From the NCBI GenBank assembly GCA_903907985.1, contig CAIVQG010000034.1, positions 1 through 61,246 on the forward strand: a stretch of DNA of 61,246 nt. The letters run 5' to 3'. The notes below the pieces were generated by a model. The model worked only from the letters and a program-made list of their open reading frames with translations, made no database searches and was not told where the DNA came from. The stretch comes from an uncultured delta proteobacterium. GTDB taxonomy: Bacteria; Desulfobacterota; Syntrophia; Syntrophales; Smithellaceae. Shown in pieces: positions 1 through 61,246 of this stretch; position 1 is the first letter of the stretch; each line of letters begins with the position of its first letter. The position numbers were made by a program, and so were the translations under genes.

Positions 1-10
1 CTGCGCCTAA

Positions 11-607
11 TTAGTCTTCTGCGCCAAAGGTTCGTGCCCATTCAATTACAGAAGGGGGAAGCGGTTCATAGAACCACTTGGACCCCGCTACTTCCCCACA
101 TTCCGGGCAGGTTCCTTCGGTTTGGTTCTGTTTCATCATATGCGTGCATGCTGGCCTCATATCGTTTAGATGGTATTGTAGCATAGGCGCGCTTTCAGGG
201 AACCATTCTCGAATGGTTTCACGAATTTGCCCACATGATGTGCAGATGTAAACCCAATCGCGCCCTTGCTTATCCGTGGTCTCCTTTGCAACGTCTAGTC
301 CGTGTAAGTCGCCATCTTGGGCAAGGACGTACTTTGCCGCGCTTGCAGGTGAACGGAACTTCTTTCCACAACGTTCGTTCATGCTCGTCAGTTCGTCAGG
401 GTTTTCTTCAAAAACAGAAACCCAGTAAGCTAGCGCTTCTTTTTCGGCTACTTTACGCGGCAAAATTTGCCCTTCATTTCCGCAAATAGAAAGGCGAAGC
501 CCCTGCGGTTGGTTTGTTAGTTTGATTTCTAACGTACAATATGCATCTTTGTCTTTGTTGGTTCGGGTGATTTCGCGCTGAATTGGCTGAAAGACTAGGG
601 TAGGCAT
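11..607 (-). CDS. Hypothetical protein with C-terminal zinc-ribbon-like cysteines
   Basis: I do not recognise this 198-residue protein. Two CxxC pairs are visible in the second half, CTSC near residue 122 and CPEC near residue 167, so a zinc-binding fold is plausible. It starts MPT like three other genes in this run and has a GAGGAAATT ribosome site directly before the ATG. It is the last of a minus-strand series of small genes that includes ardA, so it probably belongs to a plasmid or phage accessory region. No function is proposed. Confidence 0.6.
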   Translation of the reverse strand: MPTLVFQPIQREITRTNKDKDAYCTLEIKLTNQPQGLRLSICGNEGQILPRKVAEKEALAYWVSVFEENPDELTSMNERCGKKFRSPASAAKYVLAQDGDLHGLDVAKETTDKQGRDWVYICTSCGQIRETIREWFPESAPMLQYHLNDMRPACTHMMKQNQTEGTCPECGEVAGSKWFYEPLPPSVIEWARTFGAED

Positions 608-628
608 AATTTCCTCAGTTTCCTTGGG

Positions 629-668
629 TTAGGTGCTTCACCAAACCCCAGAATACTATCTGAGGTTT
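629..668 (-). repeat. Intergenic repeat with hairpin (copy 1)
   Basis: The stretch contains a TTAGGTGCTTCACCAAACCCC-type block that recurs with few changes at 1737-1757. In both copies it is followed by a short hairpin (here AAACCCCAG against CTGAGGTTT) between two minus-strand genes. It may act as a processing site or weak terminator; no clear U-run is seen. Confidence 0.45.
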
Positions 669-678
669 GATGCTGCAT

Positions 679-1209
679 CTAGCAATTGCGGAAAATATGA
701 ACGCTCCCGTTAACTTCAACGGTGAATATGTTACCGCTTAATTCGGCATCACGTGCATACGCTTTGAAGTCGAAATACACTCGAAGATCTTCGGGCAGTC
801 CTTTGAGCGCTTCGGTCTCTGTGAGGGTCTGCTCTGCCCATTCCTCAGGCGAGCTAAATTCCCCGTCGTAGTTCTCCAGTGCTTCTTGAGCTTGTTCAAC
901 GCGGTTATTGCCACTAAGCGCTTGAATCAGTGCGCCACCGAACTCACACTCTGAGAGAAACAATCCAAGGTCTGCGAGGTTAGCTGCACTCTCATTCTCG
1001 CCAATCTCAACCCCCTGGAAATTCTCAAAGTCGTGAAACGCCCATTCCTCCGCGCCCGGGGTGGGGGAGGCTGCAATCATGGCCTTGATTTCGTCCATGA
1101 TACCGGCTTCGCACTGGTCGCACCCGATCCATGCACCGTGCAAGATACCTGCGTTATAGGAGGAAAGGCAAGCGGCATAGACGCGAGGGGCAGTGATTTT
1201 GGTAGGCAT
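679..1209 (-). CDS. ardA: Antirestriction protein ArdA
   Basis: ArdA proteins are acidic DNA mimics that block type I restriction enzymes as plasmids, conjugative transposons or phages enter a cell. The 176-residue length fits the family. Typical motifs are visible: an N-terminal RVYAACLSSYNAGILHGAWI block, the AEEWAFHDFENF block near residue 54, and the C-terminal YFDFKAYARDAELSG block. The protein is strongly acidic as expected. A GGAG ribosome site lies before the ATG, and a good sigma-70-like promoter (1272-1300) precedes it. Its presence is the best evidence that the first 6 kb come from a mobile element. Confidence 0.9.
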   Translation of the reverse strand: MPTKITAPRVYAACLSSYNAGILHGAWIGCDQCEAGIMDEIKAMIAASPTPGAEEWAFHDFENFQGVEIGENESAANLADLGLFLSECEFGGALIQALSGNNRVEQAQEALENYDGEFSSPEEWAEQTLTETEALKGLPEDLRVYFDFKAYARDAELSGNIFTVEVNGSVHIFRNC

Positions 1210-1271
1210 GGTTTTGTTTCTCCGAATCGGGGCAGGTTATTTTCTTGAGCGGCTCCGTCGCTCTCTTCGTG

Positions 1272-1300
1272 AATATAGTCTATTGCTAACAACGTGCCAG
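1272..1300 (-). promoter_or_regulatory. Sigma-70-like promoter of ardA
   Basis: Read on the minus strand, CTGGCA, a 17-base spacer and TATATT precede ardA by about 60 bases. The spacer and -10 (AGCAATAGAC then TATATTC) are identical to those of a second promoter at 2567-2595, so this is a duplicated promoter module. Confidence 0.6.
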
Positions 1301-1358
1301 CTATTGCCAATATGTTAGTCAGTAATTACAATTGTTTGTGTTACTCTGATTTCTCTCA

Positions 1359-1378
1359 CTGCGAAACTATTTTCGCAG
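1359..1378. repeat. Palindrome CTGCGAAA-N4-TTTCGCAG, copy 1
   Basis: Perfect 8-base arms around CTAT. Two further copies lie at 1413-1432 and 2762-2781. The position between ardA and its upstream neighbour allows a protein-binding site or an RNA hairpin. Confidence 0.6.
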
Positions 1379-1381
1379 TAA

Positions 1382-1432
1382 GCAGAATATCAATAGGTTA
1401 TCGTTTCGCACCCTGCGAAATTACTTTCGCAG
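1382..1432. repeat. 51-base direct repeat, copy 1 (contains palindrome copy 2)
   Basis: This block starts CAGAATATCAATAGGTTAT and ends with CTGCGAAA-TTAC-TTTCGCAG at 1413-1432. It matches 2732-2781 with only a few differences. It spans the stop codon of the 98-residue gene at 1421-1717, as the second copy spans the 3' end of the 406-residue gene. Confidence 0.65.
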
Positions 1433-1717
1433 TCTTTGAAGTTCGAATAGGAGCCGAGCTGCTTTACCTTGGTTGGTTTCTGCCCATTCCCCGGAGCGGA
1501 ATTGCAGAATATCAGGCATAACTGCCAGGGTCTGTTCCCACTGTCGCGGGTAGTAGTCAGGACTGCCCGCATATTTCCAATCGTCCGGTCTAGCGCGAAA
1601 ACCTTGCGCGGGGTCGTTCCAAACTTTGTTACTGATCATCAATTTCCCGTCGAATGGAGAGGAAATCACAGTTTTAATTTCTTTCGCTGGCATCCACACA
1701 ATGTCATGAGTAGGCAT
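1421..1717 (-). CDS. Hypothetical protein
   Basis: A 98-residue basic protein that I do not recognise. It begins MPTHDIVWMPAKEIK, has no membrane segment or metal-binding pattern, and has a GAGGATATT ribosome site immediately before the ATG. Its stop codon lies inside the repeated palindrome at 1413-1432. It is probably a real accessory gene of the mobile region, judged by start-site style and position in the minus-strand series. Confidence 0.5.
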   Translation of the reverse strand: MPTHDIVWMPAKEIKTVISSPFDGKLMISNKVWNDPAQGFRARPDDWKYAGSPDYYPRQWEQTLAVMPDILQFRSGEWAETNQGKAARLLFELQRLRK

Positions 1718-1736
1718 AATATCCTCGATTTAGTGG

Positions 1737-1790
1737 TTAGACGCTTCACCAAACCCCTGAAATTTCTCCCAGAGGGTTGATACTGCGCCT
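1737..1790 (-). repeat. Intergenic repeat with hairpin (copy 2)
   Basis: Second copy of the block at 629-668. TTAGACGCTTCACCAAACCCC is followed by a hairpin with AACCC and GGGTT arms and by CTGCGCCTAA, a decamer that also occurs at base 1 downstream of the first gene. Confidence 0.45.
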
Positions 1791-1793
1791 AAC

Positions 1794-2279
1794 TCAATCC
1801 TCCGTTCCGGGTAGGGTAAACTCACTTTCATCAGTGCGTTGTGACCACATGAGGCGCGCCGCTCCCGGGTCATCGGTGGCAACAACGCCATAGTCGAACT
1901 CGTTTTCTTCCTGGTCATTGAGCCCCAAGCGCTCTACCAGGTCAATCGCCTCATCAAGCGCGGTTGTCCCTTCGGAAATGGTCTTTGCATGTACATCGCC
2001 AAAGCGGTCTTTGACTACGACGCATTTCGCACACGAGCAACCTGCACCTGCCCAGCAATGCGCGGTGCAGCCATCGGCGCGAACGTCCCAAACCCCATTA
2101 ATCTCGACGATCGCGGAATTATCATCAAAAACCCAGATGAGCGCTTCACCTTGTTTTTCGGCTTGCAATTGGTCGGACTCTTCCATACAGACTTCTGCGA
2201 TTTTCTCGCCAGCCTCATTCTCAAAAATCGAGCCATCATTCTCAAACCGAGTTGCAATTTCTTCCGCGATTGTAGGCAT
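1794..2279 (-). CDS. Hypothetical acidic protein with Cys cluster
   Basis: A 161-residue, strongly acidic protein that I do not recognise. A cluster CTAHCWAGAGCSCAKC near residues 70-86 could bind a metal. The start is set by GGGAGAAAAACACAATG, a leader also seen almost unchanged in front of the mini-gene at 4428-4550 and, as GGAAAACACAATG, in front of the gene at 2305-2538. Acidity and context suggest an accessory protein of a plasmid or phage. Confidence 0.55.
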   Translation of the reverse strand: MPTIAEEIATRFENDGSIFENEAGEKIAEVCMEESDQLQAEKQGEALIWVFDDNSAIVEINGVWDVRADGCTAHCWAGAGCSCAKCVVVKDRFGDVHAKTISEGTTALDEAIDLVERLGLNDQEENEFDYGVVATDDPGAARLMWSQRTDESEFTLPGTED

Positions 2280-2304
2280 TGTGTTTTTCTCCCTTGATTG
2301 ATGA

Positions 2305-2538
2305 TTAATGTTTAATGCGGTACGCCTGATAGGCGTATTTGGTTACGAACCGAGGGTCGCAGGTTCCTTGGTAAACCTCCCCGATCTGAGAATGGAAAAT
2401 ACCATGGAAAATTCTACCCTCCCCGTTGATTTCTGTGAGGGTCACGGTAGTGCGCCCCTCATTGGTGACCCTGAAATGTCCGCTGCTATTAGTCATATCG
2501 CCAGTATAATAAATTCCAGCCTCAAAGCTCGGTCGCAT
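2305..2538 (-). CDS. Small hypothetical protein
   Basis: A 77-residue protein of unknown function, predicted mostly beta-strand from its alternating hydrophobic pattern (FRVTNEGRTTVTLTEI). It is supported by an AAGGAAAACACA leader and a strong promoter (TTGGCA, 17 bases, TATATT) about 30 bases upstream of the start. No homologue comes to mind. Confidence 0.5.
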   Translation of the reverse strand: MRPSFEAGIYYTGDMTNSSGHFRVTNEGRTTVTLTEINGEGRIFHGIFHSQIGEVYQGTCDPRFVTKYAYQAYRIKH

Positions 2539-2566
2539 TGTGTTTTCCTTTTCGTTGTTTCTTGCG

Positions 2567-2595
2567 AATATAGTCTATTGCTCGTAACGTGCCAA
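2567..2595 (-). promoter_or_regulatory. Sigma-70-like promoter, twin of the ardA promoter
   Basis: TTGGCA-N17-TATATT on the minus strand, in front of the 77-residue gene. The stretch from the -35 through the -10 is nearly identical to the ardA promoter at 1272-1300. Confidence 0.65.
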
Positions 2596-2731
2596 CAATT
2601 CCATATAACCTATTCAACAATTATCAACGAATATGTTATTCAACTGCCCTATATTACTCTAACCAGACAGATTATAATGATTGTCTGGTTAGCCTCGAAA
2701 TACGATCTGCGTAAACAATTACGCAGGTTAA

Positions 2732-2781
2732 CAGAATATCAATAGGTTATTGTTTCGCACCCTGCGAAAGTAATTTCGCGG
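2732..2781. repeat. 51-base direct repeat, copy 2 (contains palindrome copy 3)
   Basis: Near-identical to 1382-1432. The palindrome here is CTGCGAAA-GTAA-TTTCGCGG at 2762-2781, and it encodes the last codons of the 406-residue gene. Confidence 0.65.
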
Positions 2782-3967
2782 CACGAGCCGCTTTCTTTTC
2801 GGCTTTGGCCTGTTCTGCATCGAGAACAGCTTGAGTAATTACAACGACTCGGGTCAAGATGGTCTGTTTCAGTCCCTGATATTCGTCCAGCTTTTTAACC
2901 GTACCTCGAATCAGGTATTCCGTACCTAGCTCCCAGGTGCTCGGCTCGAAACTCCCTGATGCGAACCAAGTGCACGCGTTTCCTTCAGCAACAAACCGCA
3001 TCATTGTGGTGCAGCCAAACTGCCCTTCAATTTCGCGCGAACCGATCAATGTAGCGCGCACGGTAATCTTTTCGCCTACTAGCGCGAAATGCTTGGAGGT
3101 TACCTTCAGATTGGCGAACTTCTTTCGTTCAATTTCCTTGCCCTGCTCTCGCATTGCGGTTGCTATTATGCTGGCCGCAATGCCTGAGGTTTTGTAATCA
3201 ATCGCATTCATGCGGCAAATTACACTGAGATTGTGCAGATAATCGTTCAGCTCGCCCTTAGCCGATTCGGCCGCAATGAACGTCTGCATGAATTCGCGAC
3301 AATCGTTCCCCCGGTCGAAATCGACTTTGGTAGGGAGATATTTAGGATTAATTTCTTTGGTCTTGCCATTGATGACCGCTGTCATTACCTGATCCGCCGT
3401 GTCGGCCGTTGCGGTAGCGTTGGAATTCATATTCCTGACTTGCGTTCGACTCATCCACCCGTCAACCCGAATCGCCGCAGCAACATAACCGAGGTAGTCT
3501 GCAAGACTGAAAAAAGAGCAACCTCCCCCTGATCCATTCTCGCCTTCATCGAGAATTTCCCCCAGCTCGCTCAAATACTCGAAAAACTGCGCGACTTCTT
3601 CGGGTGCTGCATGCCCAAGGAAATCAGCGAGACAGCTGGCCCCAACTGAAATATAGTTCTCAGGTGAATTTTTGAGAATATACGTGGTTTTTCGGTTCCG
3701 CTGGAGCTTGCAGTGATCGCAATGCCCCGCATTCTCCCGAAACTGAGCGGGAATGGTCTCACCCGGAGCGGTACGCACGATGACGGTGCGTGTTCCTTCA
3801 ACGTCAATCAGGTCCAAAGCGGCGCAGAACGTCCAACCACCAAGTTTTGGTTGCGGTCCTGTAACGGTAACATGGTGGAATCGGTCAAAAAGGCTAGGTT
3901 GGTTGGCTCGCACAACGTCAGCCGTTCTGATGACGGTCAAGGTAATAGGCTCGCCTACCAGCTTCAT
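2747..3967 (-). CDS. Mobile-element protein with CxxC motif and possible OB-fold end
   Basis: This 406-residue protein resembles conserved hypothetical proteins of plasmids and phages, from memory and without a named function. Near residue 80 it has CDHCKLQRNRKTT followed about 20 residues later by VGASCLADFLG, a likely zinc-binding module. The last 120 residues (VGEKITVRATLIG, YLIRGTVKKLDEYQGLKQT) look like an OB-type beta barrel, so nucleic-acid binding is possible. A palindromic operator-like site overlaps its promoter (3997-4029). Function remains inference. Confidence 0.6.
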   Translation of the reverse strand: MKLVGEPITLTVIRTADVVRANQPSLFDRFHHVTVTGPQPKLGGWTFCAALDLIDVEGTRTVIVRTAPGETIPAQFRENAGHCDHCKLQRNRKTTYILKNSPENYISVGASCLADFLGHAAPEEVAQFFEYLSELGEILDEGENGSGGGCSFFSLADYLGYVAAAIRVDGWMSRTQVRNMNSNATATADTADQVMTAVINGKTKEINPKYLPTKVDFDRGNDCREFMQTFIAAESAKGELNDYLHNLSVICRMNAIDYKTSGIAASIIATAMREQGKEIERKKFANLKVTSKHFALVGEKITVRATLIGSREIEGQFGCTTMMRFVAEGNACTWFASGSFEPSTWELGTEYLIRGTVKKLDEYQGLKQTILTRVVVITQAVLDAEQAKAEKKAARAAKLLSQGAKQ

Positions 3968-3996
3968 GGCCCGTTTCGAGAGTTTCGCGATTCCTG

Positions 3997-4029
3997 CTAC
4001 TGGGTATATATATATTATCGACCCAGTAG
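3997..4029 (-). promoter_or_regulatory. Palindromic operator over AT-rich promoter
   Basis: CTACTGGGT and ACCCAGTAG form perfect 9-base arms around an AT-rich core (TATATATATATTATCG) that could serve as a -10. The site lies about 30 bases before the 406-residue minus-strand gene. A related half-site, CTGGGTATATAT, recurs at 4604. Confidence 0.55.
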
Positions 4030-4246
4030 GTTAGTTCGACTCGGCTAACCCCTGCATATCAGGTTCACTCGAGAGACGTCAAGCCGATCCGCTCGCTCCC
4101 GAGGGAACCCGTACCGCTCAACCGCTACGAAAAGGTTACTATGTATTTCTTGCATAGCCTCGCACTTCTTGCCTAGTTATCCGTGCAAAGTGTTATTCTC
4201 AAGTGAGCATATGCCCAGAAGCCGGGTTCCGCGAAGGAAACCCAAA

Positions 4247-4426
4247 TTACCCGCTAGAAGGAAGCGCTACTGCGAGAGTAGAGCCACACGAGCAATTCCG
4301 TAGCTCAAGCTCAAAGCCGGGTTCTCCCTCAACCGGTGGAACGACCTGCTTTCCAAGGCAAGGAAGTCGGAGCCACGACTTCGGATCGTGCCGAACTCCA
4401 CAACAACCGCAGATTTTGATAATCAT
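4247..4426 (-). CDS. Mini-protein with CxCC and CxC motifs
   Basis: A 59-residue reading frame beginning MIIKICGCCGVRHDPKSWL and ending with an ELRNCSCGSTLAV block. The CxCC and CxC pairs suggest a small zinc ribbon. The NCxCGSTLA pattern is familiar from small proteins of proteobacterial mobile elements (memory only). Its ATG follows the stop of the next mini-gene by one base, so the two are probably translationally coupled. Confidence 0.55.
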   Translation of the reverse strand: MIIKICGCCGVRHDPKSWLRLPCLGKQVVPPVEGEPGFELELRNCSCGSTLAVALPSSG

Positions 4427-4427
4427 G

Positions 4428-4550
4428 TTACTTCCCCAGTACCGCGCGCATCATGGCCAACGTCGCCAGAGTCGCGGCAATCGCGCGATCCATTTCAATT
4501 TGAGCCGCAGCTACTTCCGCGTCAACCTGCTTACCCGTTTTGATTCCCAT
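4428..4550 (-). CDS. 40-residue mini-protein, amphipathic helix
   Basis: The frame encodes a 40-residue alanine-rich, probably all-helical peptide starting MGIKTGKQVDAEVAAAQ. It has a GGGGAG site and the same AGAAACACAATG leader as the neighbouring genes, which is the main reason to call it real. An operator-like half-site and AT-rich promoter region lie upstream at 4604-4625. Function unknown. Confidence 0.5.
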   Translation of the reverse strand: MGIKTGKQVDAEVAAAQIEMDRAIAATLATLAMMRAVLGK

Positions 4551-4603
4551 TGTGTTTCTCCCCAGTTGGTTGTTTCCGACGTATTATCTCTATTAACATT
4601 CAC

Positions 4604-4625
4604 CTGGGTATATATTAATGACCCC
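4604..4625 (-). promoter_or_regulatory. Second operator-like site
   Basis: CTGGGTATATAT is repeated from the palindrome at 3997-4029 and is followed by ATGACCCC, so GGGT...ACCC arms are kept. Both sites sit just upstream of minus-strand genes, which suggests a shared repressor. Confidence 0.4.
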
Positions 4626-6137
4626 ACAGTGATCGATGTCCGCGCAAGGGAAATCCAAAAGAAAGCTCCAAGGAGAGAGAACAGGTAAGGTCAAGAAGAG
4701 AGAAGAGAGCTACTACCCACGCACAACAAGGCCCCTAGCGGCTCCACAAGCTCCCTCAAAGGAGCCTAAGAGCCCCAAGGGCCGTGATTCACCAAGGAGC
4801 TAAGCGTAACGCGCTAGAAGGTCAAGAAGAGCCTGCTACCGGAGAAAGGGAAAGGTTCGATAGTAGCGCTAGATCCCGTAGAAGCATGGGTAACTATAGA
4901 TCTGTCCAGAGTTAAGGCGAGATCTCTGGAAGTGGACTCGATTGTGGTCAGTTAGAGCTAGATCGGACTCGATTGTGGTCAGTTAGAGCTAGATTATAGC
5001 TAGATCGGACTAGACCCCTTTGATTAGAGTCCCCATTCCCTCCGCCCCCGCTGCTCACCCCTAGCACCTGCTCCCTACTGTGGTCTCGATGGCTGCTACC
5101 GCTAACCTACTCAACACTAATATACAGTGACTAATATATACACTATATTATAGTCTGTATATTATAATAGACTGAGAGAGAAGGCCAGCAAGGAGAAGAG
5201 AGAAGGAGCTACCCCGCTCGAAGGTCGCCACAAGAGAGAGAAGGAGCGTAGGTCGCCAAGGAGCTACACGCAAGAGTACCGCAGCGCCTTGGAAGGTCAG
5301 CAAGGAGAAGCGAGAGAGAACAGGAAACGAAGCCCACATAAGCGGGTAGCCTCTTCTTTACGAGAAACCACACGAGCGAGTCTGTTCCCGGTCTCCTTGT
5401 AGGTCTCTCTCGCTACTCCGTCTAGCACTAGACTCAATCTAGGGCAATCCAGCCTGATACACATACTATAATATACAGTGCATAACATATGCGCATATGC
5501 AGGCCAGCTTACGTACCAAGGCCTCTTCCGGTAGCCTTCTTGTGCGTGACCCGCATGCATGCACAGACTAACCATAATATCCAATGGCTAACCTATACAC
5601 TATAATATCTAGTGACTAACATACTCAACACTAACCTATATATTATAATATATAGCGTATAACCTATTGATATTAGTCTGTATAGATTATGTGGTATAAT
5701 GTAGGTTATACTAATATCAGGAGATTAAGCTTAGTCATGAGCATATTAGTCACTAATCTCTGTATATTAAGGTTAACTACCTTGTACGACATGTAGGTTA
5801 TTACTTACAGGGGTGGAAAAGGCGTGATACCCCATTCTAGAGTTTTTCTTTAGTTTCACTTTTATTTTTTTTTATTATTCACTAACACCAACCACAGCAG
5901 TAGCTCTCTTCGATCACCAACCTTCTTCACTAACCACTACAGATAGCTTTCCCCTTCCACAGTAGCTGGAATTTGACTTTCCCTCCTCCCTCCCCTAGTC
6001 TAGCCTCAGTAAGCTGTCTCAACCCCGCAAAACCCGTTTAGGACGCTGAAAGAGGCTACCCCTCTACCACCCTACAGGGCTACCCCTCCAAATCGCTCTA
6101 AACTGGTTTTCCGCTCACCACAAAGGAGTCTACACTC
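4626..6137. other. 1.5 kb non-coding, repeat-rich AT-biased stretch
   Basis: I see no convincing gene here. The stretch is full of short direct and inverted repeats: purine-rich AAGGTCARSAAGGAGAAG-like runs, a 31-base tandem repeat at 4934, several ATTATAAT/TATAATATA dyads (about 5120-5175, 5465-5485, 5595-5700), the 13-mer TACTCAACACTAA at about 5108 and 5617, and an extended -10 (TGGTATAAT) at 5692-5700. A pyrimidine-rich tract follows 5830. This could be a replication or transfer origin region of a plasmid or phage; that is inference. Confidence 0.4.
4934..4995. repeat. 31-base tandem repeat (2 copies plus partial)
   Basis: The unit begins GGACTCGATTGTGGTCAGTT and continues AGAGCTAGATC. 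It occurs at 4934-4964 and 4965-4995, with a decayed AGCTAGATCGGACT remnant to about 5012. Iteron-like arrangement in a non-coding region. Confidence 0.7.
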
Positions 6138-6191
6138 ATGTCAGCGACTTCAACCTCAGACCCTCACCTTGAAATGGTATCATGGCGCTGA
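6138..6191 (+). other. Broken start of a foreign gene at the junction
   Basis: An AAAGGAG site at 6122-6128 precedes an ATG whose frame reads MSATSTSDPHLEMVSW and then stops as soon as the znuA-derived sequence begins. It looks like the first codons of a gene whose remainder was lost where the foreign DNA meets the chromosome. The exact breakpoint is between about 6170 and 6185. Confidence 0.4.
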
Positions 6192-6409
6192 TTCAACAAA
6201 TAAAAGACACAAAAGCACCATATATATATTTTGAAGATTTGATTAACCCCCGTCTGGCCCAAACAATAGCCCGGGAAACAGGGGCCAGTCTTCTCAAGCT
6301 CAATAACGGACATACAATCAGCAAGGCGGAAATGTCCCGCGGTGTTTCTTTCCTGTCACTTATGGAAGAAAATCTGGTTAATTTAAAAAGAGGCATGCAA
6401 TGCCGGTGA
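6182..6409 (+). pseudogene. znuA: C-terminal fragment of ZnuA-type metal-binding protein
   Basis: The last 75 residues of a periplasmic zinc/manganese-binding protein of ABC importers. The blocks PYIYFEDLINPRLAQTIARE and FLSLMEENLVNLKRGM match the end of the family, where full proteins have about 300 residues. The N-terminal three quarters, including the signal peptide and the first metal ligands, are absent. An in-frame TGA at 6170 precedes the fragment. It overlaps znuC by 10 bases, so it is the true operon partner, cut by the junction near 6180. Either a broken gene or an assembly artefact. Confidence 0.85.
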
Positions 6410-7140
6410 ATATCATCAGTACAGAAAATTTAACCTTCTGCTACAACGGCATCGAAGTGCTACAGGATATTTCGTTTGCTGTGCAAAAGGGTGATTACCT
6501 GGGCGTGGCTGGGCCAAATGGCTCCGGCAAAAGCACGTTGATTAAAAATATTCTGGGCATATTACAGCCCCGCGAAGGAAATATATCTCTTTTCGGGCAG
6601 CCTCTGGCTGTTTTTCGTCAGTGGGGCAAAATCGGCTATTTGCCTCAGCGCCTGGCCGCACTGAATAATCATTTCCCCGGCACTGTCCGGGAAATTGTCC
6701 AGTTGGGGATGGAACGTAAAGGAAATTTTCTGAATATAAAACAGGTGCTGCAGATGATGGACATCGAGCATCTATCTTCGCGCCTGATCGGTGAGCTTTC
6801 CTATGGCGAACAGCAAAGAACAATGCTGGCCAGAGCGTTAGCCTCAAAGCCCGAATTGCTTATTCTTGATGAACCCACTACTGCTCTTGATCCGCAAACA
6901 AGAGATAACTTTTACCAGCTCACCCAGGAATTAAATGGCAACCAGGGAACAACTATCATTCTCATCACCCATGACACCGGAGTCCTGGGCAACTATGCGA
7001 GGTCACTGCTCTATCTGGACAAAAAAGTTGTTTTTTCCGGAACATTTGAGGATTTCTGCACTTCCCCGGACATGGCTGGTTTTTTTGGCCAGGCCAGTCA
7101 GCACATTATTTGCCATCAACACGACAGGAGTAGTGTTTAA
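6400..7140 (+). CDS. znuC: Zinc/manganese ABC transporter ATPase
   Basis: The ATP-binding subunit of a metal importer working with ZnuB (next gene) and ZnuA (broken, upstream). The 246 residues carry Walker A GPNGSGKST at 38-46, the ABC signature LSYGEQQR near 131, Walker B LLILDEP near 153 and a switch histidine (LITHDTG). It overlaps the znuA fragment and abuts znuB, so the three form one operon. The metal could be zinc or manganese; the sequence does not decide. Confidence 0.9.
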   Translation: MPVNIISTENLTFCYNGIEVLQDISFAVQKGDYLGVAGPNGSGKSTLIKNILGILQPREGNISLFGQPLAVFRQWGKIGYLPQRLAALNNHFPGTVREIVQLGMERKGNFLNIKQVLQMMDIEHLSSRLIGELSYGEQQRTMLARALASKPELLILDEPTTALDPQTRDNFYQLTQELNGNQGTTIILITHDTGVLGNYARSLLYLDKKVVFSGTFEDFCTSPDMAGFFGQASQHIICHQHDRSSV

Positions 7141-7968
7141 GTGAGCCTCGGTGAAATATTAAGTTTCGCATTTGTTCAGCGAGCCATACTGGCAGGAACA
7201 CTAATTGCGGCAGTTTGCTCCATTCTGGGAGTATTTCTTGTTTTACGCCGGATGTCCTTAATTGGCGACGGCCTCGCCCACATTACTTTTGGCAGCGTTG
7301 CCGTAGTTCTATTTATCGGCATCAGTCCCCTTTACATTACTCTGGCGGCTTTACCTCTGGTGATGATTTCATCGCTCGCCATTCTCAAACTGACTCGTTC
7401 CAAAAAAATCCAAGGGGATGCGGCAATCGGCATCGTTTCCTCGATAGGCATTGCCGTTGGTATCGTTTTGGCAAGTTTGTCCGGAGGATATAATGTTGAT
7501 CTCTTCAGCTATCTTTTCGGCAATATCCTGACTGTTAATCAGACCGAACTTCTTCTGTCTCTTATGATTTTTATAATTGTTATTTGTTGTGTGTTTTTTT
7601 TCTACCATGATCTTTTTGCCGTAACTTTTGACGAGGAACTGGCCCAAAGCATGGGGATTAAAACAAAAAGAATAAATGTCCTTCTGTTTATTTTAACGGC
7701 AGTAGCAGCTGTTTTAGCCATGAAAGTTACAGGCATAATGCTGGTTTCCGCCCTGTTGATCCTGCCGCCTTTGACTGCCCTTCAACTTTCCACCAGTTTT
7801 AGAATGACAATTATTGTTTCTGTAATCTTCGCCATTCTTTCCGTAATCTGCGGAATTATCGTTTCTTTTTTATTGAACTTACCGGCAGGAGGAACTATAG
7901 TAATCTGCAATGTAATCTTTCTGCTGATCATTTTCGGAATAAAACAAATAGCACCTGTACTGAGGTAA
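7141..7968 (+). CDS. znuB: Zinc/manganese ABC transporter permease
   Basis: The 275-residue membrane subunit of the ABC-3 family with about eight hydrophobic helices. Family blocks include LVLRRMSLIGDGLAHITFGSV near residue 32 and ILPPLTALQL near 212. The GTG start directly follows the znuC stop, with ACAGGAG ten bases upstream. It forms the membrane channel for the ATPase encoded before it. Confidence 0.9.
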   Translation: MSLGEILSFAFVQRAILAGTLIAAVCSILGVFLVLRRMSLIGDGLAHITFGSVAVVLFIGISPLYITLAALPLVMISSLAILKLTRSKKIQGDAAIGIVSSIGIAVGIVLASLSGGYNVDLFSYLFGNILTVNQTELLLSLMIFIIVICCVFFFYHDLFAVTFDEELAQSMGIKTKRINVLLFILTAVAAVLAMKVTGIMLVSALLILPPLTALQLSTSFRMTIIVSVIFAILSVICGIIVSFLLNLPAGGTIVICNVIFLLIIFGIKQIAPVLR

Positions 7969-7974
7969 AAAACA

Positions 7975-8880
7975 GTGGCTCAAATCAAATATTATTTTAG
8001 CCGACCCTTGATTCTTTTTTTACTGGCAGGCCTGACGGGTATAATCTTACCTCAAGGCGCAGATATCGGCACAACGCTGATCCTGCCGGCACTGACCATC
8101 ATTCTGACAATTACTTTATTGCGAATGCCGCGCGGTTTTTTCCGCAAACCCGGTCCGCTTCTGTCTCCGGCGATCTGGGGCAATATTATGAATTACATTA
8201 TTTTGGCCAACTTTATCATCTGGTCGAGCATTTTCCTTATCCGCGATGAAAACCTCTGGGTCGGCATGGTTTTAATTGCGGCCGTTCCTCCGGCCGTATC
8301 CATAATGCCTCTGGCTAAATTATTCCGATCCCAACTAAATACTTCCTTTGCTGGCCTGGCCGGAGCCTATGTTGGAGCAATTTTAATCGCACCACTAATT
8401 GGCATAGGATTTCTCAAGGATATCCCTTTGAATTATTCCGGTATCATTCTACTTGTTGTGGAATTAATAGTACTGCCTCTCGCCCTTTCGAGAATCGCCG
8501 TGGATAAAGACTGGGATAAAATATTTGAGCCTTACAAGGAAATAATTAATGACTGGTCTTTCTTCATCGTCTTCTATGCCCTGGCAGCGAACAGCCGTTA
8601 TCTGATCTTCCGCCGGCCCCTTGATTTAGTCTTCATAGCAGTAATTGCTCTTGCCAGCACTTTTTTACTAGGTTTAGTCATAGAGAAAATTTGTGTTTTT
8701 TATCGAATTCCTAAAGACAAAATAATATCTCTGCTTCTTCTGGGTACCTTGAAAAACAACGTATTGGCCGGTGGGATAGCTCTGGTTGTATTTAACAAAC
8801 AAGCCGCTTTCCCGGCAATAGTGTTTATTTTTGTAATGTTCATTTATGAGATCTGGCTGAAATACAAATTTAAAAAATAA
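7975..8880 (+). CDS. Bile acid:sodium symporter-type (BASS) transporter
   Basis: A 301-residue protein with about ten membrane helices, resembling BASS/arsenite-permease-like secondary transporters. Near residue 95 a loop reads MVLIAAVPPAVSIMPLAKLF, a proline-rich break typical of the fold, and near 250 LLLLGTLKNNVLAGGIAL resembles the second conserved repeat. It has a GAGGT ribosome site and GTG start six bases after znuB, so it is probably cotranscribed. The substrate (organic anion or similar) is unknown. Confidence 0.65.
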   Translation: MAQIKYYFSRPLILFLLAGLTGIILPQGADIGTTLILPALTIILTITLLRMPRGFFRKPGPLLSPAIWGNIMNYIILANFIIWSSIFLIRDENLWVGMVLIAAVPPAVSIMPLAKLFRSQLNTSFAGLAGAYVGAILIAPLIGIGFLKDIPLNYSGIILLVVELIVLPLALSRIAVDKDWDKIFEPYKEIINDWSFFIVFYALAANSRYLIFRRPLDLVFIAVIALASTFLLGLVIEKICVFYRIPKDKIISLLLLGTLKNNVLAGGIALVVFNKQAAFPAIVFIFVMFIYEIWLKYKFKK

Positions 8881-8908
8881 ACTAACAAAGAAAGGAGATT
8901 GAATAATT

Positions 8909-9496
8909 ATGGCTATCAGTTTACCGGTGTTACCATATGGCAAGGATGCTTTGTCACCTTTTATCAGCGCTAATACTCTGGAGTTTCATTACGGCAAGCA
9001 TCATAAAACTTACGTCGACAATTTAAACAAACTGCTGGAGGGGACAGATCTTATTAAACTGTCTCTCACGGAAATCATTAAGATCACTGCAAAAGATGCA
9101 GCTAAAACCGGCATTTTCAATAATACCGCCCAGGTCTGGAACCACTCTTTTTACTGGCAATGCCTGAAAGGGGGAGGAGGAAAACCTGCAGGTGCCATTG
9201 CCCAAAAGATAGATGCTACCTGGGGAAGCTATGAAAAATTCGCTGACGATTTGAAAAACGCGGGCCTTACCCAATTTGGCAGCGGCTGGGTTTGGCTGGT
9301 ACAAGAGGGAAAGGATTTAAAAATAACAAAAACAGCCAATGCCGATACACCGCTGGCGCATGAGCAAAAGCCGCTATTGACAATTGATGTCTGGGAACAT
9401 GCCTATTATCTGGATTATCAAAACAGACGGGCGGATTACCTGACCGCTGTAATTCAAAATTTGATTAATTGGGATTTCGTTAACGCAAACTTATAA
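8909..9496 (+). CDS. sodB: Iron/manganese superoxide dismutase
   Basis: Converts superoxide to oxygen and peroxide in the cytoplasm. The 195 residues contain all four metal ligands by pattern: His27 in FHYGKHHKTYV, His79 in VWNHSFYW, and the Asp and His of DVWEHAYYLDYQNRR. The tetramer/dimer blocks match the family. The iron versus manganese choice cannot be fixed by eye. AAAGGAG precedes the ATG and a clear terminator follows. Its place after a metal importer fits metal and oxidative-stress homeostasis. Confidence 0.93.
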   Translation: MAISLPVLPYGKDALSPFISANTLEFHYGKHHKTYVDNLNKLLEGTDLIKLSLTEIIKITAKDAAKTGIFNNTAQVWNHSFYWQCLKGGGGKPAGAIAQKIDATWGSYEKFADDLKNAGLTQFGSGWVWLVQEGKDLKITKTANADTPLAHEQKPLLTIDVWEHAYYLDYQNRRADYLTAVIQNLINWDFVNANL

Positions 9497-9519
9497 ACAG
9501 ATTAATTAGATTAAATTGG

Positions 9520-9551
9520 AAAGGGGGCCTTAATAAAAAAGCCCCCTTTTT
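9520..9551 (+). terminator. Rho-independent terminator of sodB (possibly bidirectional)
   Basis: AAAGGGGGC pairs with GCCCCCTTT around a 12-base loop and is followed by T residues. It lies between convergent sodB and the HU-type gene and could serve both. Confidence 0.85.
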
Positions 9552-9571
9552 ATATTGCAGATAATCCGGCG

Positions 9572-9853
9572 TTAACTTTTTTTATCTACTCTGTCTTTTA
9601 ATTCTTTCCCCACCTTAAAAAAAGGCAACTTTTTGGGATCTACCTTAATTTTAGTGCCTGTTTTGGGGTTTCTTCCGGTGTAGGCATCATAATTCTTTAC
9701 CACAAAGCTGCCGAAACCTCTTATTTCGATACGGCCACCTTTTTTTAATTCATCAATGAACCCTTTAAAAACAAGATTAACTACATCAATGGCCTTTTTT
9801 TCCGTTAAGTTCAGCTTTTGGCTTAAAGCCTCAATAAGACCCGATTTGTTCAT
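9572..9853 (-). CDS. HU/IHF-family DNA-binding protein
   Basis: A 93-residue histone-like protein. The family signature GFGSFVVKNYDAYTGRNPKTG sits at about residues 45-66, and the beta-arm end reads PFFKVGKELKDRV. Sequence details (IEIRGFGSF, KIKVDPKK) lean towards the IHF beta/himD side rather than HU. GGAGGTTGT precedes the ATG. Single gene followed by the terminator shared with sodB. Confidence 0.9.
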   Translation of the reverse strand: MNKSGLIEALSQKLNLTEKKAIDVVNLVFKGFIDELKKGGRIEIRGFGSFVVKNYDAYTGRNPKTGTKIKVDPKKLPFFKVGKELKDRVDKKS

Positions 9854-9961
9854 ACAACCTCCTTCAGACTATTCACACCTTTTAATCACCAGATTAATAA
9901 AACAGGTTTATTTCAGATGGGCGTAACTATTATTTATTTTATAACGATTGTCAAGAAAATT

Positions 9962-10693
9962 TTACCTTTTCTCAATTACGACATTATTTAGTAATTGACC
10001 AATCTCTTTTTTGGTCAAATAGCGCCAGGAACCTTCTTTGAGATTTTCCAAAGAGACGGCACCTATTGATTCACGTACCAAGCGGGCAACGCGATGGCCA
10101 GCCGCTTCAAATCCCCTGCGGATTATTCTGTTTTTTCCTTCCCGCAGAGTAAGTTTCAGCCAGCAGCTTTTATCATTGAATTTTTCTATTTGTATATTTT
10201 CCGGTTTAAAGATTCCATCTTCCAGTTTGACACCTTTGCTCAATTGCTTCATTTCATCTTTGCTCAGGCGCCCTTGAATTTTGACACGGTAAACTTTGGG
10301 CAATTGGAAACGGGGATGCTGCATTTTCTGGGCAAAATCCCCATCGTTCGTCAAAAGCAATAGCCCTTCGGAATCATAATCCAGCCTTCCTACGGGATAA
10401 ACTCTTTCCGGGACATCACCGATCAAATCGACCACAGTTGGCCGATGCTCCGGATCAGACATTGTCGTAACATACCCGGCGGGCTTATGTAAAACAATAT
10501 AAATCATTGTTTTATCAACCGATATTGTTTTACCGTCAACCCGGATAATATCAATGGCTGCATCAGCCTTTGCTCCCAGTTCGCGGACGACAACATCATT
10601 GACGCTAACGCGACCGGCAATAATCAACTTCTCCGCATGGCGCCGCGAGTCAACACCGGCTGCCGAAATAATTTTTTGCAAACGTTCTTTCAT
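9962..10693 (-). CDS. rluB: 23S rRNA pseudouridine synthase RluB-type
   Basis: Isomerises a uridine in 23S rRNA (position 2605 in E. coli for RluB). The 243 residues have an N-terminal S4 RNA-binding domain (LQKIISAAGVDSRRHAEKLI), then the RsuA-family catalytic block VGRLDYDSEGLLLLTNDGDF with the active-site Asp, and the GKNRIIRRGFEAAGHRVARLVR block. It overlaps scpB by four bases (ATGA). The order scpA-scpB-rluB is common in Firmicutes and Deltaproteobacteria. Confidence 0.9.
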   Translation of the reverse strand: MKERLQKIISAAGVDSRRHAEKLIIAGRVSVNDVVVRELGAKADAAIDIIRVDGKTISVDKTMIYIVLHKPAGYVTTMSDPEHRPTVVDLIGDVPERVYPVGRLDYDSEGLLLLTNDGDFAQKMQHPRFQLPKVYRVKIQGRLSKDEMKQLSKGVKLEDGIFKPENIQIEKFNDKSCWLKLTLREGKNRIIRRGFEAAGHRVARLVRESIGAVSLENLKEGSWRYLTKKEIGQLLNNVVIEKR

Positions 10694-11268
10694 GTATTAG
10701 AGCAATCCTCGATAAGTTCCGGTTCCGTTACTAATTCCGGTTCCTTTTGTTCGCTTATTTCCTTCAATTCCCGCAGTGTAGGTAATTCAGAGAGATCTTT
10801 CAGATTGAAAACTTCCAGAAATTTTTTTGTTGTACCGTAAATAATCGGTTTTCCCGGCACATCTTTACGCCCGACTATGCGAACAAGTTTTTTATCTAAA
10901 AGACCCCGCAGCGGGGCACTGACATCCACCCCGCGAATATCTTCGATTTCCGCTTTAACAATGGGCTGCCGGTAAGCAACAATTGCCAGCGTCTCCAGTG
11001 CCGCCGGTGATAAAGAAGCTGATTTCGTTCCTTTCAATTTCTTTACCCAAGGGCTCAGTTCCGAACGGGTGCGAAATTGAAACCCTCCGGCAACTTCCGC
11101 AAGACAAATGCCACTCTGGCGCTCATTATATTCAACAATTAACTGTTCGATGGCTTTTTTAACTTCCGCTTTTTCCACATTTTCCAGAATTACACAGATT
11201 TTTTCCAAAGCCAACGGCGCTTCGGAAGCTAAAATCAGGGCTTCAATTACTGCTTTGAAATTTTCCAT
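10690..11268 (-). CDS. scpB: Segregation and condensation protein B
   Basis: A winged-helix partner of ScpA and SMC in chromosome condensation. The 192 residues show the family blocks LSPAALETLAIVAYRQPIVKAEIEDIRGVD near 90-120 and LVRIVGRKDVPGKPIIYGTT near 130-150. It directly follows scpA without a gap and overlaps rluB by four bases, so translation is coupled. Confidence 0.92.
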   Translation of the reverse strand: MENFKAVIEALILASEAPLALEKICVILENVEKAEVKKAIEQLIVEYNERQSGICLAEVAGGFQFRTRSELSPWVKKLKGTKSASLSPAALETLAIVAYRQPIVKAEIEDIRGVDVSAPLRGLLDKKLVRIVGRKDVPGKPIIYGTTKKFLEVFNLKDLSELPTLRELKEISEQKEPELVTEPELIEDCSNT

Positions 11269-12012
11269 TTAAGACTCCACAGCCGGAAATATCCGGATTA
11301 CTCCAAAAGCTGATGTTTGATAAGCTTTAACCATCTTCATCTTAATCAATTCCAGTACAGCCAGGAAAGTATAAATAATGCGCCGGCGATCGATTCGTTC
11401 TCCTAACAACTCTTCAAAGGTAAGATTTTTTTCGCGGGTCAACCGCTCCATGACGTCGTTGATTATATCAGTTAGCGACATCTTTTCCAGATCAATTTCT
11501 AAAAGCTCTTTTTTATCGATGCGGGAAACCAGACGATGAAAGGCTTCAATTAGTTCAAAGACATTAACTTCAATCAGTTCATCCTCATCCTCAGTTGACT
11601 TCTCCACTTTATCATCTATCGGTGCCGAGCGCGCAAATACATCTCGCTCCAAAAGCGGCCGTGCTTCCAGAGCAGTTGCCGCTTCCTTGAAAGTCTGGTA
11701 TTCTAAAAGTTGGCGAACCAGTTCGGCACGCGGATCTTCATCGTTCTCCTCGGCGGATGGTTCATCCGGAACAGGTAAAAGCATCTTCGATTTGATAAGA
11801 ATAAGAGTGGAAGCCATGACCAGGTATTCCCCGGCCAGATCAAGATTAAGCGACTTGATTATTTTGAGATATTGAAGATACTGCTCGGTAATCAAAGCTA
11901 CAGGAATATTATAAATATCAATTTCATTTTTCTTAATCAGATACAGAAGCAGGTCGAGCGGACCCTCAAAAATATCCAATTTAATAGCATAGTCTGTTGT
12001 TTCGTCGGCCAA
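11269..12012 (-). CDS. scpA: Segregation and condensation protein A
   Basis: The kleisin subunit of the SMC-ScpAB complex. The 247 residues start with the block AIKLDIFEGPLDLLLYLIKKNEIDIYNIPVA and end in the winged-helix part (RRIIYTFLAVLELIKMK). The start is TTG, 27 bases after trpS. The acidic stretch in the middle is normal for the family. Confidence 0.92.
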   Translation of the reverse strand: MADETTDYAIKLDIFEGPLDLLLYLIKKNEIDIYNIPVALITEQYLQYLKIIKSLNLDLAGEYLVMASTLILIKSKMLLPVPDEPSAEENDEDPRAELVRQLLEYQTFKEAATALEARPLLERDVFARSAPIDDKVEKSTEDEDELIEVNVFELIEAFHRLVSRIDKKELLEIDLEKMSLTDIINDVMERLTREKNLTFEELLGERIDRRRIIYTFLAVLELIKMKMVKAYQTSAFGVIRIFPAVES

Positions 12013-12039
12013 GATAAAATATTCCCTGTTTTTTTTATT

Positions 12040-13029
12040 TTAGATTTTGACTGCCGAGCGGACTTCTTCCATCGTCCGGCAGGCAATCTCCGCTGCTTTC
12101 TTGTTGCCTGCGGCGATGATCGAGTTAATTTCATCCATGTGATTAACATAATAATCCATGCGTTCATGAACCGGCGCCAATGCATCGCTGATACGCTGGG
12201 CCAGCATTTTTTTACAATCCGTACAACCGATTGAAGCTTTACGGCAACCGGCATCTATTTCTTTTACCGTCTGAGGTGTAGAATATAAGCCATGAAAAGT
12301 AAATACATTGCATATTTCCGGATTTCCCGGATCGCTTTTTCTCATTCGTTGCGGATCAGTGAACATGGATGATATCTTTTCTAACAAAACCTTGCCGCGA
12401 TCACTGATATAAATTGAATTATCATAGGACTTGCTCATCTTTCTTCCATCAATGCCGAGTAACTTAGGCACACTGGTTAAAAGTGGCTCCGGTATCGGAA
12501 ATATTTCCGTATAAAGAAAATTAAAACGGCGCGCTATCTCCCGGGTAAGTTCCACATGAGGCAACTGGTCAACTCCCACGGGAACACCGTAAGCCTTGTA
12601 CATGATAATATCGGCGGCCTGCAGCACCGGGTAACCCAAAAAACCAAAAGTTGATAAATCCTTGTTGGCCAGTTCCGTTTTCATTTCCTTGTAGGTAGGA
12701 TTACGTTCCAGCCAGGCCAGAGGAGTAATCATGGACAGCAAAAGGAAGAGCTCCGCATGTTCCTTAATGGCAGACTGTACAAAGAGAGTGCTTTTTTGCG
12801 GATCAAGGCCGACAGCCAGCCAGTCAATAACCATGCTGATTGTATTATCTTTGATCCCTTCCGTGGTGCTGTATTCACTGGTAAACGCATGCCAATCGGC
12901 AACGAAATAACAACAATCATATTTCCCGCTGTTTTGCAGCTCTACCCAGTTTCCTAAAGCCCCGTGTAAATTGCCCAAATGCAGTTTTCCGGTAGGACGC
13001 ATTCCGCTGAGAATTCTTTTTAGTGCCAA
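12040..13029 (-). CDS. trpS: Tryptophanyl-tRNA synthetase
   Basis: Charges tRNA-Trp. The 329-residue class I enzyme has the HIGH-like motif PTGKLHLGNLHG at residues 12-23 and the KMSKS loop GRKMSKSYDN near 190. The start is TTG with AAGGAG nine bases upstream. It is the first gene of the run trpS-scpA-scpB-rluB, a neighbourhood often seen in this phylum. Confidence 0.95.
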   Translation of the reverse strand: MALKRILSGMRPTGKLHLGNLHGALGNWVELQNSGKYDCCYFVADWHAFTSEYSTTEGIKDNTISMVIDWLAVGLDPQKSTLFVQSAIKEHAELFLLLSMITPLAWLERNPTYKEMKTELANKDLSTFGFLGYPVLQAADIIMYKAYGVPVGVDQLPHVELTREIARRFNFLYTEIFPIPEPLLTSVPKLLGIDGRKMSKSYDNSIYISDRGKVLLEKISSMFTDPQRMRKSDPGNPEICNVFTFHGLYSTPQTVKEIDAGCRKASIGCTDCKKMLAQRISDALAPVHERMDYYVNHMDEINSIIAAGNKKAAEIACRTMEEVRSAVKI

Positions 13030-13072
13030 AACAAAAACTCCTTACAGTTATTCGCTAAGACAATGCAAATGC

Positions 13073-13116
13073 ACTAAGGCCTCCGATTGTTTATTCAATA
13101 ATGCGGAGGCCTTAGT
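13073..13116 (-). terminator. Long perfect hairpin after the HU gene
   Basis: ACTAAGGCCTCC and GGAGGCCTTAGT form a perfect 12-base stem, with ATTG/CAAT pairing inside the loop. It lies just downstream of the minus-strand HU gene and upstream of trpS. No strong U-run follows, so it may act as a transcript stabiliser as well as a terminator. Confidence 0.65.
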
Positions 13117-13139
13117 TGGATGATGACTTAATTAATGTA

Positions 13140-13412
13140 CTATTTTACTTTGTCGGACAGAGCCTTGCCAGCCTTAAATTTTACTACTTTTTTTGCGGGA
13201 ATCTTAATTGCTTTACCAGTCTGAGGATTCCGGCCTTCTCTTGCCTTCCTTTTCACAACAGAGAAGGTACCAAATCCCACGAGGCCGAGCTTTCCACTCT
13301 TTTTGAGCTCCTTGGTAACTGCCGTAACATAGGCATCCAATGCCAATGCACCTGCTGCTTTGGTGATACCTGCTTCATTTGCCATAAACCCGATCAATTC
13401 TGCTTTCGTCAT
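13140..13412 (-). CDS. HU-family DNA-binding protein
   Basis: A 90-residue histone-like protein that bends and compacts DNA. The start MTKAELIGFMANEAG is chosen because AGGGGGAT lies seven bases upstream and because the frame before it (27 residues) has no family likeness. The signature GFGTFSVVKRKAREGRNPQTG is at about 45-65. It differs clearly from the IHF-like protein at 9572-9853, so the two are not recent copies. Confidence 0.92.
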   Translation of the reverse strand: MTKAELIGFMANEAGITKAAGALALDAYVTAVTKELKKSGKLGLVGFGTFSVVKRKAREGRNPQTGKAIKIPAKKVVKFKAGKALSDKVK

Positions 13413-13683
13413 TCTCTGAAATCCCCCTTTCATAAAATTAAGCTTGAATTTTATAATTAACCGCTTTCTGCGGCTAACACCCAAATCAGGCATAAAATAT
13501 TTTATCCGCCTCTTTCACAACCAACATCTATACCAGATTATATTAGCTTAACTTGGCTCAATCCCGCTTGGTTGCTGGTCTGGAAAGGTACTTTTTGCTT
13601 AAAACAGGCGCTACGCCTAACACAAAAAAAAACAACAATCAAGAAAAAAAGCTTTTTTGCTAAACAATTTTATCTTTAACCAT

Positions 13684-14787
13684 TTATCCCATTCCACAGA
13701 GCAGAATCAGGCACAAACTGGCGATAGACAGCACTAAAGAAGCGCACAGGCCTAAAGTGAAGGGTTTCAGGCCAATTTTTAGTACGACCTGATGCTGCGT
13801 GCCCAGGCCGACAGCCGCAAGGGCAGTGAGAATGGCAAATTTTGCTATCTCGTCAAAAGCCTTAAGGATTGACGACGCCACCTGCAATGTTCCGGGGTGA
13901 TTGATGTCCTGCGGCAGCATGCCGGCACTGATGCCGACGGTGCGGATGAGTGACATGGAGAGGAAGCCGATCACGAACCAGGGGATCAGGATTCCCTCGC
14001 GTGGAACGGTTGACAGCCATTCCTCCCCTGAGGTCTTCTTACGGTTCAGGAGCAGACCGACTAAGATGATTAGGGGCGCCATGATGGTATTGCGCATCAG
14101 CTTCACAATTGTAGCAACATTCAGTGCCGCCTGGCTATGTGCAGCGCCCACAGCCACGACCTGCGATGTGTCGTTTACAGCGGTGCCGGCCCACAGCCCA
14201 AACGCGATGTCACTCAGTCCCAGAGCGTGCCCGATTATCGGATAGATGATAACCGCAATCAGACCGAAAAGCGTGATAACCGCGACGGCAAAGCTGACCT
14301 CCTCCTCTTTTGCCCCGATGGCGGGCGCAGTGGCCACGATGGCGGTATTGCCACAGATCGCGGTACCGACTCCGATTAGCGCCGTCAGGCGGGGCGGAAT
14401 TTTGAACAGACGACCGATGATAAAGGCGGTAGACAGCGCGACGGCAATACAGGTGAAAACGAGCAGTATTGCCGCACCACCGGTGACCGCTACATCCTGC
14501 AGGCTCAGGCGTAAGCCGAGCAGAATAATTCCCAAACGCAGTACCCGTTCCAGAGCGAATTTGATTCCCACTTCAAAGCTCGTGGAAACACCGAGAGTAT
14601 TGCGGATAAAAAGTCCCAGCAGAACCGCTAGTAAAACATCACTAATCGCTTTACTAAGCAACGGCCCCGGGATTAGCTTATGCAGTAGCCGGGAGACAAC
14701 GGCAACACCGATTGCCAGAAACAGGCCTTTCATTAGCGGACTCGATTGCCTAATGATCTTTTTCCATTTGGTGATAAACAAACTCAT
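13684..14787 (-). CDS. YeiH-family putative sulfite/sulfate exporter
   Basis: A 367-residue protein of the UPF0324/YeiH family with about ten membrane helices. Family blocks are LGLRLSLQDV near 95, GVGTAICGNTAIVATAPAIGAKEEEV near 140-165 and GTAVNDTSQVVAVG near 200. Members of this family occur beside sulfonate-degradation genes and are thought to export sulfate or sulfite. Here it is divergent from a YeiE-type LysR gene, the same pairing as yeiE-yeiH in E. coli, and next to dsrAB. Its promoter region is a copy of the dsrA promoter region. Export of sulfite is therefore a good but untested inference. Confidence 0.85.
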   Translation of the reverse strand: MSLFITKWKKIIRQSSPLMKGLFLAIGVAVVSRLLHKLIPGPLLSKAISDVLLAVLLGLFIRNTLGVSTSFEVGIKFALERVLRLGIILLGLRLSLQDVAVTGGAAILLVFTCIAVALSTAFIIGRLFKIPPRLTALIGVGTAICGNTAIVATAPAIGAKEEEVSFAVAVITLFGLIAVIIYPIIGHALGLSDIAFGLWAGTAVNDTSQVVAVGAAHSQAALNVATIVKLMRNTIMAPLIILVGLLLNRKKTSGEEWLSTVPREGILIPWFVIGFLSMSLIRTVGISAGMLPQDINHPGTLQVASSILKAFDEIAKFAILTALAAVGLGTQHQVVLKIGLKPFTLGLCASLVLSIASLCLILLCGMG

Positions 14788-14865
14788 TTTTCTTTCTCCC
14801 GTGAATATAAAAAGTGCAATTTATGCCGCTACACCACAAATGAACTGATGGGCTGACTTTTTTTA

Positions 14866-14929
14866 CTTGCTCTATATAGCCTTTTAATGATAAATAATAA
14901 TTAGTAATATTTGCAATAATCATCAGTAT
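14866..14929 (-). promoter_or_regulatory. yeiH promoter/operator, paralogue of the dsrA promoter region
   Basis: Reading the minus strand from 14929, 48 of 60 bases match the plus strand from 15966 without a gap (hand count). The first ten bases, ATACTGATGA, are identical, and TTATTTAT.ATTAAAAGG is shared further on. A -10-like CTATATAG follows. ATACTGATGATTATT is a likely LysR-binding site and also lies about 20 bases before the lysR start, so autoregulation is possible. Confidence 0.65.
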
Positions 14930-14948
14930 GTTTTATGGAAGTCTGGAT

Positions 14949-15833
14949 ATGACAATTACCCTGAGACAGTTAGAGATTTTCGAAAAGGTTGCCAGTGGCA
15001 GGCATGTTACACAGGCCAGCGAGCAGTTGTTTATCACCCAATCGGCGGTCAGTATGGCTATTGCCGAATTGGAAAAATTTGTCGGCGCGCCACTTTTTGA
15101 ACGCCGCGGCAGACGCTTGTTGCTCAATGACCGGGGCCGCTTGATTGTACCCAAGGTACAGGATGTACTGCGCCAAGTTTCAACTATAGAACAGATGCTG
15201 AGCGAATCTATCGGTGAACCGATCGGCATATTGAGAGTGGGAGCCAGCACAACGGTCGGCAACTACCTTCTTCCGGCGATCGTAGGAGAATTTTCCCGGC
15301 AATATCCACGGGCCAAAGTTTTGCTGCAGGTCGGCAATACCGGTCAAATCGAGCATGAAGTCGAAACAGGAGCTCTGGACTTGGGAATCATCGAAGGACC
15401 TCCCCACGCCGGTTCGCTGCACTCGACACTATGGCGCAGTGATGAACTTGTGGTGATAGTCGAAAAAGGCCACCCGTGGGCGCTGCAAAAAAAAGTATCC
15501 AACTCCATGCTGGAACAAGCGCCCTGGATTATGCGGGAAAAAGGATCAGGAACCAGAGAGGTATTTGAATCCGCAATGAAGAAGAAAGGTATCACTTGCA
15601 CAATCTCCATGGAACTTGGACACACCGAGGCAATAAAAAAGGCTGTTGAAGCGGGCTTGGGGATAAGTTGTCTTTCCAGGATGGCCGTGGCCCGAGAGCT
15701 TGCCCACGCCTGGCTTATGGAAGTAAATAGCAATCTTGATCTGCGTAGAAATCTGATTGTACTAACCAGAGATAGCGGATATCGCACGGCGCTTTTAAGC
15801 GCATTTCTGTCCCTTCTGGACGCGAACAAATAG
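14949..15833 (+). CDS. YeiE-type LysR-family regulator
   Basis: A 294-residue LysR regulator with the N-terminal helix-turn-helix TLRQLEIFEKVASGRHVTQA and the continuing block SQSAVS-like TQSAVSMAIAELEKF. The effector domain contains ASTTVGNYLLPAIV near 90 and GLGISCLSRMAV near 245, as in E. coli YeiE. YeiE has been linked to sulfite sensing in enterobacteria. The start at 14949 is preferred because GGAAG lies seven bases upstream; a start at 14928 is possible. It sits between yeiH and dsrA, each behind related promoter sequences. Confidence 0.88.
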   Translation: MTITLRQLEIFEKVASGRHVTQASEQLFITQSAVSMAIAELEKFVGAPLFERRGRRLLLNDRGRLIVPKVQDVLRQVSTIEQMLSESIGEPIGILRVGASTTVGNYLLPAIVGEFSRQYPRAKVLLQVGNTGQIEHEVETGALDLGIIEGPPHAGSLHSTLWRSDELVVIVEKGHPWALQKKVSNSMLEQAPWIMREKGSGTREVFESAMKKKGITCTISMELGHTEAIKKAVEAGLGISCLSRMAVARELAHAWLMEVNSNLDLRRNLIVLTRDSGYRTALLSAFLSLLDANK

Positions 15834-15965
15834 TGTAGCTTGCACAGGAGCTTCATTTATCACCATTACAGTTTACTGCCTTTCGTAAATGTCGGGCACT
15901 GGCAACCTTTATGCAAAATATCCGCCTGTCTCAAGGTAATCGCCTTATCTAGTCTTTCATAAATA

Positions 15966-16024
15966 ATACTGATGAATATTATCAAAATTATAAATTGTTA
16001 TTTATTATTAAAAGGATTTATAAA
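15966..16024 (+). promoter_or_regulatory. dsrA promoter/operator
   Basis: ATACTGATGAATATT lies about 58 bases before the inferred start, where LysR proteins usually bind their recognition site. TTGTTA and TATAAA are 18 bases apart. The whole block is a direct counterpart of the yeiH promoter, and a diverged version occurs at 28612-28645 before ackA. Confidence 0.6.
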
Positions 16025-16034
16025 GCAAAACATA

Positions 16035-16084
16035 AAGTCCAGCAAGGCAGGTCAGAGCCAGTATTTTATTCGGACTTCCTGACC
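16035..16084 (+). promoter_or_regulatory. Possible RNA pseudoknot or switch in the dsrA leader
   Basis: AAGTCC (16035-16040) can pair with GGACTT (16072-16077), and GGTCAG (16050-16055) with CTGACC (16079-16084). The order A-B-A'-B' makes either an H-type pseudoknot or two mutually exclusive hairpins. Six-base stems can arise by chance, so confidence is low. Confidence 0.35.
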
Positions 16085-16240
16085 ATGCAAAGGGCATTTT
16101 AAAAATGGAGTTATCCTGGAGGCATCTATAACATCCGGCAGCTGTTTGTAATGTAGCTTTTCGTAACATTAAATGAATATGTGATGATCCGATAGAGTAT
16201 TTAATCGCAGCAGTTTCGAAATATTGAACCAAGTTTTTAC

Positions 16241-16256
16241 TGAAAAGTAGTTTAAA
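16241..16256 (+). promoter_or_regulatory. 16-mer shared with ackA upstream region
   Basis: TGAAAAGTAGTTTAAA occurs here directly before the AAAAAGGAGGT ribosome site of dsrA, and again identically at 28752-28767 before ackA. Confidence 0.6.
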
Positions 16257-16269
16257 AAGGAGGTATTTT

Positions 16270-17460
16270 ATGGAGAAATCAAAGACCCCGCTCCTGGACG
16301 AATTGGAAAAGGGCAAGTGGCCCAGTTTCGTTACGGACATGAAGCAGGCGGCGCAAAAGAGTCCCATGGCCGAGGATCTCCTTAGCCAGTTGGAACTTTC
16401 TTACAAAGACAAAATTGGCCATTGGAAACATGGGGGCATTGTCGGCGTTAAGGGCTACGGAGGCGGAGTTATTGGCCGCTATTCAGACCGGCCCGACCTC
16501 TTCCCGAACGTTCAGGCCTTTCACACTATGCGAATCAACCATCCCACGGGGTGGTTCTACAAAACGGACGCTCTGCGCAACCTGTGCGATGTCTGGGATA
16601 AACACGGCAGCGGCCTGACCAACATGCACGGTTCCACAGGTGACGCCATCCTCCTGGGCACAACAACAGAACACATCCAGCCCTGCTTTGATGATCTTTC
16701 CGCAGCCGGATTTGATCTCGGCGGCTCCGGCTCGGCCCTCCGTACGCCCAGCGCCTGCGTTGGACCGGGACGTTGCGAGTGGGCCTGCATCGACAGCCTG
16801 GATGTCTGCTACAATCTCACCATGGAATTTCAGGATAAGATTCACCGCCCCATGTTCCCTTATAAATTCAAGATCAAGGTTTCCGCCTGCCCCAACGACT
16901 GTGTCGCCTCCATCGCCCGCTCTGATTTTTCCATCATCGGAACGTGGAAAGGGAAAATACTCATCAATCCGGCGGAAGTTACCGCCTATGCTTCTTCAGA
17001 CCTGGACATCCAGAAAGAGGTCTGTGACCTCTGCCCGACGAAGTGTATGGAATGGGATTCAAAAGAGCTGAAGATCCACGACGAGGACTGCACCCGTTGC
17101 ATGCACTGCATCAATCTGATGCCTAAAGCACTGCGGCCGGGAAAAGAAAAAGGCGCGACCATCCTGGTCGGCGGCAAAGCACCTATCGTGGAAGGGGCAC
17201 TTCTTTCCTGGGTTATTGTACCTTTTATTAAGCTGGAACCTCCTTACACGGAACTCAAAGAACTGATCGAACGAATCCAGGACTGGTGGGATGAAAACGC
17301 CAAGTCGCGGGAAAGACTCGGCGAACTGATCAAACGCTTAGGCATGAGGGTATTTCTGCGAGGCGTGGGCCTGCCTGCCGTTCCCCAGATGGTCAAGGCG
17401 CCGCGGAGCAATCCTTATGTCTTCTTCTGGCCCGAAGATATTAAACAGGAGGTGAAATAA
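16270..17460 (+). CDS. dsrA: Dissimilatory sulfite reductase alpha subunit
   Basis: Catalytic subunit of the siroheme enzyme that reduces sulfite, acting with DsrB and the substrate carrier DsrC. The 396 residues are of family length. Iron-sulfur/siroheme cysteines are C163 and C169 (ACVGPGRC) and C207 and C211 (CPNDC). An inserted ferredoxin domain has C252, C255, C259 and C274, C277, C280. GGAGGT precedes the ATG. It opens an operon running to dsrP. The presence of dsrD and absence of dsrEFH here point to the reductive type. Confidence 0.97.
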
Positions 17461-17461
17461 A

Positions 17462-18523
17462 ATGGCAAAAACAGATATTGGCCCCCCTGACTATAAAACC
17501 ATGCTGCCACCCGTCATTCAGAGAAACTACGGGAAATGGCTCTATCACGAAATCCTCAAACCGGGCGTGCTCATGCACGTTGCGGAATCGGGAGAAGCAC
17601 TCTATACCGTACGCGCCGGGTCACCGCGACTGGTTTCGACTGATCACATCCGGGAAATATGTGACATCGCCGAAAAATATTGCGACGGTTATCTGCGCTT
17701 TACGAGCCGTAACAATATTGAATTTCTTCTGGACGACAAGGACAAAGTCGAACCCCTGATTGCCGAACTGGCTTCCCGCAACTATCCTGTCGGCGGCACC
17801 GGACACTCCATATCCAACATCGTTCACACTCAGGGATGGGTCCACTGCCACACCCCTGCCACGGATGCCTCGGGACCAGTCAAGGCCCTCATGGATGAGA
17901 TCTATGATTATTTTATCACCTCAACCCTGCCGGCCCACGTCCGGATTGCCCTGGCCTGCTGCCTGAATATGTGCGGCGCCGTTCACTGCTCCGACATCGC
18001 CATTTTGGGAATTCACCGGACAGTTCCTAAACCCGACAACAGCCGTGTGCCGAATATGTGCGAAATACCTTCAACGGTCGCTTCCTGCCCCACTGGCGCC
18101 ATTCGCGGCGACATGAAAAACAAGACCGTCACGGTAAATGATGAAAAGTGCATGTACTGCGGAAATTGCTATACTGTTTGCCCGGCCATGCCCATTGCCG
18201 ATCCGGAAAACGACGGGATCTCCATCTGGGTCGGCGGCAAGGTATCCAATGCCCGGAGTGCGCCCAAGTTTTCCAAATTAGCGATACCCTTCCTTCCCAA
18301 CAATCCGCCGCGTTGGCCGGAGGTTGTAGATGCCGTAAAGAACATTATTGAGGTCTATGCAAGTCATGCCCGAAAGCATGAAAGGGTCGGCGAATGGATC
18401 GAGCGCGTCGGCTGGGAGAGGTTCTTCAGCCTGACCGGCATTCCCTTTACAGACAAGCATATCGACGACTTCGATATGGCAACGGAAACATTCCGGACAT
18501 CAACTCAGTTTAAATGGAGGTGA
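17462..18523 (+). CDS. dsrB: Dissimilatory sulfite reductase beta subunit
   Basis: Forms the alpha2beta2 enzyme with DsrA. The 353 residues include [16 protein letters not shown] near 123-138, the cluster region [14 protein letters not shown] near 165-178, and a ferredoxin domain [16 protein letters not shown] near 221-236. GGAGGTG precedes the ATG one base after dsrA. The last codons of dsrB carry the ribosome site of dsrD. Confidence 0.97.
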
Positions 18524-18525
18524 AT

Positions 18526-18765
18526 ATGAGTGAAGAACTGAAAAAGCGAATCACCGATTTATTCCATGAAAAGTCCAAAGGCGACAAAAAGATGTTCTAC
18601 ATCCGCGATGTCACCAAGTGGTTGCCGGATGAAGACCGGCATGCCATTCAGAATGCCGTAAAGGTGCTACTCGATGAAGAAGTGCTCGTATATTGGTCAA
18701 GCGGCAGTAGTTCGTACATAATGTTGCCCGAGTTTTTTCCCAAGGAAGAAGGAACCTGCTCTTAA
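18526..18765 (+). CDS. dsrD: DsrD, winged-helix activator of sulfite reductase
   Basis: A 79-residue protein of the DsrD family, which occurs almost only in sulfate/sulfite reducers and has been reported to stimulate DsrAB activity. The body KKMFYIRDVTKWLPDEDRH is family-typical. Start chosen at the second ATG because GGAGGTG lies four bases before it. Its presence marks the operon as a reductive system. Confidence 0.93.
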   Translation: MSEELKKRITDLFHEKSKGDKKMFYIRDVTKWLPDEDRHAIQNAVKVLLDEEVLVYWSSGSSSYIMLPEFFPKEEGTCS

Positions 18766-18778
18766 GAGGTAATGGATT

Positions 18779-20224
18779 ATGAACCGATCATGCCCGCGTC
18801 TGGTTGTAGCCGCCCTGCGGGGCGGGGCTGGAAAAACAACTCTGTCTGTGGCTATGGCTGTTGCCCTGCAAAAACGGGGCATTTCCGTCGTACCCTTCAA
18901 AAAGGGACCTGATTATATCGATGCGGCCTGGCTTACCCTGGCGGCATCGAAACCGTGTTGCAACCTGGATACTTTTTTGATGAGCCAAGAGCAGGTTGTC
19001 CGCTCTTTTTCACGCCATGCCACGGAAGGAACCGTTTCTCTCATTGAAGGCAACCGGGGACTCTTCGATGGGGTTAATGCCGAGGGGGAATTCAGCACAG
19101 CCCAACTCGCCAAACTCCTCAACGCTCCTGTTATTCTGGTTGTCGACTGCGACAAAGTTACACGTACAGCTGCTGCGATGGTCATGGGATGCCAAAGTCT
19201 GGATCCCGAAGTGGATATCCGGGGGGTCATCCTGAGCCGGGTAAACGGCAGCCGTCATGCGGCAGTCATCTGTCAGTCCATTGAGGAATCCTGCCATCTG
19301 CCCGTTTACGGTATAGTGCCACGGATGACGGATCTTCCCTTTACGGATCGGCACCTGGGATTGATTCCCCCTCAGGAACACGACCGCATTCAAAGGGCAT
19401 TAGACCGGGCAGGTGTTATAGCTGAAGATTATATGGACATTCCGGGATTGCTCCGGATTGCCGAAAGTGCATCACCCTGGGGAATCGATGCATTCCCTCA
19501 TCAGGCCATCCCCGGCAAAACCGGTGAAAAGCCTGTAAGGATTGGAGTGATCAAAGATGCTGCATTTCAGTTTTATTATTCCGAAAATATTGAGGCACTA
19601 ATCGATTGCGGGGCCCAGATAGTCCAGATAAGCGCCCTGGACGAAAAAATCCTGCCGGACGTAGATGCTTTATACATCGGCGGTGGTTTTCCCGAAACCC
19701 AGGCCAGACAACTCGTACAAAACGAATCTTTTCGCCGCTCCCTGCGAGCGGAAGCGGAAGCGGGGCTTCCGATCTATGCTGAATGTGGAGGATTCATATA
19801 CCTTGGCGAATCCCTGACTATCGGCGATGAACACTATCCGATGGTTGGCGCTTTGTCTGTCACCTTCGGAATGGAAAAACGACCGCAGGGACACGGGTAT
19901 ACTACACTGTCCGTGGATCGGGAAAATCCTTTTTTCCCCATCGGCACGAAGATCAGCGGCCATGAATTTCATTACTGCCGGATTCTCTCCCTGCAGGAGG
20001 AGGGAGGACATACAGCCTACCGGGTCCTCCGGGGGACAGGGATGGACGGCCACAGAGACGGTTTATGCCGGAAAAATATTCTCGCGGGATTCACGCACCT
20101 GCATGCCCTGGGAACTCCTCTGTGGGCCGAAGCCATGGTTTGCAAAGCCAAACAGTACCGTGCCGCGAGACAGAATGAAGTAGTTTATTCCCCTTTAAAA
20201 AAAGGAGATGCAGGAAGATTTTGA
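18779..20224 (+). CDS. dsrN: DsrN, cobyrinate a,c-diamide synthase-like siroheme amidase
   Basis: Family members amidate tetrapyrrole side chains with glutamine and ATP. In dsr loci the enzyme is thought to make siroheme amide for DsrAB. The 481 residues have the P-loop RGGAGKTTLS at about 14-23, an ATP-grasp-free CobB N-domain, and a class I glutamine amidotransferase end with the Cys of YAECGGFIYLGE near 341 and the His of SGHEFHYC near 400. It lies 13 bases after dsrD. A cobalamin role is possible, but the context favours siroheme. Confidence 0.92.
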   Translation: MNRSCPRLVVAALRGGAGKTTLSVAMAVALQKRGISVVPFKKGPDYIDAAWLTLAASKPCCNLDTFLMSQEQVVRSFSRHATEGTVSLIEGNRGLFDGVNAEGEFSTAQLAKLLNAPVILVVDCDKVTRTAAAMVMGCQSLDPEVDIRGVILSRVNGSRHAAVICQSIEESCHLPVYGIVPRMTDLPFTDRHLGLIPPQEHDRIQRALDRAGVIAEDYMDIPGLLRIAESASPWGIDAFPHQAIPGKTGEKPVRIGVIKDAAFQFYYSENIEALIDCGAQIVQISALDEKILPDVDALYIGGGFPETQARQLVQNESFRRSLRAEAEAGLPIYAECGGFIYLGESLTIGDEHYPMVGALSVTFGMEKRPQGHGYTTLSVDRENPFFPIGTKISGHEFHYCRILSLQEEGGHTAYRVLRGTGMDGHRDGLCRKNILAGFTHLHALGTPLWAEAMVCKAKQYRAARQNEVVYSPLKKGDAGRF

Positions 20225-20266
20225 AAAATAATTAATAAATATTTAATACAATAGGAGGTTTCTAAC

Positions 20267-20587
20267 ATGCCGCAAATAGAATTAGCAGGCAAAATTTACG
20301 AAGTGGATGAAGATGGGTTTCTGCAGGAGCTCGATAAATGGAATGAAGAGTTCGCCCAGGCCTACGCTCATACAGAAGACATTGAAGGTACTCTCACAGA
20401 TGAACACTGGAAACTTATCAATTATCTGAGGAATTACTTCCAGCAGTTCGGCATTGCTCCCATGGTCCGCAAAGTTTGCAAGGACAATGGGATAGACATG
20501 AAGAAGCTTTATGAACTCTTTCCCACAGGTCCGGCAAAAGGCGCCTGCAAGCTGGCAGGTTTGTCGAAACCGACAGGTTGCGTCTAA
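20267..20587 (+). CDS. dsrC: DsrC, sulfur-carrier protein of sulfite reduction
   Basis: DsrC carries the sulfur from DsrAB as a trisulfide between two cysteines, which is then reduced by DsrMKJOP. The 106 residues keep both: Cys94 in GACKLAGLS and the penultimate Cys105 in the flexible C-terminal arm. GGAGG precedes the ATG. Having dsrC within the operon, directly before two DsrMK-type gene pairs, is notable because dsrC is often encoded elsewhere. Confidence 0.96.
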   Translation: MPQIELAGKIYEVDEDGFLQELDKWNEEFAQAYAHTEDIEGTLTDEHWKLINYLRNYFQQFGIAPMVRKVCKDNGIDMKKLYELFPTGPAKGACKLAGLSKPTGCV

Positions 20588-20604
20588 GAAGAGGAAGCAT
20601 TCTA

Positions 20605-21549
20605 ATGGGATTCTATATTTTATCATATGTGTGCATTGCCGTGTTCATCGGGGCTACCGGTTGCCTGATTTACAGGCAAATCACCCTGCCCCTGCATGTC
20701 CGCTGGGAGATATATCCGGTCAGGCATGAAACAACAGCCCGGGTGGCCTATGGCGGCTCCTACATGGAAGAGGTGAACTGGTGGAACAATGAATATAAAA
20801 GTTCGCACATCAATGAGCTCAAATACATGGTACCGGAAATTCTATTCCTCAGAGGATTGTGGAAGGAAAACAGAAGCCTCTGGTTGGTCTCCTTCCCTTT
20901 TCATTTCGGCATGTATTTGATGATTGCCACCTTCGGGCTGCTATTGCTTCATGCCGTCATCACGCTAGGAGGATTTCCGGCTTTTACAGCAGGCAACGCT
21001 GACGAAGCCCTGCTTTCCGGCCTGATCGCCGCCACTGGATGGAGCGGCCTGATAATGGGAAATATCGGAAGTCTAGGAATTCTTTACAAACGTCTTACCG
21101 ATCGGGAAATGAGAATTTATTCTTCTTTTGCTGATTATTTCAATATCCTTTTTATCTTTATTTTTTTCCTTGCCGCTTTAATTACCTGTCTTCTTGGCGA
21201 TCCGCTTCTGGAAGGTGCAAAGGCTTACACATTTGGCCTGCTGACAGGTGGACATTCGCCGCATCCATACGTACCGGGTCAAACCGTCTTCGGGAGGACA
21301 ACCATCGTATTGGCATCGCTTCTCGTCGCCTATATTCCGCTCACACACATGTCCCACATGTATATGAAGTATTTCCTCTATCACAAGGTCAAATGGGATG
21401 ATGCCCCGAACCAGCGGGGCGGCAAGATCGAATCCGCCATCATGCGGAATCTGGATTTAAAACCGACATGGCAGGCCAAACATGTTGGAGCGGACGGACA
21501 AAAATCCTGGCATGACATTGCGACTTCGGCGCCCAAGGAGATGAAATGA
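20605..21549 (+). CDS. DsrM-like membrane cytochrome b subunit (first pair)
   Basis: A 314-residue protein of the NarI/DsrM type with about five helices, probably binding haem b and handling menaquinol. Histidines suited as ligands are in FPFHFGMYLMI near 103 and PLTHMSHMYMKYF near 260. The N-terminus has only one helix and a long loop (residues 30-85), unlike DsrM at 23190. Start at ATG 20605 with AAGAGGAAG upstream. It overlaps the next gene by four bases, so the two make one complex, resembling DsrMK2 or Tmc/Hme-type modules. Confidence 0.8.
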   Translation: MGFYILSYVCIAVFIGATGCLIYRQITLPLHVRWEIYPVRHETTARVAYGGSYMEEVNWWNNEYKSSHINELKYMVPEILFLRGLWKENRSLWLVSFPFHFGMYLMIATFGLLLLHAVITLGGFPAFTAGNADEALLSGLIAATGWSGLIMGNIGSLGILYKRLTDREMRIYSSFADYFNILFIFIFFLAALITCLLGDPLLEGAKAYTFGLLTGGHSPHPYVPGQTVFGRTTIVLASLLVAYIPLTHMSHMYMKYFLYHKVKWDDAPNQRGGKIESAIMRNLDLKPTWQAKHVGADGQKSWHDIATSAPKEMK

Positions 21550-23159
21550 AAAAATCTCTGAAACCGTCAGACATCGCTAAACCGTCGGACTGCTTATGTC
21601 ACATTGAGCAAGGTGAGCTCTCGCCACTTCCTCCTCCCTATGAGGATTTTAATCAGGCAACCATTACCGTCCTGAAACCGGAAAAAATCAAGAACATTGA
21701 ATCCTCCCTAGATGACACGGTGGCCATAGGCATCCCCAAGCCCGCAAGTCCGGAAGAAGAGGAAAAGCTGGTTAGCCAGTTTCTCTCGGGGCTGAAAAAA
21801 CTTTTCGAGAGGGATAATAACTGGACTTTTTTACAGCCCCTGATGCTTTCCATGGAACACTGCGCCAAATGCCAGACTTGTTCCGCTGCTTGTCCTATCT
21901 ATGAGACGAGTGGCCGGAAGGAAATTTACCGGCCAATCTTTCGGTCAGAGGTATTGCGTCGGATTTACAAGAAATATCTCAAACCGGGCGGAAGAATCAC
22001 CGCCAAGTTGACCGGAGACATCGATCTGAACTGGACAACCATTGCCCGTCTGGCCGAATTATCCTATCGCTGCACTCTTTGCCGACGCTGTGCCACGGTT
22101 TGCCCGATCGGAGTGGATAACGGACTCATCAATCACGAAATTCGCAAGCTCTTCTCCCAGGAAATGGGCATCGCCCCCAAAGAGATCCACGAAAAGGGTT
22201 CCCTCCAGCATCTCCGCGTCGGCTCTACCACCGGCATGAACTCCCTGGCGGCAAAAGACAGCGCCGAGTTCATCCAGGAGGAGATGGAAGAGATTACGGG
22301 CTATAAAGTCGAAATCCCCTGGGATGTCGAAGGCGCGGACATTCTACTGCTCCACAATGCAGGGGAAATGCTGGCCTGGCCGGAAAATGTCGGAGCTTTT
22401 GCCATCATTTTTCAGGCGGCTGGAATTTCGTGGACGCTTTCTTCAGAGGCAGCCGGTTACGACGCTGTCAACTACGGTCTTTGGTATGACGATGTTCAAT
22501 TTTCGCGTGTTGCCGTTAAACATGCCGATATCGCCCGGAGACTGAAGGTCAAGAAGATCGTCATCGGCGAATGCGGACATGCGCATAAAGCGCTGACGGT
22601 CATTGCCGACCGTCTGTTAACGGGAGATCTTAATATCCCGCGCGAATCGGCAATGGTCACGTTGGAGAATATTGTCCTCGGCGGGAAATTGCAGTTTGAT
22701 CCCAGTAAAAACAATTTCCCCGTAACCCTGCATGATCCCTGCAATATCGTAAGGTCTATGGGAATCGTTGAGCCCCAGCGGCGTATCCTCCGGAAGATCG
22801 CTCCGCGATTCCGGGAAATGACGCCTCATGGGGTGGAAAACTACTGTTGCGGCGGTGGTTCCGGGTTCGCCATCATGTCGGGATATAATTTTGGGCAGTG
22901 GCGCAATCTGGTCAGTTCTCGCCGGAAGTTCCTGCAGATTCTAAATGCCTTTCATGATGAACCGCAGGATATTCCAAAATATGTCTGTGCACCCTGCTCT
23001 AACTGTAAAGGATCTATCCGGGACATAACAGACTATTACCACGCAGAAGAACGCAGCGGTCTGCATTACGGCGGACTGGTGGAATTGATCATCAATGCGC
23101 TGGCAGGCATGAAAAAACCAATGATCCGCTTCGGCGAAAAACCATCATGGGAACCATGA
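21546..23159 (+). CDS. DsrK-like iron-sulfur subunit with CCG domains (first pair)
   Basis: A 537-residue HdrD-type protein. Two 4Fe-4S motifs are CAKCQTCSAACPIYE near 110 and CTLCRRCATVCPIGV near 178. Two CCG-like regions follow, the second reading NYCCGGGSGF near 435, which ligates the special catalytic cluster that reduces disulfides or trisulfides. It is a paralogue of DsrK (24182-25786), with which it shares the FHDSCNPAR-like block. Role proposed: a second quinol:DsrC or thiol oxidoreductase. Confidence 0.82.
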   Translation: MKKSLKPSDIAKPSDCLCHIEQGELSPLPPPYEDFNQATITVLKPEKIKNIESSLDDTVAIGIPKPASPEEEEKLVSQFLSGLKKLFERDNNWTFLQPLMLSMEHCAKCQTCSAACPIYETSGRKEIYRPIFRSEVLRRIYKKYLKPGGRITAKLTGDIDLNWTTIARLAELSYRCTLCRRCATVCPIGVDNGLINHEIRKLFSQEMGIAPKEIHEKGSLQHLRVGSTTGMNSLAAKDSAEFIQEEMEEITGYKVEIPWDVEGADILLLHNAGEMLAWPENVGAFAIIFQAAGISWTLSSEAAGYDAVNYGLWYDDVQFSRVAVKHADIARRLKVKKIVIGECGHAHKALTVIADRLLTGDLNIPRESAMVTLENIVLGGKLQFDPSKNNFPVTLHDPCNIVRSMGIVEPQRRILRKIAPRFREMTPHGVENYCCGGGSGFAIMSGYNFGQWRNLVSSRRKFLQILNAFHDEPQDIPKYVCAPCSNCKGSIRDITDYYHAEERSGLHYGGLVELIINALAGMKKPMIRFGEKPSWEP

Positions 23160-23189
23160 TCAGCAAATAAGGAAGGTCCAGCATCCATT

Positions 23190-24179
23190 ATGAACCTTTT
23201 AATATCAATCGTCGCTATCTTGATCCTGACCCTGCTGGCACTGGGGATAGCTTTAAGTCAGAACATGGCCTATCTTCTGACCGTTATTCTGCCTTATGTT
23301 GCCTTTGCAGCTTTTCTGGCCGGGTTTGTTTACCGCGTTATAAAATGGGGCGCCTCCCCCGTTCCTTTCCGCATTCCCACCACGTGCGGCCAGGGAAAAT
23401 CACTACCCTGGATCCAGACCAATCCGCTGGAAAATCCATCAGGATGTTGGGGCGTAATCGGAAGAATGGCCCAGGAGATATTCCTGTTTCGGTCTCTTTT
23501 TCGCAATACGGACGTGGCGATTATTGAAGGGCGGCCCGTCTACGGCAGCGCCAAATGGCTCTGGTTTTTCGGTATTTTGTTCCACTGGTCGTTCTTGATT
23601 ATCGTGCTGCGCCACCTGCGTTTTTTCATTGAACCGATAGCCTCCTGGATCGGCGTTCTTTCTGCGTTGGACGGCTTCTTCGAGATCGGCATCCCGACCC
23701 TATATCTGAGTGATGCCACACTTCTCGCCGGGCTCACGTTCCTCTTCCTGCGCCGGGTGGTTGTCCCGCAGGTGCGTTACATTTCCTTGTTTACGGATTA
23801 TTTTTCTCTGCTGCTGATCGCCGGCGTGATAAGCACAGGCCTCCTGCTGAGACACTTTTTCCCCACCGATCTCAACGCAGTGAAAACTCTCGCCCTGGGG
23901 TGGATCACCTTTTCGCCTGTTATCCCCCATAAGGTCAGCGCCTTTTTTTACATTCACCTGTGCTTCGTTTTTACTCTATTGGCCTGGTTTCCCTTAAGCA
24001 AACTCATGCATGCCGGAGGAATATTTCTGAGCCCGACCCGCAACATGACCAACAACAGCCGCAGACAGCGGCATATCAATCCCTGGAATGCGCCGGTTAA
24101 AGTCCATACCTACGAGGAATACGAGGATGAGTTCCGGGATAAAATGAAAGCGTCGGGATTACCCGTGGAAAAGGAGTAG
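23190..24179 (+). CDS. dsrM: DsrM, membrane cytochrome b of the sulfite reduction complex
   Basis: The quinone-facing haem b subunit of DsrMKJOP. The 329 residues begin with two helices, then QTNPLENPSGCWGVIGRMAQEIFLFRSLFRNT and HWSFLIIVLRHLRFF, typical of DsrM. A third conserved stretch is FYIHLCFVFTLLAWFPLSKLMHAGGIFLSPTRN near 250-285. It lies 30 bases after the first DsrK-like gene and two bases before dsrK. Confidence 0.93.
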   Translation: MNLLISIVAILILTLLALGIALSQNMAYLLTVILPYVAFAAFLAGFVYRVIKWGASPVPFRIPTTCGQGKSLPWIQTNPLENPSGCWGVIGRMAQEIFLFRSLFRNTDVAIIEGRPVYGSAKWLWFFGILFHWSFLIIVLRHLRFFIEPIASWIGVLSALDGFFEIGIPTLYLSDATLLAGLTFLFLRRVVVPQVRYISLFTDYFSLLLIAGVISTGLLLRHFFPTDLNAVKTLALGWITFSPVIPHKVSAFFYIHLCFVFTLLAWFPLSKLMHAGGIFLSPTRNMTNNSRRQRHINPWNAPVKVHTYEEYEDEFRDKMKASGLPVEKE

Positions 24180-24181
24180 CC

Positions 24182-25786
24182 GTGTCGTTTGCCAAGATAC
24201 CCAAACCGGATCAGTTGATTTCAATAAGCTATACGCCACCGAAAACAGGCTGGATGGACACACCTGTCGATTTCCGGCCGGGAACCTGGAGCTACAGCGG
24301 AGCCGCCAAAAACCTGACCTACCTGGATATTCCGAACCCGCGGGCCTGGCAGCCCGCAGACCTTGACTGGAAGCTGCCGGATAACTGGCAGGAGATCATC
24401 CTGGCGGGCATGAAGGAGCGCCTGGAAAAATATCGTTCCTTCCGCCTCTTTATGGATCTCTGCGTTCGCTGCGGCGCCTGTGCAGATAAATGCCATTTCT
24501 ATATCGGCTCCGGCGACCCCAAGAATATGCCGGTATTGCGGGCGGAGCTTCTGCGCTCGGTCTATCGGCGCTACTTTACGACATCGGGCAAGCTTTTCGG
24601 CAGACTCGCCGGCGCCCGCAACCTGACCGTCGCCGTTTTGAAAGAATGGTTCTACTATTTCCATCAGTGCACGGAGTGCCGCCGGTGTTCCGCTTTCTGC
24701 CCCTTCGGCATCGACCAGGCGGAAATTACCATGATGGGCAGGGAACTTCTCAATCTCGTCGGTTGCAATATCAACTGGGTTATCGAACCGGTAGCCAATT
24801 GTTTCCGGACGGGCAACCACCTGGGCATTCAGCCCGGCGGCATTAAGGATATGCTCGAATTCATGGCCGATGATATTGAAGACCGGACGGGCGTCCGGGT
24901 GAACGTGCCTATCAACAAGAAAGGCGCCGACATCCTCTTTGTTACTCCGTCGGGCGATTACTTTGCCGATCCGGGAACGTTTACCTGCATGGGTTACCTG
25001 ATGCTCTTCCACGAAATCGGTCTCAATTATACCTTCAGCACCTATGCCTCCGAAGGGGGAAACTTCGGTCTTTTCACCTCGGCCGAAATGGTCAAGCGCC
25101 TCAATGCCAAAATCTACGCCGAGGCAAAGCGGCTCGGCGTTAAATGGATTATCGGCGGCGAATGCGGCCATATGTGGCGGGTGATCCATCAATACATGGA
25201 CACAATGAACGGTCCCGCCGATTTTCTGGAAGAACCCGTCTCCCCCATCACGGGGACCCGCTTTGAAAATGCCCGTGCCACAAAGATGGTTCATATCACT
25301 GAATTCACCGCCGACCTGATCCGCAACGGCAAGCTGAAACTAGATCCTCAGCGCAACGACCATTTAAAACTTACCTTTCACGATTCGTGCAATCCCGCCC
25401 GGGCCATGGGTCTTTTCGAAGAACCGCGATATATCATTAAAAACACCTGCAATAATTTCTATGAGATGGCGGAGGATACGATCCGGGAAAAGACCCTGTG
25501 CTGCGGCGCCGGCGCGGGGCTGGGAAACGATGAAAATATGGAGATGCGGATGCGGGGCGGAATGCCCCGGGCTATGGCCGTCCGGGATGTCGTCAAAAAG
25601 CACGGCGTGAATCGTCTGGGTTGCATCTGCGCAATTGACCGGGCGACACTGACATCGCTTATGGATTACTGGGTGCCGGGAGTCACGGTCATGGGAGTCC
25701 ACGAACTTCTGGCCAACGCCCTGATCATGACGGGAGAAAAAGAACGGAGTACCGATCTGCGCGGAGAGACACTGGTCGGCTGTTGA
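24182..25786 (+). CDS. dsrK: DsrK, catalytic iron-sulfur subunit
   Basis: Reduces the DsrC trisulfide with electrons from DsrM. The 534 residues have the family N-terminus (PKTGWMDTPVDFRPG), 4Fe-4S motifs CVRCGACADKCHFYI near 98 and CTECRRCSAFCPFGI near 162, and the CCG region TLCCGAGAGLG near 440. GTG start after AAGGAG. The final residues and the stop codon come from an inserted repeat element (25781-25896), so the original C-terminus was probably slightly different. Confidence 0.95.
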   Translation: MSFAKIPKPDQLISISYTPPKTGWMDTPVDFRPGTWSYSGAAKNLTYLDIPNPRAWQPADLDWKLPDNWQEIILAGMKERLEKYRSFRLFMDLCVRCGACADKCHFYIGSGDPKNMPVLRAELLRSVYRRYFTTSGKLFGRLAGARNLTVAVLKEWFYYFHQCTECRRCSAFCPFGIDQAEITMMGRELLNLVGCNINWVIEPVANCFRTGNHLGIQPGGIKDMLEFMADDIEDRTGVRVNVPINKKGADILFVTPSGDYFADPGTFTCMGYLMLFHEIGLNYTFSTYASEGGNFGLFTSAEMVKRLNAKIYAEAKRLGVKWIIGGECGHMWRVIHQYMDTMNGPADFLEEPVSPITGTRFENARATKMVHITEFTADLIRNGKLKLDPQRNDHLKLTFHDSCNPARAMGLFEEPRYIIKNTCNNFYEMAEDTIREKTLCCGAGAGLGNDENMEMRMRGGMPRAMAVRDVVKKHGVNRLGCICAIDRATLTSLMDYWVPGVTVMGVHELLANALIMTGEKERSTDLRGETLVGC

Positions 25787-25896
25787 AAAACACTCATCTG
25801 CGGCGTTGTGCTGCAAATCATATCGCTCAACGTATTTTATAATACGCCTCACGATCTGATTTTTGCATGCCTTGCATCTGAATGTTTTTGAACAAC
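25781..25896. repeat. Inverted-repeat element (MITE/REP-like) between dsrK and dsrJ
   Basis: About 116 bases bounded by imperfect inverted ends, TGTTGAAAAACACTCATCTG and CATCTGAATGTTTTTGAACA. The centre has a further CGTATT-TTAT-AATACG dyad. I recognise this kind of repeat from deltaproteobacterial genomes (unverified). It provides the dsrK stop codon and separates dsrJ from the operon front by 138 bases. Confidence 0.75.
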
Positions 25897-25945
25897 CTCA
25901 AAGAAGAGGACAATATTTTTAGGGATGACGGACAGGAAGCGGAAA

Positions 25946-26350
25946 ATGAAACAACATCAATGGGGCATGATAGCATTAGGACTGGTGGTCTTTGTCATTT
26001 TGATCACTTTTCCCTTCTGGTCCGGCAAAGGAAAAACATCCCCGCAGCCGACGTTGAGCTTCGATACGCCCGCCATTGCTCAATTACAGGAAAAGCGCTG
26101 CGTGGAAGATACATCGTTTATGCGTGATAACCATATGAAGATTCTCGGGACCTGGCGAGATGAAGCGGTCCGCGAAGGAAAGCGTTTTTACACTGCCCGT
26201 AATGGTCGTGTTTTCGAGAAGAGCCTTTCCGGCACCTGCTTAAAATGCCACAGCAACAAGCAACAGTTTTGCGACCGTTGTCATAACTACGTGGGAGTCA
26301 AGCCGACTTGCTTCAGTTGCCACAGCATTCCCGAAGAGGTGAAAAAATGA
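25946..26350 (+). CDS. dsrJ: DsrJ, periplasmic triheme cytochrome c
   Basis: The periplasmic haem subunit of DsrMKJOP. The 134 residues have one N-terminal anchor helix (MIALGLVVFVILITFPFW) and exactly three haem motifs near the C-terminus: CLKCH, CDRCH and CFSCH. A conserved Cys (KRCVEDTSFMRDNHM) could be the unusual His/Cys haem ligand. ATG 25946 is preferred because AGGAAG lies nearby; an upstream ATG at 25925 adds seven residues. Confidence 0.93.
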   Translation: MKQHQWGMIALGLVVFVILITFPFWSGKGKTSPQPTLSFDTPAIAQLQEKRCVEDTSFMRDNHMKILGTWRDEAVREGKRFYTARNGRVFEKSLSGTCLKCHSNKQQFCDRCHNYVGVKPTCFSCHSIPEEVKK

Positions 26351-27141
26351 CAACAAGCCGCAGAGAATTCCTGAAAATAGCGGGAGTTTCCACCCTCTCC
26401 CTGATCGCGCCGGCAATTCTCTGCCGCCCGGCCTGCTCCCAGGAGAAAGTGATCATTCCCGGTGACTCATCCCTGAAAACAAAATCTTCCGGGCAGGCAC
26501 TTACGGCCAAACGCTGGGCCATGGCGGTAACTCCGTCCAAATGCCCCACCGGCTGCACAGCTTGCATCACCGCCTGTCACGGGGCCCACAACGTTCCCGA
26601 CTTTGGCAACCGCAAGGATGAAGTCAAATGGATCTGGCAGGAGCCTTTTGCCGCCGCCTTCCCTAATGAGAAACATGCTTATCTTGGAGAATCTTTCCAA
26701 AAACTGCGATTGCCCGTCTTTTGCAACCACTGCACTAATCCTTCTTGCGTCCGGGTTTGCCCCACCAAAGCCACGTTCCAGCGCCCCGACGGCATTGTGA
26801 TGATGGACTATCACCGCTGCGTCGGCTGCAGGCTTTGCATGGCCGCCTGTCCCTACGGCGCCAGAAGCATGAACTACCGCGACCCTCAGCCGTTCATTGC
26901 TAAAAGAAACCCGGACTTCCCGACACGAACCAAGGGTGTTGTGGAAAAATGCAACTTCTGTGAGGAAAGACTGGTTAAGGGCATCCTTCCGGCCTGTGTA
27001 ACAGCCTGTAAGGAAAAAGCGCTGATCTTCGGCGATGCAGAAAATCCCCAATCGGAACTCCGGCTTCTTCTCGGAAAACACTTTAACCTGCGTAGGCGGG
27101 CGCATTTAGGAACCGGGCCGCAGATTTATTATATTATATGA
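26347..27141 (+). CDS. dsrO: DsrO, periplasmic ferredoxin-like subunit
   Basis: An iron-sulfur protein with four 4Fe-4S motifs, linking DsrJ to the NrfD-type DsrP. The 264 residues start with a Tat signal peptide, SRREFLKIAG, followed by a hydrophobic segment. Cysteine sets are CPTGCTACITACH near 62, CNHCTNPSCVRVCPT near 128, CVGCRLCMAACPYGA near 158, and CNFCEERLVKGILPACVTAC near 202. ATG overlaps the dsrJ stop and GAGGTG lies upstream. Confidence 0.94.
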   Translation: MTTSRREFLKIAGVSTLSLIAPAILCRPACSQEKVIIPGDSSLKTKSSGQALTAKRWAMAVTPSKCPTGCTACITACHGAHNVPDFGNRKDEVKWIWQEPFAAAFPNEKHAYLGESFQKLRLPVFCNHCTNPSCVRVCPTKATFQRPDGIVMMDYHRCVGCRLCMAACPYGARSMNYRDPQPFIAKRNPDFPTRTKGVVEKCNFCEERLVKGILPACVTACKEKALIFGDAENPQSELRLLLGKHFNLRRRAHLGTGPQIYYII

Positions 27142-27148
27142 GGACATT

Positions 27149-28339
27149 ATGCTGGAAAAATCATTGAAAGGCAGCTGCGGATACTGGATCTGGATCATTT
27201 TTTTACTGGCCGTCACCACGCTCGGGTTTTTCTTTTATCTGCAGCAACTGGATTATGGTTTAGGAGTCACGGGAATGAGCCGGGACGTCTCGTGGGGACT
27301 TTATATCGCCCAGTTTACGTTCCTCGTCGGCATTGCCGCCTCCGCCGTTATGCTGGTGCTGCCCTATTATCTCCACGACTACAAGGCCTTCGGCAAGATT
27401 ACCGTTCTGGGGGAATTCCTGGCCGTGGCCGCTGTCATCATGTGCGTGCTCTTTATCTTTGTCGATCTCGGCCAGCCCACAAGAGTCATGAATGTTCTTT
27501 TGCATCCATCGCCAACCTCAATCCTTTTCTGGGATATGATCGTCCTATCCGGCTATCTCCTAATCAATATAGTTACCGGCTGGATCATTCTATCCTGCAA
27601 TCGTCAGGAAGTCCCTCCGCCGCGCTGGATAAAACCGCTGATCTACCTCTCGATCCCCTGGGCCATCAGCATCCACACTGTGACAGCCTTCATTTATGCC
27701 GGTCTTCCAGGCCGGAGTTTTTGGCTGACAGCGATTATGGCCCCCCGCTTTCTGGCTTCCGCCTTTGCCTCCGGTCCCGCGCTGTTGATTATCTTCTGCA
27801 TGATCCTGAAGCGTTACGGGCGCTTTGACGCCGGCCCAAAAGCGATCCAGGCGCTGGCTACGATCGTGGCCTATGCTCTCACAGCCAGCATCTTCTTTGT
27901 GTTGATGGAACTATTTACCGCCTTTTATAGTCAAATTCCGGAACATGGCCATCATTTCCAATACCTCTTCGCGGGGCTTGCGGGCCATCATAATCTTGTT
28001 CCCTGGATGTGGACTTCCGCTGTGCTCGCCTTTGCCGCCCTGGGCATTCTGACCATACCACGTATTCGCCGCAACGATGGATGGCTCGCCGTCGCCTGCG
28101 TGGCGGTATTTGTTTCCCTCTGGATTGAAAAGGGACTGGGCCTGGTTATAACCGGCTTCATCCCCTCGCCCCTGGAAGCGATAACCGAATATGTCCCGAC
28201 CGGGGCGGAAATCGCCATCACCCTCGGTATATGGGCAGTCGGGTTCCTCATCCTGACTCTCCTTTACAAAATTTTTGTAAGTGTGCGCAAGGATATCGAG
28301 GGCACCAATGACCGTCCTGTTGCCCAGTTGAAGTCATAA
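27149..28339 (+). CDS. dsrP: DsrP, NrfD-family membrane quinol subunit
   Basis: The 396-residue integral membrane partner of DsrO with about ten helices, thought to exchange electrons with the quinone pool. Typical blocks are GVTGMSRDVSWGLYIAQFTF near 35 and WAISIHTVTAFIYAGLPGRSFWLTA near 170-195. GAGGAC precedes the ATG seven bases after dsrO. It completes the dsrMKJOP set and ends the operon before a 430-base non-coding gap. Confidence 0.94.
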   Translation: MLEKSLKGSCGYWIWIIFLLAVTTLGFFFYLQQLDYGLGVTGMSRDVSWGLYIAQFTFLVGIAASAVMLVLPYYLHDYKAFGKITVLGEFLAVAAVIMCVLFIFVDLGQPTRVMNVLLHPSPTSILFWDMIVLSGYLLINIVTGWIILSCNRQEVPPPRWIKPLIYLSIPWAISIHTVTAFIYAGLPGRSFWLTAIMAPRFLASAFASGPALLIIFCMILKRYGRFDAGPKAIQALATIVAYALTASIFFVLMELFTAFYSQIPEHGHHFQYLFAGLAGHHNLVPWMWTSAVLAFAALGILTIPRIRRNDGWLAVACVAVFVSLWIEKGLGLVITGFIPSPLEAITEYVPTGAEIAITLGIWAVGFLILTLLYKIFVSVRKDIEGTNDRPVAQLKS

Positions 28340-28403
28340 AGTAGTGCAGGACTGTTGACCCATCTTAATGATCGACAATTATTCACTTTTTGTAATATTT
28401 AAT

Positions 28404-28520
28404 TGGAAGTGGATATGAATCTTTATCCGTACAGCAAATATGATTAAGCTGACCAGATACGGGGGATATCGGCCGGAACTACTGATCGCATTTCTTTCCA
28501 TTCTTGATGCGAACAGACAA
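28404..28520 (+). pseudogene. Remnant of a second YeiE/LysR gene (3' end)
   Basis: The bases align with the last 115 or so bases of the intact lysR at 14949-15833. They share GAAGT..ATA..AATCTT, CTGACCAGA and GGATATCG, and the translation LLIAFLSILDANRQ parallels LLSAFLSLLDANK. An in-frame TAA and a one-base insertion near 28455 show decay. Similarity continues past the stop to about 28560 (CTGCCTTTC). The remnant shows that the lysR-dsrA junction region was once copied to this place in front of ackA. Confidence 0.75.
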
Positions 28521-28611
28521 TGTCGCTTTCTCAGAAACTACATTTTCAGCCGCTGCCTTTCCCTGTTCATGGAAATTAGCTACTTCAACCATCTTGAAAG
28601 ATGATCATGAA

Positions 28612-28645
28612 ATACGACTAAATATTTATCCCCAAAAAGTTGTTA
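28612..28645 (+). promoter_or_regulatory. Diverged counterpart of the dsrA operator
   Basis: ATAC-N5-AATATTTATC followed after 28 bases by TTGTTA mirrors ATAC-N5-AATATTATC and TTGTTA (29 bases) upstream of dsrA. Weaker than the yeiH/dsrA match, but in the expected place after the lysR remnant. Confidence 0.45.
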
Positions 28646-28672
28646 ACCATCGCCATAAAGAAGATTTTTTTC

Positions 28673-28700
28673 TTGACATATTTTAAAAATTGAGTACCAT
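28673..28700 (+). promoter_or_regulatory. Candidate sigma-70 promoter of ackA-xsc cluster
   Basis: TTGACA, 16 bases and TACCAT. The start would be near 28707, about 60 bases before ackA. Confidence 0.5.
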
Positions 28701-28751
28701 TCAATAAAAATGATGTATTCCATGCAGGACTTATTTAAAAGGCCTTAAGCT

Positions 28752-28767
28752 TGAAAAGTAGTTTAAA
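28752..28767 (+). promoter_or_regulatory. 16-mer shared with dsrA leader
   Basis: TGAAAAGTAGTTTAAA is identical to 16241-16256. Here it is followed at once by T and the ackA ATG, so the AAGGAGG ribosome site present after the dsrA copy is missing. Confidence 0.6.
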
Positions 28768-28768
28768 T

Positions 28769-29968
28769 ATGAAGATATTGGTCCTGAATTGCGGCAGTTC
28801 ATCTCTCAAATACAAACTATTTGAGATGACGGGAAATGACGTCCTGGCCCACGGGCAGGCAGACCGTATCGGCATGCCCAACGCACTATTTCAGCATGAT
28901 GCGCAGGGACAAGAAACTTTTCTGAACGAAACGCCTCTTTCGAGTCATCATGAAGCAGTGCACTCCCTGTTGACCCATCTTGTCGACAGCAAGCAGGGCA
29001 TTCTGAAGGACTTGAACGAAATCGGCGGTGTCGGACACCGGGTGGTCCACGGGGGAGAACATTTTCAAACCTCCGTTGTCGTCGATCCCGGAACTAGAAA
29101 TATCCTCGAGAACACCAAACAACTCGCGCCACTCCACAACCCTCCCAACCTGATGGGGATCGATGTCTGCACAAATCTTTTGCCTGGTGTTCCTCAGGTG
29201 GCAGTCTTTGACACTGCTTTCCACCAGACCATGCCCGCATACGCCTACACCTACGCAATTCCCTACCGCTATTATCTGGAAGACCATGTCCGCAGATACG
29301 GCTTTCACGGCATTTCTCACCGGTATGTAGCTCATAGGACGGCGGAAATACTGCGGCAGAAACTAGAGGACTTGAAAATCATTACCTGTCATCTCGGAGC
29401 GGGATCCAGTCTATGCGCCGTCGCCGGGGGCAAATCGCAAGATACTTCTATGGGTTTTACGCCACTCTCGGGACTCGTCATGGGCACGCGCTCGGGCGAT
29501 ATTGATCCGGCACTTGTTTCTTTCCTAGCGGAGAAGGAAAACTGTTCTTTAGGGCAGGTTATGGAAATTCTCAATCGGCAGAGTGGCGTTTTCGGTATCT
29601 CCGGCATATCGCCCGATTTTCGTGATTTGGAAAAGGAAGCTGCCCTCGGCAATAAGCGGGCCCTTCTGGCTCTTGATGCCTATGCCTACAGTGTGGCCAG
29701 TGGAATTGGTTCCCTGATTCCGGCTGCCGGCGGTCTTGATGTTCTTGTCTTTACCGCGGGAATCGGCGAACACTCGCCAAATATGCGGCGGCGGATCTGT
29801 GCATTTCTTTCCTGGCTGGGCATTATTCTGGATGAAGAGAAAAATGTGAACAGTACGGTCGAAGGTATCATCTCAAGGAAGGAGGCGACAGTCAAAGTCC
29901 TCGTCGTTCCAACAGATGAAGAAAAAATGATCGCCCGGGAGACACGGGCGATTTTGCAAAAACAATAA
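28769..29968 (+). CDS. ackA: Acetate kinase
   Basis: Transfers phosphate from acetyl phosphate to ADP, giving acetate and ATP. The 399 residues start MKILVLNCGSSSLKYKLFEM, with VVHGGEHF near 88, the HxTAFHQTMP-type block FDTAFHQTMP near 150, RRYGFHGISHRYV near 176 and FTAGIGEHSP near 330. The ATG at 28769 matches the family N-terminus. A TTG at 28751, behind AAAAGG, may instead be used and adds six residues. Being next to xsc, whose product is acetyl phosphate, makes it the energy-conserving step. Confidence 0.95.
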   Translation: MKILVLNCGSSSLKYKLFEMTGNDVLAHGQADRIGMPNALFQHDAQGQETFLNETPLSSHHEAVHSLLTHLVDSKQGILKDLNEIGGVGHRVVHGGEHFQTSVVVDPGTRNILENTKQLAPLHNPPNLMGIDVCTNLLPGVPQVAVFDTAFHQTMPAYAYTYAIPYRYYLEDHVRRYGFHGISHRYVAHRTAEILRQKLEDLKIITCHLGAGSSLCAVAGGKSQDTSMGFTPLSGLVMGTRSGDIDPALVSFLAEKENCSLGQVMEILNRQSGVFGISGISPDFRDLEKEAALGNKRALLALDAYAYSVASGIGSLIPAAGGLDVLVFTAGIGEHSPNMRRRICAFLSWLGIILDEEKNVNSTVEGIISRKEATVKVLVVPTDEEKMIARETRAILQKQ

Positions 29969-29973
29969 CAGGT

Positions 29974-29993
29974 GTTCCTTCGGAGAAGGAGCT
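29974..29993 (+). terminator. Weak hairpin between ackA and xsc
   Basis: TCCTTC and GAAGGA pair around GGA and are followed by GCTTTTGCTAAT. It is too weak to be a sure terminator and may set the ratio of ackA to downstream message. Confidence 0.3.
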
Positions 29994-30038
29994 TTTGCTA
30001 ATAAAACAATTAAAAGTTAAATACACTGGAGGTTTAAA

Positions 30039-31799
30039 ATGAAAAAAACAAAAATGACGCCCAGCGAGGCAATCGTCGAAACCCTGCTTGCGGAGGGTGT
30101 CGATCATGTTTGCGGCATTGTCGGTTCCGCTTTTATGGATATGCTCGATCTATTCCCGGCTGCAGGAATCAAATTTCTCCCCGTTCGTCATGAACAAAGC
30201 GCGGCCCATATGGAAGACGCCTATTGCCGGATAACAGGCCGGGCTGGCGTAGTAGTGGGCCAGAACGGGCCGGGCATCACGAACATGGTCACTTCCGTGG
30301 CTGCGGCTAATATGGGTCATACACCGATGGTGATCATCTCTCCTTCGGCCGGGACGCCCACCATCGGCTGGGACGGCTTCCAGGAGTGCGATCAGATGTC
30401 CGTCTTTAAGTCCGTTACGAAGGCCGTTGTTCGCGTTCCCCATCCCAAGAGGGCTGCCGATTGCCTGAGAACGGCCTTCCGCATCGCTTATGCCGACCGG
30501 GGCCCCGTCCTGTATGACATTCCGCGGGACTATTTCTACGGCGAACTGGAAGAGACCATCCTAAAACCGTCTCAATACCGTGTGGACGCACGGGGCTGCG
30601 GTTCGATGGAGCAGCTGGACCGCGCTGCCGAACTTCTGGCCAAAGCCAAAAATCCCGTTATCGTTTCCGGACGGGGCGTGGTTGATGCCGATGCTCTCGA
30701 AATCGTTAAAGCCATCGCCGAACACCTGACAGCCCCCGTGGCAGTTACCTATCTCCACAATGACGCGTTTTACGGGAATCATCCCCTGTCAGTGGGTCCC
30801 ATCGGTTATATGGGATCCAAGGCGGCCATGAAAACCATGGCCAAAGCCGATGTCATGCTCGCCATCGGGACAAGGCTCTCCGTCTTCGGAACCCTGCCCC
30901 AATACGACATCAACTACTTCCCGGATAATGCCAAGATCATTCAGATCGACATTAACCCGAAACACATTGCCCGGACCCACCCCATCGAGGTTGGAATCAT
31001 CGGCGACGCGAAGGAAGCCACAGTCGAAATCCTGAAGCGCCTAAAGGCAGCAGACGGTAAACGCAAACCTGATACCAAACGCCTGGAAGCTGTGGCCAAA
31101 GAAAAGAAGAAATGGGAAAAGGAAATTGTCGATTTAGCCATGGTCAAGGGCAACCCCATGAACCCCCGCCGGGCGCTTCTGGAAATTTCCAAGGCTCTGC
31201 CGGATGATGCCATTGTCACCACCGATATCGGCAACGTTGCCTCAACAGCTAACAGCTACCTCAAGTTCAACCATTCGCGGCAGCATATCGCCGCGCTCAC
31301 CTTCGGCAATACTGGCTTTGCTTATCCGGCCGCCCTCGGGGCACAGATCGCCCGTCCCAAAACACCGGTTATTGCCATAATTGGTGACGGCGCCTGGGGC
31401 ATGAGCCTCCACGAAGTCAGCACTGCCGTCGAACACAACCTGCCTGTCGTGGCCTGCGTCTTCCGAAACATGTGGTGGGGAGCCGAGGCGAAGAACCAAG
31501 TGGATTTCTATAACAACCGTTTCGTAGGTGTAGATATCCCGACGCCGGAGAGCTTTGTCCCTGTAGCCAAAGCCATGGGCGCCAACGGCTTCCAGGTAAG
31601 TCGGCCCGAAGATATCAAGGAAGCATTTAATGCCTGTATTAAGAGCCGGAAGCCAACCGTACTCGAATTTCTGGTCGACGGCAAGCAGTTGGCTCCGCCG
31701 TTCCGGAAAGATGCATTGGCTCTGCCGACTCGCTTTTTGCCCAAGTATGCCCACCTGGATCATCACAACTGGTACAAAGGAGGCATCGATGATTTATAA
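30039..31799 (+). CDS. xsc: Sulfoacetaldehyde acetyltransferase
   Basis: A TPP enzyme that converts sulfoacetaldehyde and phosphate into acetyl phosphate and sulfite. The 586 residues match Xsc length. Motifs I recall from characterised Xsc proteins are present: IVGSAFMDM near 28, catalytic Glu52 in [16 protein letters not shown] near 74, GWDGFQE near 110, [11 protein letters not shown] near 230, [26 protein letters not shown] near 265-283, the TPP block [11 protein letters not shown] near 448, [23 protein letters not shown] near 475, and APPFRKDA near the end. These separate it from acetolactate synthase. GGAGGTTTAAA precedes the ATG. Confidence 0.9.
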
Positions 31800-32628
31800 A
31801 GATTTAAAAGGAAAAACAGCCATTGTCACCGGGTCCGGCAAAAAAACTGGCATCGGTTATGCGATTGCGGAAAAACTGGCTGCCTGCGGCTGCAATATCA
31901 TTATTGCCGATCTGGGGAAGACGCCCACACCGGGAGAATCCCTAAAGTCGGCAACAGGCGAAGAAATGGACACCATTGCCGCCGAATTGGCCAAGACCTA
32001 TAACGTCAGGACACTGGCCGTGGCCGTCGATATTACCGACACCGATGCTATCGGCGCCATGGTGGAAAACATTAAAGGAACCTTCGACCACATTGACATT
32101 CTTTGCAACAATGCAGGGGCATCCTTCGGCGTCCCGAACACGGTTTTAGGTTATGACGAAGCGGCCTGGATGAAGACCATCGATGTGAATCTGTTTTCCG
32201 TCTTTCGCATTTCGCGGGCCATCATTCCTCTGATGGCGGGCAAACCGGCGGCGATTATAAACACGGCTTCGCGGGCCGGCAAGGTCCCTCCGATCTTCAA
32301 CAGTGCCTATGCTGTGGCCAAGGCTGGTGTTATCATGTTGACCAAAACCATGGCCAAGGAACTGGGCGGCGGTGGAATCCGGGTTAATGCCATCTGCCCG
32401 GGACAGGTTGCCACGGATCTAGAAAAGTGGCGTTTTGGCCTGGAAGCGTCGTTTTTCGGCACGACGATTGAGGAGCGGGAAAAGGAAATGTGCACAACCA
32501 TTCCTCTGGGATACATCGGTTTACCGCGGGACGCCGCCGATCTGGTAGCCTTTCTGGCTTCCGAGTCGTCAAGATATATAACAGGACAGGCCATCAATCT
32601 CGATGGCGGTCAGTGCATGGAACTATAA
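31789..32628 (+). CDS. Short-chain dehydrogenase/reductase
   Basis: A 279-residue classical SDR. The cofactor motif is [14 protein letters not shown] near 16-29, followed by NNAGASFG near 107, catalytic Ser of NTASRAG near 160, and YAVAK near 176 (Tyr and Lys). It overlaps xsc by 11 bases and has AAGGAGG upstream, so it is made together with Xsc. Likely roles are oxidation of a hydroxysulfonate (isethionate, dihydroxypropanesulfonate or sulfolactate) towards sulfoacetaldehyde or sulfopyruvate, or the reverse. The substrate cannot be read from sequence. Confidence 0.85.
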
Positions 32629-32660
32629 CGAAACAACCCATTATTTCAGGAGGAAAGTTC

Positions 32661-34358
32661 ATGAATAAAATTATTGGCGGCCAGCTGGCCGCAGAAGCGC
32701 TCCTCGAGCGGGACATAGATTATATTTTTACCCTCAGCGGCGGACATATTACCCCTATCTACCAATTTCTGGAGAATACCAGAATCACTCTTTTCGATAC
32801 CCGCCATGAACAAGCGGCGGTCTTTATGGCCGAGGCCTGGGCGAAGATGACCCGTAAGCCCGCCGTAGCCATGGTGACTGCGGGCCCGGGCTTCACCAAT
32901 GCCCTGTCCGGCATCGCCAGTGCCAGACTGTCCAACACGCCGGTGATCCTCATTTCCGGCTGTGTGGGACTGGAGAGTGTCGATAAACTGGATCTTCAGG
33001 ACATGACCCAGCTTCCCGTAATTTTACCCATGGTCAAAAAGGCCTTAGTCTGCCAGGTTGCCCAGAGGATCCCCGAATATATCGATATGGCCTTCCGGGA
33101 GGCTATGAGCGGCAGGCCCGGTCCCGTTTACCTGGAGCTTCCAGTCGATCTGCTCAACGCAACAATCGATCCGTCCAAAGTCAAGAAGATGCACACAAAG
33201 ATTACATCCAAGCCCGTGGACCTGGAAAATACTCAAAGAGTCTTTGAACTCCTCAAGGCGGCGAAAAATCCCGTCGTCATCGCCGGCAACGGTGCCTGGT
33301 ATGACGATGCCGGAATAGAACTCATTAAGTTTGTTGAAAATACGGGTATCCCGGCCTTTACGGCGGGTACGGCACGGGGCATTATTCCTGACACTCATCC
33401 CCTCTGTTTCGAATCATCTATGGCGATACGCCCGGGTGGTAGCATGATGGCCTTTTTCAGCACCGATCTGGTTCTTTTCCTCGGCGACAGTTTGAGTCTC
33501 TTCTACATGTTTGGAGAAATATTCCCTTCAAGCGCCAAGTTCATTCAGGTGGACATCGAGCAAAACGAGATCGGACGGAACCGCACCGTCGATCTGGGTA
33601 TCGTCAGCGACATCAAGTCTTTTCTTGCTGAATTGAATGGCATCATTAAGCAGAAGGCCATCGGCGCCACCCTCCGTAAGCAATTCGAGCCCTGGGTAGA
33701 AATCGTCCGGAATGCGGAAAAGGACGGCAAGGAACAGGCCAAATCACAGTGGGAATCCAGCGCACTGCCCATTCATCCGATGCGGCTGGCAAAGGAAGTC
33801 AATGATTTCATGAATCAGCAAGACGATATCGTTGTCGCCGACGGCGGAGATACAACCACCTGGATGGGCATGACAAGGACGGTCATCAAGGGCGGAACCT
33901 ATATGGATTACGGCCTGTATGGATGCCTTGCCGTCGGCATTCCCTATGCCAACGCCGCCAAGTTGAAAAATCCGGACAAACGCGTGCTGCTCATCACAGG
34001 CGACGGATCGACGGGCTTCAACTTTATGGAATTTAATACCGCCATCCGCAAAAAACTGCCTATCGTTGTCGTTATTGCCAACGACCAGTCCTGGGGCATG
34101 ATTATGCATAGTCAGACGTTGCGTCTGGGACACAATATACCTAATGGAACGGAACTGGGTTGGGTCGATTACCACAAGATGGTGGAAGCTCTGGGAGGTT
34201 TTGGAATCTGCGTGGAGAAACCCGAGGATATCCGACCGGCTCTAGAGGCGGCTTTTGCTTCCGGAAAGACGGCGTGTATAAATGTCAAAGTCGATCACAC
34301 GATAATCAGCCCGGGCAGCGTGGCCCTGGCGAATATCGGGGGATACAAGGCCAGTTAA
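32661..34358 (+). CDS. Second TPP-dependent enzyme, acetolactate synthase-like, substrate unknown
   Basis: A 565-residue, three-domain TPP enzyme. Catalytic Glu50 is in TRHEQAAVF, TAGPGFTN follows near 70, and the TPP/Mg motif is GDGSTGFNFMEF...AND near 447-480. It is a distant paralogue of the Xsc in the same operon but lacks the Xsc motifs (WGAE.RN, PFR.DA). It resembles the uncharacterised acetolactate-synthase/2-hydroxyacyl-CoA-lyase-like group. By context it could decarboxylate sulfopyruvate to sulfoacetaldehyde, the step usually done by the small ComDE pair, or cleave a ketol sulfonate. GGAGGAAAG precedes the ATG. Confidence 0.85.
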   Translation: MNKIIGGQLAAEALLERDIDYIFTLSGGHITPIYQFLENTRITLFDTRHEQAAVFMAEAWAKMTRKPAVAMVTAGPGFTNALSGIASARLSNTPVILISGCVGLESVDKLDLQDMTQLPVILPMVKKALVCQVAQRIPEYIDMAFREAMSGRPGPVYLELPVDLLNATIDPSKVKKMHTKITSKPVDLENTQRVFELLKAAKNPVVIAGNGAWYDDAGIELIKFVENTGIPAFTAGTARGIIPDTHPLCFESSMAIRPGGSMMAFFSTDLVLFLGDSLSLFYMFGEIFPSSAKFIQVDIEQNEIGRNRTVDLGIVSDIKSFLAELNGIIKQKAIGATLRKQFEPWVEIVRNAEKDGKEQAKSQWESSALPIHPMRLAKEVNDFMNQQDDIVVADGGDTTTWMGMTRTVIKGGTYMDYGLYGCLAVGIPYANAAKLKNPDKRVLLITGDGSTGFNFMEFNTAIRKKLPIVVVIANDQSWGMIMHSQTLRLGHNIPNGTELGWVDYHKMVEALGGFGICVEKPEDIRPALEAAFASGKTACINVKVDHTIISPGSVALANIGGYKAS

Positions 34359-34429
34359 GCTGCCCACATGCCATACGCGTTTAGAAGTGCAGGATGGCTT
34401 GAACTTACTTTTTAAAACAAGGAGGTCCC

Positions 34430-35725
34430 ATGAATAACGTGACTGCACCCAAAGAATACAAGCTCTCCGCACGCAGTTCCTATTATATCTTCACGCTGCT
34501 GTTTTTGCTGTATTTCTTCGATTACGTAGATCGGACAATCGTGACCTCCCTTGCTCCGTTTATTCAAAAAGAGTGGGGCCTCACGGACACGCAGTCCGGC
34601 CTGCTCATGTCGGTTGTCTACTGGTCCATTGTTTTCTTTGTCTTTCCCGTTTCGATCCTCGTGGACCGTTGGAGCCGGAAAAAGACAATCGGCGTCATGG
34701 CCCTTCTCTGGACCGCCGCGACGGTAGCCTGCGCTTTCACTAAAACCTTTCCCCAGTTGCTGGTGACCCGCTCCGCCATCGGCATTGGCGAGGCCGGATA
34801 TGCCCCCGCCGGCACGGCCATGCTCTCCGGTTTATTTCCTCCGGAAAAACGTTCCCGCATGATGGGCCTCTGGAATATCTCTATTCCCCTTGGTATTGCC
34901 GTCGGGATTGGTCTTGGCGGTTTCATCGCCACACATTGGGGCTGGCGGCATGCCTTCGGTTTGGTGGCGATTCCCGGGGCAATCGTGGCCGTCCTTTTTT
35001 TCTTTGTCAAGGATTATAAAACGGTGGAACTGGTCAAAACCGATACGGGCAACACCGGTCAAAACCAGGTCAAGATGAGTAAGATGGATATCTTCCGGGA
35101 ATTTATTCATACCCCTTCTCTGATTTTTACCAATCTCGGGTTTGTCGGTTGCGTCTTTGCCAACAATGCGGTCATCTTTTGGCTTCCATCTTATTTACAC
35201 CGTACGACAGGTGTCTCTATCAGTGAGGCAGGCATGAAAACGAGTGTGCTTATGATCCTAGCACTCATCGGCCTACCTCTGGGAGGATGGCTGGCCGATT
35301 TGTGGTTTAAGAAACGGGTGACAGCAAGGCTGCTGTTTCCCGCAATTACAACAGCATTGAATGCCATCTTCATCTTTACCGCTATTTCCTTCCTTCAGGG
35401 ACAGGCACAATATCTAACGCTTATTGGAATGGGCATTCTGGCTTCCGCATTTGCCCCGGCGGCCATCACCGCCACGCAAGAGGTCATTCACCCTGGTCTG
35501 CGGGCCATTTCCTACTCCGTCTGCGTTATCGTTCAAAATCTCTTAGGAGCATCCCTGGCGCCAATTGTGATCGGTAAGATATCCGACCTCTATGGCATTC
35601 AGGTGGCCATGTCCATACTCCCCGTTTTCCTTTTGGCCTCGGCCCTGATGTTTTTTGCCGGATCTTTTTTTTACAAGAAGGATCTGGATAATGTGGAAAA
35701 GATCATATTGGAATGTGAAAACTAG
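34430..35725 (+). CDS. MFS transporter, candidate sulfonate importer
   Basis: A 431-residue major facilitator protein with twelve helices. Family motifs are LYFFDYVDRTIV near 27, the loop VDRWSRKK near 77 and GIGEAGYAPAGTAMLSGLFPPEKRSRMMG near 118-145. It resembles Spinster/ACS-type carriers of organic anions. Its place inside the xsc cluster, 71 bases after the TPP gene and 29 before the dehydrogenase, suggests uptake of the sulfonate substrate. An MFS importer (HpsU) is known in some dihydroxypropanesulfonate degraders (memory). Confidence 0.82.
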   Translation: MNNVTAPKEYKLSARSSYYIFTLLFLLYFFDYVDRTIVTSLAPFIQKEWGLTDTQSGLLMSVVYWSIVFFVFPVSILVDRWSRKKTIGVMALLWTAATVACAFTKTFPQLLVTRSAIGIGEAGYAPAGTAMLSGLFPPEKRSRMMGLWNISIPLGIAVGIGLGGFIATHWGWRHAFGLVAIPGAIVAVLFFFVKDYKTVELVKTDTGNTGQNQVKMSKMDIFREFIHTPSLIFTNLGFVGCVFANNAVIFWLPSYLHRTTGVSISEAGMKTSVLMILALIGLPLGGWLADLWFKKRVTARLLFPAITTALNAIFIFTAISFLQGQAQYLTLIGMGILASAFAPAAITATQEVIHPGLRAISYSVCVIVQNLLGASLAPIVIGKISDLYGIQVAMSILPVFLLASALMFFAGSFFYKKDLDNVEKIILECEN

Positions 35726-35754
35726 CAAAAAAAGGAAATAGAAAGAAGGTTAAT

Positions 35755-36777
35755 ATGAAAGCCGTTGTATTTCGTAAAGACAAGGGACTCGTCTACGAGG
35801 ATGTTCCTGATTACAGGCTGGCGCAAGATGAGGTATTGGTCAAGGTGGCCAATACCGGCTTTTGTGGTTCCGACCATTCTTTAGTGTCCGGAGGTCTCCT
35901 GCCGGAGGGCTATATTCTGGGTCATGAAATCAGCGCCGTTGTTGTTGAAAAAGGAGCCAATGCTTCCGGCCCGGCTGTGGGGACGAGGGTTTGCATTCGT
36001 CCCACTTACTGCGGACATTGCGCCAATTGCCTTTCCGGCAAACAGCATCTCTGCCGGGTTCAAAGGCGAACTGCGGGGATCGGCGACTTGCCCGGCGGCT
36101 TTGCCGAATACGTCAAAGTCTATCCCCAGATGCTGATTCCCATTCCCGCAGGCGTTGATTCCCGCAACGCCGCTCTGGCGGAGACATTTGCTTCCGCCTT
36201 GCATGCGATTCATTGCACACGCAACCATACAGGGTCCGCTCTGGTGATGGGCGGCGGTCCCATCGGCCTTGCGGCCGTCCGAATCCTCAAGATTCTCGGC
36301 TATGGTCCCATTGTCCTCTTCGAACCGGTAAAAGCCAAGCGGGAAATCGCCTTTCTTTACGGTGCCGACCATGCCTTCGATCCGCGGGAAAAAGAGGTCG
36401 ACCAGCAAGTATTAGCCCTAGTTCCAGGAGGGTTTCAAAAGACATTCGAATGTTCCGGCGTTAAGGCCAATATTGACCGCGCGATCCAGCTGGCGGCAGA
36501 CGATGGGGATGTTTGTATCGTGAGCATGATTTTCACACCTCTGGAGATCTCCGCGCCTTTCCTCCTAAATTTGAAAGAAATCCGTCTGACGGCATCCATA
36601 TCCAATACACATCAGGAGAATATACAGTGCCTGAACTGGATGGCAGAAGGGAAACTGGACGCCCGACCGCTCATATCCGATACCGAACCTCTAGAGCGAC
36701 TGCCCGCCGTTTATCTAGAGAGAATCGACACCGGCCTTGCAGTGAAAGTACTGCTGCGGATCGGAGAAGAATTCTAA
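35755..36777 (+). CDS. Zinc-type alcohol dehydrogenase (MDR family)
   Basis: A 340-residue medium-chain dehydrogenase. Catalytic zinc ligands appear in GFCGSDHS near 36 and GHEISAVV near 57. The structural zinc loop has CGHCANCLSGKQHLC near 87-101, and the Rossmann motif is VMGGGPIGLAAVRIL near 165. AGAAGGT precedes the ATG. Together with the SDR it gives the operon two different alcohol dehydrogenases, reminiscent of the HpsO/HpsP pair that handles the enantiomers of dihydroxypropanesulfonate; this likeness is contextual only. Confidence 0.85.
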   Translation: MKAVVFRKDKGLVYEDVPDYRLAQDEVLVKVANTGFCGSDHSLVSGGLLPEGYILGHEISAVVVEKGANASGPAVGTRVCIRPTYCGHCANCLSGKQHLCRVQRRTAGIGDLPGGFAEYVKVYPQMLIPIPAGVDSRNAALAETFASALHAIHCTRNHTGSALVMGGGPIGLAAVRILKILGYGPIVLFEPVKAKREIAFLYGADHAFDPREKEVDQQVLALVPGGFQKTFECSGVKANIDRAIQLAADDGDVCIVSMIFTPLEISAPFLLNLKEIRLTASISNTHQENIQCLNWMAEGKLDARPLISDTEPLERLPAVYLERIDTGLAVKVLLRIGEEF

Positions 36778-36814
36778 CGGTAAGATGACCCGGATCTGCC
36801 AGAAGGTAATTTGC

Positions 36815-37057
36815 ATGAAAGAACAATTTGAGCTTATCTATGGCTTCGTCCACTGTCGCGGCAGAACAACCTATTCCGCCGGATGCGTGGACAAGCGGGC
36901 GGAAGCCGAAGCGTGGATACGTAATCATCGGAACGGTACGGCACCGAAGATGAAAATACATCCCGGTGATCCGATTAACTATTGCAAGGCGACCTCGTGC
37001 CCCCTCAAAAAACAGAAGCCATGGTTCGACATGATGACGAAGAAATCTTTGATTTAA
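36815..37057 (+). CDS. Small Cys-containing hypothetical protein
   Basis: An 80-residue basic protein, unrecognised, with cysteines in VHCRGRTTYSAGC near 13-24 and NYCKATSCPLKK near 55-66. The start at 36815 is chosen because AAGG lies nearby upstream; an ATG at 36785, 30 bases further upstream, is also in frame. It follows the dehydrogenase by 37 bases and is probably the last gene of the cluster. Two CxnC pairs hint at metal binding. Confidence 0.5.
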   Translation: MKEQFELIYGFVHCRGRTTYSAGCVDKRAEAEAWIRNHRNGTAPKMKIHPGDPINYCKATSCPLKKQKPWFDMMTKKSLI

Positions 37058-37134
37058 TCGTGGGGGGATGATAGGAGTCACACAAATTTATCATTTAAGA
37101 AACAAAAATAGTATTTCGAGGATTAAAATTATTT

Positions 37135-37764
37135 ATGGGTGTCAAGGAGAGAAGGGAAAGAGAAAGAGAGCAGCGTAAAAGCCAAATCCTTGATACGGCG
37201 AGGACGCTTCTTCTGGAGAAGGGGTTGAATGCTACGTCGATAAATCAGATTGCGAAACGTTCTGAATTGAGTGTCGGGTCCATCTATTTTTATTTTAAAG
37301 ACAAAGAAGAACTCTTTGCGGCTCTTCAGGTCGAAGGGCTGGAACTGCTCTACCAGACGATACTCCGGACTGTGGATCAAGAAGCACTGCCCGAGGAAAA
37401 AATCCGATCTATCGCCCTGGCTTATCTACATTTCAGCGAAGAACATAAAAATTATTTCGACATCATTAATTATTTTCTAACATCGCCAAAAACGATCTTC
37501 CCACCGGATTTGAAAAACAAAATCGATTCGCATGGTAATGCCAGCATTTTAACTTTAACCTCTGCGATCCGCGAGGGTATCGAGCAGAATAATTTCAAGC
37601 CGGTTGATCCGAGAAGACAGGCCGTAATTCTATGGGGTGTTTTCCAGGGCATGATCCAGTTGAAGAAACTGGAAAATACTATTCTGGCCGACATCGGTCA
37701 TCGTGCCCTCTATATGGAGGCTGTGGAACTATTTCTGGACGGACTGCGTATTAGGAACCAATGA
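37135..37764 (+). CDS. TetR-family regulator
   Basis: A 209-residue repressor-type protein. The N-terminal helix-turn-helix reads ATSINQIAKRSELSVGSIYFYFKDKEELF near 31-60, the rest being a helical ligand domain. A highly charged start (KERREREREQRK) precedes it. The ribosome site is weak. It lies at the end of the xsc cluster in the same direction, so it may control that cluster; a ligand such as the sulfonate or an acyl compound is not predictable. Confidence 0.88.
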   Translation: MGVKERREREREQRKSQILDTARTLLLEKGLNATSINQIAKRSELSVGSIYFYFKDKEELFAALQVEGLELLYQTILRTVDQEALPEEKIRSIALAYLHFSEEHKNYFDIINYFLTSPKTIFPPDLKNKIDSHGNASILTLTSAIREGIEQNNFKPVDPRRQAVILWGVFQGMIQLKKLENTILADIGHRALYMEAVELFLDGLRIRNQ

Positions 37765-37776
37765 GAACCAATGGGA

Positions 37777-37801
37777 TGCCCTTAAGTAATTAAGTTGGGC
37801 A
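37777..37801. terminator. Hairpin between convergent tetR and kdpD-like genes
   Basis: TGCCCTTAA and TTAAG-TT-GGGCA pair around GTAA. It lies between the ends of two convergent genes, with no clear U-run on either side. Confidence 0.45.
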
Positions 37802-37833
37802 ACAGGCCGTAAATATTTTATCCTATTTTCTTC

Positions 37834-39516
37834 CTATACTGATTGATCCCATTCTTTAATGGCTGCATAAACCTGCTGTGGGCTGTCGACTAATTCCATG
37901 CTTTTTAAAAAATATCTATTCTGGAATGTCCGGGCGGCAACAGCCAGGAGTTGCAATTGCACTTCCGGCGTCTCCATTGGGGAAAGACTCAGGAAAACAT
38001 ATTTTATTGGTTTTTCCGTGGCTACATCACTGACCCCCATTCTCGTCAAGCCGAGGGCCACCAGAGGTTTGGTAAGACCGGTAATGCGCGCATGGGGAAA
38101 GGCCACACCTTCGCTGTAGAAGGTGGAACCCTGATCCTCTCTTTCCCTAACAGCGGCTAATGTAGCCGTAAAATCGCCTGCGGGATCATTTTTGCAGGCG
38201 GATTTAACCAATTCCTTAAGTACCTCAGCCGTATCGACCGGTTTTTCCCAGAGAACAATCATCGTTTCATCGATCAGGGAACTCATCGTGATGCTTTGCA
38301 CTTGTGCCGCCGGCGGCCGGGAAGAAATCTTTACCTCTCCTTGTGTCTCTTCTGCAATAAAAGGCGACGATTTAGCAGTAACCGTTTCATAAGGCCTTGT
38401 ATCCAACACGACGATGGTAACTCCGCGGGCCTGTTCCATGATGATTTCGGGGACGCTCTTCTTGCCTCTGATTTTTTGCCAGAAGGAGATGCGGGCCGGT
38501 GATCCGGTCACGATATGACCAACCTGATACTCCCGGGCAAAACGCAGGATCGTGTCGGCAACATCCCCTCCCTTGTAAGTAAAGACCATGGCGCCCAATT
38601 CTTTCGCCAGAGTCAGGACTCCCGACAGCAGCCGCTGCGTTTTGCTGTCGATTACGGTAGCCTCTTCGGCAGGAGTCTGCACGTAAACCGCATACCAGTT
38701 GCGATTGAGCTTTCCGGCCAGTCTTGATGCATACCGCAGTAGAATTTCACTGTTCGGCCCTCCGGAACTCAGGCAAACCATTACCTGATCGGGTACGATG
38801 GCGCCGTCCTCCGGCATCGTTTCGTGCCTTCGGAGATCAATCTGAGCGGCCATTTCCCGCAGTGTCAATTCCCGCAAATTTTCCAGGTTGGGTGTCTGAA
38901 AAAAGTTACCGAAGGCAGTCGAGATCCGTTCCGCCGGATAAATTTTGCCCTCACGCAGGCGTTCCTGCAAGTCCTCCGGCGTGAGATCGACATTAACGAT
39001 CTGATCCGCCTCGGCCAGAACGCTGTCGGGCAGGCGTTCCCGAACCTTTACCCGGACAGCTCTTTCCACCACATCGTAGAGGCTCTCCAGGTGCTGAACA
39101 TTCATAGTTGTAATGACATGGATACCAACTGCCAGCAGGTCTTGAACGTCTTCATAACGCTTCGCATTTCTGCTGCCCGGAACATTGGAATGGGCCAATT
39201 CATCGACTATGGCCACCTGCGGCTTGCGGCGCAAGATGGTGTCCACGTCCATTTCTTCCAGAATGATACCCCGATGCTGTTGCAGGAATCTGGGGATAAC
39301 CTCCAGCCCTTCGAGCAGGTTTGCCGTTTCGGCACGGCCATGGGTTTCCACCAGTCCGACGACCACATCGACACCTTCCTGCTTGAGCCTTCTGGCCTCT
39401 TGCAGCATCTGGTAAGTCTTGCCGACTCCCGCTGCATAGCCTAAATAAACTTTCAACCGTCCCCGCTGCGATCGGCGGATCATGCGCAGGAAATCATCCG
39501 CTCTTTCAGTAGTCAT
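37834..39516 (-). CDS. kdpD: KdpD sensor domain fused to Usp and PTS EIIA domains, no kinase
   Basis: This 560-residue protein has the N-terminal KdpD domain (P-loop GYAAGVGKT at 26-34, VDELAHSNVPGSRN near 104), then a universal-stress-protein domain near 240-375 (VCLSSGGPNSE, IVTGSPAR). Instead of membrane helices and a kinase it ends in a PTS EIIA-Ntr/Fru-type domain at about 410-555. The phosphorylatable His475 lies in VAFPHARITG. It is the last gene after kdpFABC and a separate kinase. The fusion suggests that PTS-Ntr phosphorylation and K+ sensing meet in one protein. Confidence 0.88.
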   Translation of the reverse strand: MTTERADDFLRMIRRSQRGRLKVYLGYAAGVGKTYQMLQEARRLKQEGVDVVVGLVETHGRAETANLLEGLEVIPRFLQQHRGIILEEMDVDTILRRKPQVAIVDELAHSNVPGSRNAKRYEDVQDLLAVGIHVITTMNVQHLESLYDVVERAVRVKVRERLPDSVLAEADQIVNVDLTPEDLQERLREGKIYPAERISTAFGNFFQTPNLENLRELTLREMAAQIDLRRHETMPEDGAIVPDQVMVCLSSGGPNSEILLRYASRLAGKLNRNWYAVYVQTPAEEATVIDSKTQRLLSGVLTLAKELGAMVFTYKGGDVADTILRFAREYQVGHIVTGSPARISFWQKIRGKKSVPEIIMEQARGVTIVVLDTRPYETVTAKSSPFIAEETQGEVKISSRPPAAQVQSITMSSLIDETMIVLWEKPVDTAEVLKELVKSACKNDPAGDFTATLAAVREREDQGSTFYSEGVAFPHARITGLTKPLVALGLTRMGVSDVATEKPIKYVFLSLSPMETPEVQLQLLAVAARTFQNRYFLKSMELVDSPQQVYAAIKEWDQSV

Positions 39517-39543
39517 AACAATTCACCGTGCAATAATCAGGTA

Positions 39544-41361
39544 TCATCTTCCTGCCCTTTTTAGTGTAAAGGAAAAGGTGGTTCCTTTCCCCTCTTGACT
39601 GACCACATTGATGCTTCCCCCGTGGGCCTCCACGATTTCCTTGGCAATGGCCAGACCCAGCCCTGCGCCTGTTGCCGATTTTTGATCAGGTACCCGGAAA
39701 AATTGTTCAAATATCCTTTGCATAAACTGATGGGGAATGCCGCTGCCGGTATCGGTTACGGAAAAACGGACCAGCTGTTCCTCCGGGACTGCCGAGACGG
39801 TAATGCTACCGCCGGGCGCCGTAAAACGCAGCGCATTAGACAGCAGATTGGAAAAAACATGGCCAATCTGAGTCGGGTCGGCGCTGACCGCAGGCAAATC
39901 TTCGGCCAGTTGGATCTTCAATTCAATACCGCCATCCTGGGCGGCCCGCCGGATTGGCTCCACGGCATCAAGAACCAGCGATTGGGCATAGATATCCTGA
40001 TAGTCCATTCGGAGACGGCCCGATTCAATCCGGCTGATATCCAGTAAATTATGCAGGATTTGCTGGAGGCGGTCGCTGTCTTCCCTGGCTGCTAAAAGGA
40101 GTTCCGTCTGTTTTTCCGTAAGGACGCCCACTTTTTCTTCCAGCAGCAGATGAATGGCCATGCGAATTGATGTCAGTGGTGTTTTCAACTCGTGAGATAC
40201 CGTGGAAATCAGACCGCGTTTCATTTCGTCCACGCGGCGCTGCTCCGTTACATCTTTCATAATCAGAATAACACCGGTCCGATGACCGTCACGATCGTTC
40301 ATCGGCGCTGCATTGGCCTGGAAATAACGCTCCTCACCGCTTACAAAAAGCTGGAAAAGCTTCTCTTCTTCCAGATGCTTCAGAGGGTCCTGATGAACAA
40401 TATTATGGAAGAGACGGCTCAGATGTTCAACTGCGGCATCTTGCACAAATGCGCCTACCTTCAGGCCAAAGAACTTTTTAGCCGATTGAGTCACTATCTC
40501 TATTTTCCCATCAAGATCGGCAATGGCCACGGCATCCGGCAGCCTGCGGAAGGTTTCTTTGGCGGCCTCCTGGGTACGCGCCAGCTTTGCCTGATCACTG
40601 CGGCGAAGGGCGCGAAGGCTCAAGGCCATGTCGTTGAAGGCCTCCGATAGACGGCCTATTTCATCTCGGGAATCCACCTGGACGACAAGATCAAGATTCC
40701 CGTCGCGAATCGCCTCCGCTGAATAGATCAGACGGTTAATAGGATTCAGAATCCACTTTCCTACAAAGATCATGAATGCAACGGCAATCGCGGCTCCGAA
40801 GAATAAAAAGATCACCGTATTTCTCTGGGCTTTTGCCGCCTGCTTCCTCGCCAGGTCGTTTGCCTCATGCATATTGTGCTGATTCATCTGGAGGATCTCA
40901 TCTGCCATACTTTTGACTTTTTGAAACAGGGGCAGGAGTTCCTGGAAATAAAGCTGACGGCGGAGATTGATTGGCAGGTTCTGATTTTCCACCTTGTGCA
41001 GCGATTCCAGATAGGCGGCATAGAGGGCCTTTAAGTCCGCTGCCTTTTCCCTTTCCCCGGAAATTGTTATATTGTGAAGCTCTATGTCCAGGGCCTTTCC
41101 AAAAACAGCCTCATTTTTCCGGATTAGGTCGGTTCCCTCTTGTTGATACCCCAGAAAGGTAAAAAGGATGCCGCTGTCCATGCGCTCCAAGGCTTCCTTC
41201 ATATCCTGACAAGCAATAACACTGCGGTAATTTTCCTTCAGGATCACATCAATAGATTGCCCAAGGTACCTGAATTGGATGATACTCTGTATGCCGCCGA
41301 TCAACGTGATCAGTAACAATCCACCAAATCCCAGTAACAACTTTTGACGAAGACTAAGCAT
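39544..41361 (-). CDS. Sensor histidine kinase of the kdp locus
   Basis: A 605-residue membrane kinase. Helices lie at about 8-30 and 182-203 with a helical periplasmic or four-helix-bundle region between. Then come HAMP (205-258), PAS (268-375), HisKA with His390 in SHELKTPLTS, and HATPase_c with an N box (NLLSNALRF) and a DTGSGI G box. It stands where the C-terminal half of KdpD would be expected, so it likely partners the split KdpD protein and the NtrC-type regulator at 46313-47680. AAGGAG precedes the ATG. Confidence 0.9.
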   Translation of the reverse strand: MLSLRQKLLLGFGGLLLITLIGGIQSIIQFRYLGQSIDVILKENYRSVIACQDMKEALERMDSGILFTFLGYQQEGTDLIRKNEAVFGKALDIELHNITISGEREKAADLKALYAAYLESLHKVENQNLPINLRRQLYFQELLPLFQKVKSMADEILQMNQHNMHEANDLARKQAAKAQRNTVIFLFFGAAIAVAFMIFVGKWILNPINRLIYSAEAIRDGNLDLVVQVDSRDEIGRLSEAFNDMALSLRALRRSDQAKLARTQEAAKETFRRLPDAVAIADLDGKIEIVTQSAKKFFGLKVGAFVQDAAVEHLSRLFHNIVHQDPLKHLEEEKLFQLFVSGEERYFQANAAPMNDRDGHRTGVILIMKDVTEQRRVDEMKRGLISTVSHELKTPLTSIRMAIHLLLEEKVGVLTEKQTELLLAAREDSDRLQQILHNLLDISRIESGRLRMDYQDIYAQSLVLDAVEPIRRAAQDGGIELKIQLAEDLPAVSADPTQIGHVFSNLLSNALRFTAPGGSITVSAVPEEQLVRFSVTDTGSGIPHQFMQRIFEQFFRVPDQKSATGAGLGLAIAKEIVEAHGGSINVVSQEGKGTTFSFTLKRAGR

Positions 41362-41485
41362 GTGCTCTTTTTCTCCTTGACGGTTTAGCCCGTCCCCTGA
41401 TCATGCAAGCGGTCGGCTTTGGCCGCTGATGCATATTAGTAATGTTTGCTGAGACTGTCAATCTTAACTCCTGTTAGGGGCAGGC

Positions 41486-42070
41486 TCACTGCTTGCCACT
41501 CATGTCGAGATTGAGCAGAAGAACATTCACCCGCGATTCGCCGAAGATTCCCAGATCGCGGCCTGCGGTGCGGGATGCGATCATCTTTCGCAGCTGCTCT
41601 TCACTGATACCTCGGGCGATAGCGACACGGCTTGCTTGCAGCAGGGCATTTTCCACACTGATATGGGGATCCAGACCGCTGGCTGAAGCTGTAACGGCGT
41701 CCACTGGAATTAATATCGCAGGGGCCAGATTGTTTTCCGCGCGGTAGGCCGCACTGCGCTCTTTGACCGCAGCAATCAGTTTCTGTGATGTCGGCCCCAG
41801 GTTGCTGCCGCCGGAACTGGTAGCGTCATACCCGTCTCCTGCCGCCGAAGGACGGGGATGGAAATAGCCCGGACCGGTAAAGCGCTGGGCCAGCAGAGAT
41901 GAACCGATAACCTGACCTTTGACCGAGATAAGCGAACCATTGGCCTGAGCAGGAAATATGCCCTGAGCGAATAACCAAACAACACCCGGATAGATACCGC
42001 ACAGCAATACGGCCAGACATAATGTCGCCAGCAGGGAAATACGTAATTCATTGAAAATGTTTTTTATCAT
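41486..42070 (-). CDS. kdpC: K+-transporting ATPase subunit KdpC
   Basis: The 194-residue single-span subunit that stabilises KdpAB and raises ATP affinity. One N-terminal helix ([26 protein letters not shown]) is followed by the periplasmic part with [21 protein letters not shown] near 55-75, [13 protein letters not shown] near 85 and [11 protein letters not shown] near 130. AAGGAG precedes the ATG. It follows kdpB by 29 bases. Confidence 0.95.
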
Positions 42071-42099
42071 GGCTTTTTCTCCTTAGGGGCCTTAACGGC

Positions 42100-44121
42100 T
42101 CACATCCAGGGCAATATGCCCGTCAGCATATCGATCAGTTTAATGCCCACAAAAGGAGCAATGAGCCCACCCAGCCCGTAGATCAACAGGTTGCGCCGCA
42201 ATAACGAGGCGGCGCTGAGCGGCCGGAACTGGACGCCGCGCAGAGCCAGCGGAATTAGCGCCACAATGATCAGCGCATTAAAAATGACGGCGGAAAGGAT
42301 GGCACTCTGCGGGGATCTCAGTCCCATAATATTCAAGGGGGCAATTGCCGGAAAGAGGCTGATCAGCATGGCCGGGATAATAGCAAAATATTTCGCCACA
42401 TCATTGGCAATACTGAAGGTGGTTAGAGCCCCTCTAGTGATGAGCATCTGCTTGCCGATTTCGACGATTTCGATCAGTTTCGTAGGGTTGGAATCCAGAT
42501 CTACCATATTCCCGGCTTCTTTGGCCGCCTGTGTGCCCGTATTCATGGCCACGCCCACATCAGCCTGAGCCAGGGCTGGCGCATCATTAGTTCCGTCGCC
42601 CGTCATGGCGACCAGATGTCCGGCGGCTTGTTCCTTCCGGATCAGGGCGAGTTTGTCTTCCGGCCGCGCCTCGGCCAGATAGTCGTCAACGCCTGCTTCC
42701 CTGGCTATAGCAGCCGCCGTAAGCTTATTATCGCCCGTGATCATCACTGTCTTGATGCCCATAGCCCGGAAACGTGTGAAGCGGTCTTTCAGTCCGCCCT
42801 TGACGATATCTTTCAGGTGAATGATCCCCAAGACACGATCATTTTCGGCAACAACGAGTGATGTCCCACCCGAGCGTGAGACATTCTCGCTGGCATCCCT
42901 AACATCCTGAGAAAAATCACTGCCTGTGAAATCCCTGATTGCATCCGGGGCACCCTTCCTAATCTTTCGGCCGTCAACATCCACTCCGCTCATCCGGGTG
43001 TGGGCCGTGAAGTTAATAAAAGAGGCATGCGGCATGTCGGCTATGGATCGAGCCCGCAGGCCATACTGCTTGGCCAAAACAACGATGCTCCGTCCTTCCG
43101 GTGTTTCGTCGCTAAGCGACGCCAGCTGGGCGGCATCGGCCAACTGTTCCGGCGTCACTCCGGGAGCGGGAATAAATTCCGCCGCCTGACGGTTGCCCAG
43201 GGTTATAGTTCCGGTTTTATCAAGCAGGAGCACATCGATATCTCCGGCGGCCTCGACGGCCCGGCCGCTCATGGCGAGGACATTTTTTTGCACTAACCGG
43301 TCAATGCCGGCAATCCCGATGGCGCTCAAGAGTCCGCCGATAGTGGTGGGTATCAGGCAGACCAAAAGTGCCACAAGGACCGTGATGGTAAAGGAAATAC
43401 CTGAATAGAGACCGAAGCATTTCAAAGAGAGGATAACGACCAGAAAAATGATCGTCAACGCTGAAAGGAGAATAATCAGGGCTATTTCGTTCGGTGTTTT
43501 CTGGCGCTGGGCCCCCTCCACCAGGCCGATCATCCGATCCATGAAACTTTCTCCGGGATTGGCGGTAACTACAACTTTGATCTGATCGGATAAAACCCGG
43601 GTGCCGCCGGTGACGGCGCTCCGGTCGCCACCGGACTCCCGGATAACCGGCGCCGATTCGCCGGTAATGGCGGATTCGTCCACCGAGGCCACACCTTCAA
43701 TGACTTCTCCATCGGTCGGAATCAGCTCTCCGGCCGCAATGATGACTACGTCCCCCTTGCGCAACATCTCCGCGGGAACCTGTTCCGTAGAGCCTGATGC
43801 CAGTGCACGGTTGGCGATGGTATGAGTCCTCGTCTTGCGTAACGCATCGGCCTGCGCTTTGCCCCTTCCTTCGGCCATAGCCTCGGCGAAATTGGCAAAA
43901 AGAACCGTAAACCACAGCCAGATCGCCACCTGAAGACCAAAACCTGCGGACTCACCGGGAGAACTGAAAAACAGGCTGACAGTGGTGATCAGGGCACCCA
44001 CTTCAGTTACAAACATAACCGGATTTTTCATCATAGTCAGAGGATGCAGCTTCTTAAAAGATGCACTCAGTGCCCCCGCAATAATATTGCTATCGAAAAG
44101 TGAAAGTTGTTTAGCAGCCAT
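42100..44121 (-). CDS. kdpB: K+-transporting ATPase subunit KdpB
   Basis: The P-type ATPase subunit, 673 residues. The phosphorylated Asp is in [14 protein letters not shown] near 300. The TGES loop ([10 protein letters not shown]) with the inhibitory phosphorylation Ser of the family is near 155. [18 protein letters not shown] near 510 and [16 protein letters not shown] near 550 are typical. GAGGA precedes the ATG. It consumes ATP to drive K+ uptake through KdpA. Confidence 0.97.
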
Positions 44122-44209
44122 AATCTTGAATCCTCATTAATTAAGCCCAGCCAGGCGGTATAGTTCGTTCATGAAATGACTTACTGTGAGTAAGCCATTA
44201 TCTAACTCA

Positions 44210-46012
44210 CTAAAGTAGTTTTCCTGAACCCGTCATAATAAAATGCTCGACAATCGGTCCCAGGGCCAGGGCCGGAAAGAAGGTTAACGCGCCCACGATA
44301 AGCACTGTAGCGATCAGCAGGATAATAAAGGGCAGACCCGAAACAGGGAAACTGCCGGCGCTTTCCGGCACCAGCTTCTTGCCCGCCAGACTTCCCGCCA
44401 GCGCCATAACAGGCACGATAAAGAGAAATCGGCCGATCAGCATGGCAATCCCCAGTGTGATATTGAGCCAGGGTGTATTGGCGTTTAATCCCGCAAAAGC
44501 GCTGCCGTTATTGCCAACGGATGAGGAATAGGCATAGAGGAGCTCCGACAGACCATGTGGCCCCGTGTTGGCAAGCCCTAGTATACCCCAGGAGCTGACG
44601 GCCGCCCAGGCCGCAAAACCGAGGATGCTGAAACAGAGGACGAGCACAGCCAGAACGCTGACCTTGACATCATAGGCTTCGATCTTCTTCCCCAAATATT
44701 CCGGCGTACGCCCCACCATCAGGCCAGCCAGAAATACCGTCAGGATCACGAAAACCAGCATACCGTAAAGACCTGCGCCTACACCGCCAAAGACCACCTC
44801 ACCTAGTTCGATGTTGACCAGAGGAACGAGTCCCCCCAAGGGAGTGAAAGAGTCGTGCATGGAGTTCACTGCTCCGCAAGATGCATCGGTGGTAACGGTC
44901 GCAAAAAGCGCGGAATTGAATATCCCGAAACGCGCCTCCTTGCCCTCCATATTCCCCCCGGCGCGCTCAATGCCCAGAGCAGTTAGATGGGGGTTGCCGG
45001 CCGACTCGGCCTGCCAGCAGACAAGGACACCGGCCAGAAAGAGTATAGCCATCGCTCCCCAGATCGCCCAGCCGTGTCGGCGGTTCTTGACGGTCCTGCC
45101 AAGAAAATAAGTAAGTCCGCTGGGGATAAGAAAAATGGACAGCATCTGGATGAAATTCGTCAGCGGCGTTGGATTTTCAAAGGGATGAGCGGCGTTGGCA
45201 TTGGTGAAGCCGCCACCGTTGGTTCCCAGCATCTTAACGGCCACCTGCGAGGCCATGGGCCCCTGAGAGATTGTCTGGGTATCAATTTTTTTATCTTCCA
45301 TGACGGTCTTGCCCTGCTTATCCTTTATCTCCTGCCCGGCGTTGTCCTTTTTGACGACTTGAATAGTGTAAGACTCAACCACTTTCGCCGTATCATAAGC
45401 TTTGAAATTCTGGATCATCCCCTGGGAGACCAGAAAGAGCGCGAAGAATAAACAGATAGGCAGCAGCAAATAGAGATTCGCCCGCACCATGTCCACCCAG
45501 AAGTTGCCGATAGTTTTGGCGGTATGGCGGGCAATGCCCCGTACCAGTGCGGCGGCGACAGCAATCCCCACAGCGGCGGAAACAAAATTATGAAACGTTA
45601 GTCCTACCATCTGCGAAAAGTAGGACATCGTGGATTCTCCTCCATAGCTTTGCCAATTGGTGTTTGTGGTAAAACTGGCCGCCGTGTTGAAGGCCAGATC
45701 GGAGCTCAGAGGACCAAATCCTTGTGGATTCAAAGGCAACAGGTGCTGAATCCGGAGAATAAGATAGGTGAAAAGCAGGCCAATAAGACTGAATATAAGC
45801 AGAGAAACTGTATATTGCTTCCAGTCCTGTTCCTGTTTTCGATCCACCCGGAAGATCCGGTAAAACAACAGTTCCACCGGCTTCAGGACGGGATCGAGAA
45901 AGGTGCGTCCTTCGCCGTCCAGAACGCGAACCAGATAAAGTCCCATAGGTTTGGTCAGAAGCAGCAGCAGGACGACAAATGCGGTCAGTTGCAGCCATCC
46001 ATACATATCCAT
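44210..46012 (-). CDS. kdpA: K+-transporting ATPase subunit KdpA
   Basis: The 600-residue K+ channel-like subunit with four selectivity-filter repeats. Visible ones include FNTAASFTTNTNWQSYGGE near 108 and MLGTNGGGFTNANAAHPFENP near 258. A charged insertion, VVKKDNAGQEIKDKQGKT near 218-240, is longer than in E. coli (557 residues). GGAGGT precedes the ATG, 25 bases after kdpF. Confidence 0.96.
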   Translation of the reverse strand: MDMYGWLQLTAFVVLLLLLTKPMGLYLVRVLDGEGRTFLDPVLKPVELLFYRIFRVDRKQEQDWKQYTVSLLIFSLIGLLFTYLILRIQHLLPLNPQGFGPLSSDLAFNTAASFTTNTNWQSYGGESTMSYFSQMVGLTFHNFVSAAVGIAVAAALVRGIARHTAKTIGNFWVDMVRANLYLLLPICLFFALFLVSQGMIQNFKAYDTAKVVESYTIQVVKKDNAGQEIKDKQGKTVMEDKKIDTQTISQGPMASQVAVKMLGTNGGGFTNANAAHPFENPTPLTNFIQMLSIFLIPSGLTYFLGRTVKNRRHGWAIWGAMAILFLAGVLVCWQAESAGNPHLTALGIERAGGNMEGKEARFGIFNSALFATVTTDASCGAVNSMHDSFTPLGGLVPLVNIELGEVVFGGVGAGLYGMLVFVILTVFLAGLMVGRTPEYLGKKIEAYDVKVSVLAVLVLCFSILGFAAWAAVSSWGILGLANTGPHGLSELLYAYSSSVGNNGSAFAGLNANTPWLNITLGIAMLIGRFLFIVPVMALAGSLAGKKLVPESAGSFPVSGLPFIILLIATVLIVGALTFFPALALGPIVEHFIMTGSGKLL

Positions 46013-46037
46013 TTTATGCTACCTCCGTCTATCGTGG

Positions 46038-46121
46038 TTAAAATAATTCCGGCCGAATGACGGTGGCCAAAAGATAGATAATCAAAACAACGCCGATTAA
46101 ACCGACAATAATATCCAGCAT
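46038..46121 (-). CDS. kdpF: KdpF small membrane subunit
   Basis: A 27-residue hydrophobic peptide starting MLDIIVGLIGVVLIIYLLAT and ending VIRPELF, which matches the KdpF pattern (one helix, then RPE-F). GGGAGG lies eight bases before the ATG. It stabilises the KdpFABC complex and is the first gene of the operon. Confidence 0.9.
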   Translation of the reverse strand: MLDIIVGLIGVVLIIYLLATVIRPELF

Positions 46122-46184
46122 GGTTAAAACCTCCCACAGGCCCCTGTAAAAAATGCGAAAAATATTTTTATGACAGAATAATAT

Positions 46185-46200
46185 AGCAACAGGCATGCCA
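46185..46200 (-). promoter_or_regulatory. Sigma-54 promoter of kdpFABC
   Basis: On the minus strand TGGCATGCCTGTTGCT matches the -24/-12 consensus, with GG and GC ten bases apart. The inferred start at about 46174 is some 50 bases before kdpF. An NtrC-type activator gene lies directly upstream. Confidence 0.85.
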
Positions 46201-46263
46201 AGTGTCGAAAGTGCTAATGTTGGGAATTCATATGGTTATATTTTCTGCGGACGTTGAGCGTCA

Positions 46264-46307
46264 TTGCAATTTGCAAAAGACGGAATAGAGATGATTGAAA
46301 ATTGCAA
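46264..46307. promoter_or_regulatory. Candidate activator sites (three TTGCAA)
   Basis: TTGCAA occurs at 46264-46269, 46271-46276 and 46302-46307, about 65-105 bases upstream of the -24 element. That spacing suits enhancer sites of an NtrC-type activator. The hexamer is itself a palindrome. Assignment is inference. Confidence 0.4.
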
Positions 46308-46312
46308 GGCGG

Positions 46313-47662
46313 CTAAATGCCGTATTGCTTGCGGCGTCGCCAGAGTGTGGCCTGATCAATGCCAAGAAGATCGGCGGCATCCTGTAAGGAGCGCGTTGAA
46401 GCCAGTACCCGCCGGATATGTTCTTCTTCAATTTTGTTCAGGGAGACCGGATCTCCGATCCTGATGGCCGCAGGTGTGGCATGTAAATTTTCCGGAAGAT
46501 GGTCGGCAGCGATTTTATTTCCTGCACAGAGAATGACCGCCCTTTCCACGATATTTCTTAATTCGCGGACATTTCCCGGCCACGGATAACTATTCAGCAG
46601 ACGCAACGCCTCGTCTGTAAAACCCGACAGTGTTTTGTGGCAGCTCTTACCAAAAAAAATCAGCAGGCCGTTGGCCAGAGAAACAATATCATCGGGCCGT
46701 TCCCGCAGCGGTGGGATTTCAATCGAAATCACATTGAGCCGGTAATAAAGATCCTCCCGGAAGCGGCCGTCCCGGACGGATTTTTCCAAATCGATGTTGG
46801 TGGCGGCGATAATGCGCACATCGGCCTGGCGGGTCGTATAATCTCCGATGCGTTCGTACTCCTTCTCCTGGACGAAACGCAGAAGCTTCGGTTGAAGAGA
46901 GAGAGGCAAGTCGCCGATTTCGTCGAGCAGCAATGTTCCCCGGTTGCACATACTGATCCGGCCGGGATTGTCGCGCACGGCGCCGGTAAAGGCTCCTTTG
47001 ACATGCCCGAACAATTCACTTTCCAAAAGTTCCGGAGACAGGGAAGGACAGGAAATAACACCAAACGGCATCGTCTGCCGCCCGCTCCAGCCATGAATGG
47101 CTTTCGCCAACACCGTTTTGCCGGTGCCGCTTTCGCCACGGATGAGGATGGTGGCATTGGACGGCGCCGTCTGTTGCGCCAGATTAACGGCCCTCGTCAT
47201 TGCCGCGCTGGCACTGGAAAAATCTGCCTCAAAGTTTGAGCGCCCTAAATCCTCACGTAAGTCAGTAACCTTTTGCTCCAGGTTACGGATATCAAATATC
47301 TTGTGAATAGCAAGCTTTACCTGAGCCGGAGTAAAAGGTTTGGGAAGATAGTCCGCCGCACCACGTTTTATCGCATCCACAGCTGTTTCTATCGAGGCGT
47401 AGGCAGTAATCACGACAATCTTGAGCCAGGGCGTCACAGCCAGCAAAGCCGGAATCAGATCAAGCCCGGTGGCAGTACCCAGCCGTAGATCCACAAAAGC
47501 GATATCAAATGATTTTCTCGATGCTTCAGAAAGGGCGTCATCGAAGTTGCTGACCGCAGTCACCTGATATCCTTCCGTCTCCAGACATATTGCGAGCATC
47601 CTGCGGATGTTTGCTTCATCATCGACGACGAGAAAGTTGAATTGATTAGTTTCTTTCGTAAT
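46313..47662 (-). CDS. NtrC-family sigma-54 response regulator of kdp
   Basis: Domains in order: receiver (FLVVDDEANIRR, phosphorylated Asp in FVDLRLGTATG, Lys in PKPFTP), AAA+ ATPase with RGESGTGKTVLAKAIHG, the sigma-54 contact loop GAFTGA, and LLLDEIGDLP, then a Fis-type helix-turn-helix (LQDAADLLGIDQATLWRRRKQYG). About 449 residues. The start is uncertain. GGAGG at 47675-47670 is followed by in-frame ATA, ATT (47662) and ACG but no ATG/GTG; a TTG at 47680 lies upstream of that site. It replaces the OmpR-type KdpE expected in most bacteria. Confidence 0.9.
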   Translation of the reverse strand: MTKETNQFNFLVVDDEANIRRMLAICLETEGYQVTAVSNFDDALSEASRKSFDIAFVDLRLGTATGLDLIPALLAVTPWLKIVVITAYASIETAVDAIKRGAADYLPKPFTPAQVKLAIHKIFDIRNLEQKVTDLREDLGRSNFEADFSSASAAMTRAVNLAQQTAPSNATILIRGESGTGKTVLAKAIHGWSGRQTMPFGVISCPSLSPELLESELFGHVKGAFTGAVRDNPGRISMCNRGTLLLDEIGDLPLSLQPKLLRFVQEKEYERIGDYTTRQADVRIIAATNIDLEKSVRDGRFREDLYYRLNVISIEIPPLRERPDDIVSLANGLLIFFGKSCHKTLSGFTDEALRLLNSYPWPGNVRELRNIVERAVILCAGNKIAADHLPENLHATPAAIRIGDPVSLNKIEEEHIRRVLASTRSLQDAADLLGIDQATLWRRRKQYGI

Positions 47663-47716
47663 TATTACTCCTCCAATCAATTAATTTATTAAGGCCTTTA
47701 TTGAACATACAAACAA

Positions 47717-48973
47717 TCATTTTTTAATCAGGAAATATAGTTCGCCTTTTTCTTTAAGTGTCTCGGCAAAGAATGCGGCAGTATCACCGAATCCGCAAAA
47801 AAGGTCAACCCGGCCCGGACCTTTGATTGCCGCGCCTTTATCCTGATTGAGGACAAAGCGCGAAAACAGAACTCTCTGACCAGTGAAATTGCCGTCCTGA
47901 TCGAAAACAGGTTTGCTCAGGCGAATAAAAGCCAGTGCTCCCGGAGGCAAGAATTCAGGATCGGTAGCAATTGTTCTACTGGAAGTAACTGGTACCCCCA
48001 AAGAGCCGGTCGGCTTTTCCACAAACCGGAAAAAAACATATCGTTCATTGAAGCCTAAAATATCGTAGAGACTTTTCTCGTCTTTTTCTTTTAAGAACTT
48101 TTTGACATTTTGATTGGAAGCAGTCCGGCCACCGAGCATACCATTATCTAACAGGTACTGGGGCACACTCCGGTAGGGCCGGCCATTAGTCTGCATGGCA
48201 CTGACAGTTAAAATAGAATTATCTTCCAGTCTTATTTCTCCGGAACCTTGTATATGCAGAAAAAACAATTCTACGGGATCAGCCACCCAGATGATCTCCA
48301 GATTTTTCCCCTTCAATCCTCCCCCGGCATCAATTTCTTTGCGGCTGTAATAAGTCGCAGACCTGGAATTATTTTTGGCAAGCAGCTCGGGGGGTGGCTT
48401 GTAAAGAGGATATTTATATTTTTCCGTCCGCGTCCGTGATCCCTCAAGCAGGGGCACATAGTAACCGGTAAATAAAACCGAACCATAGCCATCCTGGCCT
48501 GCTGCCCGGAAAACGTCAAAATCCCTTTTTATCTGCCTTTTTTTGTCGGCCAGACTACTGCCATCTTGAATAATTTGACGAAACATCAGAAGAGATTCTT
48601 TCATCTGCTGGGCACTGATTAATCTATCGCCCACCTGATAAGCGCTATTACGCCCGGGACCATCATAATAATGGATGCTCCGTTCGACAGCTAAATCCAG
48701 CGAATCAATATCGAGATCGTCGGTAAAATCAATATCGGAAGAATTAACTGGAGAGAGTGCTTTTTCCGGCGGCAGAGAAATTCGATGGGCCTTTCGTGCA
48801 CATCCTACTATCGATAAGAATATTAATACTATTACAAGAAAATTGCGCCAGAATTTGAAGCTCTCCGCAGCAAGCTGCGGATAAGCTTCGATCCGTAGGG
48901 AATGAGTATTATTTTGATGTCGCTCGTTTACCCCGCCGCAAGCAGCGGGGTATGCGCTCGCTGTTGGATTCAT
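47717..48973 (-). CDS. mltA: MltA-type lytic murein transglycosylase (lipoprotein)
   Basis: Cleaves peptidoglycan glycan strands to anhydro-muropeptides. The 418 residues contain the MltA domain (VLFTGYYVPLLEGSRT near 163) and the C-terminal 3D domain with Asp residues in GRVDLFCGFGDTAAF near 385. A lipoprotein signal FLVIVLIFLSIVGC ends at Cys near 59. The first 42 residues are encoded by two hairpin repeats (48857-48889, 48929-48952), an abnormal extension before the signal. The ATG overlaps the previous stop by four bases, and no other standard start lies in frame before the signal. Confidence 0.88.
   Translation of the reverse strand: MNPTASAYPAACGGVNERHQNNTHSLRIEAYPQLAAESFKFWRNFLVIVLIFLSIVGCARKAHRISLPPEKALSPVNSSDIDFTDDLDIDSLDLAVERSIHYYDGPGRNSAYQVGDRLISAQQMKESLLMFRQIIQDGSSLADKKRQIKRDFDVFRAAGQDGYGSVLFTGYYVPLLEGSRTRTEKYKYPLYKPPPELLAKNNSRSATYYSRKEIDAGGGLKGKNLEIIWVADPVELFFLHIQGSGEIRLEDNSILTVSAMQTNGRPYRSVPQYLLDNGMLGGRTASNQNVKKFLKEKDEKSLYDILGFNERYVFFRFVEKPTGSLGVPVTSSRTIATDPEFLPPGALAFIRLSKPVFDQDGNFTGQRVLFSRFVLNQDKGAAIKGPGRVDLFCGFGDTAAFFAETLKEKGELYFLIKK
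48857..48889. repeat. REP-like hairpin inside mltA 5' end (1)
   Basis: GAAGCT...TCCGCAG-CAAG-CTGCGGA...AGCTTC forms a long stem. Confidence 0.65.
48929..48952. repeat. REP-like hairpin inside mltA 5' end (2)
   Basis: TACCCCGC and GCGGGGTA pair around CGCAAGCA. Such hairpins are common intergenic repeats in deltaproteobacteria (memory); here the bases are translated. Confidence 0.65.
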
Positions 48974-49428
48974 AGTTCCACAATCATCGCCACTTCATCG
49001 CAATAATCAGGATATTTGGAGCAGCGGAAACAATCCGACCAGATTTTTTCCGGCAATGTCGTGCGGTCAACTTCCTTAAAACCCAGTTTGGCAAAAAAAT
49101 CTCTTTTATAGGTCAGTGAAAATATTCTGAAGAGATCCAGCGTAATCGCCTCCGAGATGCAGGCTTCCACAAGTTGTTTACCAATGCCTTTTTTCCGGTA
49201 ATTCTCGTCAACATAAAGTGAACGGACTTCGGCAAGGTTCTCCCAGATGATATTCATCGCACAAATGCCGATCACCGATGAATCCTCCTCATCGTAATAG
49301 ACAAAAAAGTCCCGCAAGGAATTATATATGTCCATTAAGGAGCGGGGCAACATTTCGCCTTTACCCGCCGATAGATTTATCAGGCGGTGAATGGTCTTTA
49401 CGTCACCGATGCGCGCTTTTCTTAGCAT
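48970..49428 (-). CDS. GNAT acetyltransferase, short ArgA-type (N-acetylglutamate synthase candidate)
   Basis: A 152-residue acetyltransferase whose pattern MLRKARIGDVKTIHRLIN, KGEMLPRSLMDIYNSLRDFFVY, the acetyl-CoA loop YRKKGIGKQLV and IWSDCFRCSKYPDYCDEVAM fits the short ArgA-like proteins used for arginine synthesis in several phyla. The start at 49428 is preferred because GGAAAGGGGAAA lies upstream and the frame before it lacks family likeness. It overlaps the end of recN by 26 bases and mltA by four. Confidence 0.85.
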   Translation of the reverse strand: MLRKARIGDVKTIHRLINLSAGKGEMLPRSLMDIYNSLRDFFVYYDEEDSSVIGICAMNIIWENLAEVRSLYVDENYRKKGIGKQLVEACISEAITLDLFRIFSLTYKRDFFAKLGFKEVDRTTLPEKIWSDCFRCSKYPDYCDEVAMIVEL

Positions 49429-51139
49429 TATTTTTCCCCTTTCCGCTCTCTCGACATGATGCACTGGCGCTTTCCAACATTTCCCGCGCATGATCCCGCG
49501 TCATCTCGGTTAAATCCACACCGCCCAGCATTCGGCTTATTTCTTCAACTTTTTGTTCATCGGTCAGCTTATCCACAACAGTGGTTGTTCTGCCACCGGC
49601 AACTTTTTTAGCAACACGTAAATGACTGTCGCCATAACAGGCAATCTGCGGCAGGTGAGTAATACAAATAACCTGATGGTTGCCGGAAACTTCTTTTAAT
49701 TTACGCCCGACGATCTCCGCCGTTGCCCCGCCAATGCCGCTGTCCACTTCATCAAAGACAATTGTGTCCACGGAACCGGCGTGTGACAAAACATTCTTCA
49801 GGGCCAGGACAATCCGGGACAACTCGCCTCCGGAGGCAATTGTATTTAATGCTTTCGGTTCTTCGCCGATGTTAGCGGTCAGATAAAATTCCAATTCATC
49901 AGAGCCCCTGGGACCATACATTGCGTGGTTTGCCCCGGCCGCGCTGCTTTGAATATTTATTTCAAAAGAAGCGTGCGGCATATTTAAGGCATGAATTTCC
50001 CTATCTACAGTTCCTTTTAATTCAATTGCGGCCTCGGCCCTCAATTGTGAAAGCTTTTGTGCTCTTTGCTGCATCCGGGCGCTAACGGCAAGCTCTTCTT
50101 GCGCCAAATTATTCAATTCTTCTTCAACATTGGAAACGGCAAGCAGTTCTTTTTCTATCTCCTGCTTCTTTTGCAAAACGCTTTGCAGTGAACCACCATG
50201 TTTGCGTTTCAGCCTGTTTATCATTTCCAGGCGCTCCTCGATAGCAGCAAGTCTCTCCGGATCAAAAAAAAGATTTTTGCTGTAATCGCGCAGGGAAAGC
50301 GACGCTTCCTGCAGTGTAAAGAAACAGGTTTCCAAATCTGTTTCCGACAATTTTAATTTCGTATCTATTTTTTTAATTTCTTTTATCTGATCCTGAACAT
50401 CCTTTAATTTTTCAATAACGGAACTGGTTTCTCCATAAAGCAAATCATAGGCACGGCCAGCGGCATCAAGAAGCTTCTGCACATTGACCAGCACCTTTTT
50501 TTCTTCAACCAGGGCATTGTCTTCATCAATCTGGGGCGCAACATCTTCAATTTCTTTTAATTGAAATTTAATTAATTCTGTTGTTTCTTCCCTGCTTAGG
50601 CGCAAACTCTCCAGTTTTTCTCTTTGCGTTTTAATCTGCTGATATTGATTATAAGATTCTTCGTAAATAGTTCTCGACGGCAGACAACCACCAAATTCAT
50701 CCAGAATATCGATATGATTTTCGGCATCCAGAAGGATCTGATGTTCATGTTGACCGCAGATATTAATCAGCGATTCGGAGATAGCCGCCAGATTTGCTAA
50801 TGTCGCCATCTGCCCGTTAATCAGCGCCTTGTTTTTACCTGTACGGGAAATTACGCGGCGGATAACAAGTTCGTTTCCCGCTTCAAAACCCATTTGAAGA
50901 ATTTTTTCTTTCAATGCTTTATTTGCGGCAATATCAAAGAGCGCTTCCACCGTTGCTGCGTCGGCCTGTGTTCGAATCATCTCGGAGGCTGCCCGATCTC
51001 CCAAAAGCAGGTTGACTGCGCCAATAATGATCGATTTTCCGGCGCCGGTTTCACCGGAAATAATGGTCAGGCCATTATTGAATGAAACGTGGAGTTCATC
51101 AATGATGGCAAAGTTTTTAATGCTCAAATCATTAAGCAT
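49403..51139 (-). CDS. recN: DNA repair protein RecN
   Basis: An SMC-like ATPase for double-strand break repair. The 578 residues have Walker A SGETGAGKSIIIGA near 30, coiled coils in the middle, the ABC signature IASGGELSRIVLALK near 440, and Walker B TIVFDEVDSGIGG near 465. It overlaps nadK by eight bases. The order nadK-recN is common in bacteria. Confidence 0.95.
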   Translation of the reverse strand: MLNDLSIKNFAIIDELHVSFNNGLTIISGETGAGKSIIIGAVNLLLGDRAASEMIRTQADAATVEALFDIAANKALKEKILQMGFEAGNELVIRRVISRTGKNKALINGQMATLANLAAISESLINICGQHEHQILLDAENHIDILDEFGGCLPSRTIYEESYNQYQQIKTQREKLESLRLSREETTELIKFQLKEIEDVAPQIDEDNALVEEKKVLVNVQKLLDAAGRAYDLLYGETSSVIEKLKDVQDQIKEIKKIDTKLKLSETDLETCFFTLQEASLSLRDYSKNLFFDPERLAAIEERLEMINRLKRKHGGSLQSVLQKKQEIEKELLAVSNVEEELNNLAQEELAVSARMQQRAQKLSQLRAEAAIELKGTVDREIHALNMPHASFEINIQSSAAGANHAMYGPRGSDELEFYLTANIGEEPKALNTIASGGELSRIVLALKNVLSHAGSVDTIVFDEVDSGIGGATAEIVGRKLKEVSGNHQVICITHLPQIACYGDSHLRVAKKVAGGRTTTVVDKLTDEQKVEEISRMLGGVDLTEMTRDHAREMLESASASCRESGKGKNNAKKSAHR

Positions 51140-52022
51140 TTTTTCGTCTTTTAGCTCCTGAAGGTAAACCGCCCCAGCCGAGTTTGGAACGCAATATTTC
51201 CCAATAGCTGCGGTGCGGTGAAAGAACCAGCTTAGTTACGTGATTTGATTTTTTTACATCGATAACGTCGCCTGATCTGACCCGGTAGGATTCCTGCCCG
51301 TCCAGAGTCAAGGTTGCGCCTCTTTCCTTAGACCATAAAGTTATCTGTAAATTGGAATTTTCCGGGGAAATAATGGGTCGATTAGTCAAGGTATGCGGAC
51401 AAATAGGATTAATAATGATCAAATCTTTTTCCGGATAGACAATAGGTCCGCCGGCGGAAAGTGAATAAGCAGTGGATCCGGTGGGCGTCGAAATAATCAG
51501 GCCATCCGCTTTATAAGTAGTCAGGTACATATTGTCGATCGTCATTTCCAGTTCAACTATCCTCGACAGGTTGCCCCGGTTGATTACGACATCATTTAAT
51601 ACGGTACCGGCAGCAATAATCGTTTTACCGCGACTGATGGATACATCGAGCATCATCCTCTTTTCAGCAACGTAATTACCGGCTAAAATTAATTCCAGTG
51701 CCGAATGCATTTCATTGAGATTAACTTCGGTCAGATATCCGAAACTGCCCATGTTGATACCGACTATCGCAATATCGTGCTTGGCCAGACCCCGCGCAGT
51801 CCGCAGCATTGTGCCGTCACCACCCAATACGGCAATAAGTTCTGTCCTCCGGGCGAGGTCATCCCAGGACAACCCGCCGCTGATACCGATTTTGGCGGCG
51901 ATTTCCGCTTCAATAAACACTTCAATGCCGCGGTTCTCCAGCCACTCTTTTAAAAGCTTGGCATACTCGGCTGTATTTTCTTTTTCTGTGTTGGCAACAA
52001 TGCCGACTGTCTTGATTTTCAT
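51132..52022 (-). CDS. nadK: NAD kinase
   Basis: Phosphorylates NAD to NADP. The 296 residues contain the GGDGT motif (AVLGGDGTMLRTAR near 68), the NE/D-type GINMGSFGYLTE near 90, and the glycine-rich ISTPTGSTAYSLSAGGPIV near 175. The start at 52022 (MKIKTVGIVANTEK) fits the family; a TTG 15 bases upstream is possible. First gene of the nadK-recN-GNAT-mltA run. Confidence 0.95.
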   Translation of the reverse strand: MKIKTVGIVANTEKENTAEYAKLLKEWLENRGIEVFIEAEIAAKIGISGGLSWDDLARRTELIAVLGGDGTMLRTARGLAKHDIAIVGINMGSFGYLTEVNLNEMHSALELILAGNYVAEKRMMLDVSISRGKTIIAAGTVLNDVVINRGNLSRIVELEMTIDNMYLTTYKADGLIISTPTGSTAYSLSAGGPIVYPEKDLIIINPICPHTLTNRPIISPENSNLQITLWSKERGATLTLDGQESYRVRSGDVIDVKKSNHVTKLVLSPHRSYWEILRSKLGWGGLPSGAKRRKNA

Positions 52023-52199
52023 AGCTTTATACCCCAAAAAATATGAAGCTCAGTAACATAAATAAAAGCTGCTGTCTATGGATAATTACTTTACCCGCCA
52101 AGCAAGAAACTATTTGATTTTCCAAGGTAATTTTAGCACATAAATTCTTGACAGAATCCTCACGAATAATATACGGTACCCGCCTGTGAGGTGCTAATT

Positions 52200-53276
52200 A
52201 TGGGTTTACTGAAAGGCAATTTTTCTTTTGCCCGATTTCATGTGGAAGGTCAATTGCCACAGGCGTTTTTAAACTTCGTCAACAACCGGATTAAAGCCAA
52301 TTCATTCCGAGAAACAGCCAAATCAACTGAAGAAAAAAGATTAGGCTGGGTTTCTGTAACTGATATACTTGATGCCGATTTTGAAGAGGCCAATTATGTG
52401 CTTGGCGATTATCTTATTTTTTCTTTGCGGATAGATCGCAAAATGATTCCACCTAAACTGATGAAAATAAAAATTATGGAAGAAGAGCGTATATTTCTTG
52501 CCCAAAGCGGAAAAACCCGGATTAATAAGCAAATAGCCGGTGGCATTAAAGACAAAGTAAAATTGGAACTTCTGTCCAGACTTGATCCGGTACCATCATT
52601 TTATGATGTTTGCTGGGCTCTGGGCCAAAACACAGTTTATTTTTCTTCGCTTTCCGACAAGGTCGTGGACGACTTCGTTGATTTGTTCAAACAAACTTTT
52701 TCTTTAAGCCTTACCCGTCTTTTACCGCAGGACAATCAACTGATCGGAAAAAAGATTGCCGAATCGACCATAAAAAAAGAAGAAGCTTCCGGAATCGGCC
52801 GTGAATTCATGACCTGGCTATGGTTTAAGTCGGAAGAACGCAACGGCAGAATAAGTTTATCCCCAAGTGATGAAGTCGAACTTAATTTCTTAAAGAGAAT
52901 TGTCCTGGAAGCCGGTGAAGGTGAATATTCACAGGGCGTGGTCTGTCATGGAATACACGCTGAGTTAAAAGAAGGCAAGGAGGCAATCCGCCAAGGCAAA
53001 AAAGTTAAAGAAGCCGGGATCAAACTTATTTCCAATCAAAATGAGTGGGAATTTACACTAAAAGCCGATAGTTTTCATTTCCAATCTTTAAAACTCCCCA
53101 TTGCCGAATGGACGGATGCGGAAGAAGACCCTTCCGGTAAAATGCTGGAGCGGATTTATCTTATTGAAAACGCCGCCAAAGCAATTGATCAACTTTATGA
53201 TTTTTTTCTGAACATCCGTTATTCAGCGCAGTGGGATGAAAAGGAAGTAAAGTTGCTGGATAAATGGTTGCATTAA
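52200..53276 (+). CDS. RdgC-like recombination-associated protein
   Basis: A 358-residue protein resembling RdgC, a ring-shaped DNA-binding protein that modulates RecA. Likeness is seen in the start MGLLKGNFSFARFHVEG, LGWVSVTDILDADF near 48 and the middle KVKLELLSRLDPVPSFYDVCWALGQNTVYFSS. GAGGTG six bases before the ATG fixes the start. It is divergent from nadK. The match is moderate, hence no symbol. Confidence 0.75.
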   Translation: MGLLKGNFSFARFHVEGQLPQAFLNFVNNRIKANSFRETAKSTEEKRLGWVSVTDILDADFEEANYVLGDYLIFSLRIDRKMIPPKLMKIKIMEEERIFLAQSGKTRINKQIAGGIKDKVKLELLSRLDPVPSFYDVCWALGQNTVYFSSLSDKVVDDFVDLFKQTFSLSLTRLLPQDNQLIGKKIAESTIKKEEASGIGREFMTWLWFKSEERNGRISLSPSDEVELNFLKRIVLEAGEGEYSQGVVCHGIHAELKEGKEAIRQGKKVKEAGIKLISNQNEWEFTLKADSFHFQSLKLPIAEWTDAEEDPSGKMLERIYLIENAAKAIDQLYDFFLNIRYSAQWDEKEVKLLDKWLH

Positions 53277-53612
53277 GCCGTTGTTCAATAATAACTGTAA
53301 CATTGTCATATCGTAACCGGCATAAGGGGCCGTAACGAAATAGAGAAAAATAACAGGTCTTGCCACCCTTTAGCGGTGGTTATTTCGTAACGGCCCCTAA
53401 TTAGAACATATTTTATTTTATCGCGGAATAATTGCATTTTTTTCCGAGCTTGATGTTTTTGGATGTTTGTTATATTATCAAAGCGATTGTGTAATTATTA
53501 TCAAAAAAACATTATCAATGAGCAAAAGCACTACCCGGTCATAAAGTTGTGTTTATCAACTTGTCGAAAAAGATGAAAAACCATTAACAAATGTTGGAAA
53601 GGAGATCACGCT
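53277..53612. other. Intergenic region with inverted-repeat element and phasin promoter
   Basis: Contains the 74-base inverted repeat (53325-53398) and then an AT-rich stretch with TTGTTATATTATC near 53465 that could serve as a promoter for the phasin-like genes. No reading frame is convincing. Confidence 0.5.
53325..53398. repeat. 74-base inverted-repeat element
   Basis: AGGGGCCGTAACGAAATA and TATTTCGTAACGGCCCCT are inverted with one mismatch in 18. An inner CCACC-GGTGG hairpin lies between. It looks like a small palindromic mobile repeat or a strong transcript end after rdgC. Confidence 0.7.
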
Positions 53613-53906
53613 ATGGATCAGAAAGAAATTGCCAAACAAATGATGGAGTTCAACAAGACAGCATTTGATAACACATTCAATGCTATGACGGTTTTACAGG
53701 ACCAGACGGAAAAGCTTGTTTTTCGTTTTTTAGAGAAAGCCCCCTGGTTTCCGGAAGACGGGAAAAAGGCCGTTAATGAATGGGTTAATACCTATAAAAA
53801 GGGACGTGAAGACTTTAAAGCAACCGCTGATGAAAGCTATAAAAAAGTAACCGATTACTTTGCCAAAACAGAAAAAGAAGAAGCAAAAAAAGGCGCAAAG
53901 AAATAA
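53613..53906 (+). CDS. Phasin-like protein 1
   Basis: A 97-residue helical, amphipathic protein with a lysine-rich tail (EKEEAKKGAKK). The start pattern MDQKEIAKQMMEFNKTAFDNTFNAM and length recall phasins, the proteins that coat polyhydroxyalkanoate granules or act as small helical scaffolds. GGAAAGGAG precedes the ATG. It is followed by a paralogue with about half identical residues. No PHA genes are in the window. Confidence 0.7.
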   Translation: MDQKEIAKQMMEFNKTAFDNTFNAMTVLQDQTEKLVFRFLEKAPWFPEDGKKAVNEWVNTYKKGREDFKATADESYKKVTDYFAKTEKEEAKKGAKK

Positions 53907-53938
53907 TAATCAACTGAAATTTTATTCTGGAGGTCGTA

Positions 53939-54202
53939 ATGGATCCGAAACAAATCGCCAAACAAATGATCGCTTTCAATAAAGCTGCTTTCGACAATAA
54001 TTTTAGTGCAATGAACTCATTACATGAGCAAACGGAAAGGCTCATCAACAAATTCTGGGAAAAGTCACCAATGTTCCCCGAAGAGGGCAAAAAAGCTATC
54101 TCCGAGTGGATAAAAACCTACAAGAAAGGCTGTGAAGATTTTAAAAACACAGTGGATGATAATTTCAAAAAGGTGGAAGATTTTTTTGCCGAGAAGAAAT
54201 AA
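53939..54202 (+). CDS. Phasin-like protein 2
   Basis: An 87-residue paralogue of the preceding gene. It starts MDPKQIAKQMIAFNKAAFDN, with PEEGKKAISEWIKTYKKG near 50, but lacks the basic tail. GGAGG precedes the ATG 32 bases after the first gene, so the pair is a tandem duplication in one transcript. Confidence 0.7.
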   Translation: MDPKQIAKQMIAFNKAAFDNNFSAMNSLHEQTERLINKFWEKSPMFPEEGKKAISEWIKTYKKGCEDFKNTVDDNFKKVEDFFAEKK

Positions 54203-54309
54203 TTATAGCCTTTGATCCACAAACATTTAATAGCAGCTCTATTACTTATAAGTTACTACTTTGCATCCGGTAACGACCGGCGTAAATGAAAGTCTGCGCA
54301 GCCCACACA

Positions 54310-54327
54310 AAGAAGATATATCTTCTT
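54310..54327. terminator. Perfect 18-base palindrome after phasin-like genes
   Basis: AAGAAGATATATCTTCTT lies between convergent genes. As RNA it would form a short hairpin; no U-run follows. It may instead be a protein site. Confidence 0.35.
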
Positions 54328-54425
54328 CAAGTCTGTGCATGGTGTTAATTCGGCAAGATTGATGTGCGGAAAAAACAGCCACCGTCATATTATTTAGATT
54401 ACAGCTTTTTATCCCTAGAACTCTG

Positions 54426-55076
54426 CTATGATTTCAGGTGCGGCTGCATAATTTTCTCCAACATCAGCCGATGATGTTCAAAGTCTTTTTCTGTACGCAG
54501 TTGTGGTAATGAAATATTTTCTCCAAAATGCATGCTGACACGGGAAAATGGTTTAGGAACCATAAATTTATCCCAGCTGTTAAAGTACCATGCCTTTTCT
54601 GCCTTTATAAAAACAGGCACAATAACCGCGTTCGTTGCCTGGGCCAGAGTAATTATACCTGGCTTAACCACACCTGCAGGCCCCTGAGGACCATCTAAGA
54701 TGTGACCTGCCAAACCAAATTGTTCTAACCTCTCCGTCATCTCTTTAAGTGCAACACTACCACCACGGGAAGAAGAACCGCGCACGGTATGCCAACCTGT
54801 CCGCCCGGCAATATTGGCTATAATTTCGCCATCAAGACTTTGAGAAATCATCAGGCTGGGATGATATTTTTCATATTTTTTGTAATGACGAATGAGGGGA
54901 AAAAACTGCTGATGCCAGACACAAAGCAAAACACGGCCACCTTGCTCCAGATGTTGCAGCCACTTGTTCTCATTCACTACTGTCAGGCGGAAAGTTGCAC
55001 AATAAGAGCGCACTATCCAGTACAAAATATTCCCGACCCATTTCATTGCCACTACGTTGCGTAGTTTTTTTAACAT
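54426..55076 (-). CDS. DUF374-type lysophospholipid acyltransferase-like protein
   Basis: A 216-residue membrane-associated protein of the DUF374 group. Key blocks are CVWHQQFFPLIRHYKK near 53, SQSLDGEIIANIAGRTGW near 78, RGSSSRGGSVALKEM near 98 and DGPQGPAGVVKPGIITLAQ near 128. Members have been linked to lipid A or phospholipid acylation. Single gene here. Confidence 0.88.
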   Translation of the reverse strand: MLKKLRNVVAMKWVGNILYWIVRSYCATFRLTVVNENKWLQHLEQGGRVLLCVWHQQFFPLIRHYKKYEKYHPSLMISQSLDGEIIANIAGRTGWHTVRGSSSRGGSVALKEMTERLEQFGLAGHILDGPQGPAGVVKPGIITLAQATNAVIVPVFIKAEKAWYFNSWDKFMVPKPFSRVSMHFGENISLPQLRTEKDFEHHRLMLEKIMQPHLKS

Positions 55077-55227
55077 TTACTTATCCCGATTTTAATACTC
55101 CACCGATAAAACATGAATTAAACATCTGCGCAAGTGCAAATCGATTTTATCTTGATTATCTGTCCATGATTGTTTAGATTCCAAAATGTTTTTTGAATAT
55201 TTTTCGCCATGCCAAGGAGCTTCTTCT

Positions 55228-56796
55228 ATGACACGGACAAATATAGTAGAATTAATGACAAACCCAAATTTCTATCCGCATAACCCTACTGCCGTAGAGC
55301 TTGTGCAAACCCATATCTCCTATGTTTTCATTGCCGGAGACATCGTTTACAAAATCAAGAAACATGTCAACTTCGGTTTCCTCGACTTCACAAGTCTCGA
55401 AAAAAGGAAGTTTTTTTGCGATGAAGAACTCCGATTAAATAAGCGCCTTGCTCCCAGCATCTATCTTGATGTCGTCCCAATATCGCAGGACTCCCTGGGC
55501 AATATTCTTCTTGGTTCGGGAGAAATAGTGATTGATTATGCTGTAAGGATGAAGAAATTACCTTTGGCTAAAATGTTAAAAACGTTATTAGCCAATAGCG
55601 AAGCTGATGAAAAAGTAATGGATGCCGTCGCAAATAAAATCGCCGCTTTTCACACGGTTGCCGAAACCGGCGGCCGTATTGACGAAATGGGCAGCATAGC
55701 TACAATCCGCCACAACCATGAAGAAAACTTCGCGCAAACGCTGAATTATATAAACGTGACTATCCCCGAATACCAGTATAATTTTATCAAAGATTATGTG
55801 GATAATTTTCTTGCAGAAAAGAAATCCTTATTGGAAAAAAGAGTGATCAACCACAAAATCAGGGATTGCCATGGTGATCTGCATCTGGAACATATTTGCA
55901 TTGCCGATGAAATAATTGTTTTTGACTGTATAGAATTTAATGAGCGTTTCCGTTTTGCCGATGTCGCCGCCGAAGTCGCTTTTTTAACAATGGACCTTGA
56001 TTTTAACGGCTATCCGCAACAGGCCGAATCTTTTGTAAAATCATATCTGGAGCATTCCCAGGACACCGACATGCTCATTTTACTTAATTTTTACCGGTGT
56101 TATTACGCTTATGTACGGGGAAAAGTAATCAGCTTCCGGCTTGATCAAAAAGATATCCCGGCTGAGGAACGCGCTCAAATCACAAAAACTGCCCAGCGTT
56201 ATTTTGATCTGGCTTTTACCTATGCCGCACACCTGGAAAAGCCTGCTTTGATTTTAACTGCCGGTCTCATGGGCTGTGGGAAAAGTTATCAGGCACGTCA
56301 TTTGGCGGCCCGATTTGGCGGCCTGACAATTCGCACCGATGTTCTGCGCAAAGAACTGCTCAATATCAATCCGGCCGACCGGCATCACGTGGAATTCGGT
56401 CAGGGAATATATTCCGCTGATGTTTCCCGCCTGACCTATGATAAAGCATACAAACTGGCAGAGGCAGCAATAAAATCAGGTCAGACTGCTATTATTGATG
56501 CATCTTTTAAAAGACACTCTGAACGCCAAAAAGCCCTGCAACTGGCTGAAAAGCTAAATATTCCTTTTTACATAATTGAATGTACCTGCAGCGATGAAAT
56601 TGTAAAAATGAGACTGGAAAAAAGAGCACAGGAAAAAACTAATGCCTCTGACGGCCGCTGGGAAATATTTCAAGCGCAGAAAGAAGACTTCGACGAAATT
56701 AACGAAATTCCCGCAGCTAATTATTTTAAAATTGATACTTCAGCAAATCCGGAAATATTGAGGCAAGACATTATTCGAAAAATTAAGCGGGGATAA
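55228..56796 (+). CDS. Aminoglycoside-phosphotransferase-like / AAA kinase fusion
   Basis: A 522-residue protein combining two parts. The N-terminal part resembles APH-type kinases (COG2187), with VYKIKKHVNFGFLDFTSLEKRKFFC near 42 and the catalytic loop DCHGDLHLEHICIADEIIVFDCIEFN near 212-237. The C-terminal part is a P-loop kinase (TAGLMGCGKSYQARHLA near 350; TAIIDASFKRHSERQKAL near 430). The ATG at 55228 has AAGGAG upstream. The fusion is widespread but its substrate is unknown. Confidence 0.82.
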   Translation: MTRTNIVELMTNPNFYPHNPTAVELVQTHISYVFIAGDIVYKIKKHVNFGFLDFTSLEKRKFFCDEELRLNKRLAPSIYLDVVPISQDSLGNILLGSGEIVIDYAVRMKKLPLAKMLKTLLANSEADEKVMDAVANKIAAFHTVAETGGRIDEMGSIATIRHNHEENFAQTLNYINVTIPEYQYNFIKDYVDNFLAEKKSLLEKRVINHKIRDCHGDLHLEHICIADEIIVFDCIEFNERFRFADVAAEVAFLTMDLDFNGYPQQAESFVKSYLEHSQDTDMLILLNFYRCYYAYVRGKVISFRLDQKDIPAEERAQITKTAQRYFDLAFTYAAHLEKPALILTAGLMGCGKSYQARHLAARFGGLTIRTDVLRKELLNINPADRHHVEFGQGIYSADVSRLTYDKAYKLAEAAIKSGQTAIIDASFKRHSERQKALQLAEKLNIPFYIIECTCSDEIVKMRLEKRAQEKTNASDGRWEIFQAQKEDFDEINEIPAANYFKIDTSANPEILRQDIIRKIKRG

Positions 56797-56886
56797 CAAC
56801 CTGCTACCTGTTTTTCCCAAAGCCGGCAAAAAACTGGGTATTATATTAATGACAAAATACGAAAGCTTACTGAACCGAAGTTTCAG

Positions 56887-57630
56887 CTATTTTTTTACTG
56901 CTTTTTGTTTTTGCTTTTCTTCGGCATCTTTCTTTAACTTTTCTTCCTCCAAGATCTTTCTTTTAGTTTCAGCGATAAAGTATTCTATCTTGTAGTCAAG
57001 ACCAACGTTGGCATAATTGCGCGCGACCGTCTCAAACCGGCTTAAAGCAGCTTGATATTTTTTCTGCCGGAAATAGAATTGACCTACATAAAATTCCTGT
57101 TCGGCAAGCTCCTGTTTACACTCACGCAACGGCTTTGCCGCCGCCATAGATAATTTGCTTTCCGGGAAACGGGTGATCAGCCTTTCGAATTCTTTCTGGG
57201 CTTTTCTTGTTTCTGTCTGATCGCGGTCAATTGTTCCTTTTGAGTTGTAATGACACATGCCCAATTGATAAAGAACATACGGAATGTTCTCGTTAGTTGG
57301 ATGCATGTTGAGGAATTCATTGTATGCACTTTCTGCTTCGATGTATTCTTTATCAGTAAAAAATGAGTCGGCAATCCCCACTTCAGCCAGTATGGCCAGA
57401 TTATGCAGAGGATATTCATCTTTCAGTCGGGTAAAATATTCACGGGATTTTTTGTAATTGCCGTCTTGAAACTCGGCAGAACCGCGCACATAAAGTGACT
57501 CCGGTGAATTTTTAACCAGTGACTCTTTTTTAAAAAACGAAAGAAAAGAGGAGAGCGAACAACCACTCAAACAAAACAACATTAATATCGTACAGGCAAC
57601 TATTTTAAGTTTAACCTTATTTTCAACCAT
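56887..57630 (-). CDS. bamD: BamD-type outer-membrane assembly lipoprotein
   Basis: A 247-residue lipoprotein of the BAM complex that inserts outer-membrane proteins. The signal ends in CLSGC near 24. TPR-like repeats follow (SPESLYVRGSAEFQDGNYKKSREYF, YPLHNLAILAEVGIADSFF, ALSRFETVARNYANVG). The C-terminus is rich in Lys/Glu. It starts eight bases after trxA. Confidence 0.88.
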   Translation of the reverse strand: MVENKVKLKIVACTILMLFCLSGCSLSSFLSFFKKESLVKNSPESLYVRGSAEFQDGNYKKSREYFTRLKDEYPLHNLAILAEVGIADSFFTDKEYIEAESAYNEFLNMHPTNENIPYVLYQLGMCHYNSKGTIDRDQTETRKAQKEFERLITRFPESKLSMAAAKPLRECKQELAEQEFYVGQFYFRQKKYQAALSRFETVARNYANVGLDYKIEYFIAETKRKILEEEKLKKDAEEKQKQKAVKK

Positions 57631-57638
57631 CTTAATAT

Positions 57639-57968
57639 TTACAAACCTTTCTTGATGAAATTTTCCAGCCTCTCTTTGGGGACAAGGCCGATGAGTGAAT
57701 CCAATATTTTCCCGTCTTTAAAAAGAATAATAGTAGGAATGCTGCGCACATTATAATTAAGCGCTGATTTTTGACTATCATCGACATTTAATTTCATAAC
57801 TTTGATGCTGTCCTTAAATTGTTCCGCCAACTCTTCCACAATTGGGCCGACAGCTTTACAGGGACCACACCAAGGCGCCCAAAAGTCAACCAGTACCGGT
57901 TTATTGCTCTTCAGCACCTCGGCTTCAAAATTTTCATCGGTAGCTGCGGTTACATACTGATTATTCAT
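57639..57968 (-). CDS. trxA: Thioredoxin
   Basis: A 109-residue thiol-disulfide carrier with the active site FWAPWCGPCKAVGP near 29-42 and the cis-Pro of RSIPTIILFKDG near 75. The second ATG is taken as start because GGAGG lies nine bases before it and touches the first one. Cotranscribed with bamD. Confidence 0.95.
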   Translation of the reverse strand: MNNQYVTAATDENFEAEVLKSNKPVLVDFWAPWCGPCKAVGPIVEELAEQFKDSIKVMKLNVDDSQKSALNYNVRSIPTIILFKDGKILDSLIGLVPKERLENFIKKGL

Positions 57969-58154
57969 TACAGGCATCCTCCTTTTTTATTACAGCGTTT
58001 TATGTCATACTGCCTTAAGAAATGTCAATTGCTATTTGGTGACACATTTTGATTGCTAAATGGTCATTTGTTTTATAATAAAAATTAAAACTGTTACTTC
58101 CTGACCGGTAAAAAGAACGGCCTTCCATAGCAGTAGCAGCATATAGGAGAAATT

Positions 58155-58865
58155 ATGAGTATTCTAGGAATCATTTCCGGTACAATAATTATGAAAAGAA
58201 GTGATCTGTTGAAGAATTGCCGGACAGTAACGGTGAAAAATGAATTTGGCATATCATCTGCCCTGGTTACTGATAAAATCGTCCTGATTACCCGGCATGG
58301 CACTGATCCGCAAGAATATATTTTGCCGCATTTTATTAACCATCGTGCCAATTTAAAGGCACTCAAAGACCTTGGGGCATCCGAAGTGGTAGGAATCAAT
58401 TCTACGGGCTCTTTAAGGACTGATTTATGTCCTGGCATGATTGTTATTCCGGATGATTTTATAACGCTTACGGCAACTCCTACCATTCATCAAAACAGAG
58501 CTATCCATGTTACTCCATCATTGGATGAAAAAGTGCGGCAGAAGCTGATTGGCGCGGCAAATAATTGCCAAATCCCGGTTGTGGCAAAGGGAATTTACTG
58601 GCAGACGCCGGGACCAAGACTGGAGACAAAAGCGGAAATTCGCATGATGGCTAATTATGCAGATATTGTCGGCATGACAATGGCCCATGAGGCCATAACG
58701 GCGCTGGAATTGGATTTACCATATGCTTCGGCCTGTTCCATTGATAATTTTGGCAATGGGTTGGTGGATAAGCCGCTGAGCATGGATGCAATCATCGCCG
58801 GCGCGAGGACTAATGCCGATTTAATGATACGCCTTTTACAAAGCTATCTGGAAATTAATTATTAA
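58155..58865 (+). CDS. MTAP-family purine nucleoside phosphorylase
   Basis: A 236-residue phosphorylase of the methylthioadenosine/methylthioinosine group. LITRHGTDPQEYILPHFINHRANLKAL near 44 carries the phosphate-binding RHG, and GINSTGSLR near 79 and YWQTPGPRLETKAEIRM near 148 are typical. The N-terminal glycine loop is shortened compared with eukaryotic MTAP. AGGAG precedes the ATG. Likely role: purine and methylthio salvage. Confidence 0.85.
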   Translation: MSILGIISGTIIMKRSDLLKNCRTVTVKNEFGISSALVTDKIVLITRHGTDPQEYILPHFINHRANLKALKDLGASEVVGINSTGSLRTDLCPGMIVIPDDFITLTATPTIHQNRAIHVTPSLDEKVRQKLIGAANNCQIPVVAKGIYWQTPGPRLETKAEIRMMANYADIVGMTMAHEAITALELDLPYASACSIDNFGNGLVDKPLSMDAIIAGARTNADLMIRLLQSYLEINY

Positions 58866-59296
58866 AAGGCACCAAGCTGACATGGTTTAATCTTGATTTG
58901 CAATGCCTCGCAGGCGGCGGATACTTTCATCCGGGGCAGATTCAATTTTCGAGCAATCTCCCAGGCGGCAGCACACGGAAGACGTCTGTTAATGAGCGCC
59001 TGCTGAATTTCATCTTTTAATGAGGGAATAACTTCCTTTGCCGGCTGCACAATTTTCTTCTGCTGGCTGTAACCAAAAAGCCCCAACTGGCATTCGACAA
59101 TGTTGATGTTCAAGATATCAAGGGCCACACCTGTTTGAGCCAGAGTTACTCGACTGACTTGGGCGATTTCTTCTGCCGCAGCGCAACTCATGTTATTATT
59201 GTCTGCTTTTTTTAGAATATTCTGCCGTAATATATCAGCAACTTTTGTCTCGCCGGGATGCTTTTGATAATATTTATCTTTATCTGCATGCGTCAT
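58862..59296 (-). CDS. Unknown protein with two similar ~40-residue modules
   Basis: A 144-residue protein. Two modules share the pattern CAAAxEIA...(15-20)...ALxIxIxxCQLGxF: MSCAAAEEIAQVSRV to ECQLGLFGY, and LPCAAAWEIARKLNL to PCQLGAF at the very end. The helix pattern resembles a winged or HTH-like unit, and each module keeps two cysteines. Start chosen after GGAAGG. I recall similar deltaproteobacterial proteins but no function. It overlaps the end of the convergent MTAP gene by four bases. Confidence 0.65.
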   Translation of the reverse strand: MTHADKDKYYQKHPGETKVADILRQNILKKADNNNMSCAAAEEIAQVSRVTLAQTGVALDILNINIVECQLGLFGYSQQKKIVQPAKEVIPSLKDEIQQALINRRLPCAAAWEIARKLNLPRMKVSAACEALQIKIKPCQLGAF

Positions 59297-59380
59297 AATC
59301 TTCCTTCCCTTCTGCATTTACAATAAAATATGAATTTTATATAATCCCACAGAAAACATTCCCCCGGGCTTGCCAGTTCA

Positions 59381-59833
59381 CTATTTGGCACCGAGCGACG
59401 GCTCCATTGCCGAGAGCGCAGCAGTATCCAGTGTCTGAAATCCATGCTTTTCCAGGAGAGTTTCTGTTTTTTCCATCTGGTCCACATCGACCACAAAAAC
59501 CGCTTTTTTGGAACTCTCCAGAACAAAACCATATGCATTATTAATATTAATTTCCTCTTTCAGCAGCAATTGAGTAAGGTTATCCAGCCCCCCGGGTTTA
59601 TCCGGGATAAGGATAGCCAGCACACCACGCAGATGCACGGTCATTCCTGCTTTGGTCAGTGCGGCTTCCGCCCGCTGGGGATCATCAACAATCAAACTGA
59701 TGACACCGAACGTATCCGATGTCGATATTGTGGTTGCCCTGATGCTGATATTTTCGTGGGCCAGCACATGAGTAACATGGGCCAGTTTCCCGGGTTTATT
59801 TTCGGCAAAAATGGAAAGCTGATAGGCAATCAT
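59381..59833 (-). CDS. Tandem ACT-domain protein
   Basis: A 150-residue protein of two ACT domains, AYQLSIFAENKPGKLAHVTHVLAHENISIRA at the start and VLAILIPDKPGGLDNLTQLLLKEEININN from about 73. ACT domains bind amino acids. Such a gene commonly sits next to a PaaK-type ligase, as here 54 bases downstream of it, and probably adjusts that enzyme. AAGGAG precedes the ATG. Confidence 0.88.
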   Translation of the reverse strand: MIAYQLSIFAENKPGKLAHVTHVLAHENISIRATTISTSDTFGVISLIVDDPQRAEAALTKAGMTVHLRGVLAILIPDKPGGLDNLTQLLLKEEININNAYGFVLESSKKAVFVVDVDQMEKTETLLEKHGFQTLDTAALSAMEPSLGAK

Positions 59834-59887
59834 AGTTCTTCTCCTTCTTCTAATTTTAGTGCACTATGTAGTATGTAGTCATACGGC

Positions 59888-61186
59888 TTAGTCTTTGCGT
59901 TTATCTATTACCCGCACCGCCTTCCCTTCTCCTTTGGGGATAATGTCCTGCTCGACTAAATCAACTTTTGGTGTAATCAAAATTTCACTTTTCAATTCTT
60001 CAATTATTTTTTTGCGCAGCATCTCCAGTTGTTTTAATTCGCCGGAAAACAATTCCTTGCTCACTTCCACCTTGACCGTCATGGAATCATTAAATTCTTT
60101 CCGCTCCAGAATAATCAGAAAGTTCGTTCCTACCCCGGGAATCTCCATGAGTTTCTTTTCAATCTGCATGGGGAAGATATTAACTCCCTTGATAATCAGC
60201 ATGTCGTCCGTCCGGCCTTTGATCCGTTCAATGCGGCGATGGGTGCGGCCGCAGGAGCAAAGTTCGGGGATAATTCTGGTCAGGTCTTTGGTACGATACC
60301 GTAAGATGGGCATTCCTGCGCGCTGTAATGTTGTCATTACGAGTTCGCCTTCTTCACCGTCGGCAACCGGCTGTAGTGTCGCGGGATCAATTATTTCGAC
60401 CAGAAAGCTGTCTTCCCATATATGCATTCCATCCTGATAAGGACATTCAAAAGCAACGCCCGGCCCATTCATTTCGGAAAGGCCGTAGGAGTTAAAAGCC
60501 TTGTAGCCGTATATTTCTTCGATCTTGCGGCGCATCTTTTCCGTGTGCGGTTCCGCGCCCAGAAACGCGATTTTCACGGATGTGTCTTTGCGCGGATCGA
60601 GCTTCAATTCTTCAAAGACCGTGGACAAATGCAACGCATAACTGGGAATGACATGAACAGCAGTCGTGACAAAATCACGCATCAACTGAATCTGGCGTTT
60701 GGAGTTCCCCGCACCGGCCGGAATAACCAACGCGCCGATTTTTTCCGCGCCGTAGTGAAAACCAAGTCCGCCGGTAAAAAGACCGTAGGTCATCATGTTC
60801 TGGAAGACATCGCTTTTGCGCATGCCGGCCATATACATACAGCGCGCCAGCAGATTGGACCACACGGCAAGATCATTGGCGGTATGGAAGATAACAGTGG
60901 CACGGCCTGTTGTTCCGGAAGAAGAATGCATACGGACAAGTTCATCTTTGTCAACAGCAATAAACCCGTAAGGCCAGTGCTCGCGCAAATCGTCTTTCGT
61001 GGTGAAAGGAATTTTTTGAATGTCGTGAAGCGATCTGATCGAATCAGCATTAATTTTCTTTTCTTTATAAGTTTTTCCGTAATAATAAGATTTCTCCGCA
61101 TAAGCCAGGGTATCTTTGAGCCTGGATAATTGAAGTTCTGCTAATTTCTTGCGATCCATTGTTTCCAAATCTTTTTCCCAGTACAC
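59888..61186 (-). CDS. paaK: Phenylacetate-CoA ligase-type enzyme
   Basis: Activates an aryl acid with ATP and CoA; the real substrate in anaerobes may be phenylacetate or another aromatic amino acid product. The 432 residues fit PaaK. The AMP-binding P-loop is MHSSSGTTGRATVIFHTAND near 85, YGLSEMNGPGVAFEC near 235 and YRTKDLTRI near 297 follow, and the C-terminal catalytic Lys lies in PKGEGKAVRVIDKR. GTG start behind GGAGG. It pairs with the ACT protein. Confidence 0.9.
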   Translation of the reverse strand: MYWEKDLETMDRKKLAELQLSRLKDTLAYAEKSYYYGKTYKEKKINADSIRSLHDIQKIPFTTKDDLREHWPYGFIAVDKDELVRMHSSSGTTGRATVIFHTANDLAVWSNLLARCMYMAGMRKSDVFQNMMTYGLFTGGLGFHYGAEKIGALVIPAGAGNSKRQIQLMRDFVTTAVHVIPSYALHLSTVFEELKLDPRKDTSVKIAFLGAEPHTEKMRRKIEEIYGYKAFNSYGLSEMNGPGVAFECPYQDGMHIWEDSFLVEIIDPATLQPVADGEEGELVMTTLQRAGMPILRYRTKDLTRIIPELCSCGRTHRRIERIKGRTDDMLIIKGVNIFPMQIEKKLMEIPGVGTNFLIILERKEFNDSMTVKVEVSKELFSGELKQLEMLRKKIIEELKSEILITPKVDLVEQDIIPKGEGKAVRVIDKRKD

Positions 61187-61246
61187 TTTATTCCTCCAAT
61201 TCCTTCTAATTTTTATGCATTTTTACAACCATGATGGTATTTTATC

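Follow-up and report, generated by a model that had tools for sequence, protein, structure and literature searches.

A candidate organosulfonate respiration locus in a Smithella-like bacterium that is without sulfate-activation genes

INTRODUCTION

In Taurinivorans muris, taurine is degraded by Tpa, Ald and Xsc, ATP is formed by AckA and sulfite is respired by Dsr; the same source cites Desulfonispora for anaerobic use of Xsc (PMC10507020). Given these descriptions, respiration joining Xsc to Dsr is known physiology. Degradation of 2,3-dihydroxypropanesulfonate (DHPS) by the Hps pathway is described for hpsNOUP-suyAB of Cupriavidus (PMC11382572, PMC11131964). The dsrAB genes have been noted in Smithella G21 (PMC5946492) and uncultured dsrAB lineage 6 is placed in Syntrophales (PMC10591310); the parts of these two papers that we consulted give no sulfonate source of sulfite.

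Here we describe a locus from an uncultured Syntrophales bacterium (contig CAIVQG010000034.1), in which dsr genes, ackA and xsc are followed by a cassette of further enzymes. The window is the whole stretch of 61,246 nucleotides that was analysed. Gene identities, their linkage and their recurrence in relatives are demonstrated below. We consider it probable that the locus forms a module for organosulfonate respiration in a Smithella-like bacterium without sulfate-activation genes, the cassette supplying sulfoacetaldehyde.

RESULTS

Gene content from dsrA to xsc

The first-pass annotation had listed dsrABDNC, two DsrMK-type pairs, dsrJOP, ackA and xsc in one direction. All are present on the + strand of positions 16270-31799, in the order dsrABDNC, a divergent DsrMK-like pair, dsrMKJOP, ackA and xsc. 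With two upstream neighbours, the genes are:

13684..14787, - strand, YeiH-like putative sulfite/sulfate exporter (PF03601, Pfam 247 bits)
14928..15833, + strand, LysR-type regulator (Pfam PF03466/PF00126), adjoining the YeiH-like gene, upstream of dsrA
16270..17460, + strand, dsrA (TIGR02064, 573 bits; NCBIfam cut-off 393)
17462..18523, + strand, dsrB (TIGR02066, 534 bits; cut-off 342)
18514..18765, + strand, dsrD (Pfam PF08679, 55.5 bits; cut-off 24.2)
18779..20224, + strand, dsrN, CobB-family a,c-diamide synthase (TIGR00379, 445 bits)
20267..20587, + strand, dsrC (TIGR03342, 112 bits; cut-off 53.5)
20578..21549, + strand, divergent DsrM-like membrane subunit (NF038037, 21.6 bits, below the cut-off of 300)
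21546..23159, + strand, divergent DsrK-like Fe-S subunit (NF045796, 334 bits, below the cut-off of 400)
23190..24179, + strand, dsrM, second DsrM of the locus (NF038037, 473 bits; cut-off 300)
24182..25786, + strand, dsrK, second DsrK of the locus (NF045796, 736 bits; cut-off 400)
25925..26350, + strand, dsrJ (NF038038, 162 bits; cut-off 100), with three CxxCH motifs
26308..27141, + strand, dsrO (NF045797, 283 bits; cut-off 200)
27149..28339, + strand, dsrP (NF045798, 490 bits; cut-off 350)
28751..29968, + strand, ackA, acetate/propionate kinase family (TIGR00016, 476 bits; cut-off 293)
30039..31799, + strand, xsc, sulfoacetaldehyde acetyltransferase (TIGR03457, 854 bits; cut-off 676)

By family scores and motifs, the Dsr system comprises dsrAB, DsrMKJOP and a DsrC of 106 residues with two C-terminal cysteines, Cys94 and Cys105; dsrD is a marker of reductive-type Dsr. 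The first DsrMK-like pair (20578-23159) is genuine, though divergent in sequence, and relatives have homologues of its membrane subunit at the same place (24-71% identity).

Homologues of the YeiH-like exporter lie upstream of dsr in loci L049 and L145 (79-82%), and those of the LysR-type regulator near dsrA in L037, L049 and L145 (74-81%). The regulator is YeiE-like by position only. YeiE-YeiH is described as conferring sulfite resistance (PMC12880088); the pair here may handle escaping sulfite, and we provisionally count the exporter in the module.

Scans for promoters (19 candidate sites, expectation 17.1, sd 4.2) and terminators (31, expectation 23.8, sd 5.0) were uninformative. With 411 bp between dsrP and ackA, the dsr genes may be transcribed separately from ackA-xsc. 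Contamination of the source MAG is 4.52%; the same block is nonetheless seen in relatives.

Identity of Xsc

That the last of these genes is a true xsc, as first annotated, is borne out by its TIGR03457 score and by a phylogeny. The tree held the window protein with 61 of 93 distinct Xsc sequences (32 from Bacillales left out), ALS rows and rows of TPP2, the second ThDP enzyme of the locus. Xsc rows split from the TPP2 and ALS rows with support 100/99, both outgroup branches being very long, and the window protein falls on the Xsc side, in a 24-row clade also supported at 100/99. On family score and tree, it is a genuine Xsc.

What the source genome is without

The first-pass annotation had seen neither sat nor apr in the window, an absence that extends to the whole assembly, where sat had no match and the best AprA match scored 25.5 bits against a cut-off of 642. 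Sulfate reduction is rejected for the source genome on these results. Among 40 relatives, one had sat and one had aprA over the cut-off, in both cases G034, which is not the window genome.

PFL-like glycyl-radical enzymes were likewise sought, and the source assembly gave no PF02901 match (3 of 14 control genomes matched); the glycyl-radical sulfonate lyases IslA and HpsG are rejected accordingly. Its four class-III aminotransferases read as ArgD, BioA, HemL and HemL/GntE-like, the fourth lying below all cut-offs of models that are not Tpa-specific, so that with no recognisable Tpa among them taurine degradation via Tpa is not supported. Tpa is the usual source of sulfoacetaldehyde, and that none is recognisable here had gone unremarked in the annotation. 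Aminotransferases do occur close to xsc of this type elsewhere, namely in G001, G377 and the Peptococcaceae locus L075. One PF00815 protein (570 bits) was found in the source assembly and is read as HisD, leaving no second HisD-like candidate for HpsN. ComE (TIGR03846) was over the cut-off of 221.5 in none of 31 genomes, the source included, whose best match scored 39 bits.

Since the genome has no sat or aprA match over cut-off, no PFL-like enzyme and no recognisable Tpa, the sulfite from Xsc is the likely substrate of Dsr.

Linkage and co-occurrence in relatives

The linkage of Xsc and Dsr in one locus had been called unusual. It is not a singleton: at least 17 of 80 named Xsc loci have dsr genes within the stretch retrieved (L117 counted on dsrM/K-like genes alone; L112 and L116, with a DsrA match of only 25%, not counted), a lower bound because contig ends truncate several loci, such as L058, L069 and L070. 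Across the phylum it is rare, in that 28 of 395 sampled genomes have both dsrA and xsc, and the two share a contig at a distance of no more than 20 kb in 3 of these (the source genome, G004 and G377; contig ends interrupt G011, and the place of dsrA in G417 is not listed). The linkage recurs in Syntrophales-type loci and, with a different gene order, in Syntrophomonadaceae-type loci of a second phylum, and such recurrence argues that the arrangement is not due to chance.

Co-occurrence is strong. Among the 40 relatives, dsrA is found in 9 of 12 genomes with xsc and 5 of 28 others (p = 0.001), and in the phylum sample in 28 of 31 against 160 of 364 (one-sided p = 3e-7, kinship ignored; counts irrespective of sulfate-reduction capacity). 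Genomes with xsc and no dsrA are G005, G017, G020 and G008 (gene disrupted in the last); those with dsrA and no xsc are G012, G033, G034 and G038.

A cassette downstream of xsc

Outside the text of the first-pass annotation were four genes filling 31789-36777, and a regulator beyond them; the annotation's end coordinate, 36777, is the stop codon of the alcohol dehydrogenase.

31789..32628, + strand, SDR dehydrogenase (PF13561, 183 bits)
32661..34358, + strand, TPP2, benzaldehyde-lyase/formolase-like second ThDP enzyme (three ThDP domains by Pfam; PDB sequence and fold matches); searches used the in-frame span 32655-34355
34430..35725, + strand, galactonate-transporter-like MFS transporter (TIGR00893, 181 bits, below the cut-off of 395; PF07690)
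35755..36777, + strand, Zn-dependent alcohol dehydrogenase, Zn-ADH (PF08240 and PF00107)
37135..37764, + strand, TetR regulator (PF00440), accompanying the cassette in relatives

The SDR gene overlaps xsc by 11 bp and is followed after 32 bp by the TPP2 ATG (26 bp for the longer reading); gaps of 71 bp and then 29 bp separate TPP2, MFS and ADH. Whole or partial, the cassette is present in other families of Desulfobacterota, single members being without a match in some relatives (MFS in G018, ackA in G007 and, in the vicinity of the cassette, ADH in G030). Same-genus G001 has the block dsr-ackA-SDR-TPP2-MFS-ADH-TetR without xsc, which lies on another contig in a stretch containing a class-III aminotransferase; this indicates that the cassette belongs with dsr even after xsc has moved. 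In the phylum sample, xsc is found in 13 of 20 genomes with TPP2 (>800 bits) against 18 of 375 others (one-sided p = 1.6e-11). Xsc is not an obligate companion of the cassette, since 6 of the 20 have no Xsc match at E <= 1e-180 (G036, G265, G120, G079, G070, G303) and in G007 Xsc is split in two.

A plasmid search found TPP2 homologues in 18 records (31-36% identity among the best 15 of 18) and SDR homologues in two (37%); ADH was found in no record at 1e-40 and in 474 at 1e-20 (identity at most 34% among the best 25 of 474).

Relative to known systems, the membership of SDR, TPP2, MFS, Zn-ADH and TetR in such an operon looks new. Its genes probably encode a set of enzymes, not studied before, through which a sulfonate that is not taurine enters the pathway.

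Identity of TPP2

By sequence, benzaldehyde lyase (BAL) and formolase are the closest solved structures to TPP2 (about 32% identity); they are near the top by fold, where Z hardly separates BAL/formolase (39.9), OXC (38.8) and HACL (38.6). In the PDB sequence search OXC proper scored 215 bits, and a 240-bit entry bearing the name OXC is HACL by title. Residues G29-G30-H31, E52 and Q115 are invariant in 14 sequences. We take E52 to be the cofactor-activating Glu, and H31 and Q115 align respectively with His29 of BAL, presumably catalytic, and with its Gln113. Three ThDP domains, this Glu, and the His and Gln of the BAL site are what is expected of a BAL/formolase-like ThDP lyase; Ile stands at the place of BAL Thr481. 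At the two positions occupied by Glu and His in PDC-type 2-oxoacid decarboxylases, TPP2 carries Ile and Gln (positions from Table 1, PMC13327070).

In a tree of 50 of 55 sequences, near-duplicates removed, a Desulfobacterota clade split from a Firmicutes clade, a split that leans on long branches. TPP2 resembles BAL/formolase, and C-C cleavage of a hydroxycarbonyl is predicted.

DISCUSSION

A proposed pathway and its substrate

In the proposed module, a sulfonate would be imported by the MFS transporter and oxidised by the SDR and/or Zn-ADH, and TPP2 would cleave the product to give sulfoacetaldehyde. Xsc would convert this with phosphate to acetyl phosphate and sulfite, AckA would form ATP and acetate from acetyl phosphate, and DsrAB/DsrC with DsrMKJOP would reduce sulfite to sulfide; the reactions of Xsc, AckA and Dsr are established for their families. 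That these genes work together, that the cassette supplies sulfoacetaldehyde and which substrate is used, we infer. A sulfonate-respiring module had already been proposed in the first-pass annotation, and Xsc identity, the linkage of dsr, ackA and xsc with its recurrence, and the absence of sat and apr all favour it. The accompanying contrast, that sulfite-respiring gut bacteria use IslA instead, is outdated, as Taurinivorans muris is described as respiring taurine via Xsc and Dsr (PMC10507020).

The most likely substrate is DHPS, which in a computed balance is converted to acetic acid, CO2, H2S and H2O. We tentatively suggest, from the sequences, an undescribed anaerobic DHPS route in non-sulfate-reducing syntrophs of at least two phyla. 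Either enantiomer of DHPS would be oxidised by the SDR and Zn-ADH (in relatives a second SDR), the product being sulfolactaldehyde or its keto isomer. From this TPP2, as a formolase-like lyase working in the cleavage direction, would yield sulfoacetaldehyde and a C1 unit at the level of formaldehyde or formate; with Xsc, AckA and Dsr, DHPS would then be a complete, redox-balanced substrate giving acetate, CO2 and sulfide. Two observations count against DHPS: the SDR has Ala in place of HpsO Gln147, the residue recognising R-DHPS (PMC11131964), and the MFS transporter gave no blastp match to HpsU.

Alternative readings

A real possibility, well short of an even chance, is that the same module serves sulfolactate, or DHPS via sulfolactate, with dehydrogenases giving 3-sulfopyruvate and a single-chain TPP2, of no kinship with ComDE, decarboxylating it. 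Given the ComE result, a decarboxylase other than ComDE is called for. A listing of DHPS routes has ComDE alongside Xsc (PMC12330013), a Leisingera plasmid cluster reads hisD-SDR-ADH-universal stress protein-comD-comE, and a 3-hydroxyacyl-CoA-dehydrogenase-like enzyme found in L127 and two annotated Firmicutes xsc loci (L101, L112) could oxidise a beta-hydroxysulfonate. Against it, the closest solved relatives of TPP2 are aldehyde lyases, not 2-oxoacid decarboxylases, and the computed balance requires two further H2; the Ile/Gln pattern of TPP2 is a weak objection because benzoylformate decarboxylase also departs from the PDC Glu/His pattern (PMC13327070).

It is unlikely that the module serves taurine or isethionate, with sulfoacetaldehyde coming from a taurine-oxidising enzyme or, for isethionate, via Zn-ADH/SDR, TPP2 being incidental. 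Xsc handles C2 sulfonates, alcohol dehydrogenases are at hand, and G001 xsc shares its stretch with an aminotransferase; yet the source genome has no recognisable Tpa, and TPP2, a recurrent cassette partner, would have no role.

Somewhat less likely again is that dsr and xsc are uncoupled neighbours, Dsr serving external sulfite or sulfur species, Xsc carbon or sulfur supply, and TPP2-SDR-ADH a non-sulfonated diol or hydroxyketone. The TPP2 genomes without Xsc and xsc genomes without dsrA fit this reading, as do the distance between dsrA and xsc in most phylum genomes having both and a Variovorax TPP2 homologue that lies with SDR and Zn-ADH and no visible sulfonate gene; against it stand linkage in two phyla with differing gene orders, the strong co-occurrence, the overlap of xsc with SDR and the YeiH-like sulfite-exporter homologue upstream.

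Least probable is that TPP2 is a 2-hydroxyacyl-CoA lyase splitting sulfolactyl-CoA into sulfoacetaldehyde and formyl-CoA: HACLs are among its nearest solved structures, human HACL2 is listed with its Ile/Gln pattern (PMC13327070) and a Streptomyces homologue adjoins formyl-CoA transferase and CoA ligases, but the window's cassette genes include no CoA ligase or transferase (a weak negative, as relatives' neighbours without a match to window genes are mostly unannotated) and the AMP-binding enzyme encoded at 59888-61186 lies on the opposite strand at a distance of >20 kb.

Significance

Read as a sulfonate respiration module, the locus supplies a testable source of sulfite for Syntrophales dsrAB, made inside the cell from a sulfonate. 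Syntrophs counted as methanogen partners could then switch to sulfide-producing respiration without sulfate where sulfonates are available, DHPS from sulfoquinovose being an example, and any survey that takes dsrAB to indicate sulfate reduction would err. In several Desulfobacterota families the TPP2 cassette occurs with xsc; it would represent a new reaction by which substrates enter sulfonate metabolism, and offers enzymologists four defined proteins. In the open-access sources consulted we found no earlier description of dsr-xsc linkage or of DHPS degradation through a ThDP enzyme, a weak negative given that coverage.

Comparison with known systems

TPP2 shares the active-site His and Gln of BAL, which is among its closest structural matches, and differs in its roughly 32% identity, in Ile for Thr481 and in its sulfonate gene context. 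The SDR (PF13561), MFS and Zn-ADH (PF08240/PF00107) match HpsO, HpsU and HpsP of the Cupriavidus HN-2 cluster in family and order; unlike that cluster, the locus has a ThDP enzyme in the cassette and no second HisD-like HpsN candidate, and identities are only 22-35% (SDR to HpsO 30%, E 5e-21; Zn-ADH to HpsP 35% over 193 residues). Strict orthology to HpsO and HpsP is not established, common families and gene order being the best evidence. The Syntrophomonadaceae-type loci L101 and L104 (MFS-3HCDH-TPP2f-xsc-SDR-dsrMK-dsrAB-dsrMK) likewise bring dsr, xsc and MFS together with dehydrogenases and a related ThDP enzyme; their genes are ordered differently, the dehydrogenase family is not the same and the ThDP enzyme belongs to another clade. 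As described, Taurinivorans muris shares the core in which Xsc yields sulfite and acetyl phosphate, AckA yields ATP and DsrAB-DsrC respire sulfite (PMC10507020); the present locus differs in its Syntrophales MAG host, in having no recognisable Tpa, in joining dsr, ackA and xsc in one locus, and in its SDR-TPP2-MFS-ADH entry cassette.

Gene content of the locus

The dsr set, ackA and xsc all lie in the same direction on the + strand (16270-31799), as described in the first-pass annotation, and xsc leads directly into a cassette built around a second ThDP enzyme, here termed TPP2.

Features of the locus; (c), product above the NCBIfam cut-off
13684-14787, -, YeiH-like exporter, just upstream of dsr
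14928-15833, +, LysR gene, just upstream of dsr
16270-17460, +, dsrA (c)
17462-18523, +, dsrB (c)
18514-18765, +, dsrD
18779-20224, +, dsrN
20267-20587, +, dsrC (c), both C-terminal cysteines present
20578-23159, +, divergent DsrMK-like pair (first DsrM/DsrK), below NCBIfam cut-offs
23190-24179, +, second dsrM (c)
24182-25786, +, second dsrK (c)
25925-26350, +, dsrJ (c)
26308-27141, +, dsrO (c)
27149-28339, +, dsrP (c)
28751-29968, +, ackA
30039-31799, +, xsc (c)
31789-32628, +, short-chain dehydrogenase (SDR)
32661-34358, +, TPP2
34430-35725, +, MFS transporter
35755-36777, +, Zn-alcohol dehydrogenase (Zn-ADH)
37135-37764, +, TetR regulator

A spacing of 411 bp separates dsrP from ackA; xsc overlaps the SDR gene by 11 bp, and gaps of 32 bp (from the TPP2 ATG), 71 bp and 29 bp follow at SDR-TPP2, TPP2-MFS and MFS-ADH. 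Potassium-transport (kdp) genes adjoin the cassette on the other strand (37834-46012, -), with a KdpD-like protein fused to a PTS IIA-like domain and a PhoR/PnpS-like histidine kinase.

The YeiH-like/LysR neighbours (13684-15833) are possibly a sulfite-stress pair and are consistent with sulfite as the intermediate; in Salmonella, YeiE-YeiH is reported to confer sulfite resistance (PMC12880088). Homologues of both occur near dsr in loci L049 and L145, and of LysR only in L037; weaker YeiH homologues (26-38%) are found on 21 Bacillales xsc stretches. The LysR gene is co-directional with dsrA in the window and points away from it in L049, L145 and L037.

Recurrence of the block

The block dsr-ackA-xsc-SDR-TPP2-MFS-ADH-TetR recurs in several Syntrophales genomes, with incomplete copies in G018 (no MFS match) and G007 (no ackA match). 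In genomes G026 and G030 the cassette, from SDR to TetR, sits upstream of dsrA and xsc comes last (ADH is missing in G030), which argues that the cassette moves as a unit. G001, from the window's genus, has the block entire but for xsc, missing between ackA and SDR; its xsc, 92% identical, is on a separate contig (L051, G001:C35; ∼8.0-9.8 kb) together with genes for a class-III aminotransferase, a DAO/GCV_T oxidoreductase and two amidohydrolases, a set that resembles a pathway for taurine or N-substituted taurine in this Smithella-like genome. The xsc gene is interrupted in G007 (L055), where it is in two pieces, and in G008 (L054), where a stop codon lies close to the 5′ end; this reflects either ongoing loss or assembly error.

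The dsr-xsc linkage recurs: dsr genes are present on the fetched stretch of at least 17 of the 80 named Xsc loci, truncation at contig ends making this a minimum. These are 13 of the 19 loci of the window's Xsc clade (L056-L073, L078) and four Syntrophomonadaceae-type loci (L101, L104, L117, L124), the latter with no ackA on the stretches seen. L101 reads MFS, 3HCDH-like dehydrogenase, ThDP enzyme (39-40% to TPP2), xsc, SDR, dsrMK, dsrAB, dsrMK, and L104 matches it gene by gene in size and similarity. G377, from another family, has dsrAB-N-C-MK-MKJOP-ackA-xsc, ordered as in the window.

In four Firmicutes MAGs (L112, L116, L125, L127), two of which (L125, L127) have titles that point to animal gut or faeces, xsc adjoins a ThDP enzyme and then a 3HCDH-like dehydrogenase. 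The dehydrogenase carries an annotation in L112 and L127 and is represented by an ORF of similar size in L116 and L125. L112 and L116 also carry a weak DsrA-like protein (25%), possibly AsrC. In the Bacillaceae loci L120 and L122, the gene immediately after xsc encodes a further ThDP enzyme, 29-30% identical to Xsc and distinct from TPP2.

Host genomes and Xsc phylogeny

The window genome assembly (3.41 Mb, 83 contigs) has completeness 100 and contamination 4.52. Its nearest named Xsc loci (L056-L073, 83-94% identity) come from MAGs labelled Smithella, Smithellaceae, Syntrophaceae or plain Deltaproteobacteria; lineages of this kind are known as syntrophs. The absence of sat and apr first noticed in the window extends to the whole genome, with no sat match and no aprA over the cut-off; one of 40 relatives (G034) is positive for each.

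Among these relatives 14 have dsrA and 12 have Xsc over the cut-offs, and dsrA occurs in 9 of the 12 xsc genomes versus 5 of the 28 others (p = 0.001, shared ancestry ignored). In a sample of 395 phylum genomes the counts are 28/31 versus 160/364, again ignoring shared ancestry and with 30 of the 31 over the Xsc cut-off. Tight linkage is rare in this sample: of the 28 genomes having both genes, three (the window genome, G004 and G377) carry them on the same contig no more than 20 kb apart; G011 is broken by contig ends (L044, L149), and G417 lacks a recorded dsrA position. Three genomes of one genus (G005, G017, G020; L042, L045, L048) carry ackA-xsc-SDR-TPP2 and were negative in the dsrA search; in L045 xsc is at the contig start with no ackA visible, and in L042 two HGD-D-family proteins immediately precede ackA.

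Phylogeny, suggested at first pass as a check on Xsc, bears out the assignment made by the NCBIfam cut-off, placing the window in a 24-row clade (support 100/99). This clade neighbours a Peptococcaceae/Desulfovirgula pair (98/92), which suggests that Xsc was gained laterally from Firmicutes.

TPP2 and the proposed sulfonate substrate

TPP2 exceeds 800 bits in 20 of the 395 phylum genomes; Xsc is found in 13 of these 20 versus 18 of the remaining 375. A negative Xsc search in six of the 20 counts against a strict tie. In G114, G416, G074 and G170 no more than about 4 kb separates TPP2 from xsc, and Xsc shares only about 50% identity with that of the window, so that a second Xsc type has TPP2 as partner. 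TPP2 adjoins dsr M/K/J/O/P genes in G304 and G396. Across loci, the cassette transporter is MFS in some and SBF in others, and the place of the Zn-ADH can be taken by a PRK06181-type SDR.

By sequence, the top solved relatives of TPP2 are benzaldehyde lyase (BAL, 267 bits) and engineered formolase (266 bits), followed by 2-hydroxyacyl-CoA lyases (HACL, 255-240 bits; the 240-bit PDB entries, named OXC, are taken as HACL from their titles), oxalyl-CoA decarboxylase (OXC, 215) and acetolactate synthase (188). A structure prediction (mean pLDDT 81) also puts BAL and formolase on top, but OXC and HACL trail by no more than about 1.5 Z. The window's cassette genes include no CoA-activating enzyme.

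We tentatively favour 2,3-dihydroxypropanesulfonate (DHPS) as substrate, which TPP2 would split into sulfoacetaldehyde and a C1 unit, a possible rather than a probable reading. It is favoured because the SDR, MFS and Zn-ADH resemble Hps proteins at family level, because searches of the window genome gave no HpsN, ComE, recognisable Tpa or PFL-like enzyme, and because a reaction in which DHPS yields acetic acid, CO2, H2S and water is exactly balanced. Sulfolactate as substrate would require two further H2. The main rival is decarboxylation of sulfopyruvate. At two diagnostic positions TPP2 has Ile and Gln, where PDC-type 2-oxoacid decarboxylases have Glu and His (Table 1 of PMC13327070); this tilts the case against a PDC-type decarboxylase, but does not prove lyase chemistry, since human HACL2, CEAS, pyruvate oxidase and glyoxylate carboligase share the pattern in that table.

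A Variovorax homologue also neighbours an SDR and an alcohol dehydrogenase, with no sulfonate genes visible, a context that fits a route in which a diol is first oxidised to a hydroxycarbonyl and the C-C bond is then cleaved. In G036 (Syntrophales; L157, 659-6282) the genes after TPP2 (75%) encode a URO-D-family protein, a TauE/SafE exporter and an aldehyde:ferredoxin oxidoreductase, which fits aldehyde products; no Xsc was found there by the search used, and the route is perhaps one that exports, rather than cleaves, the sulfonate.

Comparison with known systems

The Cupriavidus DHPS cluster, as described (PMC11382572), has HpsO, HpsU and HpsP around hpsN, and the window SDR, MFS and Zn-ADH are of the same families in the same order. 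The likeness is only at family level: SDR is 30% identical to HpsO, ADH 35% to HpsP over 193 residues, and MFS 22% to HpsU in global alignment with no blastp match. Unlike HpsO, in which a glutamine is reported to recognise R-DHPS (PMC11131964), the window SDR has this residue replaced.

The Xsc-Dsr kind of metabolism is not new, since in the account of Taurinivorans muris Xsc feeds Dsr and AckA makes ATP (PMC10507020); the first-pass contrast, by which sulfite-respiring gut bacteria use IslA and not Xsc, was thus wrong. DsrABD was noted in a Smithella MAG in 2018, in passages that draw no sulfonate link (PMC5946492). A 2023 review (PMC10591310), in which 'xsc' does not occur in the main text, equates dsrAB lineage 6 with Syntrophales. 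No earlier print of the linkage or the cassette was found in the open-access literature searched. As far as these searches show, what is new is the single-locus dsr-ackA-xsc linkage in Syntrophales-type genomes, the single-locus dsr-xsc linkage in Syntrophomonadaceae-type genomes, and the SDR-TPP2-transporter-dehydrogenase cassette.
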